Source of the DNA: Paludibacteraceae bacterium
Lineage (GTDB): Bacteria; Bacteroidota; Bacteroidia; Bacteroidales; Paludibacteraceae
Direction of reading: 5' to 3'
Length of the DNA stretch: 64,000 nt
Assembly (NCBI GenBank): GCA_017394705.1
Contig: JAFPXH010000005.1
Coordinates: 62,001-126,000, forward strand
The position numbers and the translations under genes are program-made. Shown here in pieces: positions 1 to 64,000 of this stretch. Within the stretch, counting starts at the first letter, position 1. Each line of letters begins with the position of its first letter. The notes below the pieces were generated by a model that worked only from the letters and a program-made list of their open reading frames with translations, made no database searches and had not been told where the DNA came from.

Positions 1-1067
1 AGACGGTTCGTCCGATAGTTCAACCAGTAGCAACGGAGACTGAACTCCCTCCGCTGAACGATTCCTATACCTTCGATTCATTCGTGGCCGGTGAGCCGAA
101 CAAGTTAGCCCGCACAGCAGGTCTGGCGATAGCCAAGCAGCCCGGATACACCGCATTCAATCCGCTCTTTATTTACGGCGGAAGTGGTGTAGGAAAGACC
201 CACCTTGCGTGCGCGATAGGTAATCAGGTTCGTGCGCTTGACCCGCAAGCGCGCGTGCTCTACGTGAGCGCGAACACATTCAAACTGCAGTATCAGGACG
301 CACGCAAAGAGAACCGCATTCCCGATTTCCTCAATTTCTATCAGTCGATAGACGTACTTATCGTTGATGACATCCAGTATTTCGCGGGTCTGAAGGGAAC
401 GCAGGACACGTTCTTCCATATCTTCAATTATTTACAGCAGAGCCGTAAGCAGTTGATTTTGACTTCCGACCGTCCGCCGATTGATTTGAAGGACATCGAA
501 GAGCGCCTGCTGACGCGGTTCAAATGGGGCCTGGCGGCAGAGATAGCCCGCCCGGACTATCAGTTACGCCGGAATATTTTACTCAGTAAGATGCGTCGTG
601 ACGGCATTGTACTCTCGGACGAAGTAGTGGATTTCATTGCGAAGAACGTCCGCGATTCTGTGCGTGACTTAGAGGGTATTTTGGCTTCGCTGTTAGCGCA
701 CTCGACGCTGACCGACAAGGAGATTGACGTGCAGTTGGCGGAACAGGTGGTTAGTCATATCGTGGCTATCCAACCACACCACACCACTATCGACGACGTG
801 TTAGGGGTCGTAGCCCAGCATTACAACATCCCCGAACGCGCACTCGTGGCACAGAACCGCTCGAAAGAGATCAGTCAGGCACGCCACATAGCGGCTTATT
901 TGAGCAAACAGCTTACGGATAGTTCGTTATCGGAGATAGGTTTCCGCTTAGGCCGTCGTACACATGCCACGGTGCTGCACTCGATAGCCCATGTGCGCGA
1001 GCAAATGGAGTTTGACCCCGTTTTGCGTCAGCACCTTGCCCAATTACAATCGGCATTACACCACTAA
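1..1067 (+). CDS. dnaA: Chromosomal replication initiator DnaA (5' end outside window)
   Basis: The reading frame is open from the window edge (codons begin at base 3) to the TAA at 1065-1067, so the first domains lie upstream. It shows the AAA+ core: Walker A GGSGVGKTH at 177-203, Walker B LIVDDIQ near 357-380, then the arginine-finger region and DnaA domain IV. DnaA binds DnaA boxes at oriC and opens the duplex in its ATP form. The domain IV signature reads GRRTHATVLHS (951-983). In E. coli the matching stretch is GGRDHTTVLHA, whose Asp433 reads bases; here that position is Thr. The gene is followed after 10 nt by the addA-like gene. Identity is certain; the altered signature is discussed as a finding. 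Confidence 0.97.
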   Translation, partial: TVRPIVQPVATETELPPLNDSYTFDSFVAGEPNKLARTAGLAIAKQPGYTAFNPLFIYGGSGVGKTHLACAIGNQVRALDPQARVLYVSANTFKLQYQDARKENRIPDFLNFYQSIDVLIVDDIQYFAGLKGTQDTFFHIFNYLQQSRKQLILTSDRPPIDLKDIEERLLTRFKWGLAAEIARPDYQLRRNILLSKMRRDGIVLSDEVVDFIAKNVRDSVRDLEGILASLLAHSTLTDKEIDVQLAEQVVSHIVAIQPHHTTIDDVLGVVAQHYNIPERALVAQNRSKEISQARHIAAYLSKQLTDSSLSEIGFRLGRRTHATVLHSIAHVREQMEFDPVLRQHLAQLQSALHH

Positions 1068-1077
1068 TACTATAGTT

Positions 1078-4000
1078 TTGATTGACATCCGACGCCCTTT
1101 GAATGTCTGCCGCGCCTCCGCCGGTACGGGGAAGACATATACTCTGGCGGCCTATTATATAGGCCTTCTTCTGTCGGGTGAGGACTATCGCAGTATATTG
1201 GCTATCACGTTCACCAACAAAGCAACGGGTGAGATGAGTGAACGTATATTGGACTACCTGCACGCCATCGCAGAAGGCGAAGGGCAGTCTTTTCTTTTAC
1301 GCGCGCGTGATTTCATGATTCGCAACCAGCAGGCAACGGACGAGGAGTTGCGACTTCGAGCCGGTGAGTGTTTCCGGGCTATGCTGCTGGACTACGACAA
1401 TGTGCAGATACAGACCATCGATTCATTCCTGCAAACCTTATTGGCAGGTTTGGCCGGATTACTGCATACGAGTGCGGGCTTGAGTACAGAGTTAGACGTC
1501 GATCATGTGATACGTCAGGCGGTGGACCAACTGCTGACAACGGACATAACGGATGCCGACCGCACGATATTGGAAGATTACATGCATCTGCAGTTGGACC
1601 GCGAGTCGCATACAGACGTGCGGAAGAGCCTGTGTATGATGGCCAAAGAGTTGTATAATGAGTCTGTACAGATGTTAGATGCGGAGAACAAAATTCTTTT
1701 TGACTCCGCAGCGATAGCAAAGTGCAGGAACCGACTGCTGCAAGCATGGCAGGACTACGAGGGACTGCACGAACTGAAAGTACTATTGGCTTCCTGTAAT
1801 CCGGAGAACTATAACCGAAATACCAAATATGCCTACGACCGCTTAACGCGAAGCGTGGAGCAGCCCGAGAAAATGTCCGGCAAAGACCGTTTCCGCGGGG
1901 TGGAACCGAAGAGTTGTAATGCCGAGGAGATGAACCGCGCCACCGAACTTGCCAAACAAGTGGCACGCTATTATAACTCTATCCAACTGACCATCCGTTT
2001 CAGCCGTGACATGGAACTGATGGCTTCGCTGCAAGCGATTATACAACGCAATCTGGCGGAGAATAACTGCGCGCTCTTGGCGCAGACCGCCAATACCTTA
2101 TGCCGGGCTTTGCAACCCGGCGATGCGGATTTTATCTTGGAGAAAGCAGGTGTGCGCTTCAAACACGTGCTGATGGATGAATTCCAGGATACGAGTCAGT
2201 TACAATGGAGTGTTATTAACCAATTGCTGCGCGATGTGTTGGCCGGAGAAGGACACACGCTGTTAGTGGTGGGAGATATCAAGCAGTCCATATACCGTTG
2301 GCGAAACGGAGATTGGCATATCATGGCAGAGCTGGGCATGGATGACGCGCACTACGGACAGTATATCAACCGCGATTTTGCCCCGCTGACACGTAACTAC
2401 CGTAGTAGCGAAGAGGTGGTGAAATTTAACCTCTCGCTCTTCCGCCATATCATCACCCATTATCCGGTTGAGCACGAACAGGCTTTGATTGAAGCAATCT
2501 ATGATGAGGGATTCACGCCGGAACGCCTGGACGATTTCTATCAGGCGGATAAGAAACGCGGCGGGTATGTGCGCTTCAAGGCTTTCCAGAAGAGTTCGGC
2601 GCGTGAGGAGGGCGCTATACCTATCCGTGAGATGATGGCGTGTGAGATGTTCGATGCGATGGAAGAATTGCTGCAGAAAGGAGCAAGGCCGGCGGATATG
2701 ATGATTCTCGTACGGAAAACAAGTGAGGCGGTCTATATAACCGATTTGCATCGTGAATTGGACAAAGACATATATCCTCTGCTGTCGAAGGCGCGCATCG
2801 TCTCGGCGGATAGTTTTCTATTGGAGGCTTCGCACGACGTGCAGACTATTATTGCCGGGCTGCGAGTAATCGCGAAAGACGATCCCGTAGCGGCGAAGTA
2901 CGTGGAGATGATGACCGGTGATGTAGAGAGCGTGGCGCGTATCAAGAAGAACATCCCTAAAAAAACACCCTTATACGAAGCGGTCAGCGAGTTGATAAAA
3001 TTGCTGCTGGCTAATGAATACGGACGTTATACGGGCACCGAAACGGCATACGTGAATAACCTCTTGGACCGGACGCGCGATTATGTCAGTGCCTATGGCA
3101 GTAATATAGATGAATACCTGGACTATTGGAACGATGTGATGCACGAGAAACCTATTCCTGCGCCGGTGACGGACGCCATCCGTATTCTCACGGTTCACTC
3201 CAGTAAAGGGCTTCAGTCCCAAACGTTGTTTGTGCCTTTCTGTACATGGACCAAGGAGGCGCAGTCCTTGCATCCGGAGAAAATATGGTGCGAGGTGGCG
3301 GATGAGGTGGACGTACAGCGTAAAGACTATGTGCCTATCCAGGACGGCGATGAAATGGCCAACTCCGCTTATCAAGCGGCGTATGAGCTGGAACACCTGA
3401 ATATGCGCGTGGATAACTTGAATATGCTCTACGTAGCCTTGACGCGCGCGGAAGATAATCTGTACATATCTACATTCTATCCCGTGAATAAGGACGGTAA
3501 GATAGGTTCTTGCAACCACGTGGGCATGTATATCCGTGATTTCCTGCAAACGGACGAGTATGAGGTGGGAAAGCCGGTTATTAATGGGGTTAGAGGGTTA
3601 GAGGTTAGAGGGTTAGAGGTTAGTGAGGCGGAACTATGGAGCAGTAGTGACCAAGTGCGTTTCGTTCAGTCGCAGGAAGGCGCCATGTACACGGACTACG
3701 GAGACGAAGCTTATCGCCGCGTGGCACGGATGGAACAGGGAACGCTGTGCCATGAGATTTTCGCGCACTTACGCAAGGCCGATGAATTAGACCGGGTGTT
3801 GGATGATTTCGAGAGTAGAGGAGAGATTCAAAATCCAACGCAGCGGAAAGAGTTGCATCAATTGATTTCTTCGGCGTGGGAAGGAAACCCGCAGATGAAC
3901 AGTTGGTTCACAGACCCGTGGGAATTGAAAATGGAGGAGGCCATTTATATTGACCATCGCGAGGTGCGGCCTGATAGAGTGATGATTAACCCGCAGACGC

Positions 4001-4173
4001 ACGAGGCAATAGTGCTGGATTATAAGTTCGGCCATCCTGAGGCATCGTATAAGGATCAGGTACGTGGTTATATGCAAGCCCTGCAACGTATGGGGTATTC
4101 TCCCGTTCGCGGCTACCTGTGGTTCGCGCATAACGCCCAAGGCAAACAATTGGTAGAAGTGCATGCAGAATAG
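1078..4173 (+). CDS. addA: UvrD/REP-type helicase-nuclease, AddA/RecB-like
   Basis: A 1031-residue superfamily 1A helicase with a C-terminal RecB-like nuclease. Visible motifs in order: Walker A ASAGTGKT close to the N-terminus, motif II LMDEFQDTSQ, motif III GDIKQSIYRWR, motif V TVHSSKGLQ, motif VI YVALTRAEDNLY and the nuclease LDYKFG near residue 980 with a downstream Q-x3-Y. With the next gene it probably resects double-strand breaks for recombination. I chose the TTG at 1078, which gives an N-terminus running straight into the Walker A as in relatives; the ATG at 991 would overlap dnaA by 77 nt. No Shine-Dalgarno sequence is seen. A short repeat tract (3586-3624) encodes a GLEVRGLEV segment before the nuclease domain. 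Confidence 0.9.
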   Translation: MIDIRRPLNVCRASAGTGKTYTLAAYYIGLLLSGEDYRSILAITFTNKATGEMSERILDYLHAIAEGEGQSFLLRARDFMIRNQQATDEELRLRAGECFRAMLLDYDNVQIQTIDSFLQTLLAGLAGLLHTSAGLSTELDVDHVIRQAVDQLLTTDITDADRTILEDYMHLQLDRESHTDVRKSLCMMAKELYNESVQMLDAENKILFDSAAIAKCRNRLLQAWQDYEGLHELKVLLASCNPENYNRNTKYAYDRLTRSVEQPEKMSGKDRFRGVEPKSCNAEEMNRATELAKQVARYYNSIQLTIRFSRDMELMASLQAIIQRNLAENNCALLAQTANTLCRALQPGDADFILEKAGVRFKHVLMDEFQDTSQLQWSVINQLLRDVLAGEGHTLLVVGDIKQSIYRWRNGDWHIMAELGMDDAHYGQYINRDFAPLTRNYRSSEEVVKFNLSLFRHIITHYPVEHEQALIEAIYDEGFTPERLDDFYQADKKRGGYVRFKAFQKSSAREEGAIPIREMMACEMFDAMEELLQKGARPADMMILVRKTSEAVYITDLHRELDKDIYPLLSKARIVSADSFLLEASHDVQTIIAGLRVIAKDDPVAAKYVEMMTGDVESVARIKKNIPKKTPLYEAVSELIKLLLANEYGRYTGTETAYVNNLLDRTRDYVSAYGSNIDEYLDYWNDVMHEKPIPAPVTDAIRILTVHSSKGLQSQTLFVPFCTWTKEAQSLHPEKIWCEVADEVDVQRKDYVPIQDGDEMANSAYQAAYELEHLNMRVDNLNMLYVALTRAEDNLYISTFYPVNKDGKIGSCNHVGMYIRDFLQTDEYEVGKPVINGVRGLEVRGLEVSEAELWSSSDQVRFVQSQEGAMYTDYGDEAYRRVARMEQGTLCHEIFAHLRKADELDRVLDDFESRGEIQNPTQRKELHQLISSAWEGNPQMNSWFTDPWELKMEEAIYIDHREVRPDRVMINPQTHEAIVLDYKFGHPEASYKDQVRGYMQALQRMGYSPVRGYLWFAHNAQGKQLVEVHAE
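3586..3624 (+). repeat. In-frame word repeat (GGTTAGAG) inside addA
   Basis: About five degenerate copies of GGTTAGAG/GGGTTAGA in tandem. They encode a low-complexity GLEVRGLEV-type segment in the linker before the nuclease domain. It resembles, with a different word, the repeats inside dnaE, tsaD and uvrA. Confidence 0.85.
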
Positions 4174-6916
4174 TTTTATCCATCAGACAGCCCGTTCCAT
4201 CATTGAGCGCATTGAATGGAAACAGTTGAGCCGCACCACCTTGGTGCTGCCCTCTCACCGTGCAGGCTTGGTGCTCAAAGATGAGTTACTGCGTCTGCAA
4301 CAAGAATACCATGCGCAAGCTATCTGGGCTCCGGATGTGAAGACACTTCCGCAGTTGCAGGATTTCCTCAGCCCGCTGTATCCGGAAGATGAGTTCATGA
4401 CCGTCGTACGGCTCTATCGCCATTATCGTCATCTGAATGCCGGCGAGGAGAACCTTTTGCCGCTGGATATGTTCTATGGCTGGGGACGTCAGATGATAGC
4501 TGATTTTACAAATATTGACGCTTCGATGCCCGCTGAGCAAGTACCGAATTTCTTCGATAATACGATAGCGGCGCATGAGTTGAGTCAGTGGAAGCTGGAA
4601 CCGGAAGTAGAGGAACGTCTTAGGGCGCTGATTAATCCTCATGAGGGACCACAGGTGTCTTATAGCGCAGAGACTATTCGCGGACAATATGAACATCTAT
4701 GGCGGCAATTATACGATCTGTATAAAGCTCTGCATGCAGAGATGGAAACGGAACAGAAAGGCTATTCAGGCATGCGGCAACGCAGCGTTATGGAACATTG
4801 GGATGACGATACGCTACAAGCCAAAATAGCCGGTCGCACATTCATCTTCGTGGGCTTTAACTACCTGTTGCCGGTTGAACGCGAATTGATGCAACGACTG
4901 AAAGAGAACGGTCAGGCCCTCTTCTTTTGGGACTATGTAGCGGATTTTCAAACCAATGAGAAAGCGTTCTCTTTTGCAGAACTGAACAGCTCCGTGTTAG
5001 GCAGTGAGATAACACCGCGACATTGGCAAGAAGCGCGCCCTGTGACCGTGATGACATGTGCGTCACGCGAGGCGCAAGCTCAGTATGTGCATCGATGGCT
5101 GCAGGATAACTACCGCGCGAAAGGTGATAAAGTAGGCGTTGTCATCTGTGATGAAACAATGCTTGAGCCGGTTATCTACACCTTGCCGGCTATCCAATTA
5201 CCGGGACAAGCAGAGACAGAACCAATTAATATTACCAAAGGTTTCCCACTGCGCAACACCCAGGTCTTTGCAGATGTTATGCGTTGGCTGACTGACCGTG
5301 CACGCGGGGATGCAGACACCATAGTGTCACCGGAGTGGATAGACCAATTAAAGGAACAGGTGTTGTCTCACCAGGAAGAGGAAACTGACAGCGCGGATAA
5401 ACCGCTTACATGGCAGGAACTATTAGTACTGGAGTCCGAGTATCAGGCTCGTAAGATAGCAAACCAGTTACGCGCACTCTTGGTCAGCGGCGTTGAAGGA
5501 GTGACGTTCAGCCTCAAACTGCTTCGTTTGTTGATGCGGCGGGCAATGGAGAATGTGACGATGCCTTTCCATGGCGAACCGGTGACGGATATACAAATTA
5601 TGGGTGTGCTGGAGACACGTCTGCTGGATTTCGACCGACTGTTATTACTTAATGTGGAAGAAGGGATTATCCCGCAGCGCAAGCAAGACAGCAGTTTTAT
5701 TCCGTTCTACCTCCGCAAGGCTTATCACATGCAAACGGCTGACGAACGTGCAACTGTCTATGCGTATAATTTCTTCCGTTTGCTTAGTCGCGCGGGACAT
5801 ACCACGCTGTTATATGCGTCTGCAGACACATCGGCAGGTGGCAAAGGCCCCTCACGTTTTATTCTACAAATGGAGGCTTCGCATGAGTTTGACGTACAAA
5901 AAGCTGTATTATTAGAGCCAAATATTATAGGAGAAGGTATTGATATACAGGCTACTACGACACAACCGGCCGACTTTACACATCTCTCGCCAAGCGCGCT
6001 AAATACTTATATCACCTGTCCGCGTAGTTTTTACTGGCAGTATATCCTGAAACTCAAACCCAAGGAGGATGAAGAGGTGCTCTTTGCTCCGAATACTTTG
6101 GGCTCGTTTGTTCACCACGTTATGGAGTATCTCTATCGGGTGTACCTGCACTGCGATAACAGCCGACCTGTACGTGTGACACCGGAACAGATAGAAGCAC
6201 TTCAGACGGATGAGATGAAGTTGCAGACGGCATTAGAGGCGGCATACGAAGCGATGAATCTGGAGTGGCTTAAGAAGCATGAGAATGAGCCTAACCATTA
6301 TATTCGCGAGCATCACACGGGAGAGAATGTGCTGATCATCGGCTTTGTGCATAATATCCTTGAGCGCGACCGGAAAGATGCATGCGTAGGATTGCAGATA
6401 TACCAATTGGAGCAACAGACATGGTTCCCGCTAAACCTTAACGGCCGTAAAATAGAGTTGGGAGGTATTATTGACCGATTGGATATTTACGGCGAACCGG
6501 GAATGGAGAGACTGCGCGTGATTGATTATAAATCAGGCGGGTATAACGATACAACGCACGCCAAGAAAATGTCTGCCAAGTGGGACGAACTGATGGAGAG
6601 TGAGGACAAAAACTATGTGCGACAGACATTGATATACAGCAACGCCGTGATGGAGGACAAGGGGATGAATATGCCTATTGAACCGCATCTCTATTTCTGC
6701 CGGAATAAGTTAGTCGGCATGGAAACGACCATCGATATAGAAGGTGAAACAGTGACGCATTTTCAGTCCATGGCACAGCAGTTCAAGCAACAGTTACAAC
6801 AGAAAGTGCAAGAGATTATGACGGCTACTGAATTTCCACAGTGCGCGGAAGGTAAATGCCCCTCTTTCTGTCCTTTTTTTGACCTTTGCGGGCGTAAACC
6901 ACAAACGATACAATGA
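4163..6916 (+). CDS. addB: PD-(D/E)XK nuclease, AddB/RexB-like subunit
   Basis: A 917-residue partner of the preceding helicase; the start overlaps it by 11 nt, implying translational coupling. The N-terminal half has a degenerate helicase fold (LVLPSHRAG near residue 28) without a convincing Walker A. The C-terminal nuclease has GGIIDRLDIYG followed by RVIDYKSGGY. Cysteines in TCPRSFYW and in a terminal C-x5-C-x3-C-x5-C-like cluster (GKCPSFCPFFDLCGRK) fit the iron-sulfur staple known from AddB nucleases. Expected to form a heterodimer that degrades DNA ends until a regulatory site. In Bacteroidota databases such proteins are often just called PD-(D/E)XK nuclease family protein. Confidence 0.87.
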   Translation: MQNSFIHQTARSIIERIEWKQLSRTTLVLPSHRAGLVLKDELLRLQQEYHAQAIWAPDVKTLPQLQDFLSPLYPEDEFMTVVRLYRHYRHLNAGEENLLPLDMFYGWGRQMIADFTNIDASMPAEQVPNFFDNTIAAHELSQWKLEPEVEERLRALINPHEGPQVSYSAETIRGQYEHLWRQLYDLYKALHAEMETEQKGYSGMRQRSVMEHWDDDTLQAKIAGRTFIFVGFNYLLPVERELMQRLKENGQALFFWDYVADFQTNEKAFSFAELNSSVLGSEITPRHWQEARPVTVMTCASREAQAQYVHRWLQDNYRAKGDKVGVVICDETMLEPVIYTLPAIQLPGQAETEPINITKGFPLRNTQVFADVMRWLTDRARGDADTIVSPEWIDQLKEQVLSHQEEETDSADKPLTWQELLVLESEYQARKIANQLRALLVSGVEGVTFSLKLLRLLMRRAMENVTMPFHGEPVTDIQIMGVLETRLLDFDRLLLLNVEEGIIPQRKQDSSFIPFYLRKAYHMQTADERATVYAYNFFRLLSRAGHTTLLYASADTSAGGKGPSRFILQMEASHEFDVQKAVLLEPNIIGEGIDIQATTTQPADFTHLSPSALNTYITCPRSFYWQYILKLKPKEDEEVLFAPNTLGSFVHHVMEYLYRVYLHCDNSRPVRVTPEQIEALQTDEMKLQTALEAAYEAMNLEWLKKHENEPNHYIREHHTGENVLIIGFVHNILERDRKDACVGLQIYQLEQQTWFPLNLNGRKIELGGIIDRLDIYGEPGMERLRVIDYKSGGYNDTTHAKKMSAKWDELMESEDKNYVRQTLIYSNAVMEDKGMNMPIEPHLYFCRNKLVGMETTIDIEGETVTHFQSMAQQFKQQLQQKVQEIMTATEFPQCAEGKCPSFCPFFDLCGRKPQTIQ

Positions 6917-7791
6917 GTACGGAAAACCGATATTACCGCGTTGGCGATCATCTCTTTGCCCTGCAGGCCGAGAGTGCGTCTTTTGAGTATCTGCCTAATT
7001 TGGAGCCGTTCAGAGTGAAGGAAACGTCTGTGCCAATCTTTACGCTTTGTGTGAAAGATAGTCCGCTGCCTGCTACCCATGGCTGGGCGGCTGTGTACAC
7101 CGACCGTTCTGACGCAGATATGCCGCGCATAGAAATGTACCGTCAAGCGGACAGATGGCTCTTATGCCTTTCACAGACACGCGAAAGTGAGATTGTCTGC
7201 GCGGTATTGTGTAATGCTGATTTTAGTGAAGCGGAGGTCTTTTTGGTTCCCGGTAACACACGTTTTGCAGTCGATAATGCCTCAATGCTTATCTACGCTT
7301 TTCGCACCGCGACGCTGCACACGTTGCTCTTCCATGCGTCTGTCATTGTGCGAGGAGGCAGAGCATTCCTTTTCCTTGGACATTCAGGCACAGGAAAGAG
7401 CACCCATGCGCAGTTATGGCTGGACACGTTTTCGGATGCAGACCGCTTGAATGATGACAATCCTGTGGTACGCCTTATGGATGACGGCTCGGCGCGTGTC
7501 TACGGTTCTCCGTGGTCCGGCAAAACAGCTTGTTACAAGGCATCGTCAGCACCGATACAATCATTGGTTCAACTGGTTCAAGCACCATACAATGCCATCC
7601 GGAGTTTGCGAATGACACAAGCATATCCTTTTGTGCTAGCTTCTATAAGCGGGTTGAAAATGGAACCCTCGATGATGGACAGTTTATACGAGTCTATCGC
7701 CCGTTTGTTAGAACTCTGTCCAGTCTATGAACTGGAATGTTTGCCTAATAAAGAGGCGGCACAATTATGCGCTCAAACGTGTTCACCTTAG
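6913..7791 (+). CDS. HPr-kinase-like P-loop protein
   Basis: A 292-residue protein starting inside the stop of addB (ATGA overlap). It carries a P-loop GHSGTGKST at residues 156-164, then LNDDNPVVR and YGSPWSGKT, the pattern of HprK/PEPCK-fold kinases. The first 140 residues are not recognised. This is not the classical HprK of Firmicutes; relatives in Bacteroidales are solitary and their substrate is unknown to me. The last 47 nt overlap the 3' end of mtaB on the other strand, so both proteins are encoded by the same DNA there. Function beyond a probable ATP-dependent kinase cannot be claimed. Confidence 0.75.
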   Translation: MSTENRYYRVGDHLFALQAESASFEYLPNLEPFRVKETSVPIFTLCVKDSPLPATHGWAAVYTDRSDADMPRIEMYRQADRWLLCLSQTRESEIVCAVLCNADFSEAEVFLVPGNTRFAVDNASMLIYAFRTATLHTLLFHASVIVRGGRAFLFLGHSGTGKSTHAQLWLDTFSDADRLNDDNPVVRLMDDGSARVYGSPWSGKTACYKASSAPIQSLVQLVQAPYNAIRSLRMTQAYPFVLASISGLKMEPSMMDSLYESIARLLELCPVYELECLPNKEAAQLCAQTCSP

Positions 7792-9013
7792 TGCGGTCGT
7801 ACGGACAAGAGACTTTGATATAATTCTCTGTAAACCCGTACATGATATTTCCGTCTTTTTTGCTTTCCCACAACACGGTAGCTTCGTCACCTGCGTGCTC
7901 ACGGTAAAATAGTTCTGTCTTACGTGCGCTGATGGCGTGTAACTGCTTGCTGCGTTGCTCGCGCTCTTTGAGTGGCACTACCTCTAAGTCCATCTCCAAC
8001 ATACGCGTGTTAGCGCGTTCGGAATAGGTAAAGACGTGTAGTTGCGAAACGGGTAAGGAATCGATGAATGTCATATAATCCATCCAATATGCTGCGGTCT
8101 CACCACGCACGCCTACCATACAATCGACACCGATAAAAGCATTTGGCATCACCGATTTGATATGCGCCACCCGTTCAGCGAATAACTCTCGTGTGTACCT
8201 CCGTCCCATAATCTTCAGCATTTCATTACTGCCTGACTGCAAAGGTATATGAAAATGCGGCGCAAAATGACGACTATGCGCCACAAAATCAATGATTTCG
8301 TCCGTCAGTAGGTTGGGCTCACAACTGCTGATACGCACTCTGAACTCGCCGTTAATCGCATCTATCGCCTTCAGGAGGTCGATGAATCGTTCATTGGTGC
8401 TACGCCCGAAATCGCCGATGTTAACTCCCGACAGGATAATCTCTTTCGCTCCTCCGGAGAGAGCTTCTTGCGCTTGACTCACCACGTATGCGATGGAAGG
8501 ATTGCGGCTTTTACCTCGCGCTAAGGGAATAGTGCAGTAACTGCAAAAATAGTTACATCCGTCTTGTACTTTTAAAAAACACCGGGTGCGGTCGTCTTTG
8601 CTATACGCCCCGTGAAAATCATCCACTTCGCGAATAGGGGAAATGAATACTTTTGGCTCTTGACTATTGATTTTTAATTCTAACTGTTCAATGAACTCCG
8701 GCAGACGGAATTTCTCATCTTGCCCCAATACAAAATCCACTCCCTCAACGTGTGCAATCTCTTGAGGTTTGAGCTGGGCATAGCAACCTGTGACAATTAG
8801 AATGGCATGGGGGTTTTGCCGACGTATGCGGTGAATCATCTGGCGGTCTTTATGGTCCGCTGTATCAGTGACGGTACAGGTGTTGATAATGCATATATCC
8901 GCCTGCTCACCTTTCTTCGCGCGTTCATGTCCGCGTTCCAAAAGAGCCTTACCTAAAGCACTGCTCTCCGCAAAATTTAACTTACAGCCTAATGTGGTAA
9001 ACGATATCTTCAT
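7745..9013 (-). CDS. mtaB: tRNA t6A37 methylthiotransferase MtaB
   Basis: A 422-residue radical-SAM enzyme that converts t6A37 of tRNA to ms2t6A. The N-terminal MTTase domain shows TLGCKLNFAES, INTCTVT and VTGCYAQ, whose three cysteines bind the second iron-sulfur cluster. The radical-SAM motif CNYFCSYC is near residues 151-158. A C-terminal TRAM-like region follows. Last gene of the dnaE-folC-prmA-mtaB operon, one nucleotide after prmA. The same window holds tsaD, which makes the t6A substrate, although the two are not in one operon. Confidence 0.93.
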   Translation of the reverse strand: MKISFTTLGCKLNFAESSALGKALLERGHERAKKGEQADICIINTCTVTDTADHKDRQMIHRIRRQNPHAILIVTGCYAQLKPQEIAHVEGVDFVLGQDEKFRLPEFIEQLELKINSQEPKVFISPIREVDDFHGAYSKDDRTRCFLKVQDGCNYFCSYCTIPLARGKSRNPSIAYVVSQAQEALSGGAKEIILSGVNIGDFGRSTNERFIDLLKAIDAINGEFRVRISSCEPNLLTDEIIDFVAHSRHFAPHFHIPLQSGSNEMLKIMGRRYTRELFAERVAHIKSVMPNAFIGVDCMVGVRGETAAYWMDYMTFIDSLPVSQLHVFTYSERANTRMLEMDLEVVPLKEREQRSKQLHAISARKTELFYREHAGDEATVLWESKKDGNIMYGFTENYIKVSCPYDRTKVNTFERIIVPPLY

Positions 9014-9014
9014 G

Positions 9015-9806
9015 TTATGATTTTCTTAGTTGAAGCATGCGCCATTCACCATTGGCATGTGTAGCGATGAGATGCATGCCGTGATTTTCTGCTGCGCGGA
9101 CAAGGGCAGGGCAGTCCTGCTCGTAAAATCCGCTTAGCCATAACTCGCTTTCTCTCTGCATACAAGCCGCGTAGGCAGTCATGTTCTCTATCAGTATATT
9201 CCGGTGTATATTGGCCATAATGAGGTCATAGGTACCTTTTGGGGGTGTTCCGCACAGCAGTACCTCTATATCTTCTCCGTTGAGGGTTGCGTTCTCCCGC
9301 GCATTGTCCACACTTTTCTCGTCAATATCTACTGCAATTACGTGCGCCGCGCCACGCCGCTTGGCATAAATAGCCAGCACACCTGTTCCTGTGCCGTGGT
9401 CTAACACGGATTTTCCGGTTAAATCAGTGGCAAGTAACATGTCAATAAGCATGGCGGTCGTTTCATGGTGTCCGGCGCCAAAAGCACAATGAGGAATAAT
9501 ACGTACACCCAAAGGCAACTCCTGCACCGGATGTTCAGCTTCCCATGCGGCATTCCAATTTTCGTCCGGACAAGCCTCGACACCTGTCATGATGGCTCCG
9601 TCGGTTTGCCGGATAAAGGTCTCTATTTCTTGCCGATTGGCTTCCCAAAGGTGGGAGGGTAGGTAATAATTAGTCTCACCCCCTTCCATAGGGGTGCCTT
9701 CTGAGTCGATAGTGTCAACGCCTAAAGACGCCAAATGCTGGTCGAAGAGGTCGTGTTGCCAGTCTTCGTCAAACTTGGTCTGTATGTGCAAAACGTGATA
9801 ACGCAT
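9015..9806 (-). CDS. prmA: Ribosomal protein L11 methyltransferase
   Basis: A 263-residue class I SAM methyltransferase. It has motif I LDHGTGTGVLAIYA, an acidic SAM-ribose residue in VIAVDIDEKSV and the substrate-side motif MANIHRNIL in place of the usual ANI-nL. PrmA trimethylates L11. The start lies 38 nt inside the 3' end of folC. Near residues 36-45 the segment EGTPMEGGET is encoded by a small GC-rich palindrome (9677-9696) of a kind seen elsewhere in the window. Confidence 0.92.
   Translation of the reverse strand: MRYHVLHIQTKFDEDWQHDLFDQHLASLGVDTIDSEGTPMEGGETNYYLPSHLWEANRQEIETFIRQTDGAIMTGVEACPDENWNAAWEAEHPVQELPLGVRIIPHCAFGAGHHETTAMLIDMLLATDLTGKSVLDHGTGTGVLAIYAKRRGAAHVIAVDIDEKSVDNARENATLNGEDIEVLLCGTPPKGTYDLIMANIHRNILIENMTAYAACMQRESELWLSGFYEQDCPALVRAAENHGMHLIATHANGEWRMLQLRKS
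9677..9696. repeat. GC-rich palindrome inside prmA
   Basis: CACCCC, a short spacer and GGGGTG form an inverted repeat inside the prmA coding region. It resembles the palindromes at 32272, 33961 and 48912. Confidence 0.5.
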
Positions 9807-11067
9807 AGCCTACTAAATAATTACTGCCTCCGATGAAGATGGCGTCTTCTGACGCAGCGTGTGCTTGAGCATAACGGAGTGCCTCGTTTGGGTCGTCTAT
9901 GGCCACAGACCCGCTTTTACCCCATAGTGTCTGCATCTCTTGCGCCGTGCGGGCGCGTTTGGTGTCAGGGGTGGTGAATATATAATGGAACCGTTCTCCG
10001 TATGGCAGTAGACGCATCACCACCTCGGTGTCTTTGTCGTTCACCATGCCAAAAACAATCCAGATATGCGGGTTGGACAACTCTTTGAGTTGCCGCGCTA
10101 CATACTGCAGTCCATGACTATTATGGCCTGTATCACAGATGGTCAAGGGCTGCTCACTCAACGTTTCCCATCTGCCGCGCAGGCCGGTCAGTGTGCACAC
10201 GTGCGCAAAACCATCTCTGATAGCTGAAGACTGAATGCGGATGGCTCCGTAATTACGCAGAACCTGCAAGGCCACGTATGCCGTTTGCATGTTATGTTCC
10301 TGATAATTGCCTTTGAGTTCACATTCGGGTGCTTCACGCAGACGGCGTGTTCGCATATATCCGCACTGGTCTGCGAACCAGATACGGCAGTCGGTGGTCT
10401 CCAAGCCTTCCCCCAGAATACCGCATTCTTGCGCTCGCTCAAGAAACACATTCAGCGTTTGTGGATGGCTTTCCCCGATAACTGCAGGTACGCCGGGTTT
10501 GATGATACCTGCTTTCTCCCGTGCAATCTGTGGTAGAGTGCGGCCGAGAAACTCCATATGGTCCATGCCTATATTTGTAATGACAGAGAGAATAGGCGTG
10601 AGCACATTAGTGCTGTCTAATCGTCCTCCAAGACCTGTTTCCACTACGGCTATATCCACTTCTTCCGCCACGAAATAAGCGAAAGCCATCGCTGTCATTG
10701 TCTCGAAGAAGGAAGGTTGTAACTCGTCTAAAAAAGCGCGGTGTTGCTCTATAAAAGCCGTAACGTTCTTCTCCGGAATAGGTCTTCCGTTAATGCGTAT
10801 GCGTTCCCGAAGGTCCACCAAATGCGGGCTGGTGTATAGTCCTACGCGCCAACCTGCGGCCTGTAGTGCCGCGGCGATGAGATGACAGGTTGAACCCTTA
10901 CCATTGGTGCCCGCTACATGTATGGCGCGTAAGTGCTGATGAGGATTGCCCACATATTCCATCAAACGGAGTGTGTTCTCCAGTCCCGGTTTATACGCCG
11001 CGGCGCCTACCTCATGAAACGGCGGACGGGCGTTGTATAGATATGTTATCGCCTCTTGGTAACTCAC
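9769..11067 (-). CDS. folC: Bifunctional folylpolyglutamate/dihydrofolate synthase
   Basis: A 432-residue Mur-ligase-family protein. The ATP-binding P-loop is HVAGTNGKGST near residues 49-59, followed by TSPHLVDLRERIRING and the metal-binding region ETGLGGRLDSTN. FolC adds glutamate to dihydropteroate and then to folates. It starts four nucleotides before the dnaE stop (ATGA type overlap) and its 3' end overlaps prmA by 38 nt, so it is translated from the dnaE operon mRNA. Confidence 0.95.
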   Translation of the reverse strand: MSYQEAITYLYNARPPFHEVGAAAYKPGLENTLRLMEYVGNPHQHLRAIHVAGTNGKGSTCHLIAAALQAAGWRVGLYTSPHLVDLRERIRINGRPIPEKNVTAFIEQHRAFLDELQPSFFETMTAMAFAYFVAEEVDIAVVETGLGGRLDSTNVLTPILSVITNIGMDHMEFLGRTLPQIAREKAGIIKPGVPAVIGESHPQTLNVFLERAQECGILGEGLETTDCRIWFADQCGYMRTRRLREAPECELKGNYQEHNMQTAYVALQVLRNYGAIRIQSSAIRDGFAHVCTLTGLRGRWETLSEQPLTICDTGHNSHGLQYVARQLKELSNPHIWIVFGMVNDKDTEVVMRLLPYGERFHYIFTTPDTKRARTAQEMQTLWGKSGSVAIDDPNEALRYAQAHAASEDAIFIGGSNYLVGYALSRFAHTDQV

Positions 11068-14000
11068 TGTTTGGTAATAACCTTAAAATCCAAAGTGCCG
11101 TCCTGACGGTTCATACAGAGCCACTGATAGAACTTACCGCTTACATGTACTGCCAGACTACGGCTGGTCAGCGCCACCGACTGGCGGTTCAGCGGGTTAT
11201 AGACACTCACATGTAACCGCACTGGTCCCGGGTTTGCTTTGATCTGTTCCGTCAACTCGTCAATCAGTTCACTATTAAGTGTATCCAGCGATAACTGAAT
11301 AGTGATGCCTTCCGTGCGGTTGTTCTGCACCTCATTGAGCATATCGACGCGTTGCACTACAAACTCAAACTCCGCCTCCTCGTCCGGTGCTTCGCGGAAC
11401 CATTTCTGCCCAGCGTTCTTCTGCTGTACCACGCCCGTAACGAGGACAAAAAGGTCTTTGAGCATCAGGTGCGCGAAGTTCTGGTATGCGCTACCGAAGA
11501 GCACAAATTGGTAACTGCCTGTATAGTCTTCTATCGTATAGCGTCCGTATGGATTACCTTTCTGGCTGCGTAACTGCTCTGCCTCGGTGATGAGACCGCC
11601 GAATAGGCCGGCTTGGTTCTTATGCGCAGCGAGAAATTCGGAGGGTAACAGTATTTTCTCTTCCGGTTGCTCTAACTGCTCTTCTTTGATACGCCTCTCG
11701 GCTTCTGCGCGCGCATCGGGACGACGCCAGCCGTCAAACTGGGATAACTCCATCGCGGTCAGATTGCATAACTCATTGATCTCAAAGGCGTACTCGTCTA
11801 ACGGGTGGGCGGAGAGATAGATACCGATTAACTCTTTCTCCCTGTTTAGACGTTCAATAGTATCCCAGCGAGGTACTTGAGGAAGAGTAGGGTGCTTCAC
11901 TTCCACGGCGGTGTCCAGAAAATCTCCGAATAGCGAATTGGCATTCTCTTCTTTGTCTGCCTGCCATTTATTGCCGTAATTCATCAGCAATTCCAATCCT
12001 GTGTCGCCGTACTCATTGGTACCGAAGAACTGCTCTCGGTAAATATCTTCGAAGCACTCAAAAGCACCGGCTTGCGCCAGGTTCTCTATCGTCTTTTTAT
12101 TGCAACTCTGCAGGTTCACGCGCTCGAGGAAATCAAAGATGTCCTTGTATTTGCCATTTTTCTCCCGCTCGTTTATAATGGCTTCCGCTGCGCCTTCGCC
12201 GACGCCTTTGATGCCACCCAACCCAAAGCGGATGGCTCCTTTGTTGTTCACGGTGAATGATAACTCCGACTCATTCACGTCAGGCTCTAACACACTCAGT
12301 CCCAGTACTTTGCACTCGTCCATGAGTTTCGTCACCTCTTTGATGTCATCCTTATGGACGGTCAGGTTGGCGGCCATGAACTCAGCCGGGTAATGCGCCT
12401 TGAGATAACCTGTCTGGTAAGCTACCCACGAATAGCAGGCGGCGTGGGATTTATTAAAAGCATAAGAGGCGAACTTTTCCCAATCGCGCCAAATTTTATC
12501 CAGCACCTCGGGACTATGGCCGTTTGCTTTTCCGCCTTCCATGAATTTACCCTTCAGCGCCTGTAGCACGTCCATCTGTTTCTTACCCATCGCCTTACGG
12601 AGTTTATCGCTCTCTCCGCGAGTGAAATTGGCTAACAGACGACTAAGGAGCATGACTTGCTCTTGATAAACCGTCACCCCGTATGTATCTTTTAGATACT
12701 TTTCCATGACAGGGATGTCGTATGTAACGGGCTCGATACCTTGCTTGCGCTTGATGAACTGCGGGATATAATCCATCGGTCCCGGACGATACAACGCATT
12801 CATGGCTATCAGGTCGCCAATGACGGTCGGTTTCAACTCCTTCAGGTATTTCTGCATACCGCCCGACTCGAATTGGAAGACGGCGACCGTACGGCCTTCC
12901 TGGAATAGTTTATAGGTCTGCTCGTCGTCAATAGGTATATGGTCGATATCGATGTCTATGCCTTGTGATTTCTTGATATTACGCAGTGTCTCTTTGATAA
13001 TCGTCAGAGTGATAAGTCCCAGGAAGTCCATCTTGATCAATCCCACACTCTCCACTACGTGTCCGTCGTACTCGGTGACCAGCACACGTTTCTTGCTATT
13101 CTTGTCTTCTACGGAACTCAAGGGCGCAAAGTTTGTCAGATCATCTGCACCGATGATTACTCCGCAGGCGTGTACACCCACTTGGCGGATGGTGCCTTCC
13201 AATCGCGCCGCGTACTCCAGCATAGAGCGTGTATTCGGATCGCCGGATTCGTATTCTTGTCTCAGTTCGTCAATATACTTATAGCAGTTACGCAGGTTCA
13301 CCTTGGGCGATTTGCCTTTCTCGTCGCGAATGTTGCCCGGGAACTCCCGTTCGGGTATCAAACCTTTTAATTCGTTCACGCGCGCAAGAGGTATCTGCTG
13401 TACACGTCCCACATCCGCCAATGCGCTCTTTGTTGCCATTTTACCATAGGTAACGATGTGCGCCACATGCGTCTCACCGTATTTGCGGCTCACGTAGTCC
13501 AGCACTTTACCGCGCCCACAGTCTTCGAAATCGGTATCTATATCCGGTAGTGATATACGGTCCGGATTGAGGAAACGCTCGAATAGCAAATCGTACTCCA
13601 ATGGGTCCAAATCGGTTATCTTCAGACAGTAAGCAACCACTGAACCGGCAGCCGAACCACGGCCCGGACCTACAGACACATCCAGTTCTTCGCGAGCCGC
13701 GCGAATGAAGTCCATTACGATGAGGAAATAGCCCGGAAAACCCATAGATATAATCGTATTCAACTCAAACTCTATGCGCTCTTTGAGTTCTTCATCTTTG
13801 GCTAACCGTTCCTCGCCGTAACGCGCTTTCGCGCCCTCCATCGTCAGGTGACGCAAGTACGCACTCTCGAATGCCAGACGGTCGGGATAGTCTTCCTCTT
13901 TACCGAAACTCTCCGGGATATCGAATTTAGGCATGATAGGACCATGGTCTATGTCGTAGACCTCTACCTTATCGACTATCTCCTGCGTGTTTGTCAGCGC

Positions 14001-14924
14001 CTCCGGTATATCGCTGAATATCTCCGCCATTTCTTCAGGCGTCTTGAGCCACTCCTGCTTGGTGTAGTGCATTCGGTTCACGTCGTTGACGAAGTGGTTC
14101 GTACTCAGACATATCAATCGGTCATGAGCTTCAGCGTCCTCTTCGTTCACAAAGTGACTGTCGTTGGTGGCTATCACTTTGACGCCATACTTACGCGCCA
14201 ACGCAATCAGCACCGGGTTCACTTGTTTCTGGCGTTCATAAACCTCTACATCGGCATCGGGTTTCTGCGTCTCATGACGCTGCAACTCAATGTAATAATC
14301 CTCTCCGAACAAGTTCTTGAACCACTTCACAGTCTCTTCCGCCTCCTTAAAAACACCCTGCTCAATCAGTTCACTAACCCCTAATCCACTAACCTGTAAC
14401 CCGCTAAGTCCTTCCATCACTTTCTGCGGCAATTCGCCTCCCAGGCAGGCAGACGAACAAATAATTCCATCATGGTAGAGTTCCAACAGTTCCCGATCAA
14501 TACGGGGCGTGTAGTAATACGCATCGGACATATAGCCCTGCGACACAATCCGGCATAGGTTATGATACCCTGTCAGGTTCTTCGCCAGCAGGATTAGATG
14601 CCATCCCGAGCGGTCGATATAATACGTACGCCCTTCCGGACTTACCGCTTTGTCTTCCTGACGGGTATGACGCCCGCGACGCGCGCAGTAAGCCTCTACA
14701 CCTACAATGGGTTTGAAAGTCTTATACGGATCATTTTCGCCGGCGGACGATCTGCGTTTCTTGCAGTAGTCCAGCAGTTCCTTAATGCCGTACATGTTTC
14801 CGTGGTCCGTCAACGCCACAGAATGCATGCCCGTTGCGATGCATTTATCGACAATCTCCTCCACTTTGGATAGTCCGTCCAAGAGCGAATAATGCGAGTG
14901 TACATGCAGATGTGTAAATTCCAT
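11064..14924 (-). CDS. dnaE: DNA polymerase III subunit alpha
   Basis: The 1286-residue replicative polymerase. The N-terminal PHP domain begins FTHLHVHSHYSLLDG, the catalytic palm contains PDIDTDF near residue 460 and KMDFLGL further on, and an OB-fold lies near the C-terminus. It is the first gene of a four-gene operon with its own TAnnTTTG promoter. Between PQKVMEG and FKEAEETVKWF (about residues 172-190) there is an extra low-complexity segment built on SGLQVSGLGVSE. It is encoded by a TTAGTGG-type word repeat (14372-14411), and related polymerases as I remember them pass directly from one flank to the other. Confidence 0.97.
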   Translation of the reverse strand: MEFTHLHVHSHYSLLDGLSKVEEIVDKCIATGMHSVALTDHGNMYGIKELLDYCKKRRSSAGENDPYKTFKPIVGVEAYCARRGRHTRQEDKAVSPEGRTYYIDRSGWHLILLAKNLTGYHNLCRIVSQGYMSDAYYYTPRIDRELLELYHDGIICSSACLGGELPQKVMEGLSGLQVSGLGVSELIEQGVFKEAEETVKWFKNLFGEDYYIELQRHETQKPDADVEVYERQKQVNPVLIALARKYGVKVIATNDSHFVNEEDAEAHDRLICLSTNHFVNDVNRMHYTKQEWLKTPEEMAEIFSDIPEALTNTQEIVDKVEVYDIDHGPIMPKFDIPESFGKEEDYPDRLAFESAYLRHLTMEGAKARYGEERLAKDEELKERIEFELNTIISMGFPGYFLIVMDFIRAAREELDVSVGPGRGSAAGSVVAYCLKITDLDPLEYDLLFERFLNPDRISLPDIDTDFEDCGRGKVLDYVSRKYGETHVAHIVTYGKMATKSALADVGRVQQIPLARVNELKGLIPEREFPGNIRDEKGKSPKVNLRNCYKYIDELRQEYESGDPNTRSMLEYAARLEGTIRQVGVHACGVIIGADDLTNFAPLSSVEDKNSKKRVLVTEYDGHVVESVGLIKMDFLGLITLTIIKETLRNIKKSQGIDIDIDHIPIDDEQTYKLFQEGRTVAVFQFESGGMQKYLKELKPTVIGDLIAMNALYRPGPMDYIPQFIKRKQGIEPVTYDIPVMEKYLKDTYGVTVYQEQVMLLSRLLANFTRGESDKLRKAMGKKQMDVLQALKGKFMEGGKANGHSPEVLDKIWRDWEKFASYAFNKSHAACYSWVAYQTGYLKAHYPAEFMAANLTVHKDDIKEVTKLMDECKVLGLSVLEPDVNESELSFTVNNKGAIRFGLGGIKGVGEGAAEAIINEREKNGKYKDIFDFLERVNLQSCNKKTIENLAQAGAFECFEDIYREQFFGTNEYGDTGLELLMNYGNKWQADKEENANSLFGDFLDTAVEVKHPTLPQVPRWDTIERLNREKELIGIYLSAHPLDEYAFEINELCNLTAMELSQFDGWRRPDARAEAERRIKEEQLEQPEEKILLPSEFLAAHKNQAGLFGGLITEAEQLRSQKGNPYGRYTIEDYTGSYQFVLFGSAYQNFAHLMLKDLFVLVTGVVQQKNAGQKWFREAPDEEAEFEFVVQRVDMLNEVQNNRTEGITIQLSLDTLNSELIDELTEQIKANPGPVRLHVSVYNPLNRQSVALTSRSLAVHVSGKFYQWLCMNRQDGTLDFKVITKQ
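14372..14411 (-). repeat. In-frame word repeat inside dnaE
   Basis: On the minus strand this reads as degenerate copies of GGTTAGTGG / GGGGTTAGT. It codes for SGLQVSGLGVSE, an extra loop in the PHP domain of DnaE. The word is nearly the same as in addA (3586-3624). Confidence 0.85.
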
Positions 14925-14970
14925 ACGGATATGAATAAACTCTGTTATTGTAACAACATAAAAAATCCGT

Positions 14971-15002
14971 GCAAAGATACAAAAAGTTTCTCACATACGC
15001 AA
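14971..15002 (-). promoter_or_regulatory. dnaE operon promoter
   Basis: On the minus strand TATCTTTG (complement of 14972-14979) is the Bacteroidota -7 element, with TTGCGTATG (complement of 14994-15002) as the -33 element. It lies about 48 nt upstream of the dnaE ATG. Confidence 0.85.
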
Positions 15003-15239
15003 GCGCGTGAACATTTTTTATTTTATTTTCTTGCTTTCTGCTTTTGTTTTTATGAAAAAATACGTCAAAAACAGTATATATACATAGTATATATACTATA
15101 TAAGTGCAAAAAATGCGTTTACTTGCAAAAAAAGGGCTGTTATCTTATGGTTATCTTATGGGTATGTTGTGGGTATCCTATGGTAAGGATAGGGAAAGGA
15201 CTCGTAAAGGACTATTGAACGGCTTGTTTTTGTCCGCTC
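15003..15239. other. Intergenic region between dnaE and tsaD promoters
   Basis: No gene seen. It holds a T-rich stretch, a self-complementary AT run (15073-15103, GTATATATAC-type) and an imperfect repeat of about 10 nt (15141-15186, copies of TTATCTTATGG drifting to GGTATCCTATGG). The same three elements, AT palindrome, word repeat and conserved promoter, recur upstream of the DUF2130 gene at 43.6-43.9 kb. Confidence 0.6.
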
Positions 15240-15283
15240 TTGCATATGTGCAATTTTTGTAGTACTTTTGCAGCCGCAAAAGT
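15240..15283 (+). promoter_or_regulatory. tsaD promoter with palindromic start region
   Basis: TTGCATATG (15240-15248) is the -33 element and TACTTTTG (15263-15270) the -7 element. ACTTTTGC and GCAAAAGT around a four-base loop form an 8-bp inverted repeat (15264-15283), so the -7 element is one arm and the probable transcription start lies in the loop or the other arm. Confidence 0.85.
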
Positions 15284-15392
15284 GCAATCGATGGAGAAAG
15301 AAGAAGCTATATTAGCAAAAGTGCAATCGATGGAGAAAGAAGAAGCTATATTAGCAAAAGTGCAATCGATGGAGAAGAAAGTAGTTATATTA
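15276..15392 (+). repeat. 39-bp tandem triplication over the tsaD start codon
   Basis: Three 39-bp copies at 15276-15314, 15315-15353 and 15354-15392. Each begins GCAAAAGTGCAATCG directly followed by ATGGAGAA. Copies 1 and 2 are identical. Copy 3 diverges after the ATG and runs into the conserved TsaD sequence. The unit is 13 codons, so all three ATGs (15291, 15330, 15369) are in one frame. Confidence 0.95.
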
Positions 15393-16451
15393 GCGATTGA
15401 GAGCAGTTGTGATGATACATCTGCGGCGGTAATCGTGGATGGTTTGTTACGCAGTAACGTCATCGCGAGTCAGAAAGTGCATGAGGAATATGGCGGAGTG
15501 GTGCCGGAGTTGGCGAGCCGTGCACATCAGCAGAATATATTACCTGTGGTGGATACGGCGCTCAAACGCGCGGGAGTGACGAAAGAGGAACTCTCAGCCA
15601 TCGCTTTTACACGCGGACCGGGCTTGTTGGGTTCGCTTCTTGTCGGTACCTCTTTTGCCAAAGGATTAGCGTTGGCGCTGAATATACCGCTGATTGACGT
15701 GAACCATCTGCAGGGACATGTGTTAGCGCATTTTGTGGAGGATGGCACAGGATTAAACCATCCGTCTTTCCCGTTCTTGTGCCTGCTGGTCAGCGGAGGA
15801 AACAGCCAGATTGTAAAAGTGGAAAGTGGAAAGTGGAAAGAGGAAAGAGGAGAGGGAAGGCATCTTCCTCATATGGAGATTATCGGACAGACAATCGATG
15901 ATGCAGCAGGAGAGGCGTTCGATAAATGCGCCAAAGTGCTGGGCTTGCCTTATCCAGGCGGACCGTGGATAGACAAACTCGCCAAATCCGGAGACCCGAA
16001 GAAATATCCCTTTGCCAAACCGAACATACCGAATTATGACTACTCGTTCTCCGGGCTGAAAACATCGTTCCTTTATACGCTGCGTGACATGCTCAAGGCG
16101 TATGGCGTGGAGACAATTGACGAACTGGCGGAGAAGATACCGAATCTCCGGGAAGATATGTGTGCGTCGCTTCAAGCGACGATAGTAGATATCCTCATGC
16201 GCAAGCTCAAGAAAGCGGCTAAAGATTTGGGAATCAACCAAGTAGCAGTGGCCGGCGGAGTGAGTGCCAACAGTGCCATCCGTCAAGCATTCATCGACTA
16301 TGGTAAGAAATATCATTGGACGGTATATATTCCGCCGTTCAGTTTCACTACCGATAATGCGGCAATGGTTTGTCAGGCCGGTTATTTTAAGTATTTGGAC
16401 CATGATTTTTGTGCAATAGATGAAGTTCCATTTGCTAAAACAACTATTTAA
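15291..16451 (+). CDS. tsaD: tRNA N6-adenosine threonylcarbamoyltransferase TsaD
   Basis: The enzyme that transfers threonylcarbamoyl to A37 of ANN-decoding tRNAs, with TsaB and TsaE. Visible are VILAIESSCDDTSAAVI, the metal-binding H-x3-H in NHLQGHVLAH (H113 and H117 counted from the third ATG), VSGGNSQI and the C-terminal TTDNAAM. The family N-terminus matches the third ATG (15369, 360 residues). The first two ATGs (15291, 15330) would add 26 or 13 residues of the repeat MEKEEAILAKVQS. I give the first ATG because it is the first one after the promoter, but the start is undecided. At about residues 149-164 a word-repeat tract inserts GKWKEERGEGRH between the conserved QIVKVES and IIGQTIDDAAGEA. 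Confidence 0.95.
   Translation: MEKEEAILAKVQSMEKEEAILAKVQSMEKKVVILAIESSCDDTSAAVIVDGLLRSNVIASQKVHEEYGGVVPELASRAHQQNILPVVDTALKRAGVTKEELSAIAFTRGPGLLGSLLVGTSFAKGLALALNIPLIDVNHLQGHVLAHFVEDGTGLNHPSFPFLCLLVSGGNSQIVKVESGKWKEERGEGRHLPHMEIIGQTIDDAAGEAFDKCAKVLGLPYPGGPWIDKLAKSGDPKKYPFAKPNIPNYDYSFSGLKTSFLYTLRDMLKAYGVETIDELAEKIPNLREDMCASLQATIVDILMRKLKKAAKDLGINQVAVAGGVSANSAIRQAFIDYGKKYHWTVYIPPFSFTTDNAAMVCQAGYFKYLDHDFCAIDEVPFAKTTI
15814..15860 (+). repeat. In-frame word repeat (AGTGGAA) inside tsaD
   Basis: Four to five copies of AGTGGAA then AGAGGAA, giving roughly 13 extra residues rich in Lys, Glu, Arg and Gly. The position corresponds to the turn before the conserved GQTIDDAAGEA motif. Confidence 0.85.
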
Positions 16452-16458
16452 GGGACGA

Positions 16459-16490
16459 AGTGACAAAGGACAAAGGACAAAGGATCAAAG
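16459..16490 (+). repeat. Word repeat (GACAAAG) before the exosortase gene
   Basis: Three copies of GACAAAG and one variant, in the 44-nt junction between tsaD and the next gene. A GTG at 16460 would put the tract in frame with the gene; the ATG after it is a better start. Confidence 0.8.
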
Positions 16491-16495
16491 AGTGG

Positions 16496-17044
16496 ATGGC
16501 GCCATATCGTGATGTGATTATTTTTATGGTCACATTGTTGGTAGCTAACTATTTCTGGAAGTTCACCATGGTAGGTGACGAGAACGGAGACAGCGTGACA
16601 TGGTTCGGCATGGACATCACCGCCCCGTTTGAGTTCATGGCGTGCCATATTGCGTCCGTGGTCTATTGGATTGTCTCCCTTTTCCGCGATACCGCTGTGA
16701 TGACTGACCCGCACACCATTCATTTTACAACAGGCACAGGAACAACAATCATCTGGGGCTGTACAGCAATAAAGCAGAGCTTTATATGGCTCTGCCTTAT
16801 GCTGACTGTCGTGCCCTATAACTCCGGGCGAACATGGCTGCGCAAACTATGGTTTATCCCCGTGGGCTGGCTCTGCTGCTATGCTTTTAATATCTTGCGG
16901 ATTGCCGCGATAGCGCTGTTTATCGAGCATCACCCCGAGTGGTTCCATCTGTTGCACGATTATATCTTCAAGTACCTCTTCTACGCGATGCTTTTCGGGC
17001 TTTGGGTACTCTTTGTAGAAAAGATAAGACCTATTTCCGAGTGA
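16496..17044 (+). CDS. Exosortase/archaeosortase family membrane protein
   Basis: A 182-residue protein with about five hydrophobic segments and the transpeptidase triad of this family in the expected order: Cys89 in WGCTAIKQS, Arg135 in FNILRIAAI and His154 in LLHDYIFKY. The FNxLRIxxI and C-terminal H-x8-Y patterns resemble the Bacteroidota XrtF group. Exosortases cleave C-terminal sorting signals at the membrane. No protein in this window ends in an evident signal (short motif, helix, basic tail), so the substrate is unknown. The gene follows tsaD by 44 nt and its 3' end overlaps that of the downstream lipoprotein gene by 14 nt on the opposite strand. Confidence 0.8.
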   Translation: MAPYRDVIIFMVTLLVANYFWKFTMVGDENGDSVTWFGMDITAPFEFMACHIASVVYWIVSLFRDTAVMTDPHTIHFTTGTGTTIIWGCTAIKQSFIWLCLMLTVVPYNSGRTWLRKLWFIPVGWLCCYAFNILRIAAIALFIEHHPEWFHLLHDYIFKYLFYAMLFGLWVLFVEKIRPISE

Positions 17045-18869
17045 AGTACCCGGGCTTGCCGTCCAAACCATCCGGACGGGCATACTCGATGCCGGTATTG
17101 TTCGCATCGTACTTGGTACCTTTTCCGCCGACGAGGTGGGTAGCGTTGAGGAAAATGGTCGACGTGCCAAACACAACGTGTCCAGGAGTATTTTTGCTCC
17201 AATCATCATTGCAATAAATAGTCTCTACTTTACAGTTTTCGAACATTTTTTCATACCACATTACTTTGTGCATATCAAAACCAGTTAGGTCAATGACCTT
17301 AATGCCACTTTCAGCGAACATACGATTCATATTTTCCACTTTTGAAGTATTGAGATAGTCCAAATGCTCAATTGTTTCAAGATTATAGAACTCGCTAAAC
17401 CATTGTTTTGTAAGTGTAGGTAGTGCCTCTTTCACAGACTCATCGAGAACAATTTTCTTCACGTTTTTACAATATTCGCCAAGCCCCTCATTTCCTAAAT
17501 TCTCATCCCATTTAGTTCGTTTTCCCGGCAGGTCATTGGGGTTCTTTTGGTAGTAAAGCGTCAAAGTGGTTTCATCATCGGACATCATGGCAAATATTCC
17601 ACTTCTGGTGAAATAACCGGGTTTACCGTTGTTCGGATCGTCAAGCCGTGCATAGGAGGCATCCATGTTTGCATCGCTATATTTTGTTCCTCTTCCGCCG
17701 ACCAGTGAGGTACAGCCGTTGAACATTTGTGAGGAAGATTGAGTAGAGGAAGAATAGTCATCCGAGCAAATGATGGTAGTCAATGCAGAGCAACCGATAA
17801 ACATAGCATCCTTTTTGGCGTTTGGAAATCGAAATCCTGTAAGGTCAATGGTCTTTAGACTTGTGCAATTCATAAACATATACGATACATCCTTTAACCA
17901 TGACGTAAGATATGCCAAATTCTTTACGTTTTCCAAGCTGCTCATGTTCGCGAACCATCTCTCGGTAGAATGGGGTTTGTGATCATTCAGAGAAGGATCA
18001 ATCTCAACGGTTTTAACCGCATGGCGTTGCGGTAGAGTCATTTTATCCAGATACATCACTTGGCTGCGCGTTTCTTTCAGGTTATCGTGATACAAGGTGA
18101 GCGTGCTACTTCCTGCATCAAACGCAGCATATAGTTCTGTAGCGCAGCCTGTGAAATAACCCTTTTCTCCATTTGCCCCGTCCGGTCTGGCATACTCGAC
18201 ACCGGTATGGTTTGCATCATACTTGGTTCCTTTGCCACCGACAAGAGAAGTACAATCTAAGAACATATCTTGACGATACTTAGAATCCTGAGCACTAAAA
18301 TCCATATCGCAGTAAATAGTTTTTAATTTACTACAACCATGGAACATAAGATTCCCTGAAAAATATCCCATATTACGTAAATCCAGCGAAGTAACGGCAT
18401 CGCAACCCTGGAACATAGAACTACAATCGCCTGCCGACCGCGGATTGAAATGGCTGACATCAATGGCCTTGAGAGCATGACAGCCCCGGAACATACATGA
18501 GAAGTCATGAACTTCCGTAACGTCGAGATAGTCCAGATGCTCAATCGTTTCTGCGTGCTCGAAACCGTCAAACCAATTAGCAGTGGTGGTAGGCTTTGCA
18601 AAAGTCATGGATTTATCCAATACGATTTGCTTCACATGGTTGCTTTGGTAATTAGGCGTGGAGGCATTGTTGTTATACACATTCCGCCATCCCCTCTCTC
18701 CGCCTCTTTTCTCGCGCTGCGCGTCGAAATAAAGCGTAAGGATGTTTCCGTCCGCGCTGATAGCCGCATAAATCTCCGCGCCTTCTTCAGGACCGCTCGG
18801 TTCGCACGAACTCATTGTGCCAAGGATTGCGCCCACCAGGCACAGAGCCCAAATAAAATGTTTCTTCAT
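17031..18869 (-). CDS. BspA-like (DUF285) surface lipoprotein with three modules
   Basis: A 612-residue lipoprotein. The ATG at 18869 gives a signal peptide MKKHFIWALCLVGAILG ending in a lipobox-like MSSC with Cys22; an upstream in-frame start adds 11 unlikely residues. The mature part has three similar modules, each starting with a TLTLY strand and ending in GYFT. Each module contains DUF285-type repeats with phrases such as TIEHLDYL, MFxGCxxL and LVGGKGTKYDANxTG. DUF285 proteins are surface-exposed and related to BspA of Tannerella, which binds host proteins; no ligand can be inferred here. The gene lies convergent to the exosortase gene but has no C-terminal sorting signal. Confidence 0.8.
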   Translation of the reverse strand: MKKHFIWALCLVGAILGTMSSCEPSGPEEGAEIYAAISADGNILTLYFDAQREKRGGERGWRNVYNNNASTPNYQSNHVKQIVLDKSMTFAKPTTTANWFDGFEHAETIEHLDYLDVTEVHDFSCMFRGCHALKAIDVSHFNPRSAGDCSSMFQGCDAVTSLDLRNMGYFSGNLMFHGCSKLKTIYCDMDFSAQDSKYRQDMFLDCTSLVGGKGTKYDANHTGVEYARPDGANGEKGYFTGCATELYAAFDAGSSTLTLYHDNLKETRSQVMYLDKMTLPQRHAVKTVEIDPSLNDHKPHSTERWFANMSSLENVKNLAYLTSWLKDVSYMFMNCTSLKTIDLTGFRFPNAKKDAMFIGCSALTTIICSDDYSSSTQSSSQMFNGCTSLVGGRGTKYSDANMDASYARLDDPNNGKPGYFTRSGIFAMMSDDETTLTLYYQKNPNDLPGKRTKWDENLGNEGLGEYCKNVKKIVLDESVKEALPTLTKQWFSEFYNLETIEHLDYLNTSKVENMNRMFAESGIKVIDLTGFDMHKVMWYEKMFENCKVETIYCNDDWSKNTPGHVVFGTSTIFLNATHLVGGKGTKYDANNTGIEYARPDGLDGKPGYFTRK

Positions 18870-18874
18870 AATAT

Positions 18875-20737
18875 TTATTGTTTTTGGATCGTTTCCAACC
18901 AATGGAGCAGAGTAGTCTTAATAGCACTAACGATGCTCCATGTTTTCGATGCTTGTGTAGTGTCGCCTGTCAGGAGGTCCGGCACAGCGTTTCCTGTCTC
19001 CTGTTCAGGATAGACAACCATGTAACTATGGTCGGCAAAAAAGCGCGCGAGCATGTCCGGCACTTGCTCAAAAAGCGGATTGAAGGAAGGCGTGGACGGA
19101 CGTGCGTTAATCATCACAATCATATCGTCTTTGTCCATCTGCTTCGCCATCATAAGCACGTCCTCCCAGTCTTCCATCTCCCGATAAGAGGCACGGAGAT
19201 ACTTGCCCTTACGGCGACAGAAAGCCTGCAAGGCTTTTTGTGTATCCTCATTGGTGAAGAAAATGACCTTGGCGCCAATCTGGCTGCTGAGTCGCCGTAT
19301 AAGTCCGAAGCAGGAGATGAAATCATGCTCTTTCTCTGCATAGCGCGGCACTGCCACCAAAATGCGTGAGATGGTGTTGATAGGCTGTGCAGGATGGTAG
19401 ATAATCGCCGCTTTGGATTGATTATTTACCAGTTTGCGGGCCTCCGTCCAATCGCTCTCGTTGGTAAAATCCGGTTCGTGTAATTCACTTAATTCACTCA
19501 GCTCACGCAGTTCGTAATGCCTGTTCTCTGCCACGGTCATCATCAGCCAACTGTCATCGGTCTTATCTGCCTCAAGGCGCGCACTCTCTTGCAGCGAGAG
19601 CTGTTTGGCGGCATACTCGGTGGCAAAAGAGGCGGAGGTACAAAGTACTAAAATCATGAGCACCGCGGCATTTAATATCTCTGCATCGAAAATACCAATC
19701 TCGAAACCGATGGTCACAATCGCCAGCGTACCGGCCGCAGTCGCATGGGTGAGACCGAAAATGAGCTGTCGTTCCACGCCCTGAAGACGGAAACTGATTT
19801 GTGCCAGCCACGCCGCCAACCATTTGCCCGCCAGTTTGGTAGCAATCATGACGACTGCGATGATAATAGTCGTCCATCCGCTCCAAAGGAGCGATATATC
19901 AATCATCATTCCTACGCCCATCAGGAAAAGCGGGACGAAAAGGTTATTCCCTACAAAATTGATGCGCTGCATAACCGGACTGAGGTTCGGCACCAGTTTA
20001 TTCATCGCAACGCCGCACATGAAGGCTCCTAATATTCCTTCCAAACCCGCCCATTCAGCCATGAAAGCAGAGATCACCATCAGCGTCATGACAATCAGAA
20101 AACCGCTTGTGGCGTCTGACCAACGTTTGAAGAAGCGTTGCGCGAGCCACGGGAAGACGATTGTAATCATGACAAGCGTGAGAATGATTTTCCCCATTAA
20201 CAGCCATGCATTAACCGTCTCCGAGTCATTCAGTTTGCTTTTTACAAACGCAAGCACAAGCAGAGCAAGTGTGATGGAGAGCATTGTTCCGCCTACGGCG
20301 ATGTTCACCGCCGCATTCTTCTGCACGCCGTAACGGCTGACAATGGGGTAGGTCATCAATGTGTGACTGCCGTACATGGCGCCCATCAGCGCACTCGTTG
20401 TCCCGTTGAATCCAAGTAGCAGACTGGTCAAAAAACCTAAACCGAAAGGCACGATAAAAGAGTATATACCGAAAATAACCGCCCTCGTGCGCTGTTGGCG
20501 AAAATCATTGACGTCCACTTCGATACCCGCCTGTAGCATAATATACAACATTCCGATTTTGCCGAGCGCCTGGATAGAAGTGCTGCTGGCCAGCAGATTA
20601 AACCCGAACGGACCGACCAAAATACCCACCAGAATAAAACCCACAATACTGGGAATGCGGATCTTACGGCAAATCATCGGTACCAACAGAATGGTGGCAA
20701 GAACGATGGATATGATGGCTAAGGGGTTGGTAATCAT
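18875..20737 (-). CDS. Cation:proton antiporter, CPA2/Kef type, with USP-like tail
   Basis: A 620-residue protein. The first 380 residues hold 12-13 hydrophobic segments of a CPA2 exchanger (VGFILVGILVGPFGFN early, GAFMCGVAMNKL in the middle). After about residue 390 comes a soluble region resembling a universal-stress-protein fold with AIIYHPAQPINT and RILVAVPRYAEKEHDF. It probably exchanges Na+ or K+ for H+; the ion cannot be read from the sequence. The linker contains RELSELSELHEPDFTNES, encoded by a word repeat (19474-19514). It lies 5 nt upstream of the lipoprotein start and 24 nt after uvrA, so the three may be co-transcribed. Confidence 0.88.
   Translation of the reverse strand: MITNPLAIISIVLATILLVPMICRKIRIPSIVGFILVGILVGPFGFNLLASSTSIQALGKIGMLYIMLQAGIEVDVNDFRQQRTRAVIFGIYSFIVPFGLGFLTSLLLGFNGTTSALMGAMYGSHTLMTYPIVSRYGVQKNAAVNIAVGGTMLSITLALLVLAFVKSKLNDSETVNAWLLMGKIILTLVMITIVFPWLAQRFFKRWSDATSGFLIVMTLMVISAFMAEWAGLEGILGAFMCGVAMNKLVPNLSPVMQRINFVGNNLFVPLFLMGVGMMIDISLLWSGWTTIIIAVVMIATKLAGKWLAAWLAQISFRLQGVERQLIFGLTHATAAGTLAIVTIGFEIGIFDAEILNAAVLMILVLCTSASFATEYAAKQLSLQESARLEADKTDDSWLMMTVAENRHYELRELSELSELHEPDFTNESDWTEARKLVNNQSKAAIIYHPAQPINTISRILVAVPRYAEKEHDFISCFGLIRRLSSQIGAKVIFFTNEDTQKALQAFCRRKGKYLRASYREMEDWEDVLMMAKQMDKDDMIVMINARPSTPSFNPLFEQVPDMLARFFADHSYMVVYPEQETGNAVPDLLTGDTTQASKTWSIVSAIKTTLLHWLETIQKQ
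19474..19514 (-). repeat. In-frame word repeat inside the antiporter linker
   Basis: Degenerate copies of AATTCACTT / AGCTCACGC on the plus strand. They code for ELSELSEL-like residues between the membrane and soluble parts. Confidence 0.6.
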
Positions 20738-20766
20738 ATGTTAGATTTAAGATTTGAGAGTTCAGA
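20738..20766. repeat. Word repeat between uvrA and the antiporter
   Basis: GTTAGATTTAAGATTTGAGA, then TTCAGATAT. It fills the 24-nt junction and covers the uvrA stop codon (20762-20764). Confidence 0.7.
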
Positions 20767-23389
20767 TATACTTTCCGGTTATGCTTTTTTTGTTCTTTCG
20801 GATATCTTCGACAGTGCCTTCCGCTACGATGTGTCCACCGTTTCGGCCGCCTTCCGGTCCCAAGTCGATAATCCAGTCGCAGGCACGGATGACATCCGTA
20901 TTATGCTCAATAATAACGACGGTATTGCCTTTGTTCACCAGTTGGCGCAGCACTCCTAATAACACACGTATATCTTCGAAATGCAGCCCTGTGGTAGGTT
21001 CGTCGAGGATATACAAGGTTTTTCCTGTGGACGGCCTGGAGAGTTCTGTCGCCAGTTTGATGCGTTGGCTCTCTCCTCCGGAGAGGGAGATAGAGGATTG
21101 CCCGAGTTTGATATACCCGAGTCCAACGTCTTGGATGGTTTTTATCTTACGCAGAATAGCCGGTTGTGCTTCAAAGAACTCCACCGCTTGATTCACGGTC
21201 ATATCCAGTACATCGGCAATGGTTTTTCCTTTGAATCGTACCTCCAGTGTTTCGCGGTTATACCGCTGCCCGCCACATGCTTCGCATGGCACATATACAT
21301 CCGGCAGGAAATGCATTTGAATCGTCTTATACCCGTTCCCTGTACATTCCTCGCAACGACCGCCTTTAGCGTTGAAGGAAAAACGCCCCATTTTCCATCC
21401 GCGAATCTTAGATTCGGGTAGTTGGGCAAATAGTTCCCGAATGTCTGTGAATACATTGGTATATGTGGCGGGATTCGAGCGTGGGGTGCGACCGATAGGC
21501 GATTGGTCCACGTTAATCACTTTGTCGATATGCTCTATTCCTTCGATGCCTTCATATGGCAGCGGTTGCGTTTTGCTGCGGTAGAAACGCTGGCTGAGAA
21601 TGGGGTAGAGTGTCTGGTTTATCAGCGAACTCTTACCACTTCCGCTAACCCCCGTGACGGCTACCATCTTACCCAAAGGAATACGCGCAGTGACCTTTTT
21701 GAGATTATTGCCTGTACAGCCGGAGAGAGTTATTTGGAATGGGTGATTTGTAATTGGTGATGGGTGATTTATTTCTGTTACCCCCCGCTCCCCTTTGAGA
21801 TATTGTGCGGTTAGAGTTTCTGTTTTGAGCAAATCCTGCGGTGTACCGGAGAATAGCACTTGTCCGCCGAGCCTCCCGGCTTTAGGACCGATGTCCACTA
21901 ACCAGTCTGCTTCCCGCATCATCTGTTCGTCGTGCTCGACAACAATAACGGAATTGCCTAAGTCGCGCAGTTCCTTGAGACTGCTGATCAGCCGTTGATT
22001 ATCGCGTTGGTGCAAGCCGATAGATGGCTCGTCTAAAATATACAGAACGTTTACCAGCCGGCTGCCAATCTGTGTGGCCAGCCGGATTCGCTGGCTCTCG
22101 CCTCCGGAGAGACTCTCACTACTACGGTTGAGACTGAGATAACTCAACCCCACGGATTGCATGAAACGCAGTCGCGCGCAAATCTCCTTGAGAATAGGCT
22201 CGGCGATGGCTTTCTGTTTGTCGGACAACTCTTTTGAGGCGGGAAGTTGCGTCAAAGTCTTCAGCAGTTCATCGATATCCATGTCTGCCATGTCGGAGAT
22301 GGTATAAGGTCCTATGCGGTAGCTGATGGCTTCTTTATTCAAGCGCTTGCCGTGACATTCAGGACACTCGGTCCATTCCTCTTGTTCTTCTTCCTCATCT
22401 GATAGCTGATTGCCGGCGGCTGATAGTTCCTGTAACTGTTCCCACCAATTCTCTTCCCGTATCGCCTCATCAACATCATCCTTTAATCCATCATCCTTTA
22501 AACTTTCACTTTTCACCTTTCCCAGTCCCTTGCATCGCGGACACCAGCCCGATGGACTGTTGAAAGAGAAGGTATGCGGCGCAGGGTCCGGATAACTGAG
22601 CCCTGTTTCCGGGCACATGAGATTTCTCGATAGAAATCTAATTTGTGATTTGTCCTTGGAGTCCGCGTCGCAAATCATCATAATGCCGTTTCCTTGCGTC
22701 ATGGCGCGGTCCACGGACTGACGCAAACGCAATAGATCATCGGCGTCCCCTTTCACTTTCAGCCGGTCCACGACAACCTCGATATTATGCGTTTTATAGC
22801 GGTCCACCTTCATGCCCGCCACCAATTCCTGCACCTCGCCGTCAATGCGCACATGAACAAAACCTTTCTTTCGGATTGTTTCAAAAAGTTCTTTGTAATG
22901 CCCTTTCCGGTTACTTACCAATGGCGCAAGGAGTAGTATTTTCTTATCGGCATACTCGTGGACGATGAGGTCAATAATCTGCGCATCGGTATAATGCACC
23001 ATTTTCTTGCCGGACAAGTACGAATAGGCCTCTCCGGCTCGTGCATAAAGCAGTCGCAGGAAATCATACACCTCCGTTACGGTACCTACCGTGGAGCGCG
23101 GATTTTTACTGGTGGTCTTCTGGTCTATGGAAATGACAGGACTGAGACCTGTTATGCGGTCCACGTCCGGCCGTTGCATTTGGCCGATGAAACCTCTGGC
23201 ATAGGATGAGAACGTCTCCATATACCGGCGTTGGCCTTCGGCAAAAATGGTATCGAAAGCGAGCGAGGATTTGCCGGAACCGCTTAGACCGGTGATAACT
23301 GTCAATCGTTTGCGCGGAATGGACACATCGATATTCTTCAGGTTGTGAACCCGAGCACCGATAACCTCTATATTGCCTTCCTTTCTCAT
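20762..23389 (-). CDS. uvrA: Excinuclease ABC subunit UvrA, shortened
   Basis: An 875-residue damage-recognition ATPase of nucleotide excision repair; about 940 is usual. It has two ABC cassettes: Walker A GLSGSGKSS near residue 34 and GVSGSGKSS in the second half, signature motifs LSGGESQRIRLA and LSGGESQRIKLA, and zinc module CEEC...CEAC in the second half. The UvrB-binding domain is present. The segment between CPRC (Cys283, Cys286) and CPEC (Cys342, Cys345) is only about 55 residues, acidic and repetitive, where relatives as I remember them carry an insertion domain of about 110. A second tract (HPSPITNHP) precedes the second cassette. The first gene of the minus-strand block, with its own promoter. 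Confidence 0.95.
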   Translation of the reverse strand: MRKEGNIEVIGARVHNLKNIDVSIPRKRLTVITGLSGSGKSSLAFDTIFAEGQRRYMETFSSYARGFIGQMQRPDVDRITGLSPVISIDQKTTSKNPRSTVGTVTEVYDFLRLLYARAGEAYSYLSGKKMVHYTDAQIIDLIVHEYADKKILLLAPLVSNRKGHYKELFETIRKKGFVHVRIDGEVQELVAGMKVDRYKTHNIEVVVDRLKVKGDADDLLRLRQSVDRAMTQGNGIMMICDADSKDKSQIRFLSRNLMCPETGLSYPDPAPHTFSFNSPSGWCPRCKGLGKVKSESLKDDGLKDDVDEAIREENWWEQLQELSAAGNQLSDEEEEQEEWTECPECHGKRLNKEAISYRIGPYTISDMADMDIDELLKTLTQLPASKELSDKQKAIAEPILKEICARLRFMQSVGLSYLSLNRSSESLSGGESQRIRLATQIGSRLVNVLYILDEPSIGLHQRDNQRLISSLKELRDLGNSVIVVEHDEQMMREADWLVDIGPKAGRLGGQVLFSGTPQDLLKTETLTAQYLKGERGVTEINHPSPITNHPFQITLSGCTGNNLKKVTARIPLGKMVAVTGVSGSGKSSLINQTLYPILSQRFYRSKTQPLPYEGIEGIEHIDKVINVDQSPIGRTPRSNPATYTNVFTDIRELFAQLPESKIRGWKMGRFSFNAKGGRCEECTGNGYKTIQMHFLPDVYVPCEACGGQRYNRETLEVRFKGKTIADVLDMTVNQAVEFFEAQPAILRKIKTIQDVGLGYIKLGQSSISLSGGESQRIKLATELSRPSTGKTLYILDEPTTGLHFEDIRVLLGVLRQLVNKGNTVVIIEHNTDVIRACDWIIDLGPEGGRNGGHIVAEGTVEDIRKNKKSITGKYI
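21737..21774 (-). repeat. In-frame word repeat (GGTGATT) inside uvrA
   Basis: Copies of GGTGATTTG / GGTGATGGG on the plus strand, coding for NHPSPITNHP just before the second ABC cassette. A GC-rich run (21781-21797) lies next to it. Confidence 0.8.
22400..22427 (-). repeat. In-frame word repeat (CTGATAG) in the UvrA insertion domain
   Basis: TGATAGCTGAT and GGCTGATAG, coding for SAAGNQLSD within the shrunken insertion domain. Confidence 0.6.
22468..22516 (-). repeat. In-frame word repeat (CATCATCCTTTAA) in the UvrA insertion domain
   Basis: Two copies of CATCATCCTTTAA then ACTTTCACTTTTCAC, coding for KVKSESLKDDGLKDDV directly after the CPRCKGLG motif. Confidence 0.8.
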
Positions 23390-23397
23390 TTAGCCTG

Positions 23398-23429
23398 CAA
23401 AGATACACTTTTTTCTGTACATACACAAG
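23398..23429 (-). promoter_or_regulatory. uvrA promoter
   Basis: Minus strand TATCTTTG (complement of 23398-23405) with CTTGTGTAT (complement of 23421-23429) upstream. The start codon is only 9 nt downstream of the -7 element, so the leader is nearly absent. Confidence 0.8.
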
Positions 23430-23486
23430 CGCGCCCCGCATAAAGCGCACATAAACATTCTTTTTTTTCAAAAAAAAGCGCGCGCG

Positions 23487-23518
23487 CTTGCACAAACCAA
23501 AAAATATTCGTACCTTTG
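23487..23518 (+). promoter_or_regulatory. nitroreductase/pdxA promoter
   Basis: CTTGCACAAA (23487-23496) as -33 element and TACCTTTG (23511-23518) as -7 element, 20 nt before the ATG at 23538. It is divergent to the uvrA promoter; poly-A/T tracts and a self-complementary GCGCGCGC run lie between them. Confidence 0.8.
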
Positions 23519-23537
23519 CGCCCTAAATTGGAGTAAT

Positions 23538-24053
23538 ATGGGCACTTTCTTGGAATTATGTCAAAAACGGCGGTCGATACGTAAGTATACAGCCCAGCCG
23601 ATAGAGCAGGAGAAAATCGATTATATGTTGCGCTGCGCGCTGATGTCCCCCTCGGCGAAACGCACTTGTCCGTGGGAGTTCATCGTGGTGCGTGACGAGG
23701 CAAAGTTGCGCCCGTTGACGGGATGCCGCACGTATGGCAGTCAGATGTTTGCTACAGCGACAGCGGCGATTATCATTGTCTTGGACCCTACGCTATGTGA
23801 TAACACATGGATGGCAGACGGTGCTATCGCGGCTGAGCATATACTGCTGGCGGCTGCCGAGCAGGGAGTGGGAGCCTGTTGGTGTCACGTGCACGAACGC
23901 GAGGGAGCACCGGAGTTAGTGCGCCGATTGTGCCATATACCGGAGGATAAAATGGTGCTGTGCGCCATCGCATTGGGGTATCCAGACGAAGAGCGCATGC
24001 CCTATGACCTCGATAAACTGAAATACGAAAAGATACACAACGAACATTTGTAA
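23538..24053 (+). CDS. Nitroreductase family protein
   Basis: A 171-residue flavoprotein of the NfsA/FRP superfamily. The FMN-phosphate-binding RRSIRKY is at the N-terminus, SPSAKRTCPWEF around residue 37-48 follows the family's PSxxNxQPW pattern, and GVGACWCHVHER and IALGYPDEE are near the C-terminus. It probably reduces a quinone, flavin or nitro compound with NAD(P)H; the substrate is unknown. Its stop is 6 nt before the pdxA ATG, so the pair forms an operon under the promoter at 23487-23518. Confidence 0.88.
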   Translation: MGTFLELCQKRRSIRKYTAQPIEQEKIDYMLRCALMSPSAKRTCPWEFIVVRDEAKLRPLTGCRTYGSQMFATATAAIIIVLDPTLCDNTWMADGAIAAEHILLAAAEQGVGACWCHVHEREGAPELVRRLCHIPEDKMVLCAIALGYPDEERMPYDLDKLKYEKIHNEHL

Positions 24054-24059
24054 TTGGAT

Positions 24060-25193
24060 ATGAAACCGATAATAGCTATCACAGCTGGTGATACCAACGG
24101 CATAGGATACGAAGTGATTATCAAGAGCTTGTTGGCGGGATATATCTTCGAAATCATGCGCCCGGTTATCTACGGCAACGCCGTAGTGGCAAAGCAGCAC
24201 ATACAGACATTAGGCGAAGAATACCATAACGTGACATGGAATATCATCTCCGATGCCCGTCAAGCCAAGGATGGACGCCTCAATCTAATCAGTTGCTATC
24301 CGGATGATACGCCAGTACAGTTTGGTACGGCAACGGACGCGGCGAATAAAGCGGCAAAAGCTGCATTGGACCGCGCTTGTCAGGACCTGAAAGAGGGAAC
24401 GGTACAGGCGTTGGTAACGGCGCCGATTAACAAAGAAGCGCTCGGCGGCGGACATACGGAGTATCTGGCACAGCGCTTTGAAGGCGAACAGTTGATGATG
24501 CTGTGCAGCGACAGTCTGCGCGTGGCATTGGTATGCAATCATGTGGCTATCGCAGATATACCGGCGCAGATAACCGAAGAGCGTATTCTCCAAAAACTAA
24601 CGATACTCAACAATAGTCTCAAACGCGATTTCGGGTTAGAGAAACCGCGTATAGCCGTGCTGGCACTCAACCCGCACGCAGGAGATTCCGGTTTGCTGGG
24701 GAAAGAAGAGCAGGAGATTATTGTTCCTGCGCTCAACAAAGCCAAAGAGCAAGGTATATGGGCGTTCGGCCCTTATCCTTCTGATGGCTTCTTCGGTACC
24801 GGCCATTTCAGCCATTTTGATGCGGTGTTGGCGATGTATCATGACCAGGGATTGATTCCTTTCAAGACCTTGGACATGAGTGGTGTCAATTATACAGCAG
24901 GGCTGTCAATCATCCGTACCTCGCCGGACCATGGCACAGGCTACGATATAGCGGGTAAAGATCAGGCAGACCCTTCAAGTATGCGCAATGCTATTTTTAT
25001 GGCAATAGATGTATTGCGTCAACGGGCCGAGTATGATGAGTTGCGGCGCAATCCGCTGCCTTTCATTGAGCGCGATGACAAAGAAGGCCGCCCGCGCAGG
25101 GAATTCATTGATTTTAAAACCACTACCGGCGGTAATCGCTTTAACAATGTACAGAGGGACGATGTTCCGGGTACAAAAGAACAAAACGTATAA
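24060..25193 (+). CDS. pdxA: 4-hydroxythreonine-4-phosphate dehydrogenase
   Basis: A 377-residue enzyme of pyridoxal 5'-phosphate synthesis that oxidises 4-phosphohydroxy-L-threonine, using NAD. Visible are ITAGDTNGIGYEVI at the N-terminus, ALVTAPINKEAL, the metal ligand in GGGHTEYLA, the ligand in MYHDQGLIPFK and the C-terminal RTSPDHGTGYDIAGK. I chose the ATG at 24060; a TTG two codons earlier is possible. It directly follows the nitroreductase gene. The last 40 residues are less conserved. Confidence 0.94.
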   Translation: MKPIIAITAGDTNGIGYEVIIKSLLAGYIFEIMRPVIYGNAVVAKQHIQTLGEEYHNVTWNIISDARQAKDGRLNLISCYPDDTPVQFGTATDAANKAAKAALDRACQDLKEGTVQALVTAPINKEALGGGHTEYLAQRFEGEQLMMLCSDSLRVALVCNHVAIADIPAQITEERILQKLTILNNSLKRDFGLEKPRIAVLALNPHAGDSGLLGKEEQEIIVPALNKAKEQGIWAFGPYPSDGFFGTGHFSHFDAVLAMYHDQGLIPFKTLDMSGVNYTAGLSIIRTSPDHGTGYDIAGKDQADPSSMRNAIFMAIDVLRQRAEYDELRRNPLPFIERDDKEGRPRREFIDFKTTTGGNRFNNVQRDDVPGTKEQNV

Positions 25194-25208
25194 AAATATA
25201 ACCAATAT

Positions 25209-27812
25209 ATGACAGCACAAGAGATTAGAAAATCATTCTTAGATTTCATGGCGTCGAAGGGTCACCAAGTTGTACCATCTGCGCCGATGGTCATCAAAGA
25301 TGACCCAACACTCATGTTCACCAACGCCGGTATGAACCCGTGGAAGGGCATCATTCTCGGCAACGACCCCATCAAATATCCCCGCGTGGCGGACAGTCAG
25401 AAATGTCTGCGCGTAAGCGGTAAGCATAACGATTTGGAGGAAGTAGGTCATGATACCTACCATCATACCATGTTTGAGATGCTTGGTAACTGGTCTTTCG
25501 GCGATTATTTCAAGAAAGAGGCAATTGATTTTGCATGGGAGTATATAGTGGATGTACTGAAGATAGACCCATCGAACTTGTATGCGACGGTGTTCGAGGG
25601 CTCGCCGGAAGAAGGGCTGTCGCGCGATGACGAAGCCGCTTCTATATGGGCAAAACATCTGCCTGCAGATCATATCCTGAATGGCAACAAGCACGATAAC
25701 TTCTGGGAAATGGGTGATACGGGACCTTGTGGCCCGTGCTCGGAAATCCATGTGGATAGTCGTAGTGCCGAAGAGCGAGCCAAAGTGCCAGGACGTGAAC
25801 TCGTCAATAAGGATCACCCGCAGGTGATAGAGATTTGGAACATCGTCTTTATGCAGTATAACCGCAAAGCCGATGGTTCGTTGGAACCTTTGGCAAAGAA
25901 AGTGATTGATACCGGAATGGGTTTCGAGCGTCTGGTACGTACGATCCAAGGGAAGACCTCCAATTACGATACCGATGTTTTCCAGCCGATGCTCAAGAAG
26001 ATCGGTGCTATCTGTGGTTGTGCGTACGGTAAGGACGAAAAAGTGGATATAGCTATGCGCGTCATAGCCGATCATATCCGTACGATTGCTTTCGCTATAA
26101 CAGACGGACAGTTGCCGTCCAATGAAAAAGCCGGTTATGTCATCCGCCGTATCTTGCGTCGAGCTGTTCGTTACGGCTACACGTTCCTGAATATGCGTAG
26201 CGCTTTCCTTTATCAGTTGGTTCCGCAATTGATTGAAGATATGGGAGATGCGTATCCGGAATTGAAAGTACAGGAGGCGCAGATCACACCGGTCATTAAG
26301 TCCGAGGAAGAGGCTTTCCTCCGTACGCTGGACAAAGGAATCTCGTTGTTGGATAAATTGATGGATGATGCCCGCAAAGCCGGTAAGACAGAGATCTCCG
26401 GTGTGGATGTCTTCACTCTCAAAGATACATACGGATTCCCGTTGGACTTGACGGAACTGATCCTCCGCGAAAACGGCTTTACCACCAACGAAGAGGAATA
26501 CAACAAATCTCTTGAACATCAGAAATCAATGGGGCGCGAGGCTAATAAACAGGATCTGGGTGACTGGACTGTTCTGCGCGAAGGCGATACCGAGTTTATC
26601 GGTTATGATGAACTGACTTGCGAGACGCATATCCTTCGTTACCGTCAGGTAAGCCAGAAAGGCAAATCGTTCTACCAAGTGGTATTGGATAAGACGCCTT
26701 TCTACGCCGAAATGGGTGGTGAAGTGGGAGATACAGGAACGCTCGGTAACGTACGCGTTTTAGATACCAAGAAAGAAAATAATCTTCCCGTTCATATTTT
26801 GGCCGAATTGCCTGAAGGACTTGAAGGCACTTTGGCGGCTACCGTCGATGCTGAGCGTCGTCAGGCAATCGCTTGCAACCACTCTGCTACGCATATCCTT
26901 CATTACGCCCTGCGCGAAGTGCTGGGTAAGCATGTGGAGCAAAAGGGTAGTCTGGTGACGTCCGAGAGTCTGCGTTTTGATTTCAGCCATTTCCAGAAAG
27001 TGACGCCGGATGAGTTGCGCGAGGTAGAGAAACTCGCCAATGCCCTTATCCGCCAGGATATTCACCTTGAGGAAAGCCGTCATACACCGATAGCCGAGGC
27101 GAAGGCTATGGGCGCGATGGCGCTGTTTGGGGAGAAATACGGCGATGATGTACGCGTGATTAAATATGGTCCTTCAGTGGAACTGTGTGGCGGTTGCCAC
27201 GTCGCTTCCACAGGACGTATCGGTAGTGTGCGAATTATTATGGAGACCAGCATTGCGGCCGGCATACGACGTATTGAGGCTGTGACTGCAGCAAGAGCCG
27301 ACCAATTATACTATGGTATGCAAGATATTCTCAACCATCTGCGGGATATTTTCCATAATGCACCCGATTTGGAGAGCGCTGTCATTAAACAGATAGACGA
27401 AAATACGGATTTGAAAAAACGTATAGACCAATACGTAGCGGAGAAAATTGAGATGTTCCGCGACCGTATTATCGCTTCGTCAGAGGACTTTGGGGAATTT
27501 AAACTCGTCCGTTTGCAAGGCGAGCTTAACCCTGAGATGATTCGTGGCGTAATGCCGTTATTACGAGGCAAATTTACCGATGTCAAATTCGCTGTCGTGG
27601 CTACTACACAATGGGAAGGAAAACCGACCATCGCTGTCTTCCTCAGTCAACCGCTCGTTGATGAAGGCAAGAATGCCGGTGCGATGATCAAGTCCGCTGC
27701 CAAGCATATACAAGGTGGCGGTGGAGGTCAGCCGTGGATGGCTACTGCCGGGGGGCGTGATGTCAGCGGTCTGAATGCCGCAATGGAAGAACTGCTCGCT
27801 GCCATAAAGTGA
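25209..27812 (+). CDS. alaS: Alanyl-tRNA synthetase
   Basis: An 867-residue class II synthetase. It starts with the tRNA/alanine recognition region ([22 protein letters not shown]), has the class II motif [10 protein letters not shown], the editing-domain zinc motifs [10 protein letters not shown] and CGGCHV, and a C-Ala domain ending in [14 protein letters not shown]. Full length. It lies 15 nt after pdxA with no obvious promoter between, and 61 nt before the GtrA gene. Confidence 0.98.
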
Positions 27813-27873
27813 GCAAATCAGACTAACGAAACACCGGCGAGAGAGAATCGAATCGAGACTATTGCAAGAGTTT

Positions 27874-28314
27874 ATGCGTCTTTTAACCTCATATATTCCT
27901 GATAAACCCCGTTCTGCGGTTCGCTTCGCGGTAATCGGAACAACGGGCATGTTTGTGCAAACATGGATTTTCATGGCTGCGCTATATATGCTGGGGCACC
28001 CGGAGAAAGGGATGGCGTTGTATTATGTGGCATTCGGCATTGGATATATATTGGAGATGATACCCAATTATTTGTTCTCCAACTGGTACACCTTCGGCAC
28101 AAAACCGGATATTCACAATGCCGGTGGTTTCCTGTTGGCAAGGGCAATCAATCTGCTAATCCAGTTAGGCCTTCTGCCGGTGATGATCAGCTTGTTACCT
28201 ATGTGGCGGGATGATTATATCAGCTATACGGTCATTTTTATAGGAGGTTGTGTCAACTATCTTGTATGCCTCCTCTTTTTTAAGCAAAAAAACAAAGATA
28301 CAGATAAATCATGA
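27874..28314 (+). CDS. GtrA family membrane protein
   Basis: A 146-residue protein with four hydrophobic segments and the family pattern RFAVIGTTGMFVQTW at the first helix, plus ISYTVIFIGGCVNYLVCLLFF at the last (seen as separate pieces). GtrA-like proteins are thought to flip or present polyprenyl-linked sugars for cell-surface glycosylation. I chose the ATG at 27874; a TTG at 27862 would add four residues. It overlaps the next start by 4 nt (ATGA). Confidence 0.8.
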   Translation: MRLLTSYIPDKPRSAVRFAVIGTTGMFVQTWIFMAALYMLGHPEKGMALYYVAFGIGYILEMIPNYLFSNWYTFGTKPDIHNAGGFLLARAINLLIQLGLLPVMISLLPMWRDDYISYTVIFIGGCVNYLVCLLFFKQKNKDTDKS

Positions 28315-29591
28315 AAATCTACAGAGCAAACATTATTTATACACCCACACCGGGTAAGTTGGAAATCATACCGCACGGATATGTCGTTGTGCGTTCAAAC
28401 GGTCTCGTTAAAGGCATTTACAAAGAGTTGCCGGAAGACATGGACTGGAGACGTCAGGTGATGGATTTCGGTGACAAATTACTGATTCCGGCGTTCAATG
28501 ACTTGCATGTCCATGCTCCGCAATACCGTAATATGGGCTTGGCGCTCGATCTGGAGTTACTGCCGTGGCTCAACACCTATACTTTCCCGGAGGAAACCAA
28601 GTATGCCGATCCCGAGTATGCGCGTCGTCTGTATCGTCGTTTTGTACACGAGCTTTGGATGCAAGGTACGATGCGTAGTGCCGTGTTTGCCACTATCCAT
28701 CCCGAATCCACTCGTATTCTCGCTGACTTGTTCATCCAGGCCGGTATGGGTGCTATGGTCGGGCTGGTGGGCATGAACCGAAATAGTCCGGATACATTGC
28801 AAAACACTACGGACGATTTACTGGAGGGAATGAAAATGCTCAAGGCGCATTTGGATGAGCATAGTAAGAATGGGCTGGTGCAACCGATTATCACGCCTCG
28901 TTTTGTTCCGTCGTGTTCCGACAAGATGCTCACGGCGCTCGGCGAGTATGCTGCGGAAACAGGCCTGCCTGTTCAATCGCATTTGAGCGAGAACAGGTCG
29001 GAAATAGATTGGGTGAAGGAGCTTGAACCGGATTCTACGTGCTATGGTGATGCATATAATAAATACGGTCTGTTTGGTCAAACGCCGACCCTCATGGCGC
29101 ATTGTTGTTATACCGATGGTGAAGAGATGGAATTGATGAAGCGCAATGGAGTGTACGTAGTACACTGCCCAACATCTAATAGCAACCTCTCATCCGGTAT
29201 GGCGCCTATCCGCAAATTCCTCAACGCTGGTATCAATGTGGCGCTTGGAACCGATGTGTCGGCTGGACATCACATGTCCATGCTACGCGTCATGCAGTAC
29301 GCCATACAGGTGTCCAAACTCAATTATGCGCAGACCAAAGGCGACATGCAGTTCCTCAGCCTCAGTGAAGTCTTCTATCTCGCTACCAAAGGCGGCGGAG
29401 CCTTCTTCGGTAAAGTAGGTTCTTTTGAACCGGGCTATGAGTTTGATGCCTTGCTGGTAGATGATAGTTACCTCAATTATGACAACTATACGCTTGAACA
29501 GCGCCTTGAGCGGTACATTTATTTAGGGGACGACCGTGATATAAAGCGTCGTTTCTGCCGTGGTATTGAGTTACCGGAACCGGTAATGTAA
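28311..29591 (+). CDS. guaD: Guanine deaminase-type amidohydrolase
   Basis: A 426-residue metal-dependent amidohydrolase. The metal-binding HVH (His66, His68) is followed by APQY, then LLPWLNTYTFPEE, SHLSEN, AHCCYTDGEE, VHCPTSNSNL and GTDVSAGHH. This set, especially the PWLNxYTFPxE segment, is typical of guanine deaminase (guanine to xanthine). It sits in a probable operon between a GtrA protein and a lipoate ligase, with no purine genes nearby, so guanine as substrate rests on the family. Confidence 0.85.
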   Translation: MKIYRANIIYTPTPGKLEIIPHGYVVVRSNGLVKGIYKELPEDMDWRRQVMDFGDKLLIPAFNDLHVHAPQYRNMGLALDLELLPWLNTYTFPEETKYADPEYARRLYRRFVHELWMQGTMRSAVFATIHPESTRILADLFIQAGMGAMVGLVGMNRNSPDTLQNTTDDLLEGMKMLKAHLDEHSKNGLVQPIITPRFVPSCSDKMLTALGEYAAETGLPVQSHLSENRSEIDWVKELEPDSTCYGDAYNKYGLFGQTPTLMAHCCYTDGEEMELMKRNGVYVVHCPTSNSNLSSGMAPIRKFLNAGINVALGTDVSAGHHMSMLRVMQYAIQVSKLNYAQTKGDMQFLSLSEVFYLATKGGGAFFGKVGSFEPGYEFDALLVDDSYLNYDNYTLEQRLERYIYLGDDRDIKRRFCRGIELPEPVM

Positions 29592-29614
29592 AAGCACAGA
29601 GCAAAGAACTGTTT

Positions 29615-30253
29615 ATGCCGGTAGTTCATTATAGTGACGGCTTGTCTTTGGCGGAGTATTTGGCTATTGAACAAGATTTGGTTAAGCGGGTAGATAAACC
29701 GACACTTTTTACGTGGATTGTGGCGCCGACAGTAATCTATGGTCGTCATCAGTCTGCAGAGGTGGAGGTGAATGAGGAATACTGCCGTGAGCATAACATT
29801 AAAATTGTGCAGCGAAAGAGTGGAGGAGGATGTGTGTATGCCGATGAAGGCAATCTGATGATTTCATATATTTCACCCTCGACGCATAGCGAACAGGTGT
29901 TTGCAGAATATTTAGAATTGCTTCGCAGCGCTCTATCAAACAAAGGATTACCGGCCGTGACGACGTCGCACAATGATATTTTAGTGGAGGGGAAGAAAGT
30001 TTCAGGTTGTGCATGTTATGCTACGCCTACCGGAACCATCGTGCATGGTACACTCCTTTTTAACGTTAATCTGGAGGCGATGGTAAAGGCTATTACACCT
30101 ACTTCTGCCAAATTGGCCAAACATGGGGTGGCGTCGGTACGGCAAAGAGTGGTAAATTTGAAAGAATTAACAGACGTTTTTCGCAACATAAGCGAATTGC
30201 GCGAATATATTGAGCAATATGGAGATAAGTTTACGGGCGCAATCAATGCCTGA
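29615..30253 (+). CDS. Lipoate-protein ligase family protein (short)
   Basis: A 212-residue protein with the biotin/lipoate ligase core: RRQ-like YGRHQSAEVEVN, then RKSGGGCVYADEGNLMISYI and HNDILVEGKKVSGCACY. LplA of E. coli is about 338 residues; this lacks the C-terminal accessory domain, as many Bacteroidota homologs do, and might need a separate partner or use octanoyl transfer. A lipoyl-dependent dihydrolipoyl dehydrogenase gene (lpdA) is at 62.5 kb. It overlaps the following aminotransferase. Confidence 0.85.
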   Translation: MPVVHYSDGLSLAEYLAIEQDLVKRVDKPTLFTWIVAPTVIYGRHQSAEVEVNEEYCREHNIKIVQRKSGGGCVYADEGNLMISYISPSTHSEQVFAEYLELLRSALSNKGLPAVTTSHNDILVEGKKVSGCACYATPTGTIVHGTLLFNVNLEAMVKAITPTSAKLAKHGVASVRQRVVNLKELTDVFRNISELREYIEQYGDKFTGAINA

Positions 30254-31409
30254 AAGCCCGATTCGAAAACTGGCAAAGTATGCTGACGAGGCCAAATTGG
30301 CCGGTATACATGTGTATCATCTGAATATCGGTCAGCCGGATATCAAGACGCCGCCGCAGGCACTGGAGGCGGTGAAGAATTTCAACACGGAGATACTCGA
30401 GTACTCGCCTTCACAGGGATTAAAGTCCCTGCGTACGAAGATGGTGAGTTATTATGCCAATTATGGCATTGACCTCTCGCCGGATGAAATCATCATCACT
30501 GCCGGCGGTTCGGAGGCGATTATGTTTGCGTACATGAGTTGTCTTAATCCGGGCGATGAGATTATCGTGACAGACCCGAGTTATGCCAACTATATGGCGT
30601 TTGCTATCTCCGCGGGAGCAGTGGTAAAATCCGTCAAAACAGATATCAAGAACGGCTTCAAACTGCCGCCGGTAGAGGAGTTTGAGAAGCAGATCACGCC
30701 CAAGACGCGTGCCATTCTGATTTGTAATCCCAATAACCCGACGGGCTATCTCTACACCAAACAGGAGATGCGCCAGATTCGCGACCTCGTGAAGAAATAT
30801 GACCTCTACCTCATCTCTGATGAGGTGTACCGCGAGTTCATCTATACCAAGTCGCCGTATATCTCCGCGTGCCACTTGGAGGGAATCGAAGAAAACGTGG
30901 TGCTCGTGGACTCCGTCTCGAAGCGTTACAGCGAGTGCGGTATCCGTATCGGTGCGCTCATAACAAAGAACAAAGCCGTGCGTGAATCGGTGATGAAGTT
31001 CTGCCAGGCGCGTCTCAGTCCTCCTTTGTTTGGTCAGGTAGTAGCCGAGGCAAGTCTCTCTACGCCGGAAGAGTATATGCAGGAGGTGTATGACGAGTAT
31101 CTGGGCAGACGTAATTTCCTCATTGACCAACTCAACCAGATTCCCGGTGTCTTTGCGCCCGCGCCTACAGGTGCTTTCTATGTGATGGTCGAACTGCCGG
31201 TGGATGATGTAGAGAAGTTCTGCAAATGGTGTCTGACCGACTTTACATACGAAGGGGCAACGGTGATGATGGCGCCGGGAACGGGTTTCTACACCAATCC
31301 GGAAGATGGCCGTCATCAGGTCCGTATGGCGTATGTGCTGAATAAAGAGGACCTCGGCAAAGCAATGATTGTCTTGCGTAAAGCCCTTGAAGCATATAAT
31401 AGCAAATAG
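30219..31409 (+). CDS. PLP-dependent aminotransferase, class I/II
   Basis: A 396-residue fold-type I aminotransferase. It contains GGSEAIMFAYMSCLNPGDEI, the CNPNNPTGYL motif, SDEVYREFIY and the PLP lysine in SVSKRYSECGIRIG; a C-terminal arginine in RHQVRMAYV probably binds the carboxylate. The N-terminal LRAQSMPESPIRKL fits the subgroup often annotated as aspartate aminotransferase in Bacteroidales. I chose the ATG at 30219, which overlaps the lipoate-ligase gene by 35 nt; the ATG at 30246 is an alternative. The amino acid substrate cannot be read. Confidence 0.9.
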   Translation: MEISLRAQSMPESPIRKLAKYADEAKLAGIHVYHLNIGQPDIKTPPQALEAVKNFNTEILEYSPSQGLKSLRTKMVSYYANYGIDLSPDEIIITAGGSEAIMFAYMSCLNPGDEIIVTDPSYANYMAFAISAGAVVKSVKTDIKNGFKLPPVEEFEKQITPKTRAILICNPNNPTGYLYTKQEMRQIRDLVKKYDLYLISDEVYREFIYTKSPYISACHLEGIEENVVLVDSVSKRYSECGIRIGALITKNKAVRESVMKFCQARLSPPLFGQVVAEASLSTPEEYMQEVYDEYLGRRNFLIDQLNQIPGVFAPAPTGAFYVMVELPVDDVEKFCKWCLTDFTYEGATVMMAPGTGFYTNPEDGRHQVRMAYVLNKEDLGKAMIVLRKALEAYNSK

Positions 31410-32340
31410 TATTCTTTTCTGCTTGCTTGTGATGGCTCAGAGCGCCCAAGCTGCCCTGACCATCACTTCCAACGGAGCAGACATGTCGGATAGTCTCTTG
31501 GCGGCTGTCCGAACGCACGATACGGTTATTTTGGATGGTTCGGCAGGCGAGTTTGTTCTTGGCCATACCGTCGTTCTCAAGCATTTGCAAAACAAGACCA
31601 TCATAGGTGCGCATGACGCCTGTCTGCGTACTCGTTTTCGTTTGACCCCGGCTATCCGGGCCATGCTCGATAGCGCGGATGTGATGAGTTTCTCTACCGG
31701 CGGAGAGGGTGGTGTGCTCTCTAATGGGCAAAAGGTGCGTGAGCAGCGCGAACTAAAGACCAGACAACTATTTATCGACCGTTTTAACGACCCCGAAGAG
31801 TCTTTCCGCGCTTCCGGATGTATCCAGTTATCTCATTGCAGGGATATAATTGTTCGCGGCTTTCATATGCAAGGCCCCGGGGCAATTGATGTGGGAGGCA
31901 ATGACCTCTTGGGCATGGATCATTCCGTCCGTATCTTCATTGATAGTTGTGTCTTCATGGATGGCTTGGACGGCAATCTGGACATCACTTCGCAGTCAGA
32001 TTCGATTACGGTCTCTCATTGCTATTTCGGCTATTCGGAACGCAGTTACGACCACATGAACTCTAATCTTGTCGGCGCTGCAGATAGGGTAGTGGCGGAT
32101 AGGGGCAAACTGCATGTCACCTATTCCTATTGTACATGGGGAGAGGGATGCCGCCAGCGAATGCCAATGGTTCGTTTCGGTACTATTCTTCTGGATCATT
32201 GCCGGTGGGAATGTACTACGGCACACCCGGCAGTAGATGCCCGCAGGGAAGCAAAAGTGGTTGTAGTCCAACCTTCCTTCGGGGAAGGCGTACGGAACCG
32301 ATACCGTTGTGCGGATGATGCCCAATGTATCTTCCGTTGA
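31369..32340 (+). CDS. Secreted pectate-lyase-like (PL1) protein
   Basis: A 323-residue protein. The only start giving a signal peptide is the TTG at 31369 (SILFCLLVMAQSAQA before the mature part), overlapping the aminotransferase gene by 41 nt. The body shows right-handed beta-helix features of polysaccharide lyase family 1: DGLDGNLDIT, SDSITVSHCYF and CRQRMPMVRFGT, in which the Asp and Arg residues correspond to calcium-binding and catalytic positions. It may cleave pectate, but no other pectin genes are nearby. Its 3' end holds a GC-rich palindrome and its stop codon lies within a GACCGAGCGAT-type repeat. Confidence 0.8.
   Translation: MSCVKPLKHIIANSILFCLLVMAQSAQAALTITSNGADMSDSLLAAVRTHDTVILDGSAGEFVLGHTVVLKHLQNKTIIGAHDACLRTRFRLTPAIRAMLDSADVMSFSTGGEGGVLSNGQKVREQRELKTRQLFIDRFNDPEESFRASGCIQLSHCRDIIVRGFHMQGPGAIDVGGNDLLGMDHSVRIFIDSCVFMDGLDGNLDITSQSDSITVSHCYFGYSERSYDHMNSNLVGAADRVVADRGKLHVTYSYCTWGEGCRQRMPMVRFGTILLDHCRWECTTAHPAVDARREAKVVVVQPSFGEGVRNRYRCADDAQCIFR
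32272..32288. repeat. GC-rich palindrome at the end of the pectate-lyase gene
   Basis: CCTTCCTTCGGGGAAGG, coding for QPSFGEG. The same kind as the longer element at 33961. Confidence 0.6.
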
Positions 32341-32372
32341 CCGAGCGATGACCGAGAGACAACCGAGAGAAG
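32338..32372 (+). repeat. 11-nt word repeat (GACCGAGCGAT), left copy
   Basis: Three imperfect 11-nt units, GACCGAGCGAT, GACCGAGAGAC and AACCGAGAGAA, starting in the stop codon of the pectate-lyase gene. A matching tract is at 33838-33872, on the other side of the rhuM gene. Confidence 0.85.
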
Positions 32373-32400
32373 AAAAATAGTATAAAAATGATGTACGCTC

Positions 32401-32442
32401 TTGCGTATGTCATTTTTTTTGTGTAATTTTGCAGCGCAAAAT
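32401..32442 (+). promoter_or_regulatory. rhuM promoter with palindrome
   Basis: TTGCGTATG (32401-32409) and TAATTTTG (32424-32431). The start region is the palindrome ATTTTGC-agc-GCAAAAT (32426-32442). Compared with other promoters in the window the outer base pair changes from C-G to A-T, consistent with a maintained pairing. Confidence 0.8.
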
Positions 32443-32456
32443 CATTTGCAACCCTT

Positions 32457-32503
32457 CGTCACTCACTGACGCTAAACAGGAGGACATAAAAGGAGTTTAT
32501 TGA
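32457..32503 (+). repeat. Direct repeat flanking rhuM, left copy
   Basis: About 47 nt, beginning CGTCACTCACTGACG and ending GTTTATTGA just before the rhuM ATG. The right copy is at 33458-33507 (50 nt, about 42 matches and one 3-nt gap). Confidence 0.85.
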
Positions 32504-32506
32504 TAT

Positions 32507-33364
32507 ATGAAAGATGAGATAGTACTATACAAACCTAATGAACAGTTTCAGTTGGAAGTACAACTGAAAGACGAGACTGTTTGGCTCAATATAACTCAAA
32601 TAGCCCTGCTGTTTGACCGCGACAGAACGGTTATTTCCAGACACATACGCAATATATACAAAGAGGGTGAACTGGATGAAAATATCACATGTGCAAAATT
32701 TGCACACATGGGTATAGATGCTGACCAAGTATATGAAACCACATACTACAATTTGGACGTTATTATATCTGTTGGCTATCGGGTAAAAAGCAAACGAGGA
32801 GTCGAGTTCCGGCAGTGGGCGAATAAGGTTCTAAAGGATTACTTGCTGAAAGGCTATGCCGTAAATCAGCGGTTAATGGCAATAGAAGATCGTATGGACC
32901 GCCGGTTGCAGGAACATACCGACCAGATACATGAATTACAGAACAAAGTGGATTTCTTTGTACGGACATCATTACCGCCCGTTGAAGGTATCTTCTATGA
33001 CGGTCAGATTTTCGATGCCTATAAATTTATTAGTGATAGGGTACGCGAGGCGAAGAAACGTATTATTCTGATTGATAATTATGTGGACGATAGTGTATTA
33101 ACATTATTAGACAAACGCGGAAAAGATGTAAGTGCAAAGATTTACACCAAAAATATACCCCACCAACTGAGTTTGGATTTTGAGAAGCACAACGCGCAAT
33201 ATGCGCCGATAGAGGTGGAGCAATTCGACCGCTCACACGACCGATGGCTTTGTATTGATGATACAGTTTATCATATTGGAGCAAGTCTCAAAGACCTCGG
33301 AAAGAAATGGTTCGCTTTCGTCAAGTTGGAGCAAACTACGGATGAATTGCTTAATAAGATGTAA
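32507..33364 (+). CDS. RhuM-family protein with PLD-like C-terminal part
   Basis: A 285-residue protein. The first 130 residues match the RhuM family (VWLNITQIALLF, TVISRHIRNIYKEGEL, VGYRVKSKRGVEFRQWANKVL), a family common in pathogenicity islands and mobile regions with no established activity. A coiled-coil stretch follows. The C-terminal 110 residues have FYDGQIFDAYKF, RIILIDNYVDD and HDRWLCIDDTVYHIGASLKDLG. This resembles a phospholipase-D-like domain with HxR in place of HxK. The gene has its own promoter and is framed by 50-bp direct repeats. A role in defence or toxin-antitoxin function is possible but not shown. Confidence 0.8.
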   Translation: MKDEIVLYKPNEQFQLEVQLKDETVWLNITQIALLFDRDRTVISRHIRNIYKEGELDENITCAKFAHMGIDADQVYETTYYNLDVIISVGYRVKSKRGVEFRQWANKVLKDYLLKGYAVNQRLMAIEDRMDRRLQEHTDQIHELQNKVDFFVRTSLPPVEGIFYDGQIFDAYKFISDRVREAKKRIILIDNYVDDSVLTLLDKRGKDVSAKIYTKNIPHQLSLDFEKHNAQYAPIEVEQFDRSHDRWLCIDDTVYHIGASLKDLGKKWFAFVKLEQTTDELLNKM

Positions 33365-33457
33365 AATAGGAAGTCACAATTTGTGACCAGTAAAATATTA
33401 CCGTCCCTTGCAGACGTTAAATCTGCACCGCTGGCACCGACAGCGTAAAAAAGCGGT

Positions 33458-33507
33458 CGTCACTTACTGACGTTAAACAGAAGGACATATTAAAAGGCGT
33501 TTATTGA
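33458..33507 (+). repeat. Direct repeat flanking rhuM, right copy
   Basis: CGTCACTTACTGACG at its left end and GTTTATTGA at its right; partner of 32457-32503. It is followed directly by the candidate structured RNA. Confidence 0.85.
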
Positions 33508-33519
33508 CGCTTGTTTTGG

Positions 33520-33725
33520 TACCATTGGAATCCTGCAAAATTCTAAACCCCAAAGCAAGATAGTGCAATAAGCGTCCTCGTGGGTATGTTAATATCCGTT
33601 CGCGCCCCTCATAGGGCGGAGGGTTAAGCATATCGGGCGTGGACGTTATTGTTTATTCTTGGTTGAAGGGTCTTGCAGGAACCTCAATGGTAGAGAATGA
33701 GCGTGAATAATGTTCGCGCTTTTCT
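33520..33725 (+). ncRNA. Candidate structured RNA with terminator
   Basis: A long imperfect hairpin. The outer stem is TACCATTG (33520-33527) with CAATGGTA (33685-33692), continued by TCCTGCAA (33531-33538) with TTGCAGGA (33673-33680). The inner stem is CAATAAGCGTCC (33566-33577) with GGACGTTATTG (33641-33651). Two small hairpins cap it (33582-33597 and 33603-33618). A separate hairpin AGCGTGAA/TTCGCGCT plus TTTCTT (33700-33725) looks like an intrinsic terminator. Length and shape recall 6S RNA or the Bacteroidales-1 motif, but I cannot align them and no clear TAnnTTTG promoter lies directly upstream; it may be the 3' part of the rhuM transcript. Confidence 0.45.
33700..33725 (+). terminator. 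Intrinsic terminator after the candidate RNA
   Basis: 8-bp stem AGCGTGAA/TTCGCGCT with one G-U pair and a 5-nt loop, followed by TTTCTT. Confidence 0.7.
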
Positions 33726-33762
33726 TATGTCTGTATGTGCCTGTTGATACGCTCGATAAAAA

Positions 33763-33790
33763 GTCCTTGGTACTTGGTCTCTTGGTCCTT
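33763..33790 (+). repeat. Word repeat (CTTGGTC)
   Basis: CCTTGGTA, CTTGGTCT and CTTGGTCC in tandem, period about 8-9 nt. Confidence 0.75.
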
Positions 33791-33792
33791 AA

Positions 33793-33812
33793 AATGTCCA
33801 ATTATTAAGATT
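33793..33812 (+). repeat. 20-nt direct repeat, left copy
   Basis: AATGTCCAATTATTAAGATT; the right copy at 33898-33917 differs only at one base (A to G). Confidence 0.85.
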
Positions 33813-33837
33813 GCAGCCTTGCGGACAACCAAAGCCC

Positions 33838-33872
33838 TTGACCGAGCGACGAGCGGGAGACGACCGAAAGAT
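33838..33872 (+). repeat. 11-nt word repeat (GACCGAGCGAC), right copy
   Basis: GACCGAGCGAC, GAGCGGGAGAC and GACCGAAAGAT with a weaker fourth unit after it. It matches the tract at 32338-32372. Confidence 0.85.
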
Positions 33873-33897
33873 GAACGAGGCAAGAAAGAGCCCCAAT

Positions 33898-33917
33898 AAT
33901 GTCCGATTATTAAGATT
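33898..33917 (+). repeat. 20-nt direct repeat, right copy
   Basis: AATGTCCGATTATTAAGATT, partner of 33793-33812. Confidence 0.85.
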
Positions 33918-33960
33918 CAAACGATAAAACAACAAATATAATTAACTGCCGAACTCTGTT

Positions 33961-33990
33961 CCTTCTCCTTGGGGGAAGGTTAGGGAGAGG
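33961..33990. repeat. GC-rich palindromic element
   Basis: CCTTCTCCTTGGGGGAAGG followed by TTAGGGAGAGG, so that the left arm could pair with either right arm. Similar elements are at 32272, 48912 and 9677. Confidence 0.65.
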
Positions 33991-33991
33991 T

Positions 33992-34020
33992 CTTAAACCG
34001 ATGAGCCGACGGGATATAAC
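33992..34020 (+). promoter_or_regulatory. Leader block shared with the gene at 42854
   Basis: TTAAACCGATGAGCCGACGG followed by GATATAAC, ending 15 nt before the ATG. The block at 42812-42840 has the same length and is about 85% identical, ending 13 nt before its ATG. Both precede a secreted protein beginning MKKI. Confidence 0.55.
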
Positions 34021-34035
34021 CGGCAACAAACAATC

Positions 34036-37000
34036 ATGAAAAAAATATTTACATTCTTATTTGCTGTGGTAGCCTGCGTAGGAACGATGTTAGCCTCCAG
34101 CACTCAAGTGGATGGCATTTGGTATGATTTCAACAACACTACTAGTACTGCTGTTGTTACTTATCAAGGTGATACCTACTCTAACTATTCGAATGAATAC
34201 ACAGGCTCTGTGGTAATACCTGCTTCTGTAACTTTTTCGGGAAAGACATATACTGTTACTGGCATTGGAGTTAGTGCTTTCCGAGCCTGCAGCGGTTTGA
34301 CTTCAGTGACGATTCCCAATAGCGTCACAAGCATTGAAGATTATGCTTTCTATGGTTGCAGCGGTCTGACCTCAGTGACGATTCCAAACAGCGTTATAAG
34401 CATTGGATGGTATGCTTTCTATGGTTGCCGTAGTTTGACCTCCGTGACGATTCCAAATAACGTCACAAACATTGGATATGAGGCGTTTAGAGGTTGCAGC
34501 GGTTTAACATCTATAGCTATTCCCAATAGCGTCACATTCATCGGAGATTATGCTTTCTATGATTGCAGCGGTTTGACTTCTGTGACATTGAATTCTTCAT
34601 ACATCGTTGGTAAAACATATACATCTTCTTCCAATCTTAAAAATATATTTGGATCTCAAGTTTCTGAATATATTTTTGGCAACAGCGTCACCAGTATTGG
34701 AGGTTACGCTTTCTCGGGTTGCAGCAGTTTGACCTCTGTAACGATTCCCAATAGCGTCACAAGCATTTGGGGTAATGCTTTCTATCAGTGCCTAAACTTA
34801 AATACAATTAATTATAAAGGAAGTTTAGAGGAATGGCTTAACAAAACATGGTCGCCTTTTGCTGCCAATTATCATTTACAATTTAATGGAGTTTTACAAG
34901 AAATTGTCATCATTCCAAACAACATCACCAGCATTGGAAATTATACGTTCTCTGGTTGCAGCAGTTTGACCTCTGTGACGTTTCCTGAAGGAATAAGAAA
35001 TATAGGAACCAATGCTTTTGTTGGTTGTAATAAACTAGACTCTATTACAATCCCTAGTACCGTTTCGAGCATGGGAATATCAGTCTTTGCTCAATGTAAT
35101 CTAAAAAAGGTAACAATAAAATCGCAATCTATATTAAGTGGACATTCCCGTACTTCCAATATTTTTACAACTATTGGTTGTCCCGTTGATACTATTGTAC
35201 TTGGTGATGGAATTACAAGTATTGGAAATTACGCTTTTTATAATGGCGGTATTGGTTCAGTAATCATTCCCAACTCAGTAACTGAAATAGGGGAATATGC
35301 TTTTACCAATTGCTCATTTAAGTCTATTAATATTCCCAGTAGTTGCTCTAAAATAGGTGACTATGCATTTTGGGAATGCAACTATTTAGAGGCTGTTACT
35401 ATTCCTGGCGGAGTCCAACAAATGGGAAACTCCGTATTCAGTATGTGTGCAGAGCTTAAATCTGTCATTATAGAGGAAGGAATTTCCATAATTCCTTATG
35501 GTACATTTTCTTCATGTAATAAACTAGTAAACATAAAGTTCCCCCAAAGTTTATTTCGTATTTCTGAAAGCGCGTTTTCTCATTGTGAGAATTTAGAAAT
35601 AATTTATCTCCCTAATGGAGTTAAAGAAATCGGGGCAAATGCATTTAATGAATGTTATAAATTATCTTCACTTATTATTCCTGGCAGTATTGTAAAGATT
35701 GAAAATGGAGCCTTTTCTCGTACTGCTCTAAGCAATGTATATTCGTTTGCTACAACACCACCCACTATAGAATCTGCCTTTAACAATCTTCGTTCTTCTG
35801 CATATAGACTTAATCTTTATGTCCCCTGTGAGAGCGTAGATCTCTATAAGACATCAGGATGGATGCAGTCTTCTGTACAATTAAAAGAGGATGAGTGTTT
35901 TGCATTGTCATGTGGTGATAATCTGACTTGGAATTTTGATTGGGAAACAGGAGAACTCCAGATTGAAGGATATGGAGATATGGCTGATTTTTCGAGAGAA
36001 ACAGAGGTTCCATGGAGTGTGTATCGCCCATATATTAAAAGCATCTCCTTACCACAAGAGCTTACAAGTATTGGCAGTTATGCGTTTAACCATTGTGAAA
36101 TAACAGAAATCACAATTCCCAATCAAGTATTAACCATTGGTAATAATACATTCTCTAATTGTCGTTTGCTTACAGCAATCAGTATCCCTGATAATGTGCA
36201 AATAATTGAAGAAGGAACCTTCCGTTCCTGCTCGAATATAACATCAATTTATCTGCCGTCAGGAATTAAACGCATAGGTAATAGTGCCTTTGAGAGGTGT
36301 GCAAATCTTTCGGAACTTAACTTGCCTCGAGAGGTGACAGATATTTGTCATCGTGCTTTTGCTTATTGTACTGAATTACAGTCTATATCTTTAGGCAATA
36401 AAACTAAACACATTGGTAGTTCCGCTTTCTCTAATTGCACAAAATTATCACATATAATTATTCCAGATAGTGTTACGGATATTGGTTCATATGCCTTTGA
36501 AGATTGCAGTAGTTTAGAGTCTATTACAATCCCCAATAGCGTAGTAAATATTGATGAATATGCATTCAGTAATTGTACTAGTTTAAAGTCCGCAACTGTA
36601 GGCAATAACGTATTTAGCATCAAGCCATATACGTTTTACAACTGCACGGAACTAAATTTAATTAATCTTGGCAAAAGTATAACGGTGATTGATTATAACG
36701 CATTTGAAAATTGTACTAGTTTAAAATCCATTACTATTCCAAATAGCATCACAAAAATTGGAAATAATGCATTTATAAATTGTAATAGTTTAAAATCTGT
36801 TACAATTCCTAATAGTGTTTTGACTATTGGTAACAATGCATTCCAAAATTGTAGAAATTTAGCGTCTTTTACCCTTCCAAATAGCATAACAAGTATTTCG
36901 AATAACTTATTTGAAAACTGTATTGAATTAAAAACCATTCATTTAGGAAACAGAATTAAACACATTGGAAATAATGCGTTTAGAAACTGTAGTAAACTAA

Positions 37001-38115
37001 GTTCAGTCATACTTCCTGACAGTGTTACACATATTGGAGGTAATTCCTTTGAAAATTGTATTAATTTAAGTAAGATATTTATTTCATATAATGTAACTGA
37101 TATTGATAATTATTCCTTTAGAAATTGTAGTTCCTTAACTTCATTATTCATCCCGAATAGTGTCATTTCAATTGGTGATGAAGCATTTGGGAATTGCGCA
37201 AATCTGGATAGTATTATAATTAGTAGCAATGTTACAAGAATACCCAGTAAAGCATTCTACGGATGCTCGAATTTATCATCTGTAACCATTGGGAACAAAG
37301 TAAACGAGATTGGTAATATGGCGTTCGCAGAATGTACCGATTTGCAAAACATTGAGTTCCCTAATAGTGTTAAAAAGATTGGCTATGAAGCGTTCCGTAA
37401 CTGTTCTAGATTAGAAACCATTACACTTGGTACTGAATTAGAAACGATAGAAAACTACGCCTTCGAGGATTGCAAGCATATTTTAGATATATATAGTTAT
37501 GCCACAGCAGTGCCTATTATCCAAGAGAATACATTTAAAAACGTAAGTCGTAAAGCATATGTATGGGTACCATCTGATATGGTAAGACGCTACGAGATAG
37601 ACGAGTATTGGGACGATTTCTTCATAAAACCGATGGAAGCCAAAGTAACTACAACAGATGGAAGTGTATCTATAATACCGGGAAATAATAATGCTACGAT
37701 TACTTGGCCTGCGTCCTCTCTTGCTTCTTCATATTCCTTGGAGATAATAAAAGATGGCGTTGTATTTTGCACATTAATTTTTAATGGGAATGGCCAGTTG
37801 ACGGGAATAGCATTTGCCCCCAGTAGAGAAGGTAATGCACACGCTCCGTCCGCTCAGTATACAGAACAGGGATATCAATTTACGGTTACTGGTTTGGATC
37901 CAGGAACGTTATATAGTTATCAGATTGATGTTAAAGATAGTCAAAATAACTCTATAGCAACGTATAACGGTACATTTGCAACCAATGGTCCAGAAGCTAT
38001 TGAGAACATAAATTATGAATATATATCCAATACAACGAAGGTCCTCCATAACGGACAAATCTTAATCCTCCGCGGCGAGAAAGTTTATACCGTGACGGGG
38101 CAAGAGGTGAGATAA
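34036..38115 (+). CDS. Large secreted BspA-like leucine-rich-repeat protein
   Basis: 1359 residues with a signal peptide (MKKIFTFLFAVVACVGTMLA) and no lipobox. Most of the protein is about 40 LRR_5-type repeats of some 23 residues with the phrase LTSVTIPNSVTSIG-YAF-GC. One module near residue 620 (CGDNLTWNFDWETGELQIEG) is of the kind that interrupts BspA repeats in gut Bacteroidales. A fibronectin-like region follows near residue 1230. The C-terminus NGQILILRGEKVYTVTGQEV resembles a type A C-terminal signal of the type IX secretion system. The N-terminal repeats are near-identical in DNA; the rest are diverged and AT-rich. A surface adhesin role is inferred from the family. Confidence 0.85.
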   Translation: MKKIFTFLFAVVACVGTMLASSTQVDGIWYDFNNTTSTAVVTYQGDTYSNYSNEYTGSVVIPASVTFSGKTYTVTGIGVSAFRACSGLTSVTIPNSVTSIEDYAFYGCSGLTSVTIPNSVISIGWYAFYGCRSLTSVTIPNNVTNIGYEAFRGCSGLTSIAIPNSVTFIGDYAFYDCSGLTSVTLNSSYIVGKTYTSSSNLKNIFGSQVSEYIFGNSVTSIGGYAFSGCSSLTSVTIPNSVTSIWGNAFYQCLNLNTINYKGSLEEWLNKTWSPFAANYHLQFNGVLQEIVIIPNNITSIGNYTFSGCSSLTSVTFPEGIRNIGTNAFVGCNKLDSITIPSTVSSMGISVFAQCNLKKVTIKSQSILSGHSRTSNIFTTIGCPVDTIVLGDGITSIGNYAFYNGGIGSVIIPNSVTEIGEYAFTNCSFKSINIPSSCSKIGDYAFWECNYLEAVTIPGGVQQMGNSVFSMCAELKSVIIEEGISIIPYGTFSSCNKLVNIKFPQSLFRISESAFSHCENLEIIYLPNGVKEIGANAFNECYKLSSLIIPGSIVKIENGAFSRTALSNVYSFATTPPTIESAFNNLRSSAYRLNLYVPCESVDLYKTSGWMQSSVQLKEDECFALSCGDNLTWNFDWETGELQIEGYGDMADFSRETEVPWSVYRPYIKSISLPQELTSIGSYAFNHCEITEITIPNQVLTIGNNTFSNCRLLTAISIPDNVQIIEEGTFRSCSNITSIYLPSGIKRIGNSAFERCANLSELNLPREVTDICHRAFAYCTELQSISLGNKTKHIGSSAFSNCTKLSHIIIPDSVTDIGSYAFEDCSSLESITIPNSVVNIDEYAFSNCTSLKSATVGNNVFSIKPYTFYNCTELNLINLGKSITVIDYNAFENCTSLKSITIPNSITKIGNNAFINCNSLKSVTIPNSVLTIGNNAFQNCRNLASFTLPNSITSISNNLFENCIELKTIHLGNRIKHIGNNAFRNCSKLSSVILPDSVTHIGGNSFENCINLSKIFISYNVTDIDNYSFRNCSSLTSLFIPNSVISIGDEAFGNCANLDSIIISSNVTRIPSKAFYGCSNLSSVTIGNKVNEIGNMAFAECTDLQNIEFPNSVKKIGYEAFRNCSRLETITLGTELETIENYAFEDCKHILDIYSYATAVPIIQENTFKNVSRKAYVWVPSDMVRRYEIDEYWDDFFIKPMEAKVTTTDGSVSIIPGNNNATITWPASSLASSYSLEIIKDGVVFCTLIFNGNGQLTGIAFAPSREGNAHAPSAQYTEQGYQFTVTGLDPGTLYSYQIDVKDSQNNSIATYNGTFATNGPEAIENINYEYISNTTKVLHNGQILILRGEKVYTVTGQEVR
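34285..34600 (+). repeat. Near-identical 69-bp units encoding LRRs
   Basis: Four units of about 69 bp built on GTGACGATTCCCAATAGCG and GCTTTCTATGGTTGCAGCGG. They reappear at 34715-34790 and 34905-34980. Their identity at third positions marks recent duplication compared with the diverged units after 35000. Confidence 0.8.
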
Positions 38116-38148
38116 GAGCGGGCAATTATATTGAAGAAAAAACAGAAA

Positions 38149-38165
38149 CCCGCATAGAATGCGGG
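38149..38165 (+). terminator. Hairpin after the LRR gene
   Basis: CCCGCAT-aga-ATGCGGG, followed by GGCTAA rather than a T-run; a hairpin but a poor classical terminator. Confidence 0.5.
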
Positions 38166-38183
38166 GCTAATAGACAAAGGGAC

Positions 38184-38214
38184 AACGGCGGCAGAGATGT
38201 CGCCGTTGCTTTTA
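38184..38214 (+). terminator. Second hairpin after the LRR gene
   Basis: AACGGCG and CGCCGTT around a 10-nt loop (38184-38207), followed by GCTTTTATG. Confidence 0.6.
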
Positions 38215-38215
38215 T

Positions 38216-38232
38216 GCCCGAAGAAATCGGGC
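38216..38232. other. Third hairpin
   Basis: GCCCGA-agaaa-TCGGGC; no T-run follows. Confidence 0.5.
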
Positions 38233-38280
38233 GTAATCGTTATTTATTCGTGCTGCGATGATGAGGTGAAGAACTAAAAA

Positions 38281-38310
38281 CTAAACAAGCGCCGAGGGGC
38301 GCTTGTTTAG
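38281..38310. terminator. Bidirectional terminator between the LRR gene and glyS
   Basis: A perfect 13-bp stem CTAAACAAGCGCC / GGCGCTTGTTTAG with a 4-nt loop, AT-rich at its base on both sides. It suits the convergent genes. Confidence 0.75.
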
Positions 38311-38320
38311 TTAGAAGGGA

Positions 38321-38355
38321 CTAGATTACCTAGATTATCTGGATTAACTAGATAG
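38321..38355. repeat. Word repeat (CTAGATTA) near the glyS end
   Basis: CTAGATTAC, CTAGATTAT, CTGGATTAA and CTAGATAG in tandem, ending a few bases before the glyS stop. Confidence 0.8.
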
Positions 38356-38359
38356 TATA

Positions 38360-39937
38360 TCACTCATTGGTATCCTCGAAAGAGTCGCCGACAATCTTGC
38401 GGTAGAGCTCTTTGGGATCGGTAGCTTTGCGGATGATCTCGTGCAGATCTTCGATCTTCACGCGGTCCTGGGTCATGGTGTCGCGATAACGGACAGTGAC
38501 GCAACCATCATTGAGGGTGTCGTGATCGATGGTGATACAGAACGGTGTGCCGATTGCATCCTGGCGGCGGTAACGCTTACCGATAGAGTCTTTCTCATCG
38601 TAAGCCACCTTGAAATCGAACTTCAGCTCGTTCATGATCTCGCGTGCTTTCTCTGGCAGACCGTCTTTCTTCACGAGCGGCATGATACAAGCCTTGACAG
38701 GTGCGAGTACCGGCGGCAGATGCAGAACCACGCGTGTGTCGCCGCCTTCCAGTTGCTGCTCCTCGTAGCTTGAGCACATCACGCTCAGGAACATACGATC
38801 TACGCCGATAGAAGTCTCGATGACATACGGCGTATAGGATTGATTGAGTTCCGGATCGAAATATTCGATCTTCTTTCCGCTGTATTTAGCATGCTGCGAG
38901 AGGTCAAAATTCGTACGGCTGTGAATACCTTCTACCTCCTTGAATCCGAATGGCATGAGGAACTCGATATCCGTTGCTGCGTTCGCGTAGTGCGCGAGCT
39001 TTTCGTGGTCGTGGAAACGATATTTCTCGTCGCCTAAACCGAGCGCTTTGTGCCATTTGAGGCGGAACTGCTTCCAGTGCTCGAACCATTTGAGTTCCGA
39101 ACCAGGGCGAACGAAGAACTGCATCTCCATTTGCTCGAACTCACGCATACGGAAGATGAACTGACGGGCTACGATCTCATTACGGAAAGCCTTACCGATT
39201 TGGGCAATACCGAACGGAATCTTCATACGGCCGGTCTTCTGCACGTTGAGGAAGTTGACGAAAATACCTTGTGCGGTCTCCGGACGGAGGTAGATCTTCA
39301 TTGCGCCGTCAGCCGTCGAACCCATCTCCGTTTGGAACATGAGGTTGAACTGACGCACATCGGTCCAGTTGCGTGTACCGCTAATCGGACAAACGATCTC
39401 TTCGTCCAAGATGATCTGCTTCAACTCCTCTAAGTTGTTGTCATTCATCGCTTTGGCAAAACGTGCATGCAGCGCTTCGCGCTTGGCGATATGCTCTTTC
39501 ACACGCTCGTTAGTTGCTTTGAACATCTCTTCGTCAAAACTCTCGCCGAAACGCTTGCGGGCTTTCTCCACTTCTTTGGCAATCTTGTCGTCGTACTTGG
39601 CAATCTGGTCCTCAATGAGTACGTCCGCGCGGTAGCGCTTCTTCGAATCGCGGTTATCAATCAACGGATCGTTGAACGCGTCCACGTGACCCGAAGCCTT
39701 CCAGGTAGTAGGGTGCATGAAGATAGCGGCATCGATACCGACGATATTCTCATGCAGCAGCGTCATGGAGTCCCACCAGTAACGCTTGATATTGTTCTTC
39801 AACTCCACGCCGTTCTGACCGTAGTCATACACAGCGCCAAGACCGTCGTAGATCTCGCTGGACGGAAAGACAAATCCGTACTCTTTGCAATGCGCAACGA
39901 TCTTCTTAAATGTTTCTTCTTGTGTTTGTTGTGCCAT
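38360..39937 (-). CDS. glyS: Glycyl-tRNA synthetase (alpha2 type)
   Basis: A 525-residue class II synthetase of the single-chain (GlyQS/eukaryal-like) form. It begins with the YGFVFPSSEIYDG motif of these enzymes, has motif 2 FRNEIVARQFIFRMREFEQ (seen as FRNEI and REFEQME), then TSIGVDRMFLSVM as motif 3 and an anticodon-binding domain with PPVLAPVKACIMPL. Full length. It has its own promoter, divergent from the unknown gene at 40084. Confidence 0.96.
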   Translation of the reverse strand: MAQQTQEETFKKIVAHCKEYGFVFPSSEIYDGLGAVYDYGQNGVELKNNIKRYWWDSMTLLHENIVGIDAAIFMHPTTWKASGHVDAFNDPLIDNRDSKKRYRADVLIEDQIAKYDDKIAKEVEKARKRFGESFDEEMFKATNERVKEHIAKREALHARFAKAMNDNNLEELKQIILDEEIVCPISGTRNWTDVRQFNLMFQTEMGSTADGAMKIYLRPETAQGIFVNFLNVQKTGRMKIPFGIAQIGKAFRNEIVARQFIFRMREFEQMEMQFFVRPGSELKWFEHWKQFRLKWHKALGLGDEKYRFHDHEKLAHYANAATDIEFLMPFGFKEVEGIHSRTNFDLSQHAKYSGKKIEYFDPELNQSYTPYVIETSIGVDRMFLSVMCSSYEEQQLEGGDTRVVLHLPPVLAPVKACIMPLVKKDGLPEKAREIMNELKFDFKVAYDEKDSIGKRYRRQDAIGTPFCITIDHDTLNDGCVTVRYRDTMTQDRVKIEDLHEIIRKATDPKELYRKIVGDSFEDTNE

Positions 39938-39966
39938 ATTATAATGTTGTTTTTATGTGTTTCGAA

Positions 39967-40009
39967 CTTTTGCGGCGCAAAAGTACTGCTTTTTTTTGAC
40001 ATATGCAAG
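39967..40009 (-). promoter_or_regulatory. glyS promoter with palindrome
   Basis: Minus strand TACTTTTG (complement of 39978-39985) with CTTGCATAT upstream. The start region is ACTTTTGC-gcc-GCAAAAGT, an 8-bp inverted repeat including the -7 element. Confidence 0.8.
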
Positions 40010-40033
40010 AAATAGCGCATTTTTTCACTTTTA

Positions 40034-40065
40034 TTTGCATATATGTAATTTTTCTTGTACCTTTG
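40034..40065 (+). promoter_or_regulatory. Promoter of the unknown gene at 40084
   Basis: TTTGCATATATG (40034-40045) and TACCTTTG (40058-40065), 18 nt before the ATG. It has no palindrome and is divergent to the glyS promoter. Confidence 0.8.
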
Positions 40066-40083
40066 CAAAAATTATTATATATT

Positions 40084-40866
40084 ATGGAAACACTAAAAGA
40101 AGAATTAAAAAAATTTTACTTTAAAGGAAAAGATGTAGATGAATTATCAAAAAAGTTCGCAAAACTCGCTCCGTATTTCATCTCTGGTGGCTATATAAAA
40201 GTGCGTGAAGATTATCGTGTATATCCGACAACGGTCGAATTCTATTTTCACAGCGAAAAGGATGAAGGTGTGCATGATCCTATCGTTTATCATCGCAATA
40301 ATAAACATGTGCAAGGAGAAATCCCTTTTTTTCCTATGTTTACATTGCATGCACATGATTCAGGATATGATATCACATTTGAAAATTCATCGGAAAAATA
40401 TCGAGCGTCTGTGCTTATCCGTGCATATCAAGTATGGGATGTAAAACAAAGTTGTTGGCTAAAATGGGGGAAAAATCCAAGAACTGAAAATAGCCAATTT
40501 TTACCCTATGAAGGAAAAGATTCGATTAATACCCAAGTTTTATATTTGAAATATATTCTAAATGGATTTATAATGGGGGGTGGAAGTCTTATTGATTGGA
40601 TTGATGCAGAGAAAACAGAAGAAACAAAAGAGCCTGATCAACGTAAAAATGTACCGTTGTATAAAATAAATAAGGATGGCGAGGAGGAAAAAGTTGAGAC
40701 AAAAGATTTTAAGGAAGAAGAATTCGCTAGTCGATTTAAAAATCCATTTAAAGAAGGTCAAAAGATAACACCCAAATTCTTCACTTCTCAGAAGAAATCT
40801 TATGTGAATGATCCAAGGCTATGGAGTTTTTCCAGAAAAGAACCTGTTCCAAAACCAACAAAATAA
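40084..40866 (+). CDS. Protein of unknown function, AT-rich gene
   Basis: 260 residues, no signal peptide or membrane segment. Conserved-looking pieces: YFISGGYIKVREDYRVYPTT, VEFYFHSEKDEGVHDPIVYH, LHAHDSGYDITFENS and YRASVLIRAYQVWD. The order of an EFYFH strand, an H-x2-D-x-G-x-DITF segment and a VLIRA helix recalls unnamed Bacteroidales proteins related to 3-methyladenine DNA glycosylases, but I cannot confirm that. The last 60 residues are Lys/Glu-rich. Composition is clearly more AT-rich than the flanking glyS, suggesting acquisition. It has its own promoter and terminator. Confidence 0.7.
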   Translation: METLKEELKKFYFKGKDVDELSKKFAKLAPYFISGGYIKVREDYRVYPTTVEFYFHSEKDEGVHDPIVYHRNNKHVQGEIPFFPMFTLHAHDSGYDITFENSSEKYRASVLIRAYQVWDVKQSCWLKWGKNPRTENSQFLPYEGKDSINTQVLYLKYILNGFIMGGGSLIDWIDAEKTEETKEPDQRKNVPLYKINKDGEEEKVETKDFKEEEFASRFKNPFKEGQKITPKFFTSQKKSYVNDPRLWSFSRKEPVPKPTK

Positions 40867-40875
40867 ATTAATACT

Positions 40876-40899
40876 AAGAGGACTCAGTCCTCTTTTTTT
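40876..40899 (+). terminator. Terminator after the unknown gene
   Basis: AAGAGGAC-tca-GTCCTCTT followed by a run of T; a textbook intrinsic terminator. Confidence 0.85.
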
Positions 40900-40946
40900 A
40901 TGCTTAATAACTACTCCTAAACTTTTAACAACTTTTAACATAAATT

Positions 40947-40979
40947 TTTGGGAATCCCACGAAAAAACATATACCTTTG
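40947..40979 (+). promoter_or_regulatory. Promoter of the peptidase/deiminase cassette
   Basis: TTTG (40947-40950) and TACCTTTG (40972-40979), 35 nt before the ATG at 41015. Just upstream is a two-copy AACTTTTAAC word repeat. Confidence 0.75.
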
Positions 40980-41014
40980 CCGCAGAAAGTTAATAACTAA
41001 AACAGCAAAGATAT

Positions 41015-41803
41015 ATGAAAATTAATCCAATTATTCCTCAACGTGAAAAACTGCACAATATTCTTTGGGAACAGGTGCAGCCTAATAGTACGTATCAAAT
41101 TGACCTGGAACTGGAAGACCAGAAGTACACGTACTATAACGAAAGTTGCTACAGGTTCCCAATAAATCCTTATACCACTCCGTCCTTATCCTTTCTTTGT
41201 GATTCTGTTAAAGAACGCCTGCATATACATAGCAACATCATGTTCTGTATTGAGAATGACACGTATATCAATGGTGCTTGCATGACATCAGGTAACAAGG
41301 AGTATCCAGACATAGTTCGCATAACGTCCGGAGTAGTTAATATGCTCACAAATGATGAACTGGCATTTATCATCGGCCATGAGTTGGGGCATGTTATTAT
41401 GCAGAATGGCTTAGTTCAGTTATTCTTTTGTCAATTATATAAAGACACTGCTCCAAATCACCTATATCATCAGTTCCATGTTTATCAGTTGCTCTCAGAA
41501 CTGGAAGCCGACCGTTACGGTTATTTGGCCTGTGGTAGAAATTTAGATACATTTGTCAGTTATCAATACAAATTCACCGGTGGCATTGACCAACAGCGTT
41601 TTGGCGTCTCAACTGATACTTTCCTTAAAGCAAATCAACGTCATATGCAAAAGTTTCTTCATGGGGGTTGGTTAGGAAAGTGGCATCCAGCCCATGCTTT
41701 GCGCATTGAAGCAATCCGCCTCTTTGCGACCTGCAAGACCAATCGTGAATTGCAAACTAAAATGAAACCGATTATTGATTCAATTATGAATTGCGATGAC
41801 TAA
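41015..41803 (+). CDS. M48-type zinc metallopeptidase, soluble
   Basis: 262 residues. The zinc motif HELGH is at residues 122-126, preceded by FIIG, and the third ligand is Glu164 in ELEADRYG, the gluzincin M48 pattern. No signal peptide and no membrane helices are seen, unlike HtpX; it may act in the cytoplasm. The N-terminal 60 residues are unrecognised. It is the first gene of a tight cassette; its last 8 nt overlap the deiminase start. The target is unknown. Confidence 0.82.
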   Translation: MKINPIIPQREKLHNILWEQVQPNSTYQIDLELEDQKYTYYNESCYRFPINPYTTPSLSFLCDSVKERLHIHSNIMFCIENDTYINGACMTSGNKEYPDIVRITSGVVNMLTNDELAFIIGHELGHVIMQNGLVQLFFCQLYKDTAPNHLYHQFHVYQLLSELEADRYGYLACGRNLDTFVSYQYKFTGGIDQQRFGVSTDTFLKANQRHMQKFLHGGWLGKWHPAHALRIEAIRLFATCKTNRELQTKMKPIIDSIMNCDD

Positions 41804-42611
41804 TCTTGTTTGTTTTTCTCAATACTTGACAGCATATAAATGCTGGTCGGAATTGTCTGCCGCACTCGCTCGGCAGCAAGTGGAATATGCCCTTCTGCCG
41901 AACACCAAAGACATTTGGATGAGGGATTTTATGCCTATTCAATGCACACCGGATTGTTTTGTTGCTTATCGTTACGAACCGGATTATCTGCGCGGACAGT
42001 CGCAGTATATCACCAATTGGAAACATGTGATTGCCCCAAGTCGCCTTTCGTATGTCAATTCCAACCTTATTATTGACGGCGGAAATGTCATTATGTGTGG
42101 CAACAAAGTCATCCTAACGGAAAAAGTGTTCCAAGAAAATCCATCTTTACTGCCGATGCAACTTATTCATCAATTAGATGAGACCTTCCATGCAGAAACG
42201 GTGATTATTCCTTGGGATCGTAATGAACCATACGGTCATGCGGATGGCATGGTACGATATATCGGGAACGGCAAAGTATTGATCACCAATTATTGCGACT
42301 TCGACTGCGAACTACGAAAGGAAATCCTCGATGCACTTCAACCTCATTTTGAGGTCGTTGAACTGCACTACGATACACCAAAGCCGCACAAGTGGAACTG
42401 GGCATATATCAATTTCCTGTTGGCGGCTGGCAAATTGTTTCTTCCTCGCCTTAACACTCCGGAAGACGAACAGGCTTGCGCACAAATCGGCTCCGCTTTT
42501 GGTATTCCGCGCGAACATATTGTATTGGTGGATATCACCGGTGTCTTACGGCACGGCGGCGGACTAAATTGTATCTCATGGAATGTAACATTATATGATT
42601 CAATATTATGA
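41796..42611 (+). CDS. Agmatine/peptidylarginine deiminase family enzyme, short
   Basis: 271 residues against about 340-370 for AguA-type enzymes. The catalytic set of the guanidine-modifying superfamily is complete: WMRDFMP (residues 41-47, Asp44), DGGN, His148 and Asp150 in YGHADGM, and Cys259 in GGGLNCISW. It should hydrolyse a guanidinium group to a ureido group (agmatine, or arginine in a peptide). No polyamine genes are near. The start lies 8 nt inside the peptidase gene and the stop overlaps the next start (ATGA), so the three genes appear translationally coupled. Confidence 0.85.
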   Translation: MTNLVCFSQYLTAYKCWSELSAALARQQVEYALLPNTKDIWMRDFMPIQCTPDCFVAYRYEPDYLRGQSQYITNWKHVIAPSRLSYVNSNLIIDGGNVIMCGNKVILTEKVFQENPSLLPMQLIHQLDETFHAETVIIPWDRNEPYGHADGMVRYIGNGKVLITNYCDFDCELRKEILDALQPHFEVVELHYDTPKPHKWNWAYINFLLAAGKLFLPRLNTPEDEQACAQIGSAFGIPREHIVLVDITGVLRHGGGLNCISWNVTLYDSIL

Positions 42612-42799
42612 AAGACAATTTGACAACCGACATGCACGCGGAATTTACTATTGATGCCGCAACAGAAATCAAGCACAAAGCCGCGTGTGTTTGGAAATTA
42701 TTAGGCCACGATTATTCAAAAGAGCAATTAGAAAAATATTGTTCTCTTTATGGTATTACACCCGAACAAGCACTCCAATGGAAAGACTATTGGTTATAA
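42608..42799 (+). CDS. 63-residue protein, third gene of the cassette
   Basis: Starts within the stop of the deiminase gene (ATGA). Sequence features: an amphipathic helix EIKHKAACVWKLLGHDY, then SKEQLEKYCSLYG and ITPEQALQWKDYWL, probably all helical. It has two cysteines and no arginine, so it is not a substrate for arginine deimination. It could be a small regulator or antitoxin-like partner. I recognise no family. The overlapped start and helical periodicity make it a real gene rather than a chance frame. Confidence 0.65.
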   Translation: MKDNLTTDMHAEFTIDAATEIKHKAACVWKLLGHDYSKEQLEKYCSLYGITPEQALQWKDYWL

Positions 42800-42811
42800 A
42801 CACAAATCATT

Positions 42812-42840
42812 TTAAAACCGACGGGGCGATGGGATATAAC
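42812..42840 (+). promoter_or_regulatory. Leader block shared with the large LRR gene
   Basis: TTAAAACCGACGGGGCGATG then GGATATAAC, 13 nt before the ATG; partner of 33992-34020. Confidence 0.55.
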
Positions 42841-42853
42841 AGCCACTCAATTT

Positions 42854-43495
42854 ATGAAAAAAATACTTTCAGTTTTAATCGTAATGTTGTCGCTCTCAGC
42901 GACTTGTAATGCCGATGAATATAATTTTGAGGATTATATTTATCCCTTCGGCAATCGGACATTTAACACCTTGGACGCTAACGGCAAAACGATTTCCGTG
43001 AGTCAATATAGTTTTGTGTCCGAGCAGTACGACAATTATCTGGTCGAAGAAGTGTATATCGGCATGGGAATGCAGTCCGCAACGAATTATTATCGCTATC
43101 GGGTAGAGAATAATACAGTCATCTCAGATCTTCAAATCAAACAAAACAAGCTAACCGGAAGCACCAAATATCAGGACAAAAGGACACTCTTTGCTTTCCC
43201 GGGGAAAGACAAACCTTATACATGGTCAGAAACGGAACAGGGCGAAAAAATAGACGGCAAATCCGAATATGTGTATGTCATGTTCATGGGCTCGAAAGAA
43301 AAAGCCATTAAAATTACGGAGAACATTACTTATGTTGTGAATAATGTGAAGCACAAGCACCAAAGGAAGAGTTATTGGATAGAAGGCTTCGGACGAGTCG
43401 TAACGTACTATCGCATGGATGACGGCAAAGAGCGCATCCAGTCTATCGCCGAAATGCCTGTTGCTTTTGGTGGAGTTACAGAAATTTCTTTATAA
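42854..43495 (+). CDS. Secreted protein of unknown function
   Basis: 213 residues with a signal peptide MKKILSVLIVMLSLSATCNA and probable cleavage before DEYNF; no clear lipobox. The mature part is rich in Tyr, Lys and beta-type segments (SVSQYSFVSEQYDNY, YRYRVENNTVISDLQI) and probably forms a beta-sandwich or similar domain. I know no family. It carries the leader block seen before the large LRR protein and is followed by a terminator. Confidence 0.7.
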   Translation: MKKILSVLIVMLSLSATCNADEYNFEDYIYPFGNRTFNTLDANGKTISVSQYSFVSEQYDNYLVEEVYIGMGMQSATNYYRYRVENNTVISDLQIKQNKLTGSTKYQDKRTLFAFPGKDKPYTWSETEQGEKIDGKSEYVYVMFMGSKEKAIKITENITYVVNNVKHKHQRKSYWIEGFGRVVTYYRMDDGKERIQSIAEMPVAFGGVTEISL

Positions 43496-43512
43496 GAGAA
43501 ATGATTTTTATC

Positions 43513-43541
43513 CCGCCACGCCTCACCGCGTGGCGGTTTCT
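43513..43541 (+). terminator. Terminator after the secreted protein
   Basis: CCGCCACGC / GCGTGGCGG, a 9-bp stem with a 6-nt loop, followed by TTTCTA. Confidence 0.8.
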
Positions 43542-43867
43542 ATATCTGTGATTTATGTTTACTTTACAAATTCCGATAGTTCCCTCAAAAGTATACCTTT
43601 GCAACGCTCACTAAACCTATTACCTTATTACCTAATACCTCAATAGGGGTTTTTAGCATCTTTTATTATGGTATGAGTGGGTGATTAGTGGGTGATTAGT
43701 GCGTTATTAGTGGGTTGTTACCCCGAGATCACCCTAAGAAAAACGCAAAAAACGCCTCATTTTCCTCAAACAAATACTATATTATATATTTATATATAAT
43801 ATACATCAAAATGTTGACTTCCCTGAACCCTAAACACGAAACGCTAAACGAAAAATCTTCGATTTTA
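43542..43867. other. Intergenic region with word repeats and an orphan promoter-like site
   Basis: No gene seen. It contains TACCTTTG at 43594-43601 with no reading frame behind it, a TTACCTA word repeat (43615-43640), a GTGATTAGTGG word repeat (43672-43724), an AT palindrome (43779-43804) and an AAACACGAAACGCTAAACG stretch (about 43832-43850). Confidence 0.6.
43672..43724 (+). repeat. Word repeat (GGGTGATTAGT)
   Basis: Four degenerate copies, GAGTGGGTGATTA, GTGGGTGATTA, GTGCGTTATTA and GTGGGTTGTTA, period about 11-13 nt. Confidence 0.85.
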
Positions 43868-43911
43868 TTTGCACATATCATTTTTTTTTTGTACTTTTGC
43901 AGCGCAAAAGT
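43868..43911 (+). promoter_or_regulatory. DUF2130 gene promoter with palindrome
   Basis: TTTGCACAT (43868-43876), TACTTTTG (43892-43899) and the palindrome ACTTTTGC-agc-GCAAAAGT (43893-43911), 12 nt before the ATG. Confidence 0.85.
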
Positions 43912-43923
43912 GTGTGAATATAG

Positions 43924-45105
43924 ATGAAAGAATTAAAATGTCCTAAATGCGGAAGCACTTTTACCGTCGATGAGGCGGATTATGCGTTGTTGCTTAGTCA
44001 AGTGAAGAATAGTGAGTTCGAGACCGAGTTGTCCCGTCGTATCCATGAGTTGGAGCAGAGTCAGCAAGCCCGTCTTCAGGCGGAAAAGCAAGCTGACGAG
44101 GCACGTCAGCAGGCAGAGCAGCTACGGCGTGAGCAGCAATTCAATCAGCAGTTGCAGGCTAAGGAACAAACCTTACAGGCTCTTCAGTCTCAAATTGCGG
44201 CGGCTGAGCAGCAGAAACAGTTGGCAGTAGCGCAAGTACGCCAACGTGCGACAGAGGAGTATATGAAGAAAGAGCAAGAACTCAGTTCCCTGCGCACGCA
44301 AATGACCGAGCAACTCAAAGCGCTACAAGAACAGGTGGCGTATTACAAGGATATGAAACTGCGGCTATCGACGAAAATGGTGGGCGAGACGCTTGAACAG
44401 CATTGTGCCACCGAGTTCGCTCGCATCCGGCCGCTTTTCCCCAATGCGTATTTTGAGAAAGACAACGAGGTTATCGAGGGCACCAAAGGCGATTTCGTTT
44501 TTCGCGACAAGAGTGACGACGGAGTGGAGTATATATCCATCATGTTCGAGATGAAGAACGAGAACGACGAGACGGCCACCAAGCATAAGAACGAGGATTT
44601 CCTTGCCAAACTGGACACGGACCGCAAGAAGAAAAACTGTGAATATGCGGTACTCGTCTCGATGCTCGAGCCGGAGAGTGAGCTGTATAACGGCGGTATT
44701 GTGGACATGAATCATCGCTTTGAGAAGATGTATGTCATTCGTCCGCAGTTCTTTGTGCCGCTCATTACGTTACTATGTCAGGCGAATCGTAAGAGTATAG
44801 ACGCCAAACGTGAACTGGCGCTCGTCAAAGCACAGCAAATAGACGTGACCAATTTCGAAGAGAAACTGACAGCTTTTAAAGACGGTTTTGCGCGTAACGT
44901 GCGCTTGGCGAACGAGCGTTTCTCCGATGCTATCGATGAGATAGACAAGACGATTGCCCATCTGACCAAAGTGCGCGAGAATCTTGTCAAGTCCGGCGAT
45001 AACCTCAATGCCGCAGACAAGAAACTGCAGGACGTAACCATCAAACGTCTCACGTACGGAAATCCAACGATGAAGGCGAAGTTTGATGAGTTAGGTAAAG
45101 AATGA
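43924..45105 (+). CDS. DUF2130 domain-containing protein
   Basis: 393 residues. The N-terminal CPKCGS is half of a zinc-ribbon-like element, followed by a Gln/Glu-rich coiled coil of about 120 residues. The DUF2130 core then contains GETLEQHCATEFARIRP, TKGDFVFRD, FEMKNEND and YAVLVSMLEPES; the D-x-V / E-x-K arrangement suggests a restriction-endonuclease-like fold. A second helical region closes it. Function is not established; I would guess a nucleic-acid role. It has a strong promoter and is followed after 19 nt by the carboxyltransferase gene. Confidence 0.85.
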   Translation: MKELKCPKCGSTFTVDEADYALLLSQVKNSEFETELSRRIHELEQSQQARLQAEKQADEARQQAEQLRREQQFNQQLQAKEQTLQALQSQIAAAEQQKQLAVAQVRQRATEEYMKKEQELSSLRTQMTEQLKALQEQVAYYKDMKLRLSTKMVGETLEQHCATEFARIRPLFPNAYFEKDNEVIEGTKGDFVFRDKSDDGVEYISIMFEMKNENDETATKHKNEDFLAKLDTDRKKKNCEYAVLVSMLEPESELYNGGIVDMNHRFEKMYVIRPQFFVPLITLLCQANRKSIDAKRELALVKAQQIDVTNFEEKLTAFKDGFARNVRLANERFSDAIDEIDKTIAHLTKVRENLVKSGDNLNAADKKLQDVTIKRLTYGNPTMKAKFDELGKE

Positions 45106-45130
45106 ATTAATGAATAAATGAAATATGAAG
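45100..45130 (+). repeat. Word repeat (GAATGAATTAAT) across a stop/start junction
   Basis: GAATGAATTAATGAATAAAT then GAAATATGAAG. It includes the DUF2130 stop (45103-45105) and the next ATG (45125). Confidence 0.7.
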
Positions 45131-46762
45131 AAAGAGATTCAATTTAGTCTGGTGTACCGCGATATGTGGCAGAGTAGCGGACGCTACGTGCCGCGCAAGG
45201 ACCAGTTGGCGAAGGTGGCACCGGTGATTATTGACATGGGCTGTTTCGACCGCGTAGAGACGAACGGCGGCGCGAGTGAGCAAGTGAACCTGTTGTATGG
45301 CGAGAACCCGAATCAGGCGGTGCGTACGTTCTGCAAACCGTTCAACGAGGCGGGTATCAAAACGCATATGTTGGACCGTGGTTTGAATGCGTTGCGTATG
45401 AATCCGGTTCCGGCAGATGTGCGCCAGCTGATGTACAAAGTGAAGCACGCGCAAGGAACCGATATCACCCGTATTTTCTGTGGTCTGAATGATCCGCGCA
45501 ATATCATTCCGTCCATCAAATGGGCGAAAGAGGCCGGCATGACTGCCCAAGCAACGATGTGTATCACCTATTCCAAAGTGCACACGGCGGAATATTACAT
45601 CAACCTCGCGGAGCAACTGATTGAAGGCGGAGCACAGGAGATTTGCTTGAAGGATATGGCCGGTATTGGCCGTCCACACACGCTGGGCGTCATTGTGGCT
45701 GCTATCAAAGAGAAACATCCCGATATCATCATCCAGTATCACGGACACACAGGTCCCGGATTTAGTGTGGCATCCATGCTCGAAGTAGCAAAAGCCGGTG
45801 GTGATGTGCTGGACGTAGCGATGGAACCGCTGAGTTGGGGTAAGGTGCATCCGGATGTGATTACTATTCAGGCGATGCTCAAGGACGCAGGCTTCCTGGT
45901 AAAAGATATCAATATGAAGGCATATATGGAGGCACGTAGCCTTACGCAGTCCTTCATCGATGATTTCCTCGGTTATTGGATTGACCCGAAGAACAGCCTC
46001 ATGACATCGCTGCTTGTAGGATGCGGTCTGCCGGGAGGAATGATGGGGTCGCTCATGGCGGATCTTAAAGGCATGCACGCGGCTATTAATGCTAACCTCA
46101 AGAAGAAAGGAGAACCCGAACTCTCCGAGGACGAGTTGTTGGTTCAGCTCTTCGATGAAGTGCAACGTATATGGCCGATGCTCGGAACACCATGTCTCGT
46201 TACGCCGTTTAGCCAGTATGTGAAGAACGCTGCGCTCATGAACTTATTCAGTCGCTCGATGGGCGAGAAAGATTTCACACGCATGGATCCGGCTATGTGG
46301 GGGATGATTCTTGGCAAATCCGGTAAACTGCCGGGTGAGTTGGCTCCGGAGATTATCGAACTTGCCAAGGAGAAAGGCTTTGAGTTCTATACCGATGATC
46401 CGCAGAAACTTTATCCGAACGTCTTGCCGCAGTACATTAAAGAGATGGAAGAACTGGGTTGGGACCGCGGTCAGGATGACGAAGAACTTTTTGAGTTTGC
46501 AATGCACGATAAGCAGTACCGCGAGTATAAGTCCGGTTTGGCTAAAGAGCAATTCAACCAAGATCTCATCGAGCGTATGCGTAAAGCCGGCAAACCGATA
46601 CCGGAAAGTTTGCTGCCGAAACCAGAAGCCGGAGAAGACGATTTGGCTGCTGTGGCAATGGCGTTGCATCTGGCCGGAAAGAAAGCTGTAAGCGCAATCA
46701 AACTGCCGGTTATTCGTCCTACTGCCTGGAATAGCAAGGCTTGGGCAATGAGAAATATTTGA
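45125..46762 (+). CDS. Oxaloacetate decarboxylase alpha-type carboxyltransferase
   Basis: 545 residues. The carboxyltransferase TIM barrel has VYRDMWQSSGRYVP, VETNGGASEQ, MLDRGLNALR, the metal-binding QYHGHTGPG and the carbamoyl-lysine region ICLKDMAGIGRP. It matches the subunit called oxaloacetate decarboxylase alpha or pyruvate carboxylase subunit B in Bacteroides. No biotin attachment motif (MKM) is present, so a separate biotin carrier is needed; none is in the window. The C-terminal 45 residues (EDDLAAVAMALHLAG, then AWNSKAWAMRNI) resemble the tail of the small OadG-type subunit without its membrane helix, perhaps a fusion. Confidence 0.85.
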   Translation: MKKEIQFSLVYRDMWQSSGRYVPRKDQLAKVAPVIIDMGCFDRVETNGGASEQVNLLYGENPNQAVRTFCKPFNEAGIKTHMLDRGLNALRMNPVPADVRQLMYKVKHAQGTDITRIFCGLNDPRNIIPSIKWAKEAGMTAQATMCITYSKVHTAEYYINLAEQLIEGGAQEICLKDMAGIGRPHTLGVIVAAIKEKHPDIIIQYHGHTGPGFSVASMLEVAKAGGDVLDVAMEPLSWGKVHPDVITIQAMLKDAGFLVKDINMKAYMEARSLTQSFIDDFLGYWIDPKNSLMTSLLVGCGLPGGMMGSLMADLKGMHAAINANLKKKGEPELSEDELLVQLFDEVQRIWPMLGTPCLVTPFSQYVKNAALMNLFSRSMGEKDFTRMDPAMWGMILGKSGKLPGELAPEIIELAKEKGFEFYTDDPQKLYPNVLPQYIKEMEELGWDRGQDDEELFEFAMHDKQYREYKSGLAKEQFNQDLIERMRKAGKPIPESLLPKPEAGEDDLAAVAMALHLAGKKAVSAIKLPVIRPTAWNSKAWAMRNI

Positions 46763-46787
46763 TAAAGACCATAAAAACACATAGATT

Positions 46788-47867
46788 ATGAAAAAGTACA
46801 ACTTTAATGCAGGACCGAGTATCCTGCCGCAAGAAGTAATCAAACAAACGGCAGAAGCCGTCATTGACTTTCAGGGTGAAGGACTTTCCATTTTGGAGAT
46901 ATCGCACCGCGCTAAGTATTTCCAACCCGTTATGGATGAGGCTGAAGCCCTGATGAAAGAGCTTCTCAATATTCCGGAAGGCTATCGTGTACTTTTCCTC
47001 GGCGGTGGTGCCTCATTGCAATTCTGCATGGTGCCGTTCAATATGCTGGAGAAGAAAGCGGCCTACCTCAACACTGGCGTGTGGTCGAAGAAAGCACTCA
47101 AGGAAGCAAAAGGTTTTGGAGAGGCAATCGAAGTAGCTGCCAGCACGGATTCGATTCCTATGGACTTTGAGATTCCGCAAGACGCAGATTATTTCCATAT
47201 CACGACCAACAATACCATCTTCGGTACGGAGATCAATGATGAGAAACTCGCGGAGATATACCGCAAGAAAGGTAATGTACCTTTGGTAGCCGATATGAGT
47301 TCGGATATTCTGAGTCGTCCGATTGATGTCAGCCAATACGACATCATCTACGGCGGTGCGCAGAAGAACCTTGCGCCGGCTGGTGTGACTTTTGTCATCA
47401 TCAAAGAATCGTGCCTCGGCAAAGTAAGCCGTTATATCCCAACGATGCTGAACTATCAAACACATATTGAAAATGGCTCAATGTTCAATACGCCTCCTGT
47501 ACTGCCGGTTTATACGGCCGTATTGACACTCCGTTGGCTCAAAGCAAATGGTGGCGTAAAATGGATTGAGGCGCGCAACAAAGCCAAAGCAGACCTGCTC
47601 TATAAGTGTCTCGATGAGTCCAAACTATTCATGCCGACCATCTCTAAAAAAGAAGATCGCAGCCGCATGAATATCTGCTTCGTCTTCAAGCCCGGTTATG
47701 AGGAACTGCAGGATGACTTCTTCAAGTTCGCTACAGCTAAAGGCATGGTAGGTATCAAAGGCCACCGTCTGGTAGGCGGTTTCCGCGCTTCCTGCTATAA
47801 TGCAATGGACCTCGAGGGCGTACAAGCACTGGTAGATTGCATCAAAGAATACGAGAAATTACACTAA
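46788..47867 (+). CDS. serC: Phosphoserine aminotransferase
   Basis: 359 residues, PLP enzyme converting 3-phosphohydroxypyruvate to phosphoserine. It shows [23 protein letters not shown], the PLP lysine in [12 protein letters not shown] and the C-terminal [15 protein letters not shown]. The next gene is serA, the preceding pathway step. It lies 25 nt after the carboxyltransferase gene. Confidence 0.97.
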
Positions 47868-47959
47868 TTATGGGTTACTCTTATATTTTGCCTACGGATC
47901 GGCATCGGTTACCGACTTCTACAGGCAAGACTATAGAACTCACAACATTGATTAAACCT

Positions 47960-48880
47960 ATGAAAGTATTAGTAGCAACAGAGAAACCCTTTGCGAAAGT
48001 AGCAGTGGACGGCATTCGCGAAGTGGTAGAGGGCGCAGGTTATGAACTGGCGCTGCTTGAGAAATATACAGACAAAGCACAGTTATTGGAGGCCGTAGCG
48101 GACGTAGATGCACTCATCATCCGCTCGGATATTGTGGACGCTGCTGTATTGGATGCAGCCAAACAACTGAAAATCGTTGTTCGTGCCGGAGCCGGGTATG
48201 ATAATATCGACCTGGATGCTGCTACGTCGCATGGCGTGGTAGCAATGAACACACCGGGACAAAACAGCAATGCAGTGGCAGAACTCGCACTGGGTCTCAT
48301 GGTCTATGCCGTACGAAACTTGTACAACGGCACTTCGGGCACCGAACTGAAGGGCAAGAAACTCGGTATCCATGCCTTTGGTAATGTGGGGCGTAACGTG
48401 GCGCGTATTGCGCAAGGCTTTGGCATGGATGTCTATGCATACGATGCTTATTGTCCGGATGAGGCGATGACAGCCGCTAATGTGCATCCGTTGCATAGTG
48501 CAGAAGAGTTATACAAGATTTGCGATATCGTCAGCCTGCATATACCGGCTACCGCGGAGACTAAGAATAGCATCAACCACGATTTGGTGAACCTTATGCC
48601 AAAGGGTGGAGTGCTCGTTAACACCGCGCGCAAAGAGGTCATTGACGAGGAAGGACTGATTGCCCTCATGCAGGAGCGCACTGACCTCAAATACATGACG
48701 GACATCATGCCGGTTGCAGATGCGAAGTTCCGTACGCTCTTTGAAGGACGTTATTTCGCTACACCGAAGAAAATGGGTGCGCAGACAGCTGAAGCCAACA
48801 TCAATGCCGGTATCGCAGCGGCCAAGCAGATTGTGGACTTCATCAAAAATGGCAATACCCGTTTCCAGGTAAATAAATGA
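47960..48880 (+). CDS. serA: D-3-phosphoglycerate dehydrogenase
   Basis: 306 residues; the short form without an ACT domain. It has VRAGAGYDNIDLDAA, the Rossmann motif GIHAFGNVGRNVA, the catalytic Arg in NTARKEVIDEEGL and a terminal AQTAEANINAG. I chose the ATG at 47960 (MKVLVATEKPF), which matches the family. An in-frame ATG at 47871 would add 30 residues of no known similarity, leaving a 92-nt serC-serA spacer otherwise. The stop overlaps the next start by 4 nt. Confidence 0.92.
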   Translation: MKVLVATEKPFAKVAVDGIREVVEGAGYELALLEKYTDKAQLLEAVADVDALIIRSDIVDAAVLDAAKQLKIVVRAGAGYDNIDLDAATSHGVVAMNTPGQNSNAVAELALGLMVYAVRNLYNGTSGTELKGKKLGIHAFGNVGRNVARIAQGFGMDVYAYDAYCPDEAMTAANVHPLHSAEELYKICDIVSLHIPATAETKNSINHDLVNLMPKGGVLVNTARKEVIDEEGLIALMQERTDLKYMTDIMPVADAKFRTLFEGRYFATPKKMGAQTAEANINAGIAAAKQIVDFIKNGNTRFQVNK

Positions 48881-50208
48881 GAAAAATCGTATTCATCATA
48901 ATAGCTTTCCTCACCCTCCCTTTTGGGAGGGCGGGGGTAGGCTTGCTATACTCCTCTCCTATTGAATGCGTGGGTACAGCGACCCAGGTAGTGAACGGCA
49001 ATGATACCTTGTTCCTCTTCCGCGATGAGATACATCTGCGGACTACCAACGGAGCTGATGCAGTTTGGTATATGACAGATGGCTCAGTCTATACTTCCGG
49101 TGCCAATGAGATTTTCCCGGACGAAGGAGGGTATTATATAGAGCAAGGCGGAGTACGTTCTGCACCGTTTTATGTATTCCTATATCGTGAGCCGACAGAC
49201 CTGCAGTTGGCGATAGAACCAGACTGCGGAACTACTACACTGCGTCTGACCGGAGATCCACTTCCATGGACTTATCAGACTTCCTCGGGTGCACGCGCTT
49301 GCGAGCGCGCCTGTACCATAGATTATATAGCGTTGGCATGGAACGGAGAAACATGGGCGGATTCGGCAGCACAAGTAGAAACCAAACTGCATGCAGGCAG
49401 TTATATTCTTCCGCCTTTATACGCTTCCACGGAGATCACGCTTACTTATGACCAAGCCGTTCGTGCCGCCTTAGGATACCCTCCCGCCAGTATAGTTGTG
49501 CCATTGGAGGAGAAAGATGTGCGTGCAGTGAATATGGAATTGACCTCTATTGCTACTACTCGGGGAAAAGAAGGCGAGAAAAGCAATGAACGAAACCGTC
49601 CGACCAGTCAAAAACTGATTGTGGGCTCAGAGTACAGCGGTCCGCTGGAGGTAGCGATGTATAGTAACCCGACACCCGCTGCGCAGTACTACCGCTGGTC
49701 GATTTACAAGGCTACCGAACGTATAGTGACCCGCAACGATATGGATATCCGTTATACGTTCTCCGAACCGGGGTCGTATAGAGTGGTTTGCTCGGTCAAT
49801 AACTCTTATTGCCAGTCCGACTCAATGGAACTGACAGTAGCTATCGCGGAGTCGTATCTCGCGGTGCCGAATGTGTTCACGCCGGATGGGAATGGTCAGA
49901 ACGATGAGTTCCGTGTGGCATACCGCTCGCTGCGCGAGTTCCATTGCTGGGTGTATAACCGTTGGGGCAAATTGGTCTATGAATGGACAGATCCCGCCAA
50001 AGGGTGGGATGGAACGATTAACGGACGGCCTGCCGCTGAAGGTGCGTATTACTATGTAATACGTGCGTTAGGTACTGACGCGGCCAAAGATGCGCAGTAT
50101 ATAGGTCTGAAAGCTGTCTATCAAAAGAAAAAAGCGGCAGCTGATGAGTCTGTCATTGGCATCTATCAACTATCCGGAGACATCAATCTTTTGCGCAAGA
50201 AACAATAA
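48877..50208 (+). CDS. Surface protein with type B C-terminal sorting domain
   Basis: 443 residues. The signal peptide (MRKIVFIIIAFLTLPFG) is partly encoded by a GC-rich palindrome. The middle is Ig-like/PKD-like (YRWSIYKATER, YTFSEPGSYRVVCSV). The C-terminus has the gliding-motility-associated domain: VPNVFTPDGNGQNDEF, WVYNRWGKLVYEW, GWDGTINGRPAAEGAYYY and GDINLLRK, the signal for export by the type IX secretion system. About 20 extra residues separate GTD from YQLSGDINLLR compared with the usual form. It starts inside the serA stop (ATGA), a surprising partner for serine synthesis genes. Confidence 0.85.
   Translation: MRKIVFIIIAFLTLPFGRAGVGLLYSSPIECVGTATQVVNGNDTLFLFRDEIHLRTTNGADAVWYMTDGSVYTSGANEIFPDEGGYYIEQGGVRSAPFYVFLYREPTDLQLAIEPDCGTTTLRLTGDPLPWTYQTSSGARACERACTIDYIALAWNGETWADSAAQVETKLHAGSYILPPLYASTEITLTYDQAVRAALGYPPASIVVPLEEKDVRAVNMELTSIATTRGKEGEKSNERNRPTSQKLIVGSEYSGPLEVAMYSNPTPAAQYYRWSIYKATERIVTRNDMDIRYTFSEPGSYRVVCSVNNSYCQSDSMELTVAIAESYLAVPNVFTPDGNGQNDEFRVAYRSLREFHCWVYNRWGKLVYEWTDPAKGWDGTINGRPAAEGAYYYVIRALGTDAAKDAQYIGLKAVYQKKKAAADESVIGIYQLSGDINLLRKKQ
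48912..48941. repeat. GC-rich palindrome inside a signal-peptide coding region
   Basis: CCCTCCC-tttt-GGGAGGG (48914-48931), then CGGGGGTAGG, which can pair with the leading CTCACCC. It encodes LTLPFGRAGVG. Confidence 0.7.
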
Positions 50209-50248
50209 ATTATAAATGACCAATTTCAAATGGCAAATCACAAATTAT
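50204..50248 (+). repeat. Word repeat (AAATTATAAATG) across a stop/start junction
   Basis: AATAAATTATAAATGACC then AATTTCAAATGGCAAATCAC and AAATTATT. It includes the previous stop and the ATG of the M3 peptidase, so the first residues (MANHKLF) come from repeat sequence. Confidence 0.75.
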
Positions 50249-52380
50249 TCCTTACTATGGCTTTAGCCACTACCGTAATGGCAGCGACCGCTGCTACGAA
50301 TCCGTTCTTTGAGTATAAGAATTGGAAAACGCCGCATGGCACGTACCCGTTTAATGAAATTCATGCAGAGCATTATATGCCGGCTTTTGAAGAGGCGATG
50401 AAACAAGGACTGCAGGAGATAGATGCAATTGTCAATAACCCCGCAGCACCTACTTTTGCCAACACGATTGAAGCGTATGAGTCTGCAGGCGAGATGTTAG
50501 GTATCGTAGCAGGCTGTTTTTACAATCTGACCAGTGCAGAGACGAATGATACACTCCAGCAAATTGAAATGGAGTTAAGTCCTAAAATGTCCGAGTACTC
50601 CGCTACGATTCGTTTGAATGAAGGGCTCTTTAAGCGTATTAAGGCGGTCTATGACCAGCGTAGTAAACTCAAACTGAACAAGGCGCAAGCCAAGTTGCTG
50701 GAGGATATATATGATAGTTTTGCTAATAATGGCGCCAACCTCAGTCCTGAGGACAAAGAGAAATACCGTGAACTGAGTGCTAAATTGAGCAAGTTGACTC
50801 TCCAATACGGCCAGAATGTACTGAAGGCTACCAACGCATGGTCAATGCTTATCACGGACGAAGCACTATTAGCCGGTCTGAATGACGATACCAAAGCTAT
50901 CCTGCGCGCTAATGCGGAGAAGAAAGGAAAAGAAGGATGGTTGCTTAATCTCAAGCCTACCACAACTATCCCGGTGATGCAAGATCTCGACAATCGCGAT
51001 ATCCGTCGTGAACTCTATATGGCGAATGCGGGTAAATGCGTAGGAGGGGAGTTTGATAACACCGGTCTGATTGTAGAAATCGTTAATACACGTCTTGCAT
51101 TGGCACAACTTTTCGGCAAGAAAAACTACGCAGAGAAAGCCCTTGACAAACGCATGGCAGAGACGCCTGAAAACGTTTATAAACTGCTTGACGAATTGCG
51201 TGATGCATACATGCCGACCGCGCGCGAAGAAATAGCAGAATTGCAACAATACGCATCTTCGCATGGTTTATACGCCACTTTGCAACCATGGGACTTCAGT
51301 TACTATTCCAAGAAATTGAAGCAAGAAAAGTATGCTCTTTCAGATGATGATTTACGCCCGTATTTTGAGCTGGAGAATGTCAAAAAAGGAGTCTTTGGTT
51401 TGGCAGAAAAATTGTATGGACTTAAGTTTAAAGAGAATAAAAAGATTCAGGTATATCATCCGGAAGTAACGGCTTATGAGGTATTTGACGAGAAAGGTAA
51501 ATTCTTGGCTGTTTATTATGCCGATTTCCATCCGCGTGACGGCAAACGAGGTGGAGCATGGATGAATGATTTCCAGCCGCAGTATATCAAAGGCAAGAAA
51601 GATCATCGTCCGCATATCGTGAATGTGATGAACTTTACTCGTCCTACCGCAGACAAGCCGGCACTTTTCACTTATAACGAGGTGCGTACCTTCCTGCATG
51701 AGTTTGGTCACGGTCTTCACGGTATGCTTACGCGTTGCCAGTACAGCGCGCAGAGTGGAACGAATGTGCCGCGTGACTTTGTAGAGTTGCCGAGCCAGTT
51801 TAATGAAAACTTCATTGACGAGAAAGAGTTCCTCGATACGTTTGCCAAGCATTACAAGACAGGCGAGAGTCTGCCGCAAGAACTGCGGGATAAGATGCAT
51901 GCATCGCAGACCTACCATGCGGCTTACGCGTGTGTTCGTCAACTCAGTTTCGGCTATCTCGATATGGCTTGGCATAGTCTGGACAAACCGTTTGAGGTCA
52001 ATGAGAGCCTTGGAACGCTGGAATCCGTAGTACGCTTTAGCGACAAAGCCATGGAACAGGTACAGGTTATGCCTAATGTTCCCGGAACGCAGATGGCATG
52101 TGCCTTCACGCATATCTTCTCCGGTGGTTATGCAGCAGGATACTACAGCTATAAATGGTCGGAGTTGTTAGACGCTGACGCTTTCTCAGTCTTCAAAGCA
52201 GCGCAAAAGAAAAGCGGCACTATTTTTGACAAAAAGGCCGCCAAACGTTTCCGCGAGAATATCTTGGAGAAGGGTGGAACAGAGAAAGCGATGGATTTGT
52301 ATAAGCGTTTCCGTGGCGGAGAACCAACCATCAACGCGCTTCTTGAGCGAGATGGTATCAAGGCAATGGAAATAAAATAA
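50230..52380 (+). CDS. dcp: M3 family zinc peptidase (peptidyl-dipeptidase Dcp-like)
   Basis: 716 residues. The signal peptide ends near TAATA, so the enzyme is probably periplasmic, as is usual in Bacteroidota. The zinc motif HEFGHGLH starts at His490; Glu491 is catalytic. Downstream LPSQFNENFI and HIFSGGYAAGYYSYKWSELL hold further active-site residues. M3 enzymes of this group release dipeptides from peptide C-termini. It is the last gene before a strong terminator and is convergent to clpB. Confidence 0.93.
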   Translation: MANHKLFLTMALATTVMAATAATNPFFEYKNWKTPHGTYPFNEIHAEHYMPAFEEAMKQGLQEIDAIVNNPAAPTFANTIEAYESAGEMLGIVAGCFYNLTSAETNDTLQQIEMELSPKMSEYSATIRLNEGLFKRIKAVYDQRSKLKLNKAQAKLLEDIYDSFANNGANLSPEDKEKYRELSAKLSKLTLQYGQNVLKATNAWSMLITDEALLAGLNDDTKAILRANAEKKGKEGWLLNLKPTTTIPVMQDLDNRDIRRELYMANAGKCVGGEFDNTGLIVEIVNTRLALAQLFGKKNYAEKALDKRMAETPENVYKLLDELRDAYMPTAREEIAELQQYASSHGLYATLQPWDFSYYSKKLKQEKYALSDDDLRPYFELENVKKGVFGLAEKLYGLKFKENKKIQVYHPEVTAYEVFDEKGKFLAVYYADFHPRDGKRGGAWMNDFQPQYIKGKKDHRPHIVNVMNFTRPTADKPALFTYNEVRTFLHEFGHGLHGMLTRCQYSAQSGTNVPRDFVELPSQFNENFIDEKEFLDTFAKHYKTGESLPQELRDKMHASQTYHAAYACVRQLSFGYLDMAWHSLDKPFEVNESLGTLESVVRFSDKAMEQVQVMPNVPGTQMACAFTHIFSGGYAAGYYSYKWSELLDADAFSVFKAAQKKSGTIFDKKAAKRFRENILEKGGTEKAMDLYKRFRGGEPTINALLERDGIKAMEIK

Positions 52381-52407
52381 AATAAAATAACTCCATTCAT
52401 TAGCTAT

Positions 52408-52440
52408 ACGAAAAAGAGCGCATCGGCGCTCTTTTTTCGT
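52408..52440. terminator. Bidirectional terminator between dcp and clpB
   Basis: ACGAAAAAGAGCGC-atcg-GCGCTCTTTTTTCGT; A-run on one side and T-run on the other serve both strands. An AATAAAAT tandem (52370-52390) precedes it. Confidence 0.9.
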
Positions 52441-52471
52441 ATATGATATCATCTAATGCTATCAAGTTCTA

Positions 52472-54538
52472 TCAATTACGGAACTTCAATTCTCCGTCCC
52501 GCAGTTCAACGATAACCGGTTTCTTCTGGTCTACTTTTCCGGCTATAATGGACTTGCTTAACTCATTGAGAACGAGGCGTTGCAGAGCTCGTTTAACAGG
52601 TCTGGCACCGAATTGCGGGTCATATCCTTCTTTGGCGATATATTCAATCGCATCGTCCGTGACGCGCAGGTCGATTCCTTGGCTCTCCAGCATCTTGTGG
52701 ATGCGGCTTACTTGTAGACCCACTACTGCTTTGATGTCCGCTTCACTCAATTCGCTGAAGTGTATAATCTCATCAATACGATTGATGAACTCCGGTCGTA
52801 CAGAGGCACGCAGTTGCTCTTCCGTAAGGTTGGATGTCATGATAATCAAGGTGTTCTTGAAGTTCACAACACGCCCTTTGTTATCCGTCAGACGCCCGTC
52901 GTCCAGTACTTGCAGCAGCACATTGAATACATCCGGATGTGCTTTTTCAATCTCATCGAAGAGTACGACAGAGTAGGGTTTGCGGCGTATAGCTTCCGTC
53001 AATTGACCGCCTTCATCGTAACCCACGTATCCGGGAGGTGCACCGATAAGTCGCGTGGCAGAGAATTTCTCTTGGTACTCACTCATATCGATACGCGTGA
53101 TCATGTTTTCATCGTCAAAGAGATAGTCCGCTAACGCTTTGGCTAACTCCGTTTTGCCGACACCGGTAGTACCGAGGAAGATGAACGAACCGATAGGTCT
53201 TTTCGGGTCTTGTAGCCCTGCCCGGCTTCTCCGGATAGCATCGCTCACGGCTTCTATGGCCTGGTCTTGACCAATAATCCGTTTATGTAACTCTTCCTCC
53301 AAATGGAGCAGTTTGTCACGTTCCGATTGCATCATCTTTGCTACAGGAATACCGGTCCATCGTGCTACTACTTCTGCTATGTCGTCTTCATCGACTTCCT
53401 CTTTGATAAGTGCCTGATCGCTAATGGCATGCAGGGACTCTTGCGCCGATTTGATATTCGTTTCGGCAGCAGGAATCTGGCTGTAGCGTATCTCCGCCAC
53501 TTTGCCGTAGTCGCCTTCGCGTTCAGCTACTTCAGCCTGGTGCTTCAATGTCTCGATACGCGCTTTTTCGTTCTGTATCGTAGCCACGTAGCCTTTTTCC
53601 TTATTCCAACGTGCATTCAGTTCATCGGATTGCTTTTTCAGGTCCGCTAACTGTGTTTCGATGGCTTTCAGTTTGGCATCGTCCTTATCGCGTTTGATAG
53701 CTTCTCGCTCAATCTCCAACTGCTTGATTTGACGGTCGAGCGAATCGATTTCCTCAGGTTTGGAGTCCACTTCCAAACGCAGTTTGGCAGCTGCTTCATC
53801 AATCAGGTCTATCGCTTTATCCGGCAAATAACGATCGGTGATGTAACGAGCCGAAAGAGTGACCGCAGAGATGATTGCGTCATCTTTGATACGCACTTTG
53901 TGGTGCGTCTCATATCGCTCTTTCAGTCCTCGCAGAATAGAGATGGTGGCAGCCTCATCCGGCTCATCAACCATCACTTTTTGGAATCGTCTCTCAAGTG
54001 CTTTATCGGTCTCGAAATACTTCTGATACTCATCGAGTGTAGTAGCTCCTATGGCCCGTAAATCGCCACGTGCAAGTGCAGGTTTCAGTATGTTCGCTGC
54101 ATCCATGGCACCGCTGGATTTACCGGCCCCTACGAGTGTGTGTATCTCATCGATGAAGAGGATAATCTCTCCAACTGCCGCGACCACTTCGTTAACTACA
54201 CCTTTGAGCCTTTCCTCAAACTCACCCTGATACTTCGCGCCGGCTATCAGCGCACCCATATCCAGCGAGTAAATCTGTTTCTTTTTCAGGTTCTCCGGAA
54301 CGTCTCCCCGGATGATTCGATGGGCCAAACCTTCTGCGATGGCCGTTTTACCAACACCCGGTTCTCCAATGAGAATAGGGTTGTTTTTCGTTCTCCTCGA
54401 GAGGATTTGCAGTACCCGTCTTATCTCGTCATCTCTGCCGATGACCGGATCTAATTTGCCTTCCCGAGCCCGCTCACACAGATTGATGGCGAACTTCTTG
54501 AGGTTTTCGTTTTGATTGTTCTGAGTCGTTGCATTCAT
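52472..54538 (-). CDS. clpB: ClpB-type disaggregase lacking the N-terminal domain
   Basis: 688 residues, where ClpB is about 860. It starts a few residues before [20 protein letters not shown], i.e. at the linker after the Clp_N domain, so that domain is absent. Both AAA+ modules remain: Walker A GEPGVGKT at residues 58-65, the middle coiled-coil domain (about 270-400), a second Walker [11 protein letters not shown] and NRIDEIIHF. After IIMTSNL about 30 residues normally found before RPEFINRID are missing. No N-domain reading frame lies upstream. ClpB unfolds aggregated proteins with DnaK; N-domain-less forms occur naturally in E. coli by internal initiation and remain active. Confidence 0.92.
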
Positions 54539-54566
54539 AGTTATAGTGATTTTAGTTAGTATTCGT

Positions 54567-54604
54567 AATTACGTGATTACGTGATCCCGTGATTCCGTAA
54601 TCAG
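54567..54604. repeat. Word repeat (GTGATTACGTGATT) upstream of clpB
   Basis: CGTAATTAC, GTGATTAC, GTGATCCC, GTGATTCC and GTAATCAG in tandem, period 8 nt. No TAnnTTTG promoter for clpB is visible next to it. Confidence 0.85.
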
Positions 54605-54689
54605 TTTGTCACTAAACGATGTACAAACTATGTTCCAAACCCCTTCAGACTGACAAAATGGCAGTAATGTGCATTTTTGCTACCATCTA

Positions 54690-54735
54690 TTTGCATATTT
54701 CATTTTTTTGCAGTACCTTTGCAGCGACAAAGGTT
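54690..54735 (+). promoter_or_regulatory. Acyltransferase promoter with palindrome
   Basis: TTTGCATATT (54690-54699) and TACCTTTG (54714-54721). The inverted repeat ACCTTTG-cagcga-CAAAGGT (54715-54734) again includes the -7 element, with the second pair changed relative to the other promoters. Confidence 0.8.
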
Positions 54736-54741
54736 TTGATT

Positions 54742-55395
54742 ATGAATCGCTATACTCTGGGTAAGATATGTAAATTTTTCTTTCACTGGCACTATGACAT
54801 CCGGGTGACAGGTGAAGAGACGCTTCGTGACGGGTCGGTGCACCTGGTACTGCCTAATCATACGGCTTATATTGATCCGTTGTTATTGTTCAGTGAGATG
54901 TGGTGGCTGCCCATTAGTCCGATGGTGGACGAGTTATTCATGCGCAAGCGTTTTTACCGGCATATCCTGAACAAAGCGGATGCCATCGAGGTTCCGGATT
55001 TGAACAAGAGCGCTATGTCGCGTGAGGAAGGAGTTGCGGCTGCAGGGGCGCTGAGCAGAATAGCAATAGACAGCCTGGCCAAAGGGAAACAACTCTGTTT
55101 CTATCCTTCGGGTCACGTGAAGACGGTGGATAGGGAAGTGATTGGTAACCGGCGGATGGCCTACGAAGTATGCAAAGAGTTGCCAGCGGGCGTGCGCGTA
55201 ATCCTTTGTAGAATGCGCGGGTTGGAGACCAGCCGATGGTCCAAACTCAAACCCAAACAGTGGAAATGGCGCCGCACCGTGACGATGCTCTTTGAAGATC
55301 ATACCGAGGAATTGAGAGAGTGGGCACAGACACTCGACCGAAGAGCCTTTAATGAACAACTCGAGAACTGGTATGATGGAAGGATGAGAGAATGA
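54742..55395 (+). CDS. 1-acyl-glycerol-3-phosphate acyltransferase family protein
   Basis: 217 residues of the PlsC/LPLAT superfamily. The catalytic NHTAYIDP fits NHxxxxD (motif I), and FYPSGHVK is the motif III equivalent (usually FPEGTR). A start further upstream (54619) would translate the promoter, so the ATG at 54742 is chosen. Proteins of this type acylate lysophosphatidate or a related lipid; the divergent motif III leaves the acceptor open. It is a single gene followed by a word-repeat tract. Confidence 0.8.
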   Translation: MNRYTLGKICKFFFHWHYDIRVTGEETLRDGSVHLVLPNHTAYIDPLLLFSEMWWLPISPMVDELFMRKRFYRHILNKADAIEVPDLNKSAMSREEGVAAAGALSRIAIDSLAKGKQLCFYPSGHVKTVDREVIGNRRMAYEVCKELPAGVRVILCRMRGLETSRWSKLKPKQWKWRRTVTMLFEDHTEELREWAQTLDRRAFNEQLENWYDGRMRE

Positions 55396-55425
55396 TGAAA
55401 TGATGGATTGATGGAATGATGCCTA
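55382..55425 (+). repeat. Word repeat (GAATGATG)
   Basis: GAAGGATGA, GAGAATGATGA, AATGATGGATT and GATGGAATGATG. It covers the last codons and the stop of the acyltransferase gene. Confidence 0.8.
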
Positions 55426-55480
55426 CGGCACGATTTTTGTAGTAATAAGTGGCAATAAAACATATAAATAAACTAAAATC

Positions 55481-56962
55481 ATGTCACGAAAAATAGCATA
55501 CATTGTATTACTGGCTCTTTATAGTTCGCTTTTGCCGGCAGCGGACACAACGTATTATACGCTGTCCCAATGCCGTGATCTGGCGGTGTCGAAGGGTGCT
55601 TCTTCGCAATCTCAGCAAGAGTTGCTTTTATCGGCAAAGTACAATCGGCAGGCGGCTTTGGCGGCTATGTTTCCCCGTGTCACGGCTAACGCATCCTATA
55701 TGTGGAATAACGCTAACGTACACCTCTTGGAGAACTCCTCGACCTTCAAGTCCGGAACCGCAACCGTCAATCCCGACGGAACGGCGAATTTCGTATGGAG
55801 CGACGAGAGCGTAGTAGGACAGATCGAAGAGGCCGCAAAGGGTACGGCGTTCGAAGAGGCGGTGACAGGTTTGGCCGACAAGGCCGGACAGGAACTGGCG
55901 GATGGCTATAAGTTGCTCTACGACAAGTTGTCGCCGGATATGAGTCAGATCTTTGTCGCGCACGTCGGTGTGACGCAGCCGATATACGTGGGAGGACGTC
56001 TGGTTCAGTTATACAAGATAGCCAAAGCCTCAGAGGAAATGGCAACTATCCAGTCGCAGGCTAAGCACGATGATATTATATACGGAGTGGACGAGGCGTA
56101 CTGGCGTGTCGTGTCCGTGTCGAAAAAGAAAGAATTGGCAGAGCAGTATTTCAAACTCCTTTGTCAGTTGGAGACGGACGTACGTGAGGCTCTGGACGAA
56201 GGTTTGGTAACTCAAGCGGATCTGTTGAAAGTGACCACCAAGCGCGGTGAGGCAGAGGTGAAGAAACTGCAAGCCGAGAATGGTCTGACGCTTTCGAATA
56301 TGGCGTTGGCGCAAGTATGCGGTTTGCCTCTTGGAACCGCTTTCCGTCTGGATGAGAGCGGTCTGGACGAAATCTCTCTTCCCGTCGATTCAACGGACGC
56401 TGATGCCGCTGTAGTCGGACGTTCAGAGATTCAGTTGCTTCAACAGGCGGAGAAAATAGCCAAGTCCAATGCAAAATTGGCGTCAGCAGGCTTGCAGCCG
56501 AATATCGTGGCGTCAGCAGGATATGTATATACCAACCCCAACGTAGAGAACGGGTTTAGTAACCGCTGGAACGGACGAGGTTTCTTTACCGCCGGCGTCG
56601 TAGTCAATGTGCCTATCGCCCATGCGGATGATATCCTACGTTACAAAGCCGCCAAACATGCGGCGAATGCGATGGCGCTGAAGACGGAAGAAACCCGTGA
56701 ACTGCTGACTTTGCAGACCACGCAGGCCAATCAGAAGTTGGCAGAAGCACAGCAGAAAATCGCCTTAGCCCGTCTCACGCAGGACAACGCGGCCGAAGTG
56801 CTGCGTATGGCGCAAGAGTCGTTCGATGCCGGAATGATTACCGCCTCGGAACTGATGCAGGCTCAGACGGCATGGCTTGCCGCCGCTACAGATCTCGTGG
56901 ATGCCGAGGCGGAAGCCAAAACCACGGAAACACAACTTCGCAAATATTTAGGAAAACTATAG
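55481..56962 (+). CDS. TolC-family outer membrane efflux protein
   Basis: 493 residues with a signal peptide (ALYSSLLPA before ADTTYY). Two OEP repeats with long helices are visible: YTLSQCRDLAVSKG at the mature N-terminus, GVDEAYWRVVSVSKKKELAEQ and, in the second half, NMALAQVCGLP and AQESFDAGMITASELMQAQTA. It forms the outer membrane channel of the exporter encoded by the next three genes. Bases 55426-55480 between it and the acyltransferase tract hold no clear TAnnTTTG promoter. Confidence 0.9.
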   Translation: MSRKIAYIVLLALYSSLLPAADTTYYTLSQCRDLAVSKGASSQSQQELLLSAKYNRQAALAAMFPRVTANASYMWNNANVHLLENSSTFKSGTATVNPDGTANFVWSDESVVGQIEEAAKGTAFEEAVTGLADKAGQELADGYKLLYDKLSPDMSQIFVAHVGVTQPIYVGGRLVQLYKIAKASEEMATIQSQAKHDDIIYGVDEAYWRVVSVSKKKELAEQYFKLLCQLETDVREALDEGLVTQADLLKVTTKRGEAEVKKLQAENGLTLSNMALAQVCGLPLGTAFRLDESGLDEISLPVDSTDADAAVVGRSEIQLLQQAEKIAKSNAKLASAGLQPNIVASAGYVYTNPNVENGFSNRWNGRGFFTAGVVVNVPIAHADDILRYKAAKHAANAMALKTEETRELLTLQTTQANQKLAEAQQKIALARLTQDNAAEVLRMAQESFDAGMITASELMQAQTAWLAAATDLVDAEAEAKTTETQLRKYLGKL

Positions 56963-56964
56963 TT

Positions 56965-57957
56965 ATGAAACATCAGAAAGAAGGAAGTCTGCTGTTAGGT
57001 CTGATTGCACTCCTCACAGTAGTCGTTATTGTTGCGCTGGTAGGTGTACTGGCTCTGCGTCCGGAAAAGACGCTTATCCAAGGGGAAGCCGAAGCTGCGG
57101 AATACCGCGTGTCGGGGAAAGTGCCCGGTCGTATAGAGATGTACCTGTACGAAGAGGGCGAGCAGGTAAAAAAAGGCGACACGCTTGTCGTGATTTATTC
57201 GCCGGAAGTGGAAGCCAAGAAAGCCCAGGCGCTTGCAGCCAGAGAGATGGCCGAGGCGGTGAACCAGAAAGCCAAGAACGGCGCCCGCAACGAGCAGATA
57301 CAAGGCGCATACGAACTATACCAGAAAGCCAAAGCGGGCGAGGAGATTTACCGCAAGAGTTTCGAACGTGTGCAACGTCTGTTTGACAAGGGCGTGGTAA
57401 GCGCTCAGAAACGTGATGAGGTGGAAGCGGAATACAAGGCCGCGCAGGCCACTGTCAAAGCCGCCCGCAGCCAATACCAGATGGCACTCTCCGGCGCTCG
57501 CGAAGAGGACAAAGCGGCAGCCGAAGCACAGGTCGCCAGAGTCGATGGTATTCTGCAGGAAGTAGCCGCTGCCGAGGCGGAGAAATACCTGCTGTCACCA
57601 TGCGACGGAGAGGTTTCGGAGCTCTTCCCCAAAGTGGGTGAACTGGTAGGTCAGGGCTCTCCGGTGATGTCCATCGTCGATTTGAACGATGTATGGTTCA
57701 CCTTCGCCGTTCGCGAGGACATGTTGTCCCGTTTTCCGTTGGGCAGCGTGGTAGAGGTTGTGCTTCCTGCGCTTGGCAACAACGTCAAATATCCGCTTAC
57801 GGTCACTCATATCAAGGCGATGGGGACGTACGCCACCTGGCGTTCCACCAAGCAAAACGGCGGATACGATGTCCGCACGTTTGACGTCAAATGCCGTCCG
57901 ACGGCCACCATCCCTAATCTGCGTCCGGGCATGACAGCGCTGGTTATGGAGAATTGA
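56965..57957 (+). CDS. HlyD/EmrA-type membrane fusion protein
   Basis: 330 residues: an N-terminal membrane segment (LLGLIALLTVVVIVALVGVL), lipoyl-like half-motif RVSGKVPGRIEMYLYEEGE, a long Ala/Glu/Lys-rich coiled coil, the second half-motif LSPCDGEVSELFPKVGE and a beta-barrel. It links the inner membrane permeases to the TolC-like channel. It starts 2 nt after the TolC stop; a longer frame starting inside that gene is an artefact. Confidence 0.9.
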   Translation: MKHQKEGSLLLGLIALLTVVVIVALVGVLALRPEKTLIQGEAEAAEYRVSGKVPGRIEMYLYEEGEQVKKGDTLVVIYSPEVEAKKAQALAAREMAEAVNQKAKNGARNEQIQGAYELYQKAKAGEEIYRKSFERVQRLFDKGVVSAQKRDEVEAEYKAAQATVKAARSQYQMALSGAREEDKAAAEAQVARVDGILQEVAAAEAEKYLLSPCDGEVSELFPKVGELVGQGSPVMSIVDLNDVWFTFAVREDMLSRFPLGSVVEVVLPALGNNVKYPLTVTHIKAMGTYATWRSTKQNGGYDVRTFDVKCRPTATIPNLRPGMTALVMEN

Positions 57958-57984
57958 TTTTAGATTTGAGATTTTAGAATTGAT
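57955..57984 (+). repeat. Word repeat (TTTAGATTTGAGAT) across a stop/start junction
   Basis: TTTTAGATTTGAGATTTTAG, then AATTGATG. It includes the HlyD stop and reaches the start of the first permease gene. The same word is present between uvrA and the antiporter (20738-20766). Confidence 0.8.
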
Positions 57985-59158
57985 GCGAATCATTCTTCAA
58001 AACATATGGCGTGTGCTGGTTCGCGAACTGAGGATGATGTTTGCCCGGCCGCTCTATCTGTTTGCGTCAGTGGGGGTAATGCTGCTATCCACCTTTTTCT
58101 TCCTGACCCTGATGAAAGGCGGGGCGGCCGAGAAGATGCCGATGGCAGTGGTCGATCAGGACCAAACTACCATCTCCCGCCGGCTGATTCATGAGATGCA
58201 GGCTACTCCGTCCGTGGATATACAACTGATTACCAATTCCTATTCCGAAGCCCGCGATGCGATGCAGAAAGGCAAGATTTACGGCATTTTTGTTATCCGC
58301 GAAGGCTTTTACCGCGATTTGGTATCGTTCAAACGTCCTCAGATCGATTTCTATGTGACGAACGCTTATACGGTAGGAGGCAATACGGCGTACAAGCAGA
58401 TGCTGACGATGGCGAATCTCGTATCCGGTGCGTTCCAACGCGAGGTGCTCCGCAAAAAAGGAATGACGGACGATGTGATTATGCACCGCATTCAGCCGAT
58501 CGCCATAGAGGGACATATGGTAGCCAATCCCTGGGGCAATTATTCCATCTATCTGGTCAGCACAATATTGCCGGGCATATTGGGTCTTGTCTGTATCATG
58601 CTGACTATCTTTGCCATCGGTTTTGAACTCAAAGCGCGTACGTCTCATGCCTGGCTTCGCGCCGCGGGCGGCAACTATACGATAGCCATGATCGGCAAAC
58701 TGATTCCTTATACGCTGATCTATCTTATTCTGGGTGTCGGCTGCCATCTGATTCTTTACCGTTTTGTCGGTTTTCCGGTCTATGGCAGTACATGGCGTCT
58801 GATGTTCGGTCTGCTGCTGTATATACTGGCTATGGAAGCATTGGGCATAACGATGATAGGTCTTCTGCCGACGCTTCGTGACGCCCTGTCAATAGGTGCG
58901 CTTTATTCGATGCTGGGTTTCTCTTTGTCCGGTTTCACGTATCCGCAGATGGCGATGTTGCCTCCGGTCAAGGCGCTCTCCTATTTGGAGCCGCTGAGAC
59001 ATTACTACCTCATCTATGTCAACGAAGCGCTCATGGCGGCTCCTGTTGAAAACAGCCTGCCGAACGCCTTGGCGCTCACCCTTTTCATGCTTGCTGCCCT
59101 TTGTGTCGCGCAGCGGCTCCACCGTGCGTTAGTGTATTGGAATTATCCTTTGAAATAA
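57983..59158 (+). CDS. ABC-2 type permease, first of pair
   Basis: 391 residues of the ABC-2 permease family (YhhJ/YbhR-like): one N-terminal membrane helix, a large external domain with MAVVDQDQTTISRRLI and FYVTNAYTVGGNTAYKQ, then five to six helices. It is 21 nt upstream of a second, homologous permease; the two probably form a heterodimer. No ATP-binding subunit lies in the operon. Confidence 0.88.
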   Translation: MRIILQNIWRVLVRELRMMFARPLYLFASVGVMLLSTFFFLTLMKGGAAEKMPMAVVDQDQTTISRRLIHEMQATPSVDIQLITNSYSEARDAMQKGKIYGIFVIREGFYRDLVSFKRPQIDFYVTNAYTVGGNTAYKQMLTMANLVSGAFQREVLRKKGMTDDVIMHRIQPIAIEGHMVANPWGNYSIYLVSTILPGILGLVCIMLTIFAIGFELKARTSHAWLRAAGGNYTIAMIGKLIPYTLIYLILGVGCHLILYRFVGFPVYGSTWRLMFGLLLYILAMEALGITMIGLLPTLRDALSIGALYSMLGFSLSGFTYPQMAMLPPVKALSYLEPLRHYYLIYVNEALMAAPVENSLPNALALTLFMLAALCVAQRLHRALVYWNYPLK

Positions 59159-59179
59159 GTCCCCAACGACTCCTGTCCT

Positions 59180-60349
59180 ATGTCAGAATACAAATATCCG
59201 ATAGTAAAATCTTTTGTCACGGAACTGCAGCGCATCTTCCGTGACCCCGGTGTGATGGTCATCTTTATCGTTGCAACACTGGTTTATCCGTTGATTTATA
59301 AAGCGCTCTATTGGAACGAACAAATATGCGACGTCCCGGTAGCAGTAGTCGATTTGAGCAATTCTCCGGAGAGCCGTACTTTTCTTCACCGTTGGAACGC
59401 CTCGCCGGATATCCGTCTGACCTACAGTTGTACATCCATGGCCGAAGCGGAACAGCTGCTGCGGGAGCAGAAAGTACACGGTATCATCTATTTTCCGCAT
59501 GATTTCGCACGGCAGTTGGCAGATCCGCTTGGTAAAGCGCACATATCGCTTTATTGCGACATGTCCTCTTTCCTTTATATGAAAGCCATCTACCTGTCCT
59601 GCAACCAGGTTATGTTGGAGTCCATGCGCAATATTCAGATAGACCGCTACGAGCAGATGGGAATGGATAAAGAGTTTGCCTGGGCGCTGGTTCAGGACGC
59701 TCCTTATACGGAAACGGCCCTTTTTACCCCAACTGGCGGTTACGGTTCGTTCCTCATCCCCGCGGTACTCGTACTGATTCTTCATCAGACCCTTCTATTC
59801 GGAATCTGTATGCTCGGAGGAACAGCCCGTGAAGAGAACGAAGAGAGTTATTCTTTTTCTTCGCTTATCGGGCGGGCTGGTGCCTGTTTCCTGATATATT
59901 ATGGTCTTGCCGCCATCCTTCTGGGTTTCTTTCCGAGACTTTTCGACATTCCCCATATCGGTTCTATAGGTGACATACTGCTGCTGATAGCGCCTTATTT
60001 GCTGGCGGTCATCTTCTTCTCGCTATGCGTGTCGGTTTTTATCCGCAATCGTGAATCAGGGTTGGTGTTGCTGATTTCCACTTCTTTGATTTTCCTTTTC
60101 ATGGCGGGTATCTCCTGGCCGAAAGAAATGATACCTTCCGCTTGGCGCTATCTGTCGTATTTTATCCCTTATACATGGGGCGCCCACGCTTTCATTCATA
60201 TCAACTCCATGGGCGCTACATTGGCGCAAACGAGCATGGAATATACCGCTTTGTGGATTTTGGCAGGTGGGTATATGCTTTTGGCTTGTGGGCTGTTTTA
60301 TCTCCGAAAATCAGCATTATTCCGTACTTCGCGTCCTTTACCGGAATAG
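59180..60349 (+). CDS. ABC-2 type permease, second of pair
   Basis: 389 residues with the same architecture as the previous gene: N-terminal helix, external domain with VAVVDLSNSPESRTFL and HGIIYFPHDFARQLADP, and a C-terminal set of helices including SWPKEMIPSAWRYLSYFIPYT (seen as SWPKEM and SYFIPYTW). With TolC, HlyD and the first permease it makes a tripartite exporter of unknown substrate. No ATPase gene follows; the next promoter starts the C_GCAxxG_C_C gene. Confidence 0.88.
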   Translation: MSEYKYPIVKSFVTELQRIFRDPGVMVIFIVATLVYPLIYKALYWNEQICDVPVAVVDLSNSPESRTFLHRWNASPDIRLTYSCTSMAEAEQLLREQKVHGIIYFPHDFARQLADPLGKAHISLYCDMSSFLYMKAIYLSCNQVMLESMRNIQIDRYEQMGMDKEFAWALVQDAPYTETALFTPTGGYGSFLIPAVLVLILHQTLLFGICMLGGTAREENEESYSFSSLIGRAGACFLIYYGLAAILLGFFPRLFDIPHIGSIGDILLLIAPYLLAVIFFSLCVSVFIRNRESGLVLLISTSLIFLFMAGISWPKEMIPSAWRYLSYFIPYTWGAHAFIHINSMGATLAQTSMEYTALWILAGGYMLLACGLFYLRKSALFRTSRPLPE

Positions 60350-60384
60350 TTCTGTACGTATTGCAGTACAAAAAGGCAAAAAAA

Positions 60385-60428
60385 TTTGCATATGTCAGAA
60401 TATTTTTGTACTTTTGCAGCGCAAAAGT
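60385..60428 (+). promoter_or_regulatory. C_GCAxxG_C_C gene promoter with palindrome
   Basis: TTTGCATATG (60385-60394), TACTTTTG (60409-60416) and ACTTTTGC-agc-GCAAAAGT (60410-60428), 9 nt before the ATG. Practically the same as the DUF2130 promoter. Confidence 0.85.
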
Positions 60429-60437
60429 TATTCCGGT

Positions 60438-60905
60438 ATGACAAACGACGAGATAGAAAGTCGCGCCCTTCGCGCGCAAGAGCTTTTCAAGCAAGGCTTT
60501 AACTGCGCTCAGGCAGTGTTTGCTTCCTGTGCCGATCTCTATGGCGTCACGGACCTGGATTTGGCATTGCGTCTCTCCGCCTCTTTCGGCGGTGGGATGG
60601 GACGGATGAGGCTTGTATGCGGCGCCGCCTCCGGAATGTTCATGCTCGCAGGATTGCATAATGGCTCCGCCACGCCTCATGACAACGAGGGTAAGATGGC
60701 TAACTATGCCTTTGTGCAGCAACTGGCAGGAGAATTCAAGGCCAAATACGGCTCGCTCATTTGTGCGGAGTTATTAGGACTTGCGCCGAAAGGCTCTGTT
60801 GACCCGCGACCCGCGCCGAGAACACCTGAGTATTACGAGAAACGTCCCTGCAGCGAGATGGTAGGCGAGGCGGTGAGAATATTTCTCTCACGCATAAATA
60901 AATAA
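60438..60905 (+). CDS. C_GCAxxG_C_C family protein
   Basis: 155 residues. It carries the family's cysteine pattern: FNCAQAVFASC near residues 21-31, GRMRLVCGAASGM with the GCAxxG-like core (here CGAASG), CAELLGL and RPCSEMVGEAV. Such proteins are thought to bind a metal or redox cofactor through the conserved cysteines; function is not established. The ATG at 60438 is right after the promoter. It lies 10 nt before cysK and is probably in its operon, which may link it to sulfur metabolism. Confidence 0.85.
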   Translation: MTNDEIESRALRAQELFKQGFNCAQAVFASCADLYGVTDLDLALRLSASFGGGMGRMRLVCGAASGMFMLAGLHNGSATPHDNEGKMANYAFVQQLAGEFKAKYGSLICAELLGLAPKGSVDPRPAPRTPEYYEKRPCSEMVGEAVRIFLSRINK

Positions 60906-60915
60906 AGGTATTATT

Positions 60916-61812
60916 ATGATTTACAACAACTTACTCGAAATGGTAGGCCGCACTCCGATGCTGGCCGTGCAAGAGGGCAACAGTCGTTTGCTCCTTAAGT
61001 TGGAGCGTTTTAACCCCGGCGGTTCTGTGAAGGATCGTATCGCGCTGGCTATGATAGAAGATGCAGAGCGTAAAGGACAACTAAAGTCCGGCGCTACGAT
61101 TATCGAACCCACCAGCGGCAATACCGGTGTCGGCTTGGCTTGGATAGGTCGTCTCAAAGGCTATCGCGTTGTTCTTACGATGCCTGATACAATGACGATG
61201 GAGCGCAGAAACCTCTTGGCCGCTTATGGAGCCGAGTTAGTCCTGACGCCCGGTGCAGAAGGCATGAAGGGAGCTATCGCCAAAGCGGAACAACTGCGCG
61301 ACGAGACACCGGGAAGTATCATATTGAGCCAGTTTACTAATCCTGCCAATCCGGCTATTCACTATGCCACAACGGGTCAGGAGATATGGGAAGATACAAA
61401 AGGAGAAGTGGACGTGTTCATCGCCGGTGTCGGCACGGGCGGAACGGTGAGCGGAGTAGGGCATGCACTCAAGGAGAAGAATATGCTGGTGGAGATTATT
61501 GCCGTTGAACCGGCATCGTCACCTGTGCTCTCCGGAGGTAAACCGGGTCCGCATAAGATACAGGGTATCGGTGCAGGCTTCCAACCGCAGACTTATCAAT
61601 CGCAATTCGTTGACCGTGTGATAACTATTACCAATGAAGACGCTTTTGCCGGTGCACGCCGATTAGCCAAAGAGTTCGGATTGCTTGTCGGCATCTCTTC
61701 CGGCGCGGCCTTTGCGGCTGCTTGCCAACTGACGCGGGACAAAGCATATGAAGGCAAAACCATCGTGGCTTTGTTACCCGACACCGGAGAAAGATATTTA
61801 AGTATATTATGA
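60916..61812 (+). CDS. cysK: Cysteine synthase A
   Basis: 298 residues, fold-type II PLP enzyme making cysteine from O-acetylserine and sulfide. PLP lysine Lys39 in NPGGSVKDRIA, TSGNTGVGLAW, the phosphate loop GVGTGGTVSG and IQGIGAGF are all present. It overlaps cysE by 4 nt; the two products are the classical cysteine synthase partners. Confidence 0.95.
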   Translation: MIYNNLLEMVGRTPMLAVQEGNSRLLLKLERFNPGGSVKDRIALAMIEDAERKGQLKSGATIIEPTSGNTGVGLAWIGRLKGYRVVLTMPDTMTMERRNLLAAYGAELVLTPGAEGMKGAIAKAEQLRDETPGSIILSQFTNPANPAIHYATTGQEIWEDTKGEVDVFIAGVGTGGTVSGVGHALKEKNMLVEIIAVEPASSPVLSGGKPGPHKIQGIGAGFQPQTYQSQFVDRVITITNEDAFAGARRLAKEFGLLVGISSGAAFAAACQLTRDKAYEGKTIVALLPDTGERYLSIL

Positions 61813-62495
61813 TAAAAGTACCAACCATTACTCAACTCAAACAACTCATCAGTCATATACAGGGCATCGTTTTCCCTGATTACTATCCGGCAGTTGAGGC
61901 GCCTCATTCGCTTAACTTACCGGATGAGTTCTGGTCGCAGATACCGGAGATAAGTCGGCTCTTGCAAACCGACGTGGATGCTGTGTTGCATAACGACCCT
62001 GCCGTTAGTGATCGCGGGGAAGTGATACTGTCATACCCGTTGCCATTTGCGATGATCCACTATCGCGCGGCGCACGCGTTATACCAATTAGGAGTGCCGC
62101 GTATCCCACGAATGTTGACCGAACTGGCGCATAGCCGAACGGGTGTAGATATCCATCCCGCTGCGCAGATTGGCGAGTATTTCTGTATCGACCATGGTAC
62201 CGGTGTGGTCATAGGTGAAACGACCATCATCGGTGCGCATGTGGTGTTATACCAAGGCGTGACGCTCGGAGCAAAGAATTTTGAATACGATGAAGAAGGT
62301 CGCCCAAAAGACATCCCTCGTCACCCGATTCTCGAGGATCATGTGACAGTCTATTCCAATACTTCCATCCTTGGTCGTGTGCGCATAGGACATGATACGG
62401 TCATAGGCGGTAACGTTTGGCTTACCCAAGATGTGCCTGCGAACTCGATTGTTTTGCAAACGAATCCGGAGATTAGATTACTGAATAGAAGATGA
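61809..62495 (+). CDS. cysE: Serine O-acetyltransferase
   Basis: 228 residues. The N-terminal helical domain is followed by a left-handed beta-helix of hexapeptide repeats: GVDIHPAAQIGEYFCIDHGTG (in pieces), VVIGETTIIGAHVVLYQGVTLG and GRVRIGHDTVIGGNVWL. It makes O-acetylserine for CysK. The catalytic His/Asp pair is in the IDHGTG region. The C-terminus is short (ends NRR) and lacks the Ile tail that binds CysK in E. coli. Overlaps cysK and lpdA starts by 4 nt each. Confidence 0.93.
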   Translation: MIKVPTITQLKQLISHIQGIVFPDYYPAVEAPHSLNLPDEFWSQIPEISRLLQTDVDAVLHNDPAVSDRGEVILSYPLPFAMIHYRAAHALYQLGVPRIPRMLTELAHSRTGVDIHPAAQIGEYFCIDHGTGVVIGETTIIGAHVVLYQGVTLGAKNFEYDEEGRPKDIPRHPILEDHVTVYSNTSILGRVRIGHDTVIGGNVWLTQDVPANSIVLQTNPEIRLLNRR

Positions 62496-63829
62496 GATAT
62501 TTTTTAGCTATCATTGGCGGAGGACCGGCTGGTTACACAGCGGCCGAGAAAGCTTCTAAAGCAGGGAAAGATGTCATCCTCTTTGAGCAAAACGCATTAG
62601 GAGGCACTTGTCTGAACGTGGGTTGTATTCCTACCAAATCGCTTTTATACAGCGCGAAGCAATATTATAACGCCACGCATGCGCAGAAATACGGTGTGAC
62701 AGCGGAGAATGTGGCGTTTGATTTCGGCGCCATGCAGAAACGCAAGACTATCGTCGTTCGCAAACTGGTGGCAGGTATCAAGCAGCGCCTCAATAACGAA
62801 CATTGCACGGTGGTGAATGGGCTGGCTCAAATAGTCAGCCGTAACGATTCCAATGTCAGCATAGAATGCAACGGAGAGACGTACGAGGCTGCGAATTTGT
62901 TTATCTGCACCGGTTCAACTAACTTCGTGCCGCCTATTCCCGGAATCAAAGAGAATCCTGCCGTGTGGGATAGTACCGATGCGTTGGCGGCTACGGAACT
63001 GCCGAAATCGATTATTATTGTCGGTGGAGGCGTCATCGGAATGGAGTTTGCGACGCTCTATCACGAATTAGGAGTACCCGTGACGGTTATCGAAGCCATG
63101 CCTACTATCCTGCCGAACCTTGACCAGGAAGTGGTACAAATCCTCCTTGATAAATACCGTAAAGCCGGCATCAATATTCTTACGAGCACGAAAGTGGAAT
63201 CGCTGGACGGCGGTAAAGTGACGGCTAATGGCGAAGTCTATGAGGCGGAAAGAATATTGGTAAGTGTGGGTCGTCGTGCTAATCTGCAAGGACTCGAGGC
63301 GCTCAATGATATCGAGTTGGAGCGCGGAGCAATTAAAGTGGATGAATTCTGCAAGACTAACCTGCCGAACGTCTATGCTTGCGGCGATGTGACGGGTAAG
63401 ATTATGTTGGCGCATGTGGCAAGCCGTCAAGCCGAAGTGGCGGTTGGGCGTATGCTGAAACAGATTCCGCTTCAACGTATCGCATATAATGCTATTCCGT
63501 CCGTTGTTTATACGAACCCGGAGATTGCGTCTGTGGGTATCACGGAGCAGCAGGCAGAGTCGATGTCTATTCCTGTAGAAGTGCATCAACTGCCGATGAC
63601 TTTCTCCGGTCGCTTTATGGCGGAGAACGAAGGCGAGACAGGTCTTTGCAAGATGATTATCGATGCCAAGAATCATTCCGTCCTCGGCGTTCATATGATT
63701 GGCAATCCGTGCTCGGAGTTTATCTCTGCAGCCTCTTTTGCCGTGCGTATGGGCTATACGACCGCTGAATTCCAGCAAGTGGTCTTCCCGCATCCTACAG
63801 TAAGTGAAATATTACATGAGATACTATGA
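62492..63829 (+). CDS. lpdA: Dihydrolipoyl dehydrogenase
   Basis: 445 residues. FAD motif IIGGGPAGYTAAEKA at the N-terminus, redox pair Cys40/Cys45 in GGTCLNVGC, NAD motif IIVGGGVIGMEFA, and the C-terminal His-Glu in the FPHPTVSE region. It reoxidises dihydrolipoamide of 2-oxoacid dehydrogenase or glycine cleavage complexes; none of these is in the window. It is in the cysK-cysE operon and its stop overlaps the following start. Confidence 0.95.
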   Translation: MRYFLAIIGGGPAGYTAAEKASKAGKDVILFEQNALGGTCLNVGCIPTKSLLYSAKQYYNATHAQKYGVTAENVAFDFGAMQKRKTIVVRKLVAGIKQRLNNEHCTVVNGLAQIVSRNDSNVSIECNGETYEAANLFICTGSTNFVPPIPGIKENPAVWDSTDALAATELPKSIIIVGGGVIGMEFATLYHELGVPVTVIEAMPTILPNLDQEVVQILLDKYRKAGINILTSTKVESLDGGKVTANGEVYEAERILVSVGRRANLQGLEALNDIELERGAIKVDEFCKTNLPNVYACGDVTGKIMLAHVASRQAEVAVGRMLKQIPLQRIAYNAIPSVVYTNPEIASVGITEQQAESMSIPVEVHQLPMTFSGRFMAENEGETGLCKMIIDAKNHSVLGVHMIGNPCSEFISAASFAVRMGYTTAEFQQVVFPHPTVSEILHEIL

Positions 63830-64000
63830 AAAAACATTTATTATTTAGTGTAACGCTCTTTTGTCTGCTGTCCATGACCGTCCTGGCAGAAGAGCTGCCG
63901 GAAGGCTTTTACAACAAAGCCAATGGGCTAAAAGACGGTCAACTTAAGGATACTCTCAAGTCACTTATTCGTGATCATACCGCCATTCCGTATGGCAGTG
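63826..64000 (+). CDS. Endonuclease I family protein, 3' end outside window
   Basis: The first 58 residues are visible: a signal peptide (HLLFSVTLFCLLSMTVLA) and FYNKANGLKDGQLKDTLKSL followed by IRDHTAIPYGS. The last pattern is typical of the secreted endonuclease I family of Bacteroidota, which degrades DNA outside the cell. It starts within the lpdA stop. The catalytic part is beyond the window. Confidence 0.7.
   Translation, partial: MKKHLLFSVTLFCLLSMTVLAEELPEGFYNKANGLKDGQLKDTLKSLIRDHTAIPYGS

Follow-up and report, generated by a model that had tools for sequence, protein, structure and literature searches.

The short tandem-word tracts of this Paludibacteraceae genome are best read as products of one genome-wide mutational process, in which slippage at microhomologies and copying of words within the genome would create arrays that are tolerated between genes and in protein loops. 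We put the probability of this reading, which is built on comparisons of sequence, at about 55%. The tracts fall within a class already known, the simple sequence repeats whose units have 5–11 nt; what seems new here is the presence of word dialects, the set of 7, 8 and 11 nt units, and the arrays within protein loops.

Tandem arrays in the window and the genome

The window (the whole 64,000 nt stretch that was analysed) contains 16 tandem arrays at a TRF score of at least 40 and a period of 6–16, while 30 dinucleotide shuffles give 0.83 on average and never more than 2. When the score is lowered to 30, there are 29 arrays versus 8.2 in shuffles (maximum 14), and therefore more than a quarter of the weakest window arrays are expected from chance. 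A 449 kb sample of the source genome (G000) has 151 arrays, compared with 8.7 in shuffles, and the array density in the genus is about 3 per 10 kb. An earlier note on this DNA had described tandem-word tracts at roughly twenty sites and named a shuffled control yielding as many as grounds for doubt; the tracts are present, and shuffling gives far fewer in both the window and the sample. Thirteen sites are recovered by TRF (3587, 14372, 15139, 15816, 16453, 21732, 32338, 38320, 43676, 45101, 54564, 55369, and 57956), and a tandem pattern at lag 7 shows at three weaker places: 20738 and 50204, both named in the earlier note (p = 0.010 for 20730–20775 and 0.003 for 50190–50240), and 22495 in uvrA (p = 0.007 for 22480–22530). 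Each p is uncorrected and relative to shuffles of the same 46–51 nt. Chance, coding periodicity or assembly artefact has virtually no likelihood as a general account. It draws on the elevation of multiples of three in every Bacteroidales group, as expected of coding repeats, on the approximately 8 of 29 weak window arrays expected by chance, and on a tract in the antiporter gene (see below), but it is already contradicted by the array excess over shuffles in window and genome sample, by the same periods at loci of many separately assembled genomes, and by the reading frame being kept by in-gene arrays.

Using a longest-ORF rule for gene calls, 84 of 137 G000 arrays are intergenic, although 90% of the sampled DNA is ORF. 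The intergenic and junction arrays of the window are all given here on the forward strand. A GGACAAA array (16453–16490; TRF score 53) lies right behind the tsaD stop codon and over the start of the next ORF, and has 9-mers in common with none of the 136 other G000 arrays. Stop/start junctions are also covered by an AATGAAT-type array (45101–45133; score 43; ORFs 43924–45105 and 45125–46762), a GATTTTAGAATTGA array (57956–57983; score 49; ORFs 56872–57957 and 57980–59158), and AAATGAC/AAATGGC words (50204–50240); the last of these, together with the weak GATTTGA-type words lying between the start of the antiporter gene and the end of uvrA (20736–20770), are undetected by TRF at a score of 30. 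Two arrays lie over the end of an ORF: the 11-mer array TGACCGAGAGA (32338–32370; score 45; ORF 31369–32340) and a TGGAATGA array (55369–55421; score 51; ORF 54619–55395). Arrays of ACTAGATTA (38320–38353; score 47), CGTGATTA (54564–54602; score 50), and the 11-mer AGTGGGTGATT (43676–43715; score 66) are intergenic, and the last has 9-mers in common with 9 of the 136 other G000 arrays. A further 11-mer array, consisting of four TATCTTATGG units (15139–15184; found by TRF), is in the dnaE–tsaD intergenic region. No known RNA family is present at gathering score within the window.

Besides multiples of three, unit lengths of 7, 8 and 11 stand out in the period spectrum, and units of these lengths, and sums of them, are found genome-wide. 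Among single lags, 7 ranks highest in G000, in the sister genomes, and in L021–L032; the comparison group of other Bacteroidales (L033–L088) includes some Paludibacteraceae. Heptamer arrays peak at 30–33 nt (39 of 143 and 28 of 111 arrays), which is about four and a half units, and they mostly terminate in a partial unit of 2–5 nt. Length modulo 7 is 2–5 in 71% and 67% of arrays of at least 21 nt, compared with 25–37% for simulated blunt arrays; some extra stretches in these sets were partly picked near word matches and were used for array lengths only. Exact (unmutated) runs have no 32-nt peak, which is a counterpoint to the single-process reading, and array birth at 32 nt, as judged from exact-run lengths, is unsupported.

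Arrays in loops of conserved proteins

In-frame tracts had been noted in addA, dnaE, tsaD, uvrA and the antiporter gene as encoding low-complexity loops, and this holds for the first four, where the tracts are in variable or inserted loops. In addA, a GGTTAGA/GGGTTAGA array of 7 + 8 nt units (3587–3623, forward strand; TRF score 72) encodes a loop that differs in every aligned orthologue. The GGTTAGN array in dnaE, read on the reverse strand (14372–14407; score 44), is a 13-residue insertion relative to L015, the sole orthologue available for comparison. In tsaD, an AAAGTGG array (15816–15858, forward strand; score 58) encodes a 12-residue insertion in a loop of TsaD. Of 22 orthologues, 20 lack the insertion, as does the solved TsaD that matches best; the remaining two orthologues have different tandem words in that loop (the tandem test covers three loops chosen for having the insertion, with p uncorrected). 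Two loops are involved in uvrA, which is on the reverse strand. The linker has GGTGATT/ATTTG words, as read on the forward strand (21732–21768; score 46), and 8 of 11 species have a tandem linker, built from different words at lags of 7, 8, 14 or 16 (p uncorrected); a second variable loop has GTGAAAAG-type words (22495–22521, reverse strand; score 33). The antiporter tract (20612–20636; score 36) is the exception, and because the segment that it encodes is conserved in 9 aligned orthologues, we read it as a chance pattern.

The earlier note had also named, as grounds for doubt, orthologues in many distant species with the same segments at the same place, but in the alignments of addA, dnaE, tsaD and uvrA the orthologues do not have them, and the tracts of all four proteins are species-specific. 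In this genus, tandem words provide new amino-acid sequence to the loops of core proteins.

Shared words and the origin of the arrays

Several words recur across the genome, including GGTTAGN, AAAGTGG, ATTTGTG/AAATGGC, and GGGTGATTAC. The earlier description of a word differing from site to site is therefore misleading for many of the arrays, although it is apt for those at 38320 and 32338, whose words have no 9-mer in common with any other array of the genome sample. Word counts by genome, in which overlapping matches in one array are scored separately, show that each species of the genus repeats its own favourite words, which we refer to as a dialect; among reversed controls of these counts, one matches many genomes, its reversed reading being itself a word, and the others are near empty. 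Many arrays, intergenic and in essential-protein loops, occur both in the rumen bacterium and in its sister species, and the species-specific favourite words point to a process, still active, by which such arrays arise and spread. Syntenic intergenic loci are too diverged between species to align, the best pair being 77% identical over the matched parts (one genome per species).

The earlier note had proposed one genome-wide mechanism for coding and non-coding DNA, and this is supported by the in-gene tracts, which share 9-mers mainly with arrays of their own genome. The addA, dnaE, tsaD and uvrA tracts have 9-mers in common with 9, 12, 4, and 14 of the 136 other G000 arrays, respectively; in three sister genomes, with 133 arrays together, the counts are 2, 2, 0, and 3. 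Of 600 word-sharing array pairs, 377 are within one genome, compared with 201.5 (maximum 261) in label shuffles. The free letters of the 11-mer GGTGATTANNG likewise agree in 197 of 453 within-genome site pairs versus 395 of 3733 between genomes, as scored by eye from the first unit per site in 14 of the 25 matching genomes (those listed with at least two sites); the reversed-pattern control matches 7 genomes. Long stretches are also shared, with 86 array pairs having at least 16 nt in common, versus 1 in random contexts.

We propose that an array is born when the growing strand pairs in a slipped or switched position at a microhomology of 2–5 nt, and that the machinery sets the favoured step, 7 or 11 nt. 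Arrays would then grow and change by whole-unit slippage, while short patches copied from other arrays of that genome, through ectopic template switching or conversion, would seed new sites and homogenise existing arrays, thereby giving each species its dialect. Selection would remove arrays except between genes, at junctions, and in protein loops where the net length is divisible by three, and a cellular role need not be invoked. The array ends and the way that words have spread are consistent with, but no proof of, slippage or template switching. Loss of mismatch repair was considered and rejected: mutS1 has matches in 60 of 61 genus genomes, 56 of them over the cut-off, and in all 26 of good quality.

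Independent local slippage alone, with each array growing from a word already on site and shared words reflecting a species-specific bias, is a serious but unlikely alternative. Contact of the polymerase with about 7 nt has been proposed to favour heptamers (Mrazek 2007, as reported in PMC4679880 and PMC4692102). The partial end units fit local microhomology, common word types recur in several species, and one relative, L023, carries AAAGTGGAA at the empty tsaD site, so that the tsaD array could have grown from a local word. However, local slippage does not readily account for dialects inside one genus or for distant arrays sharing multi-unit stretches, such as the 27 nt common to the tsaD array and L119 16983 and the 25 nt common to the addA array and L136 10923, and a 7-nt contact gives no prediction of 11. 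Two counterpoints to the copying step are that a species-specific slippage bias could yield shared words without it, and that some genus words are common to many species (GCGGTCTNNCAGCG is in 42 of 61).

That a tiny mobile element or insertion sequence carries the words is very improbable. In its favour, copies are scattered over many sites within one genome, and the TATCTTATGG array is part of a dispersed element whose word pair is at six places in G000 and whose copies share flanks. For the 7/8-type arrays, however, constant sequence beyond the repeated word is absent, with none of 222 distant word-sharing pairs in G000 having similar flanks; the words are many and different, and the loop insertions are without constant sequence. 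An apparent excess of shared flanks among 7/8-type arrays (68 alignment rows versus 8 in random controls) reduces, when sorted by place, to 10 pairs of near sites and 3 pairs of distant sites, and the distant ones include no word-sharing pair.

Because 24 of the 27 G000 11-mer arrays are intergenic, and 32 of the 86 long shared stretches extend beyond the array, part of this class may be something else. PhoB-type regulators are associated with 11-bp repeats. A rival reading that we consider improbable is that selection maintains the arrays as protein sites or as nucleic-acid structures. The 11-mers would then be direct repeats for a regulator, spaced by one helical turn, and the G-rich heptamers would be G-quadruplexes. 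The intergenic bias of the 11-mers, their frequent occurrence as arrays of close to four units (by eye), the location of one family within a larger dispersed element, and the four-unit preference reported for G-rich heptamers in PMC4692102 are in favour of this rival. Conversely, conservation of the element upstream of tsaD is not seen by eye in 18 relatives, one genome has many different words, arrays sit in protein loops, and there is no clear gene-orientation bias of the G-rich strand among G000 arrays. Four runs of three G are present in none of 67 arrays of 30–33 nt and in 1 of 137 others of at least 23 nt. G-quadruplexes were rejected as the cause of the size preference, as the peak stays without quadruplex potential, and the four-unit preference is here separated from quadruplex formation.

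Returning to the single-process reading, we suggest tentatively, and with more doubt than confidence, that the genus has a peculiar DNA-synthesis activity that works in steps of 7(8) and 11 nt, makes arrays of about four units, copies words from other arrays of the genome, and writes drifting dialects, one for each species, into the variable loops of essential proteins. The question of why heptamers dominate bacterial tandem repeats becomes testable in a genus whose arrays fall into two unit classes (7/8 and 11), favour one size, end in partial units, and differ in dialect from species to species.

Relationship to known repeats

Small dispersed repeats surrounded by heptamers are present in Nostoc, and by description resemble the dispersed arrays here. 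The earlier note knew of no named element of this kind, but the kind had already been described, as long simple sequence repeats with 5–11 nt units (LSSR5-11) in which heptamers are dominant (Mrazek 2007, cited in PMC4679880 and PMC4692102). The arrays here likewise have 5–11 nt units above chance, with heptamers most abundant, and are over-represented outside genes. As far as those texts describe LSSR5-11, the shared features are 7-nt tandem words beyond chance, a location mostly outside genes, and slippage as the proposed origin; the arrays here depart from this in that units of 8 and 11 occur too, each genome has several words that recur, species of one genus differ in dialect, and essential-protein loops contain arrays. 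The open-licence literature searched yielded no paper that describes such arrays in Paludibacteraceae or reports dialects.

TAACTGA direct repeats of Beggiatoaceae, Cyanobacteria and five Bacteroidetes (PMC4679880) are similar in being heptamer repeats at many intergenic places, near start codons, and in some ORFs, but they involve a single word whereas there are many here; tandem TAACTGA (TAACTGATAACTGA) is in 0 of 218 loci. The STRR heptamers of Calothrix (cited in PMC4692102) are, by description, also dispersed heptamer arrays. GGGNATC heptamers of Xanthomonas and Nostoc (PMC4692102) have a similar genome-wide spread and preference for about four units, but the words here are mostly without G-runs and the size peak is without quadruplex potential. 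The GGGNATC-type word pair GGGNATCGGGNATC has matches in 2 of 218 loci (L029 and L054) and none in G000. The Nostoc tRNA-Leu intron (PMC4476775) has heptamer motifs in its P6b loop; as here, 7-nt words occupy a loop that varies within a conserved gene, and the class of word changes from lineage to lineage, although the words are others and the loop is of RNA rather than protein.

Abundance, unit lengths and the 11-mer class

The window contains 16 short tandem arrays (period 6–16, score 40) where 30 dinucleotide shuffles average 0.83, and most of the tracts named in the earlier note are recovered by Tandem Repeats Finder. Sampling of the source genome (G000; nine contigs, 1,196,456 bases, 71% complete) as the window and 20 further stretches (449,451 bases) yields 151 arrays with periods of 5–25 vs 8.7 in shuffles, and 137 of period 6–16 (3.05 per 10 kb); densities in samples of three sister genomes are 2.56, 2.75 and 2.69 per 10 kb. 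They are of a known kind, simple sequence repeats with 5–11 nt units in which heptamers dominate. Pairs of two published words are rare or missing, with TAACTGA in none and GGGNATC in two of 218 loci. One Paludibacteraceae locus (L054 10398–11292) has seven matches of GGGNATC, a Xanthomonas/Nostoc word type, some of them inside its tsaD match.

In period spectra, where each place is counted at its smallest lag, there are peaks per 100 kb at lag 7 (11.8 in G000 and 16.1 in the sisters; shuffles 0.9 and 0.5), lag 8 (5.1 and 4.2) and lag 11 (6.9 and 5.9); lags 14 and 16 give minor peaks in both. Multiples of three are elevated in every group compared, as expected of coding repeats. Lags 5, 10 and 13 are at about shuffle level in G000, and lag 10 is slightly in excess in the sisters (2.7 vs 1.1). 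Farther relatives (L021–L032) also have the peaks at 7, 8 and 11, together with lag 10 (3.3 vs 0.6) and lag 13 (3.9 vs 1.7); in other Bacteroidales (L033–L088) lag 7 is weaker (5.7 vs 1.7) and lag 11 shows no excess (1.6 vs 1.9). According to PMC4679880 and PMC4692102, Mrazek 2007 proposed that a 7 nt unit reflects the polymerase's contact with DNA; such a contact does not account for a step of 11.

The 7- and 8-mer words are C-poor on one strand, and 53% of 119 7-mers (background 30%) and 59% of 22 8-mers (background 20%) consist of one purine and one pyrimidine block; this C-poor block type is not a feature of the 11-mers. In DNA that is 90% ORF, 24 of 27 G000 11-mers and 20 of 34 7-mers are outside genes. 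The 11-mer family TATCTTATGG, whose word pair occurs at six places in G000 and in four other genomes, lies within a larger dispersed element that also carries GTATATATAC-type palindromes and of which five copies were read. Given this element and the intergenic bias, a role as protein-binding sites is a fair rival explanation for the 11-mers alone. The element is intergenic and combines TATA-type palindromes, a GCGTTTACTTGCAAAAA stretch and four TATCTTATGG 11-mers; copies are at window 15058–15200 and in stretches L119 (14806), L120 (18390), L122 (19239, minus strand) and L138 (14090), those of L119 and L120 being identical over more than 100 nt. A 25-nt repeat that contains AATCGTGCCCTT and GGCTAAGAAA and is mixed with AAATGAC arrays (L127 4208–4600, L120 18766) is possibly another small dispersed repeat.

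Shared words and species dialects

Among 94 G000 arrays with a period of 7, 8, 14, 15 or 16, there are 222 pairs from different stretches with a common 9-mer, none of which has similar flanks. Longer sharing, counted within each array plus 60 nt around it and with neighbouring arrays counted apart, is seen in 86 pairs from different stretches (at least 16 nt; 56 of the 137 arrays), compared with one pair in random contexts. In 32 of the 86, mostly from the TATCTTATGG element, the shared stretch extends more than 8 nt beyond an array, while the 27 nt common to the tsaD array and L119 16983 and the 25 nt common to the addA array and L136 10923 (both G000 stretches) are inside arrays.

The favoured words differ by species. 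The top over-represented 10-mers of G000 are mostly array words, besides promoter-like ones, and differ from those of the sister set. For 270 arrays in four genomes, 377 of the 600 pairs with a common 9-mer are within one genome, where label shuffling gives 201.5 (maximum 261 in 2000 shuffles). Within the 61 genomes of the genus, GGTTAGNGGTTAGNGG is found in 32 (up to 31 times in G063 and 25 in G006), AGGTTNCAGGTTNCAGG in seven (G017 and G072 having 20 matches each), GCGGTCTNNCAGCG in 42 (79 times in G024; at most two matches per genome for its reversed control) and the 11-mer pattern GGTGATTANNGGGTGATTA in 25. Among the matches listed for GGTGATTANNGGGTGATTA (92 sites, 14 genomes), the two free positions carry matching letters in 197 of 453 site pairs drawn from one genome vs 395 of 3733 drawn from different genomes, a within-genome excess that none of 2000 label shuffles equalled. 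The 16–17 nt unit containing GCGGTCTNNCAGCG is present in G000, G002 and L017 and across the genus (42 of the 61 genomes), and is used in the L017 uvrA linker. These dialects, the long shared stretches and the lack of shared flanks suggest that words may spread by short-patch copying within a genome.

Array ends and preferred size

Heptamer arrays of at least 21 nt mostly end in partial units, with a length modulo 7 of 2–5 in 71% (first set) and 67% (second set); in simulated blunt arrays it is 0–1 in 54–73%. From these ends and the periods we infer that arrays would arise when strands slip or switch their pairing across 2–5 nt of microhomology and would change by whole units. Loss of mismatch repair was rejected as a cause, mismatch repair being present.

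The commonest size is 30–33 nt (39 of 143 and 28 of 111 arrays in the two sets), compared with 22 and 9 arrays of 23–26 nt and 14 and 9 of 37–40 nt; the peak is sharp at 31–32 nt in the first set (26 of 143) and broader in the second (10 of 111). It is absent from exact runs, and we therefore make no claim that this is the size at which arrays arise. A four-unit preference tied to G-quadruplexes is reported for G-rich heptamers in PMC4692102. None of the 67 arrays of 30–33 nt contains four GGG runs, and the peak persists once every array with even two-G quadruplex potential is set aside (55 at 30–33 nt vs 30 and 17).

Arrays in protein-coding loops

The AAAGTGG array of tsaD encodes a 12-residue loop insertion that is missing from 20 of 22 orthologues and from the best-matching solved TsaD; the other two orthologues, L016 and L020, have other tandem words at the same loop. 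Judged by TsaD, the nearest named relatives of G000 are rumen and gut Bacteroidales/Paludibacteraceae assemblies. The UvrA linker preceding the second ATPase half has tandem words in eight of 11 species (p ≤0.022; lags 7, 8, 14 or 16), the exceptions being L012, L015 and L021, and in L017 it is built of CTGTAAGACCG words that G000 carries at other places. Four of six AddA loops are tandem (p ≤0.036), those of L090 and L091 not, and the DnaE tract is an insertion relative to the single orthologue compared. The addA, dnaE, tsaD and uvrA tracts have words in common with 9, 12, 4 and 14 of the 136 other G000 arrays, respectively. An antiporter tract that the earlier note had grouped with them is a conserved segment, and hence not of this class.

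Within these coding loops most lags are not divisible by three; the array-making process thus seems indifferent to reading frame, with selection retaining what fits. In the open-licence literature searched we did not find a case that combines units of 7/8 nt and of 11 nt, multiple words per genome, dialects that differ by species and species-specific filling of essential-protein loops.

Two longer repeat units also occur in the window. At 15276–15394 a 39-bp unit is present about three times across the tsaD start with an in-frame ATG in every copy, and there are thus several possible starts, and at 34036–38115 a 1359-residue protein with BspA-type leucine-rich repeats is encoded, its DNA containing 69-bp repeats.
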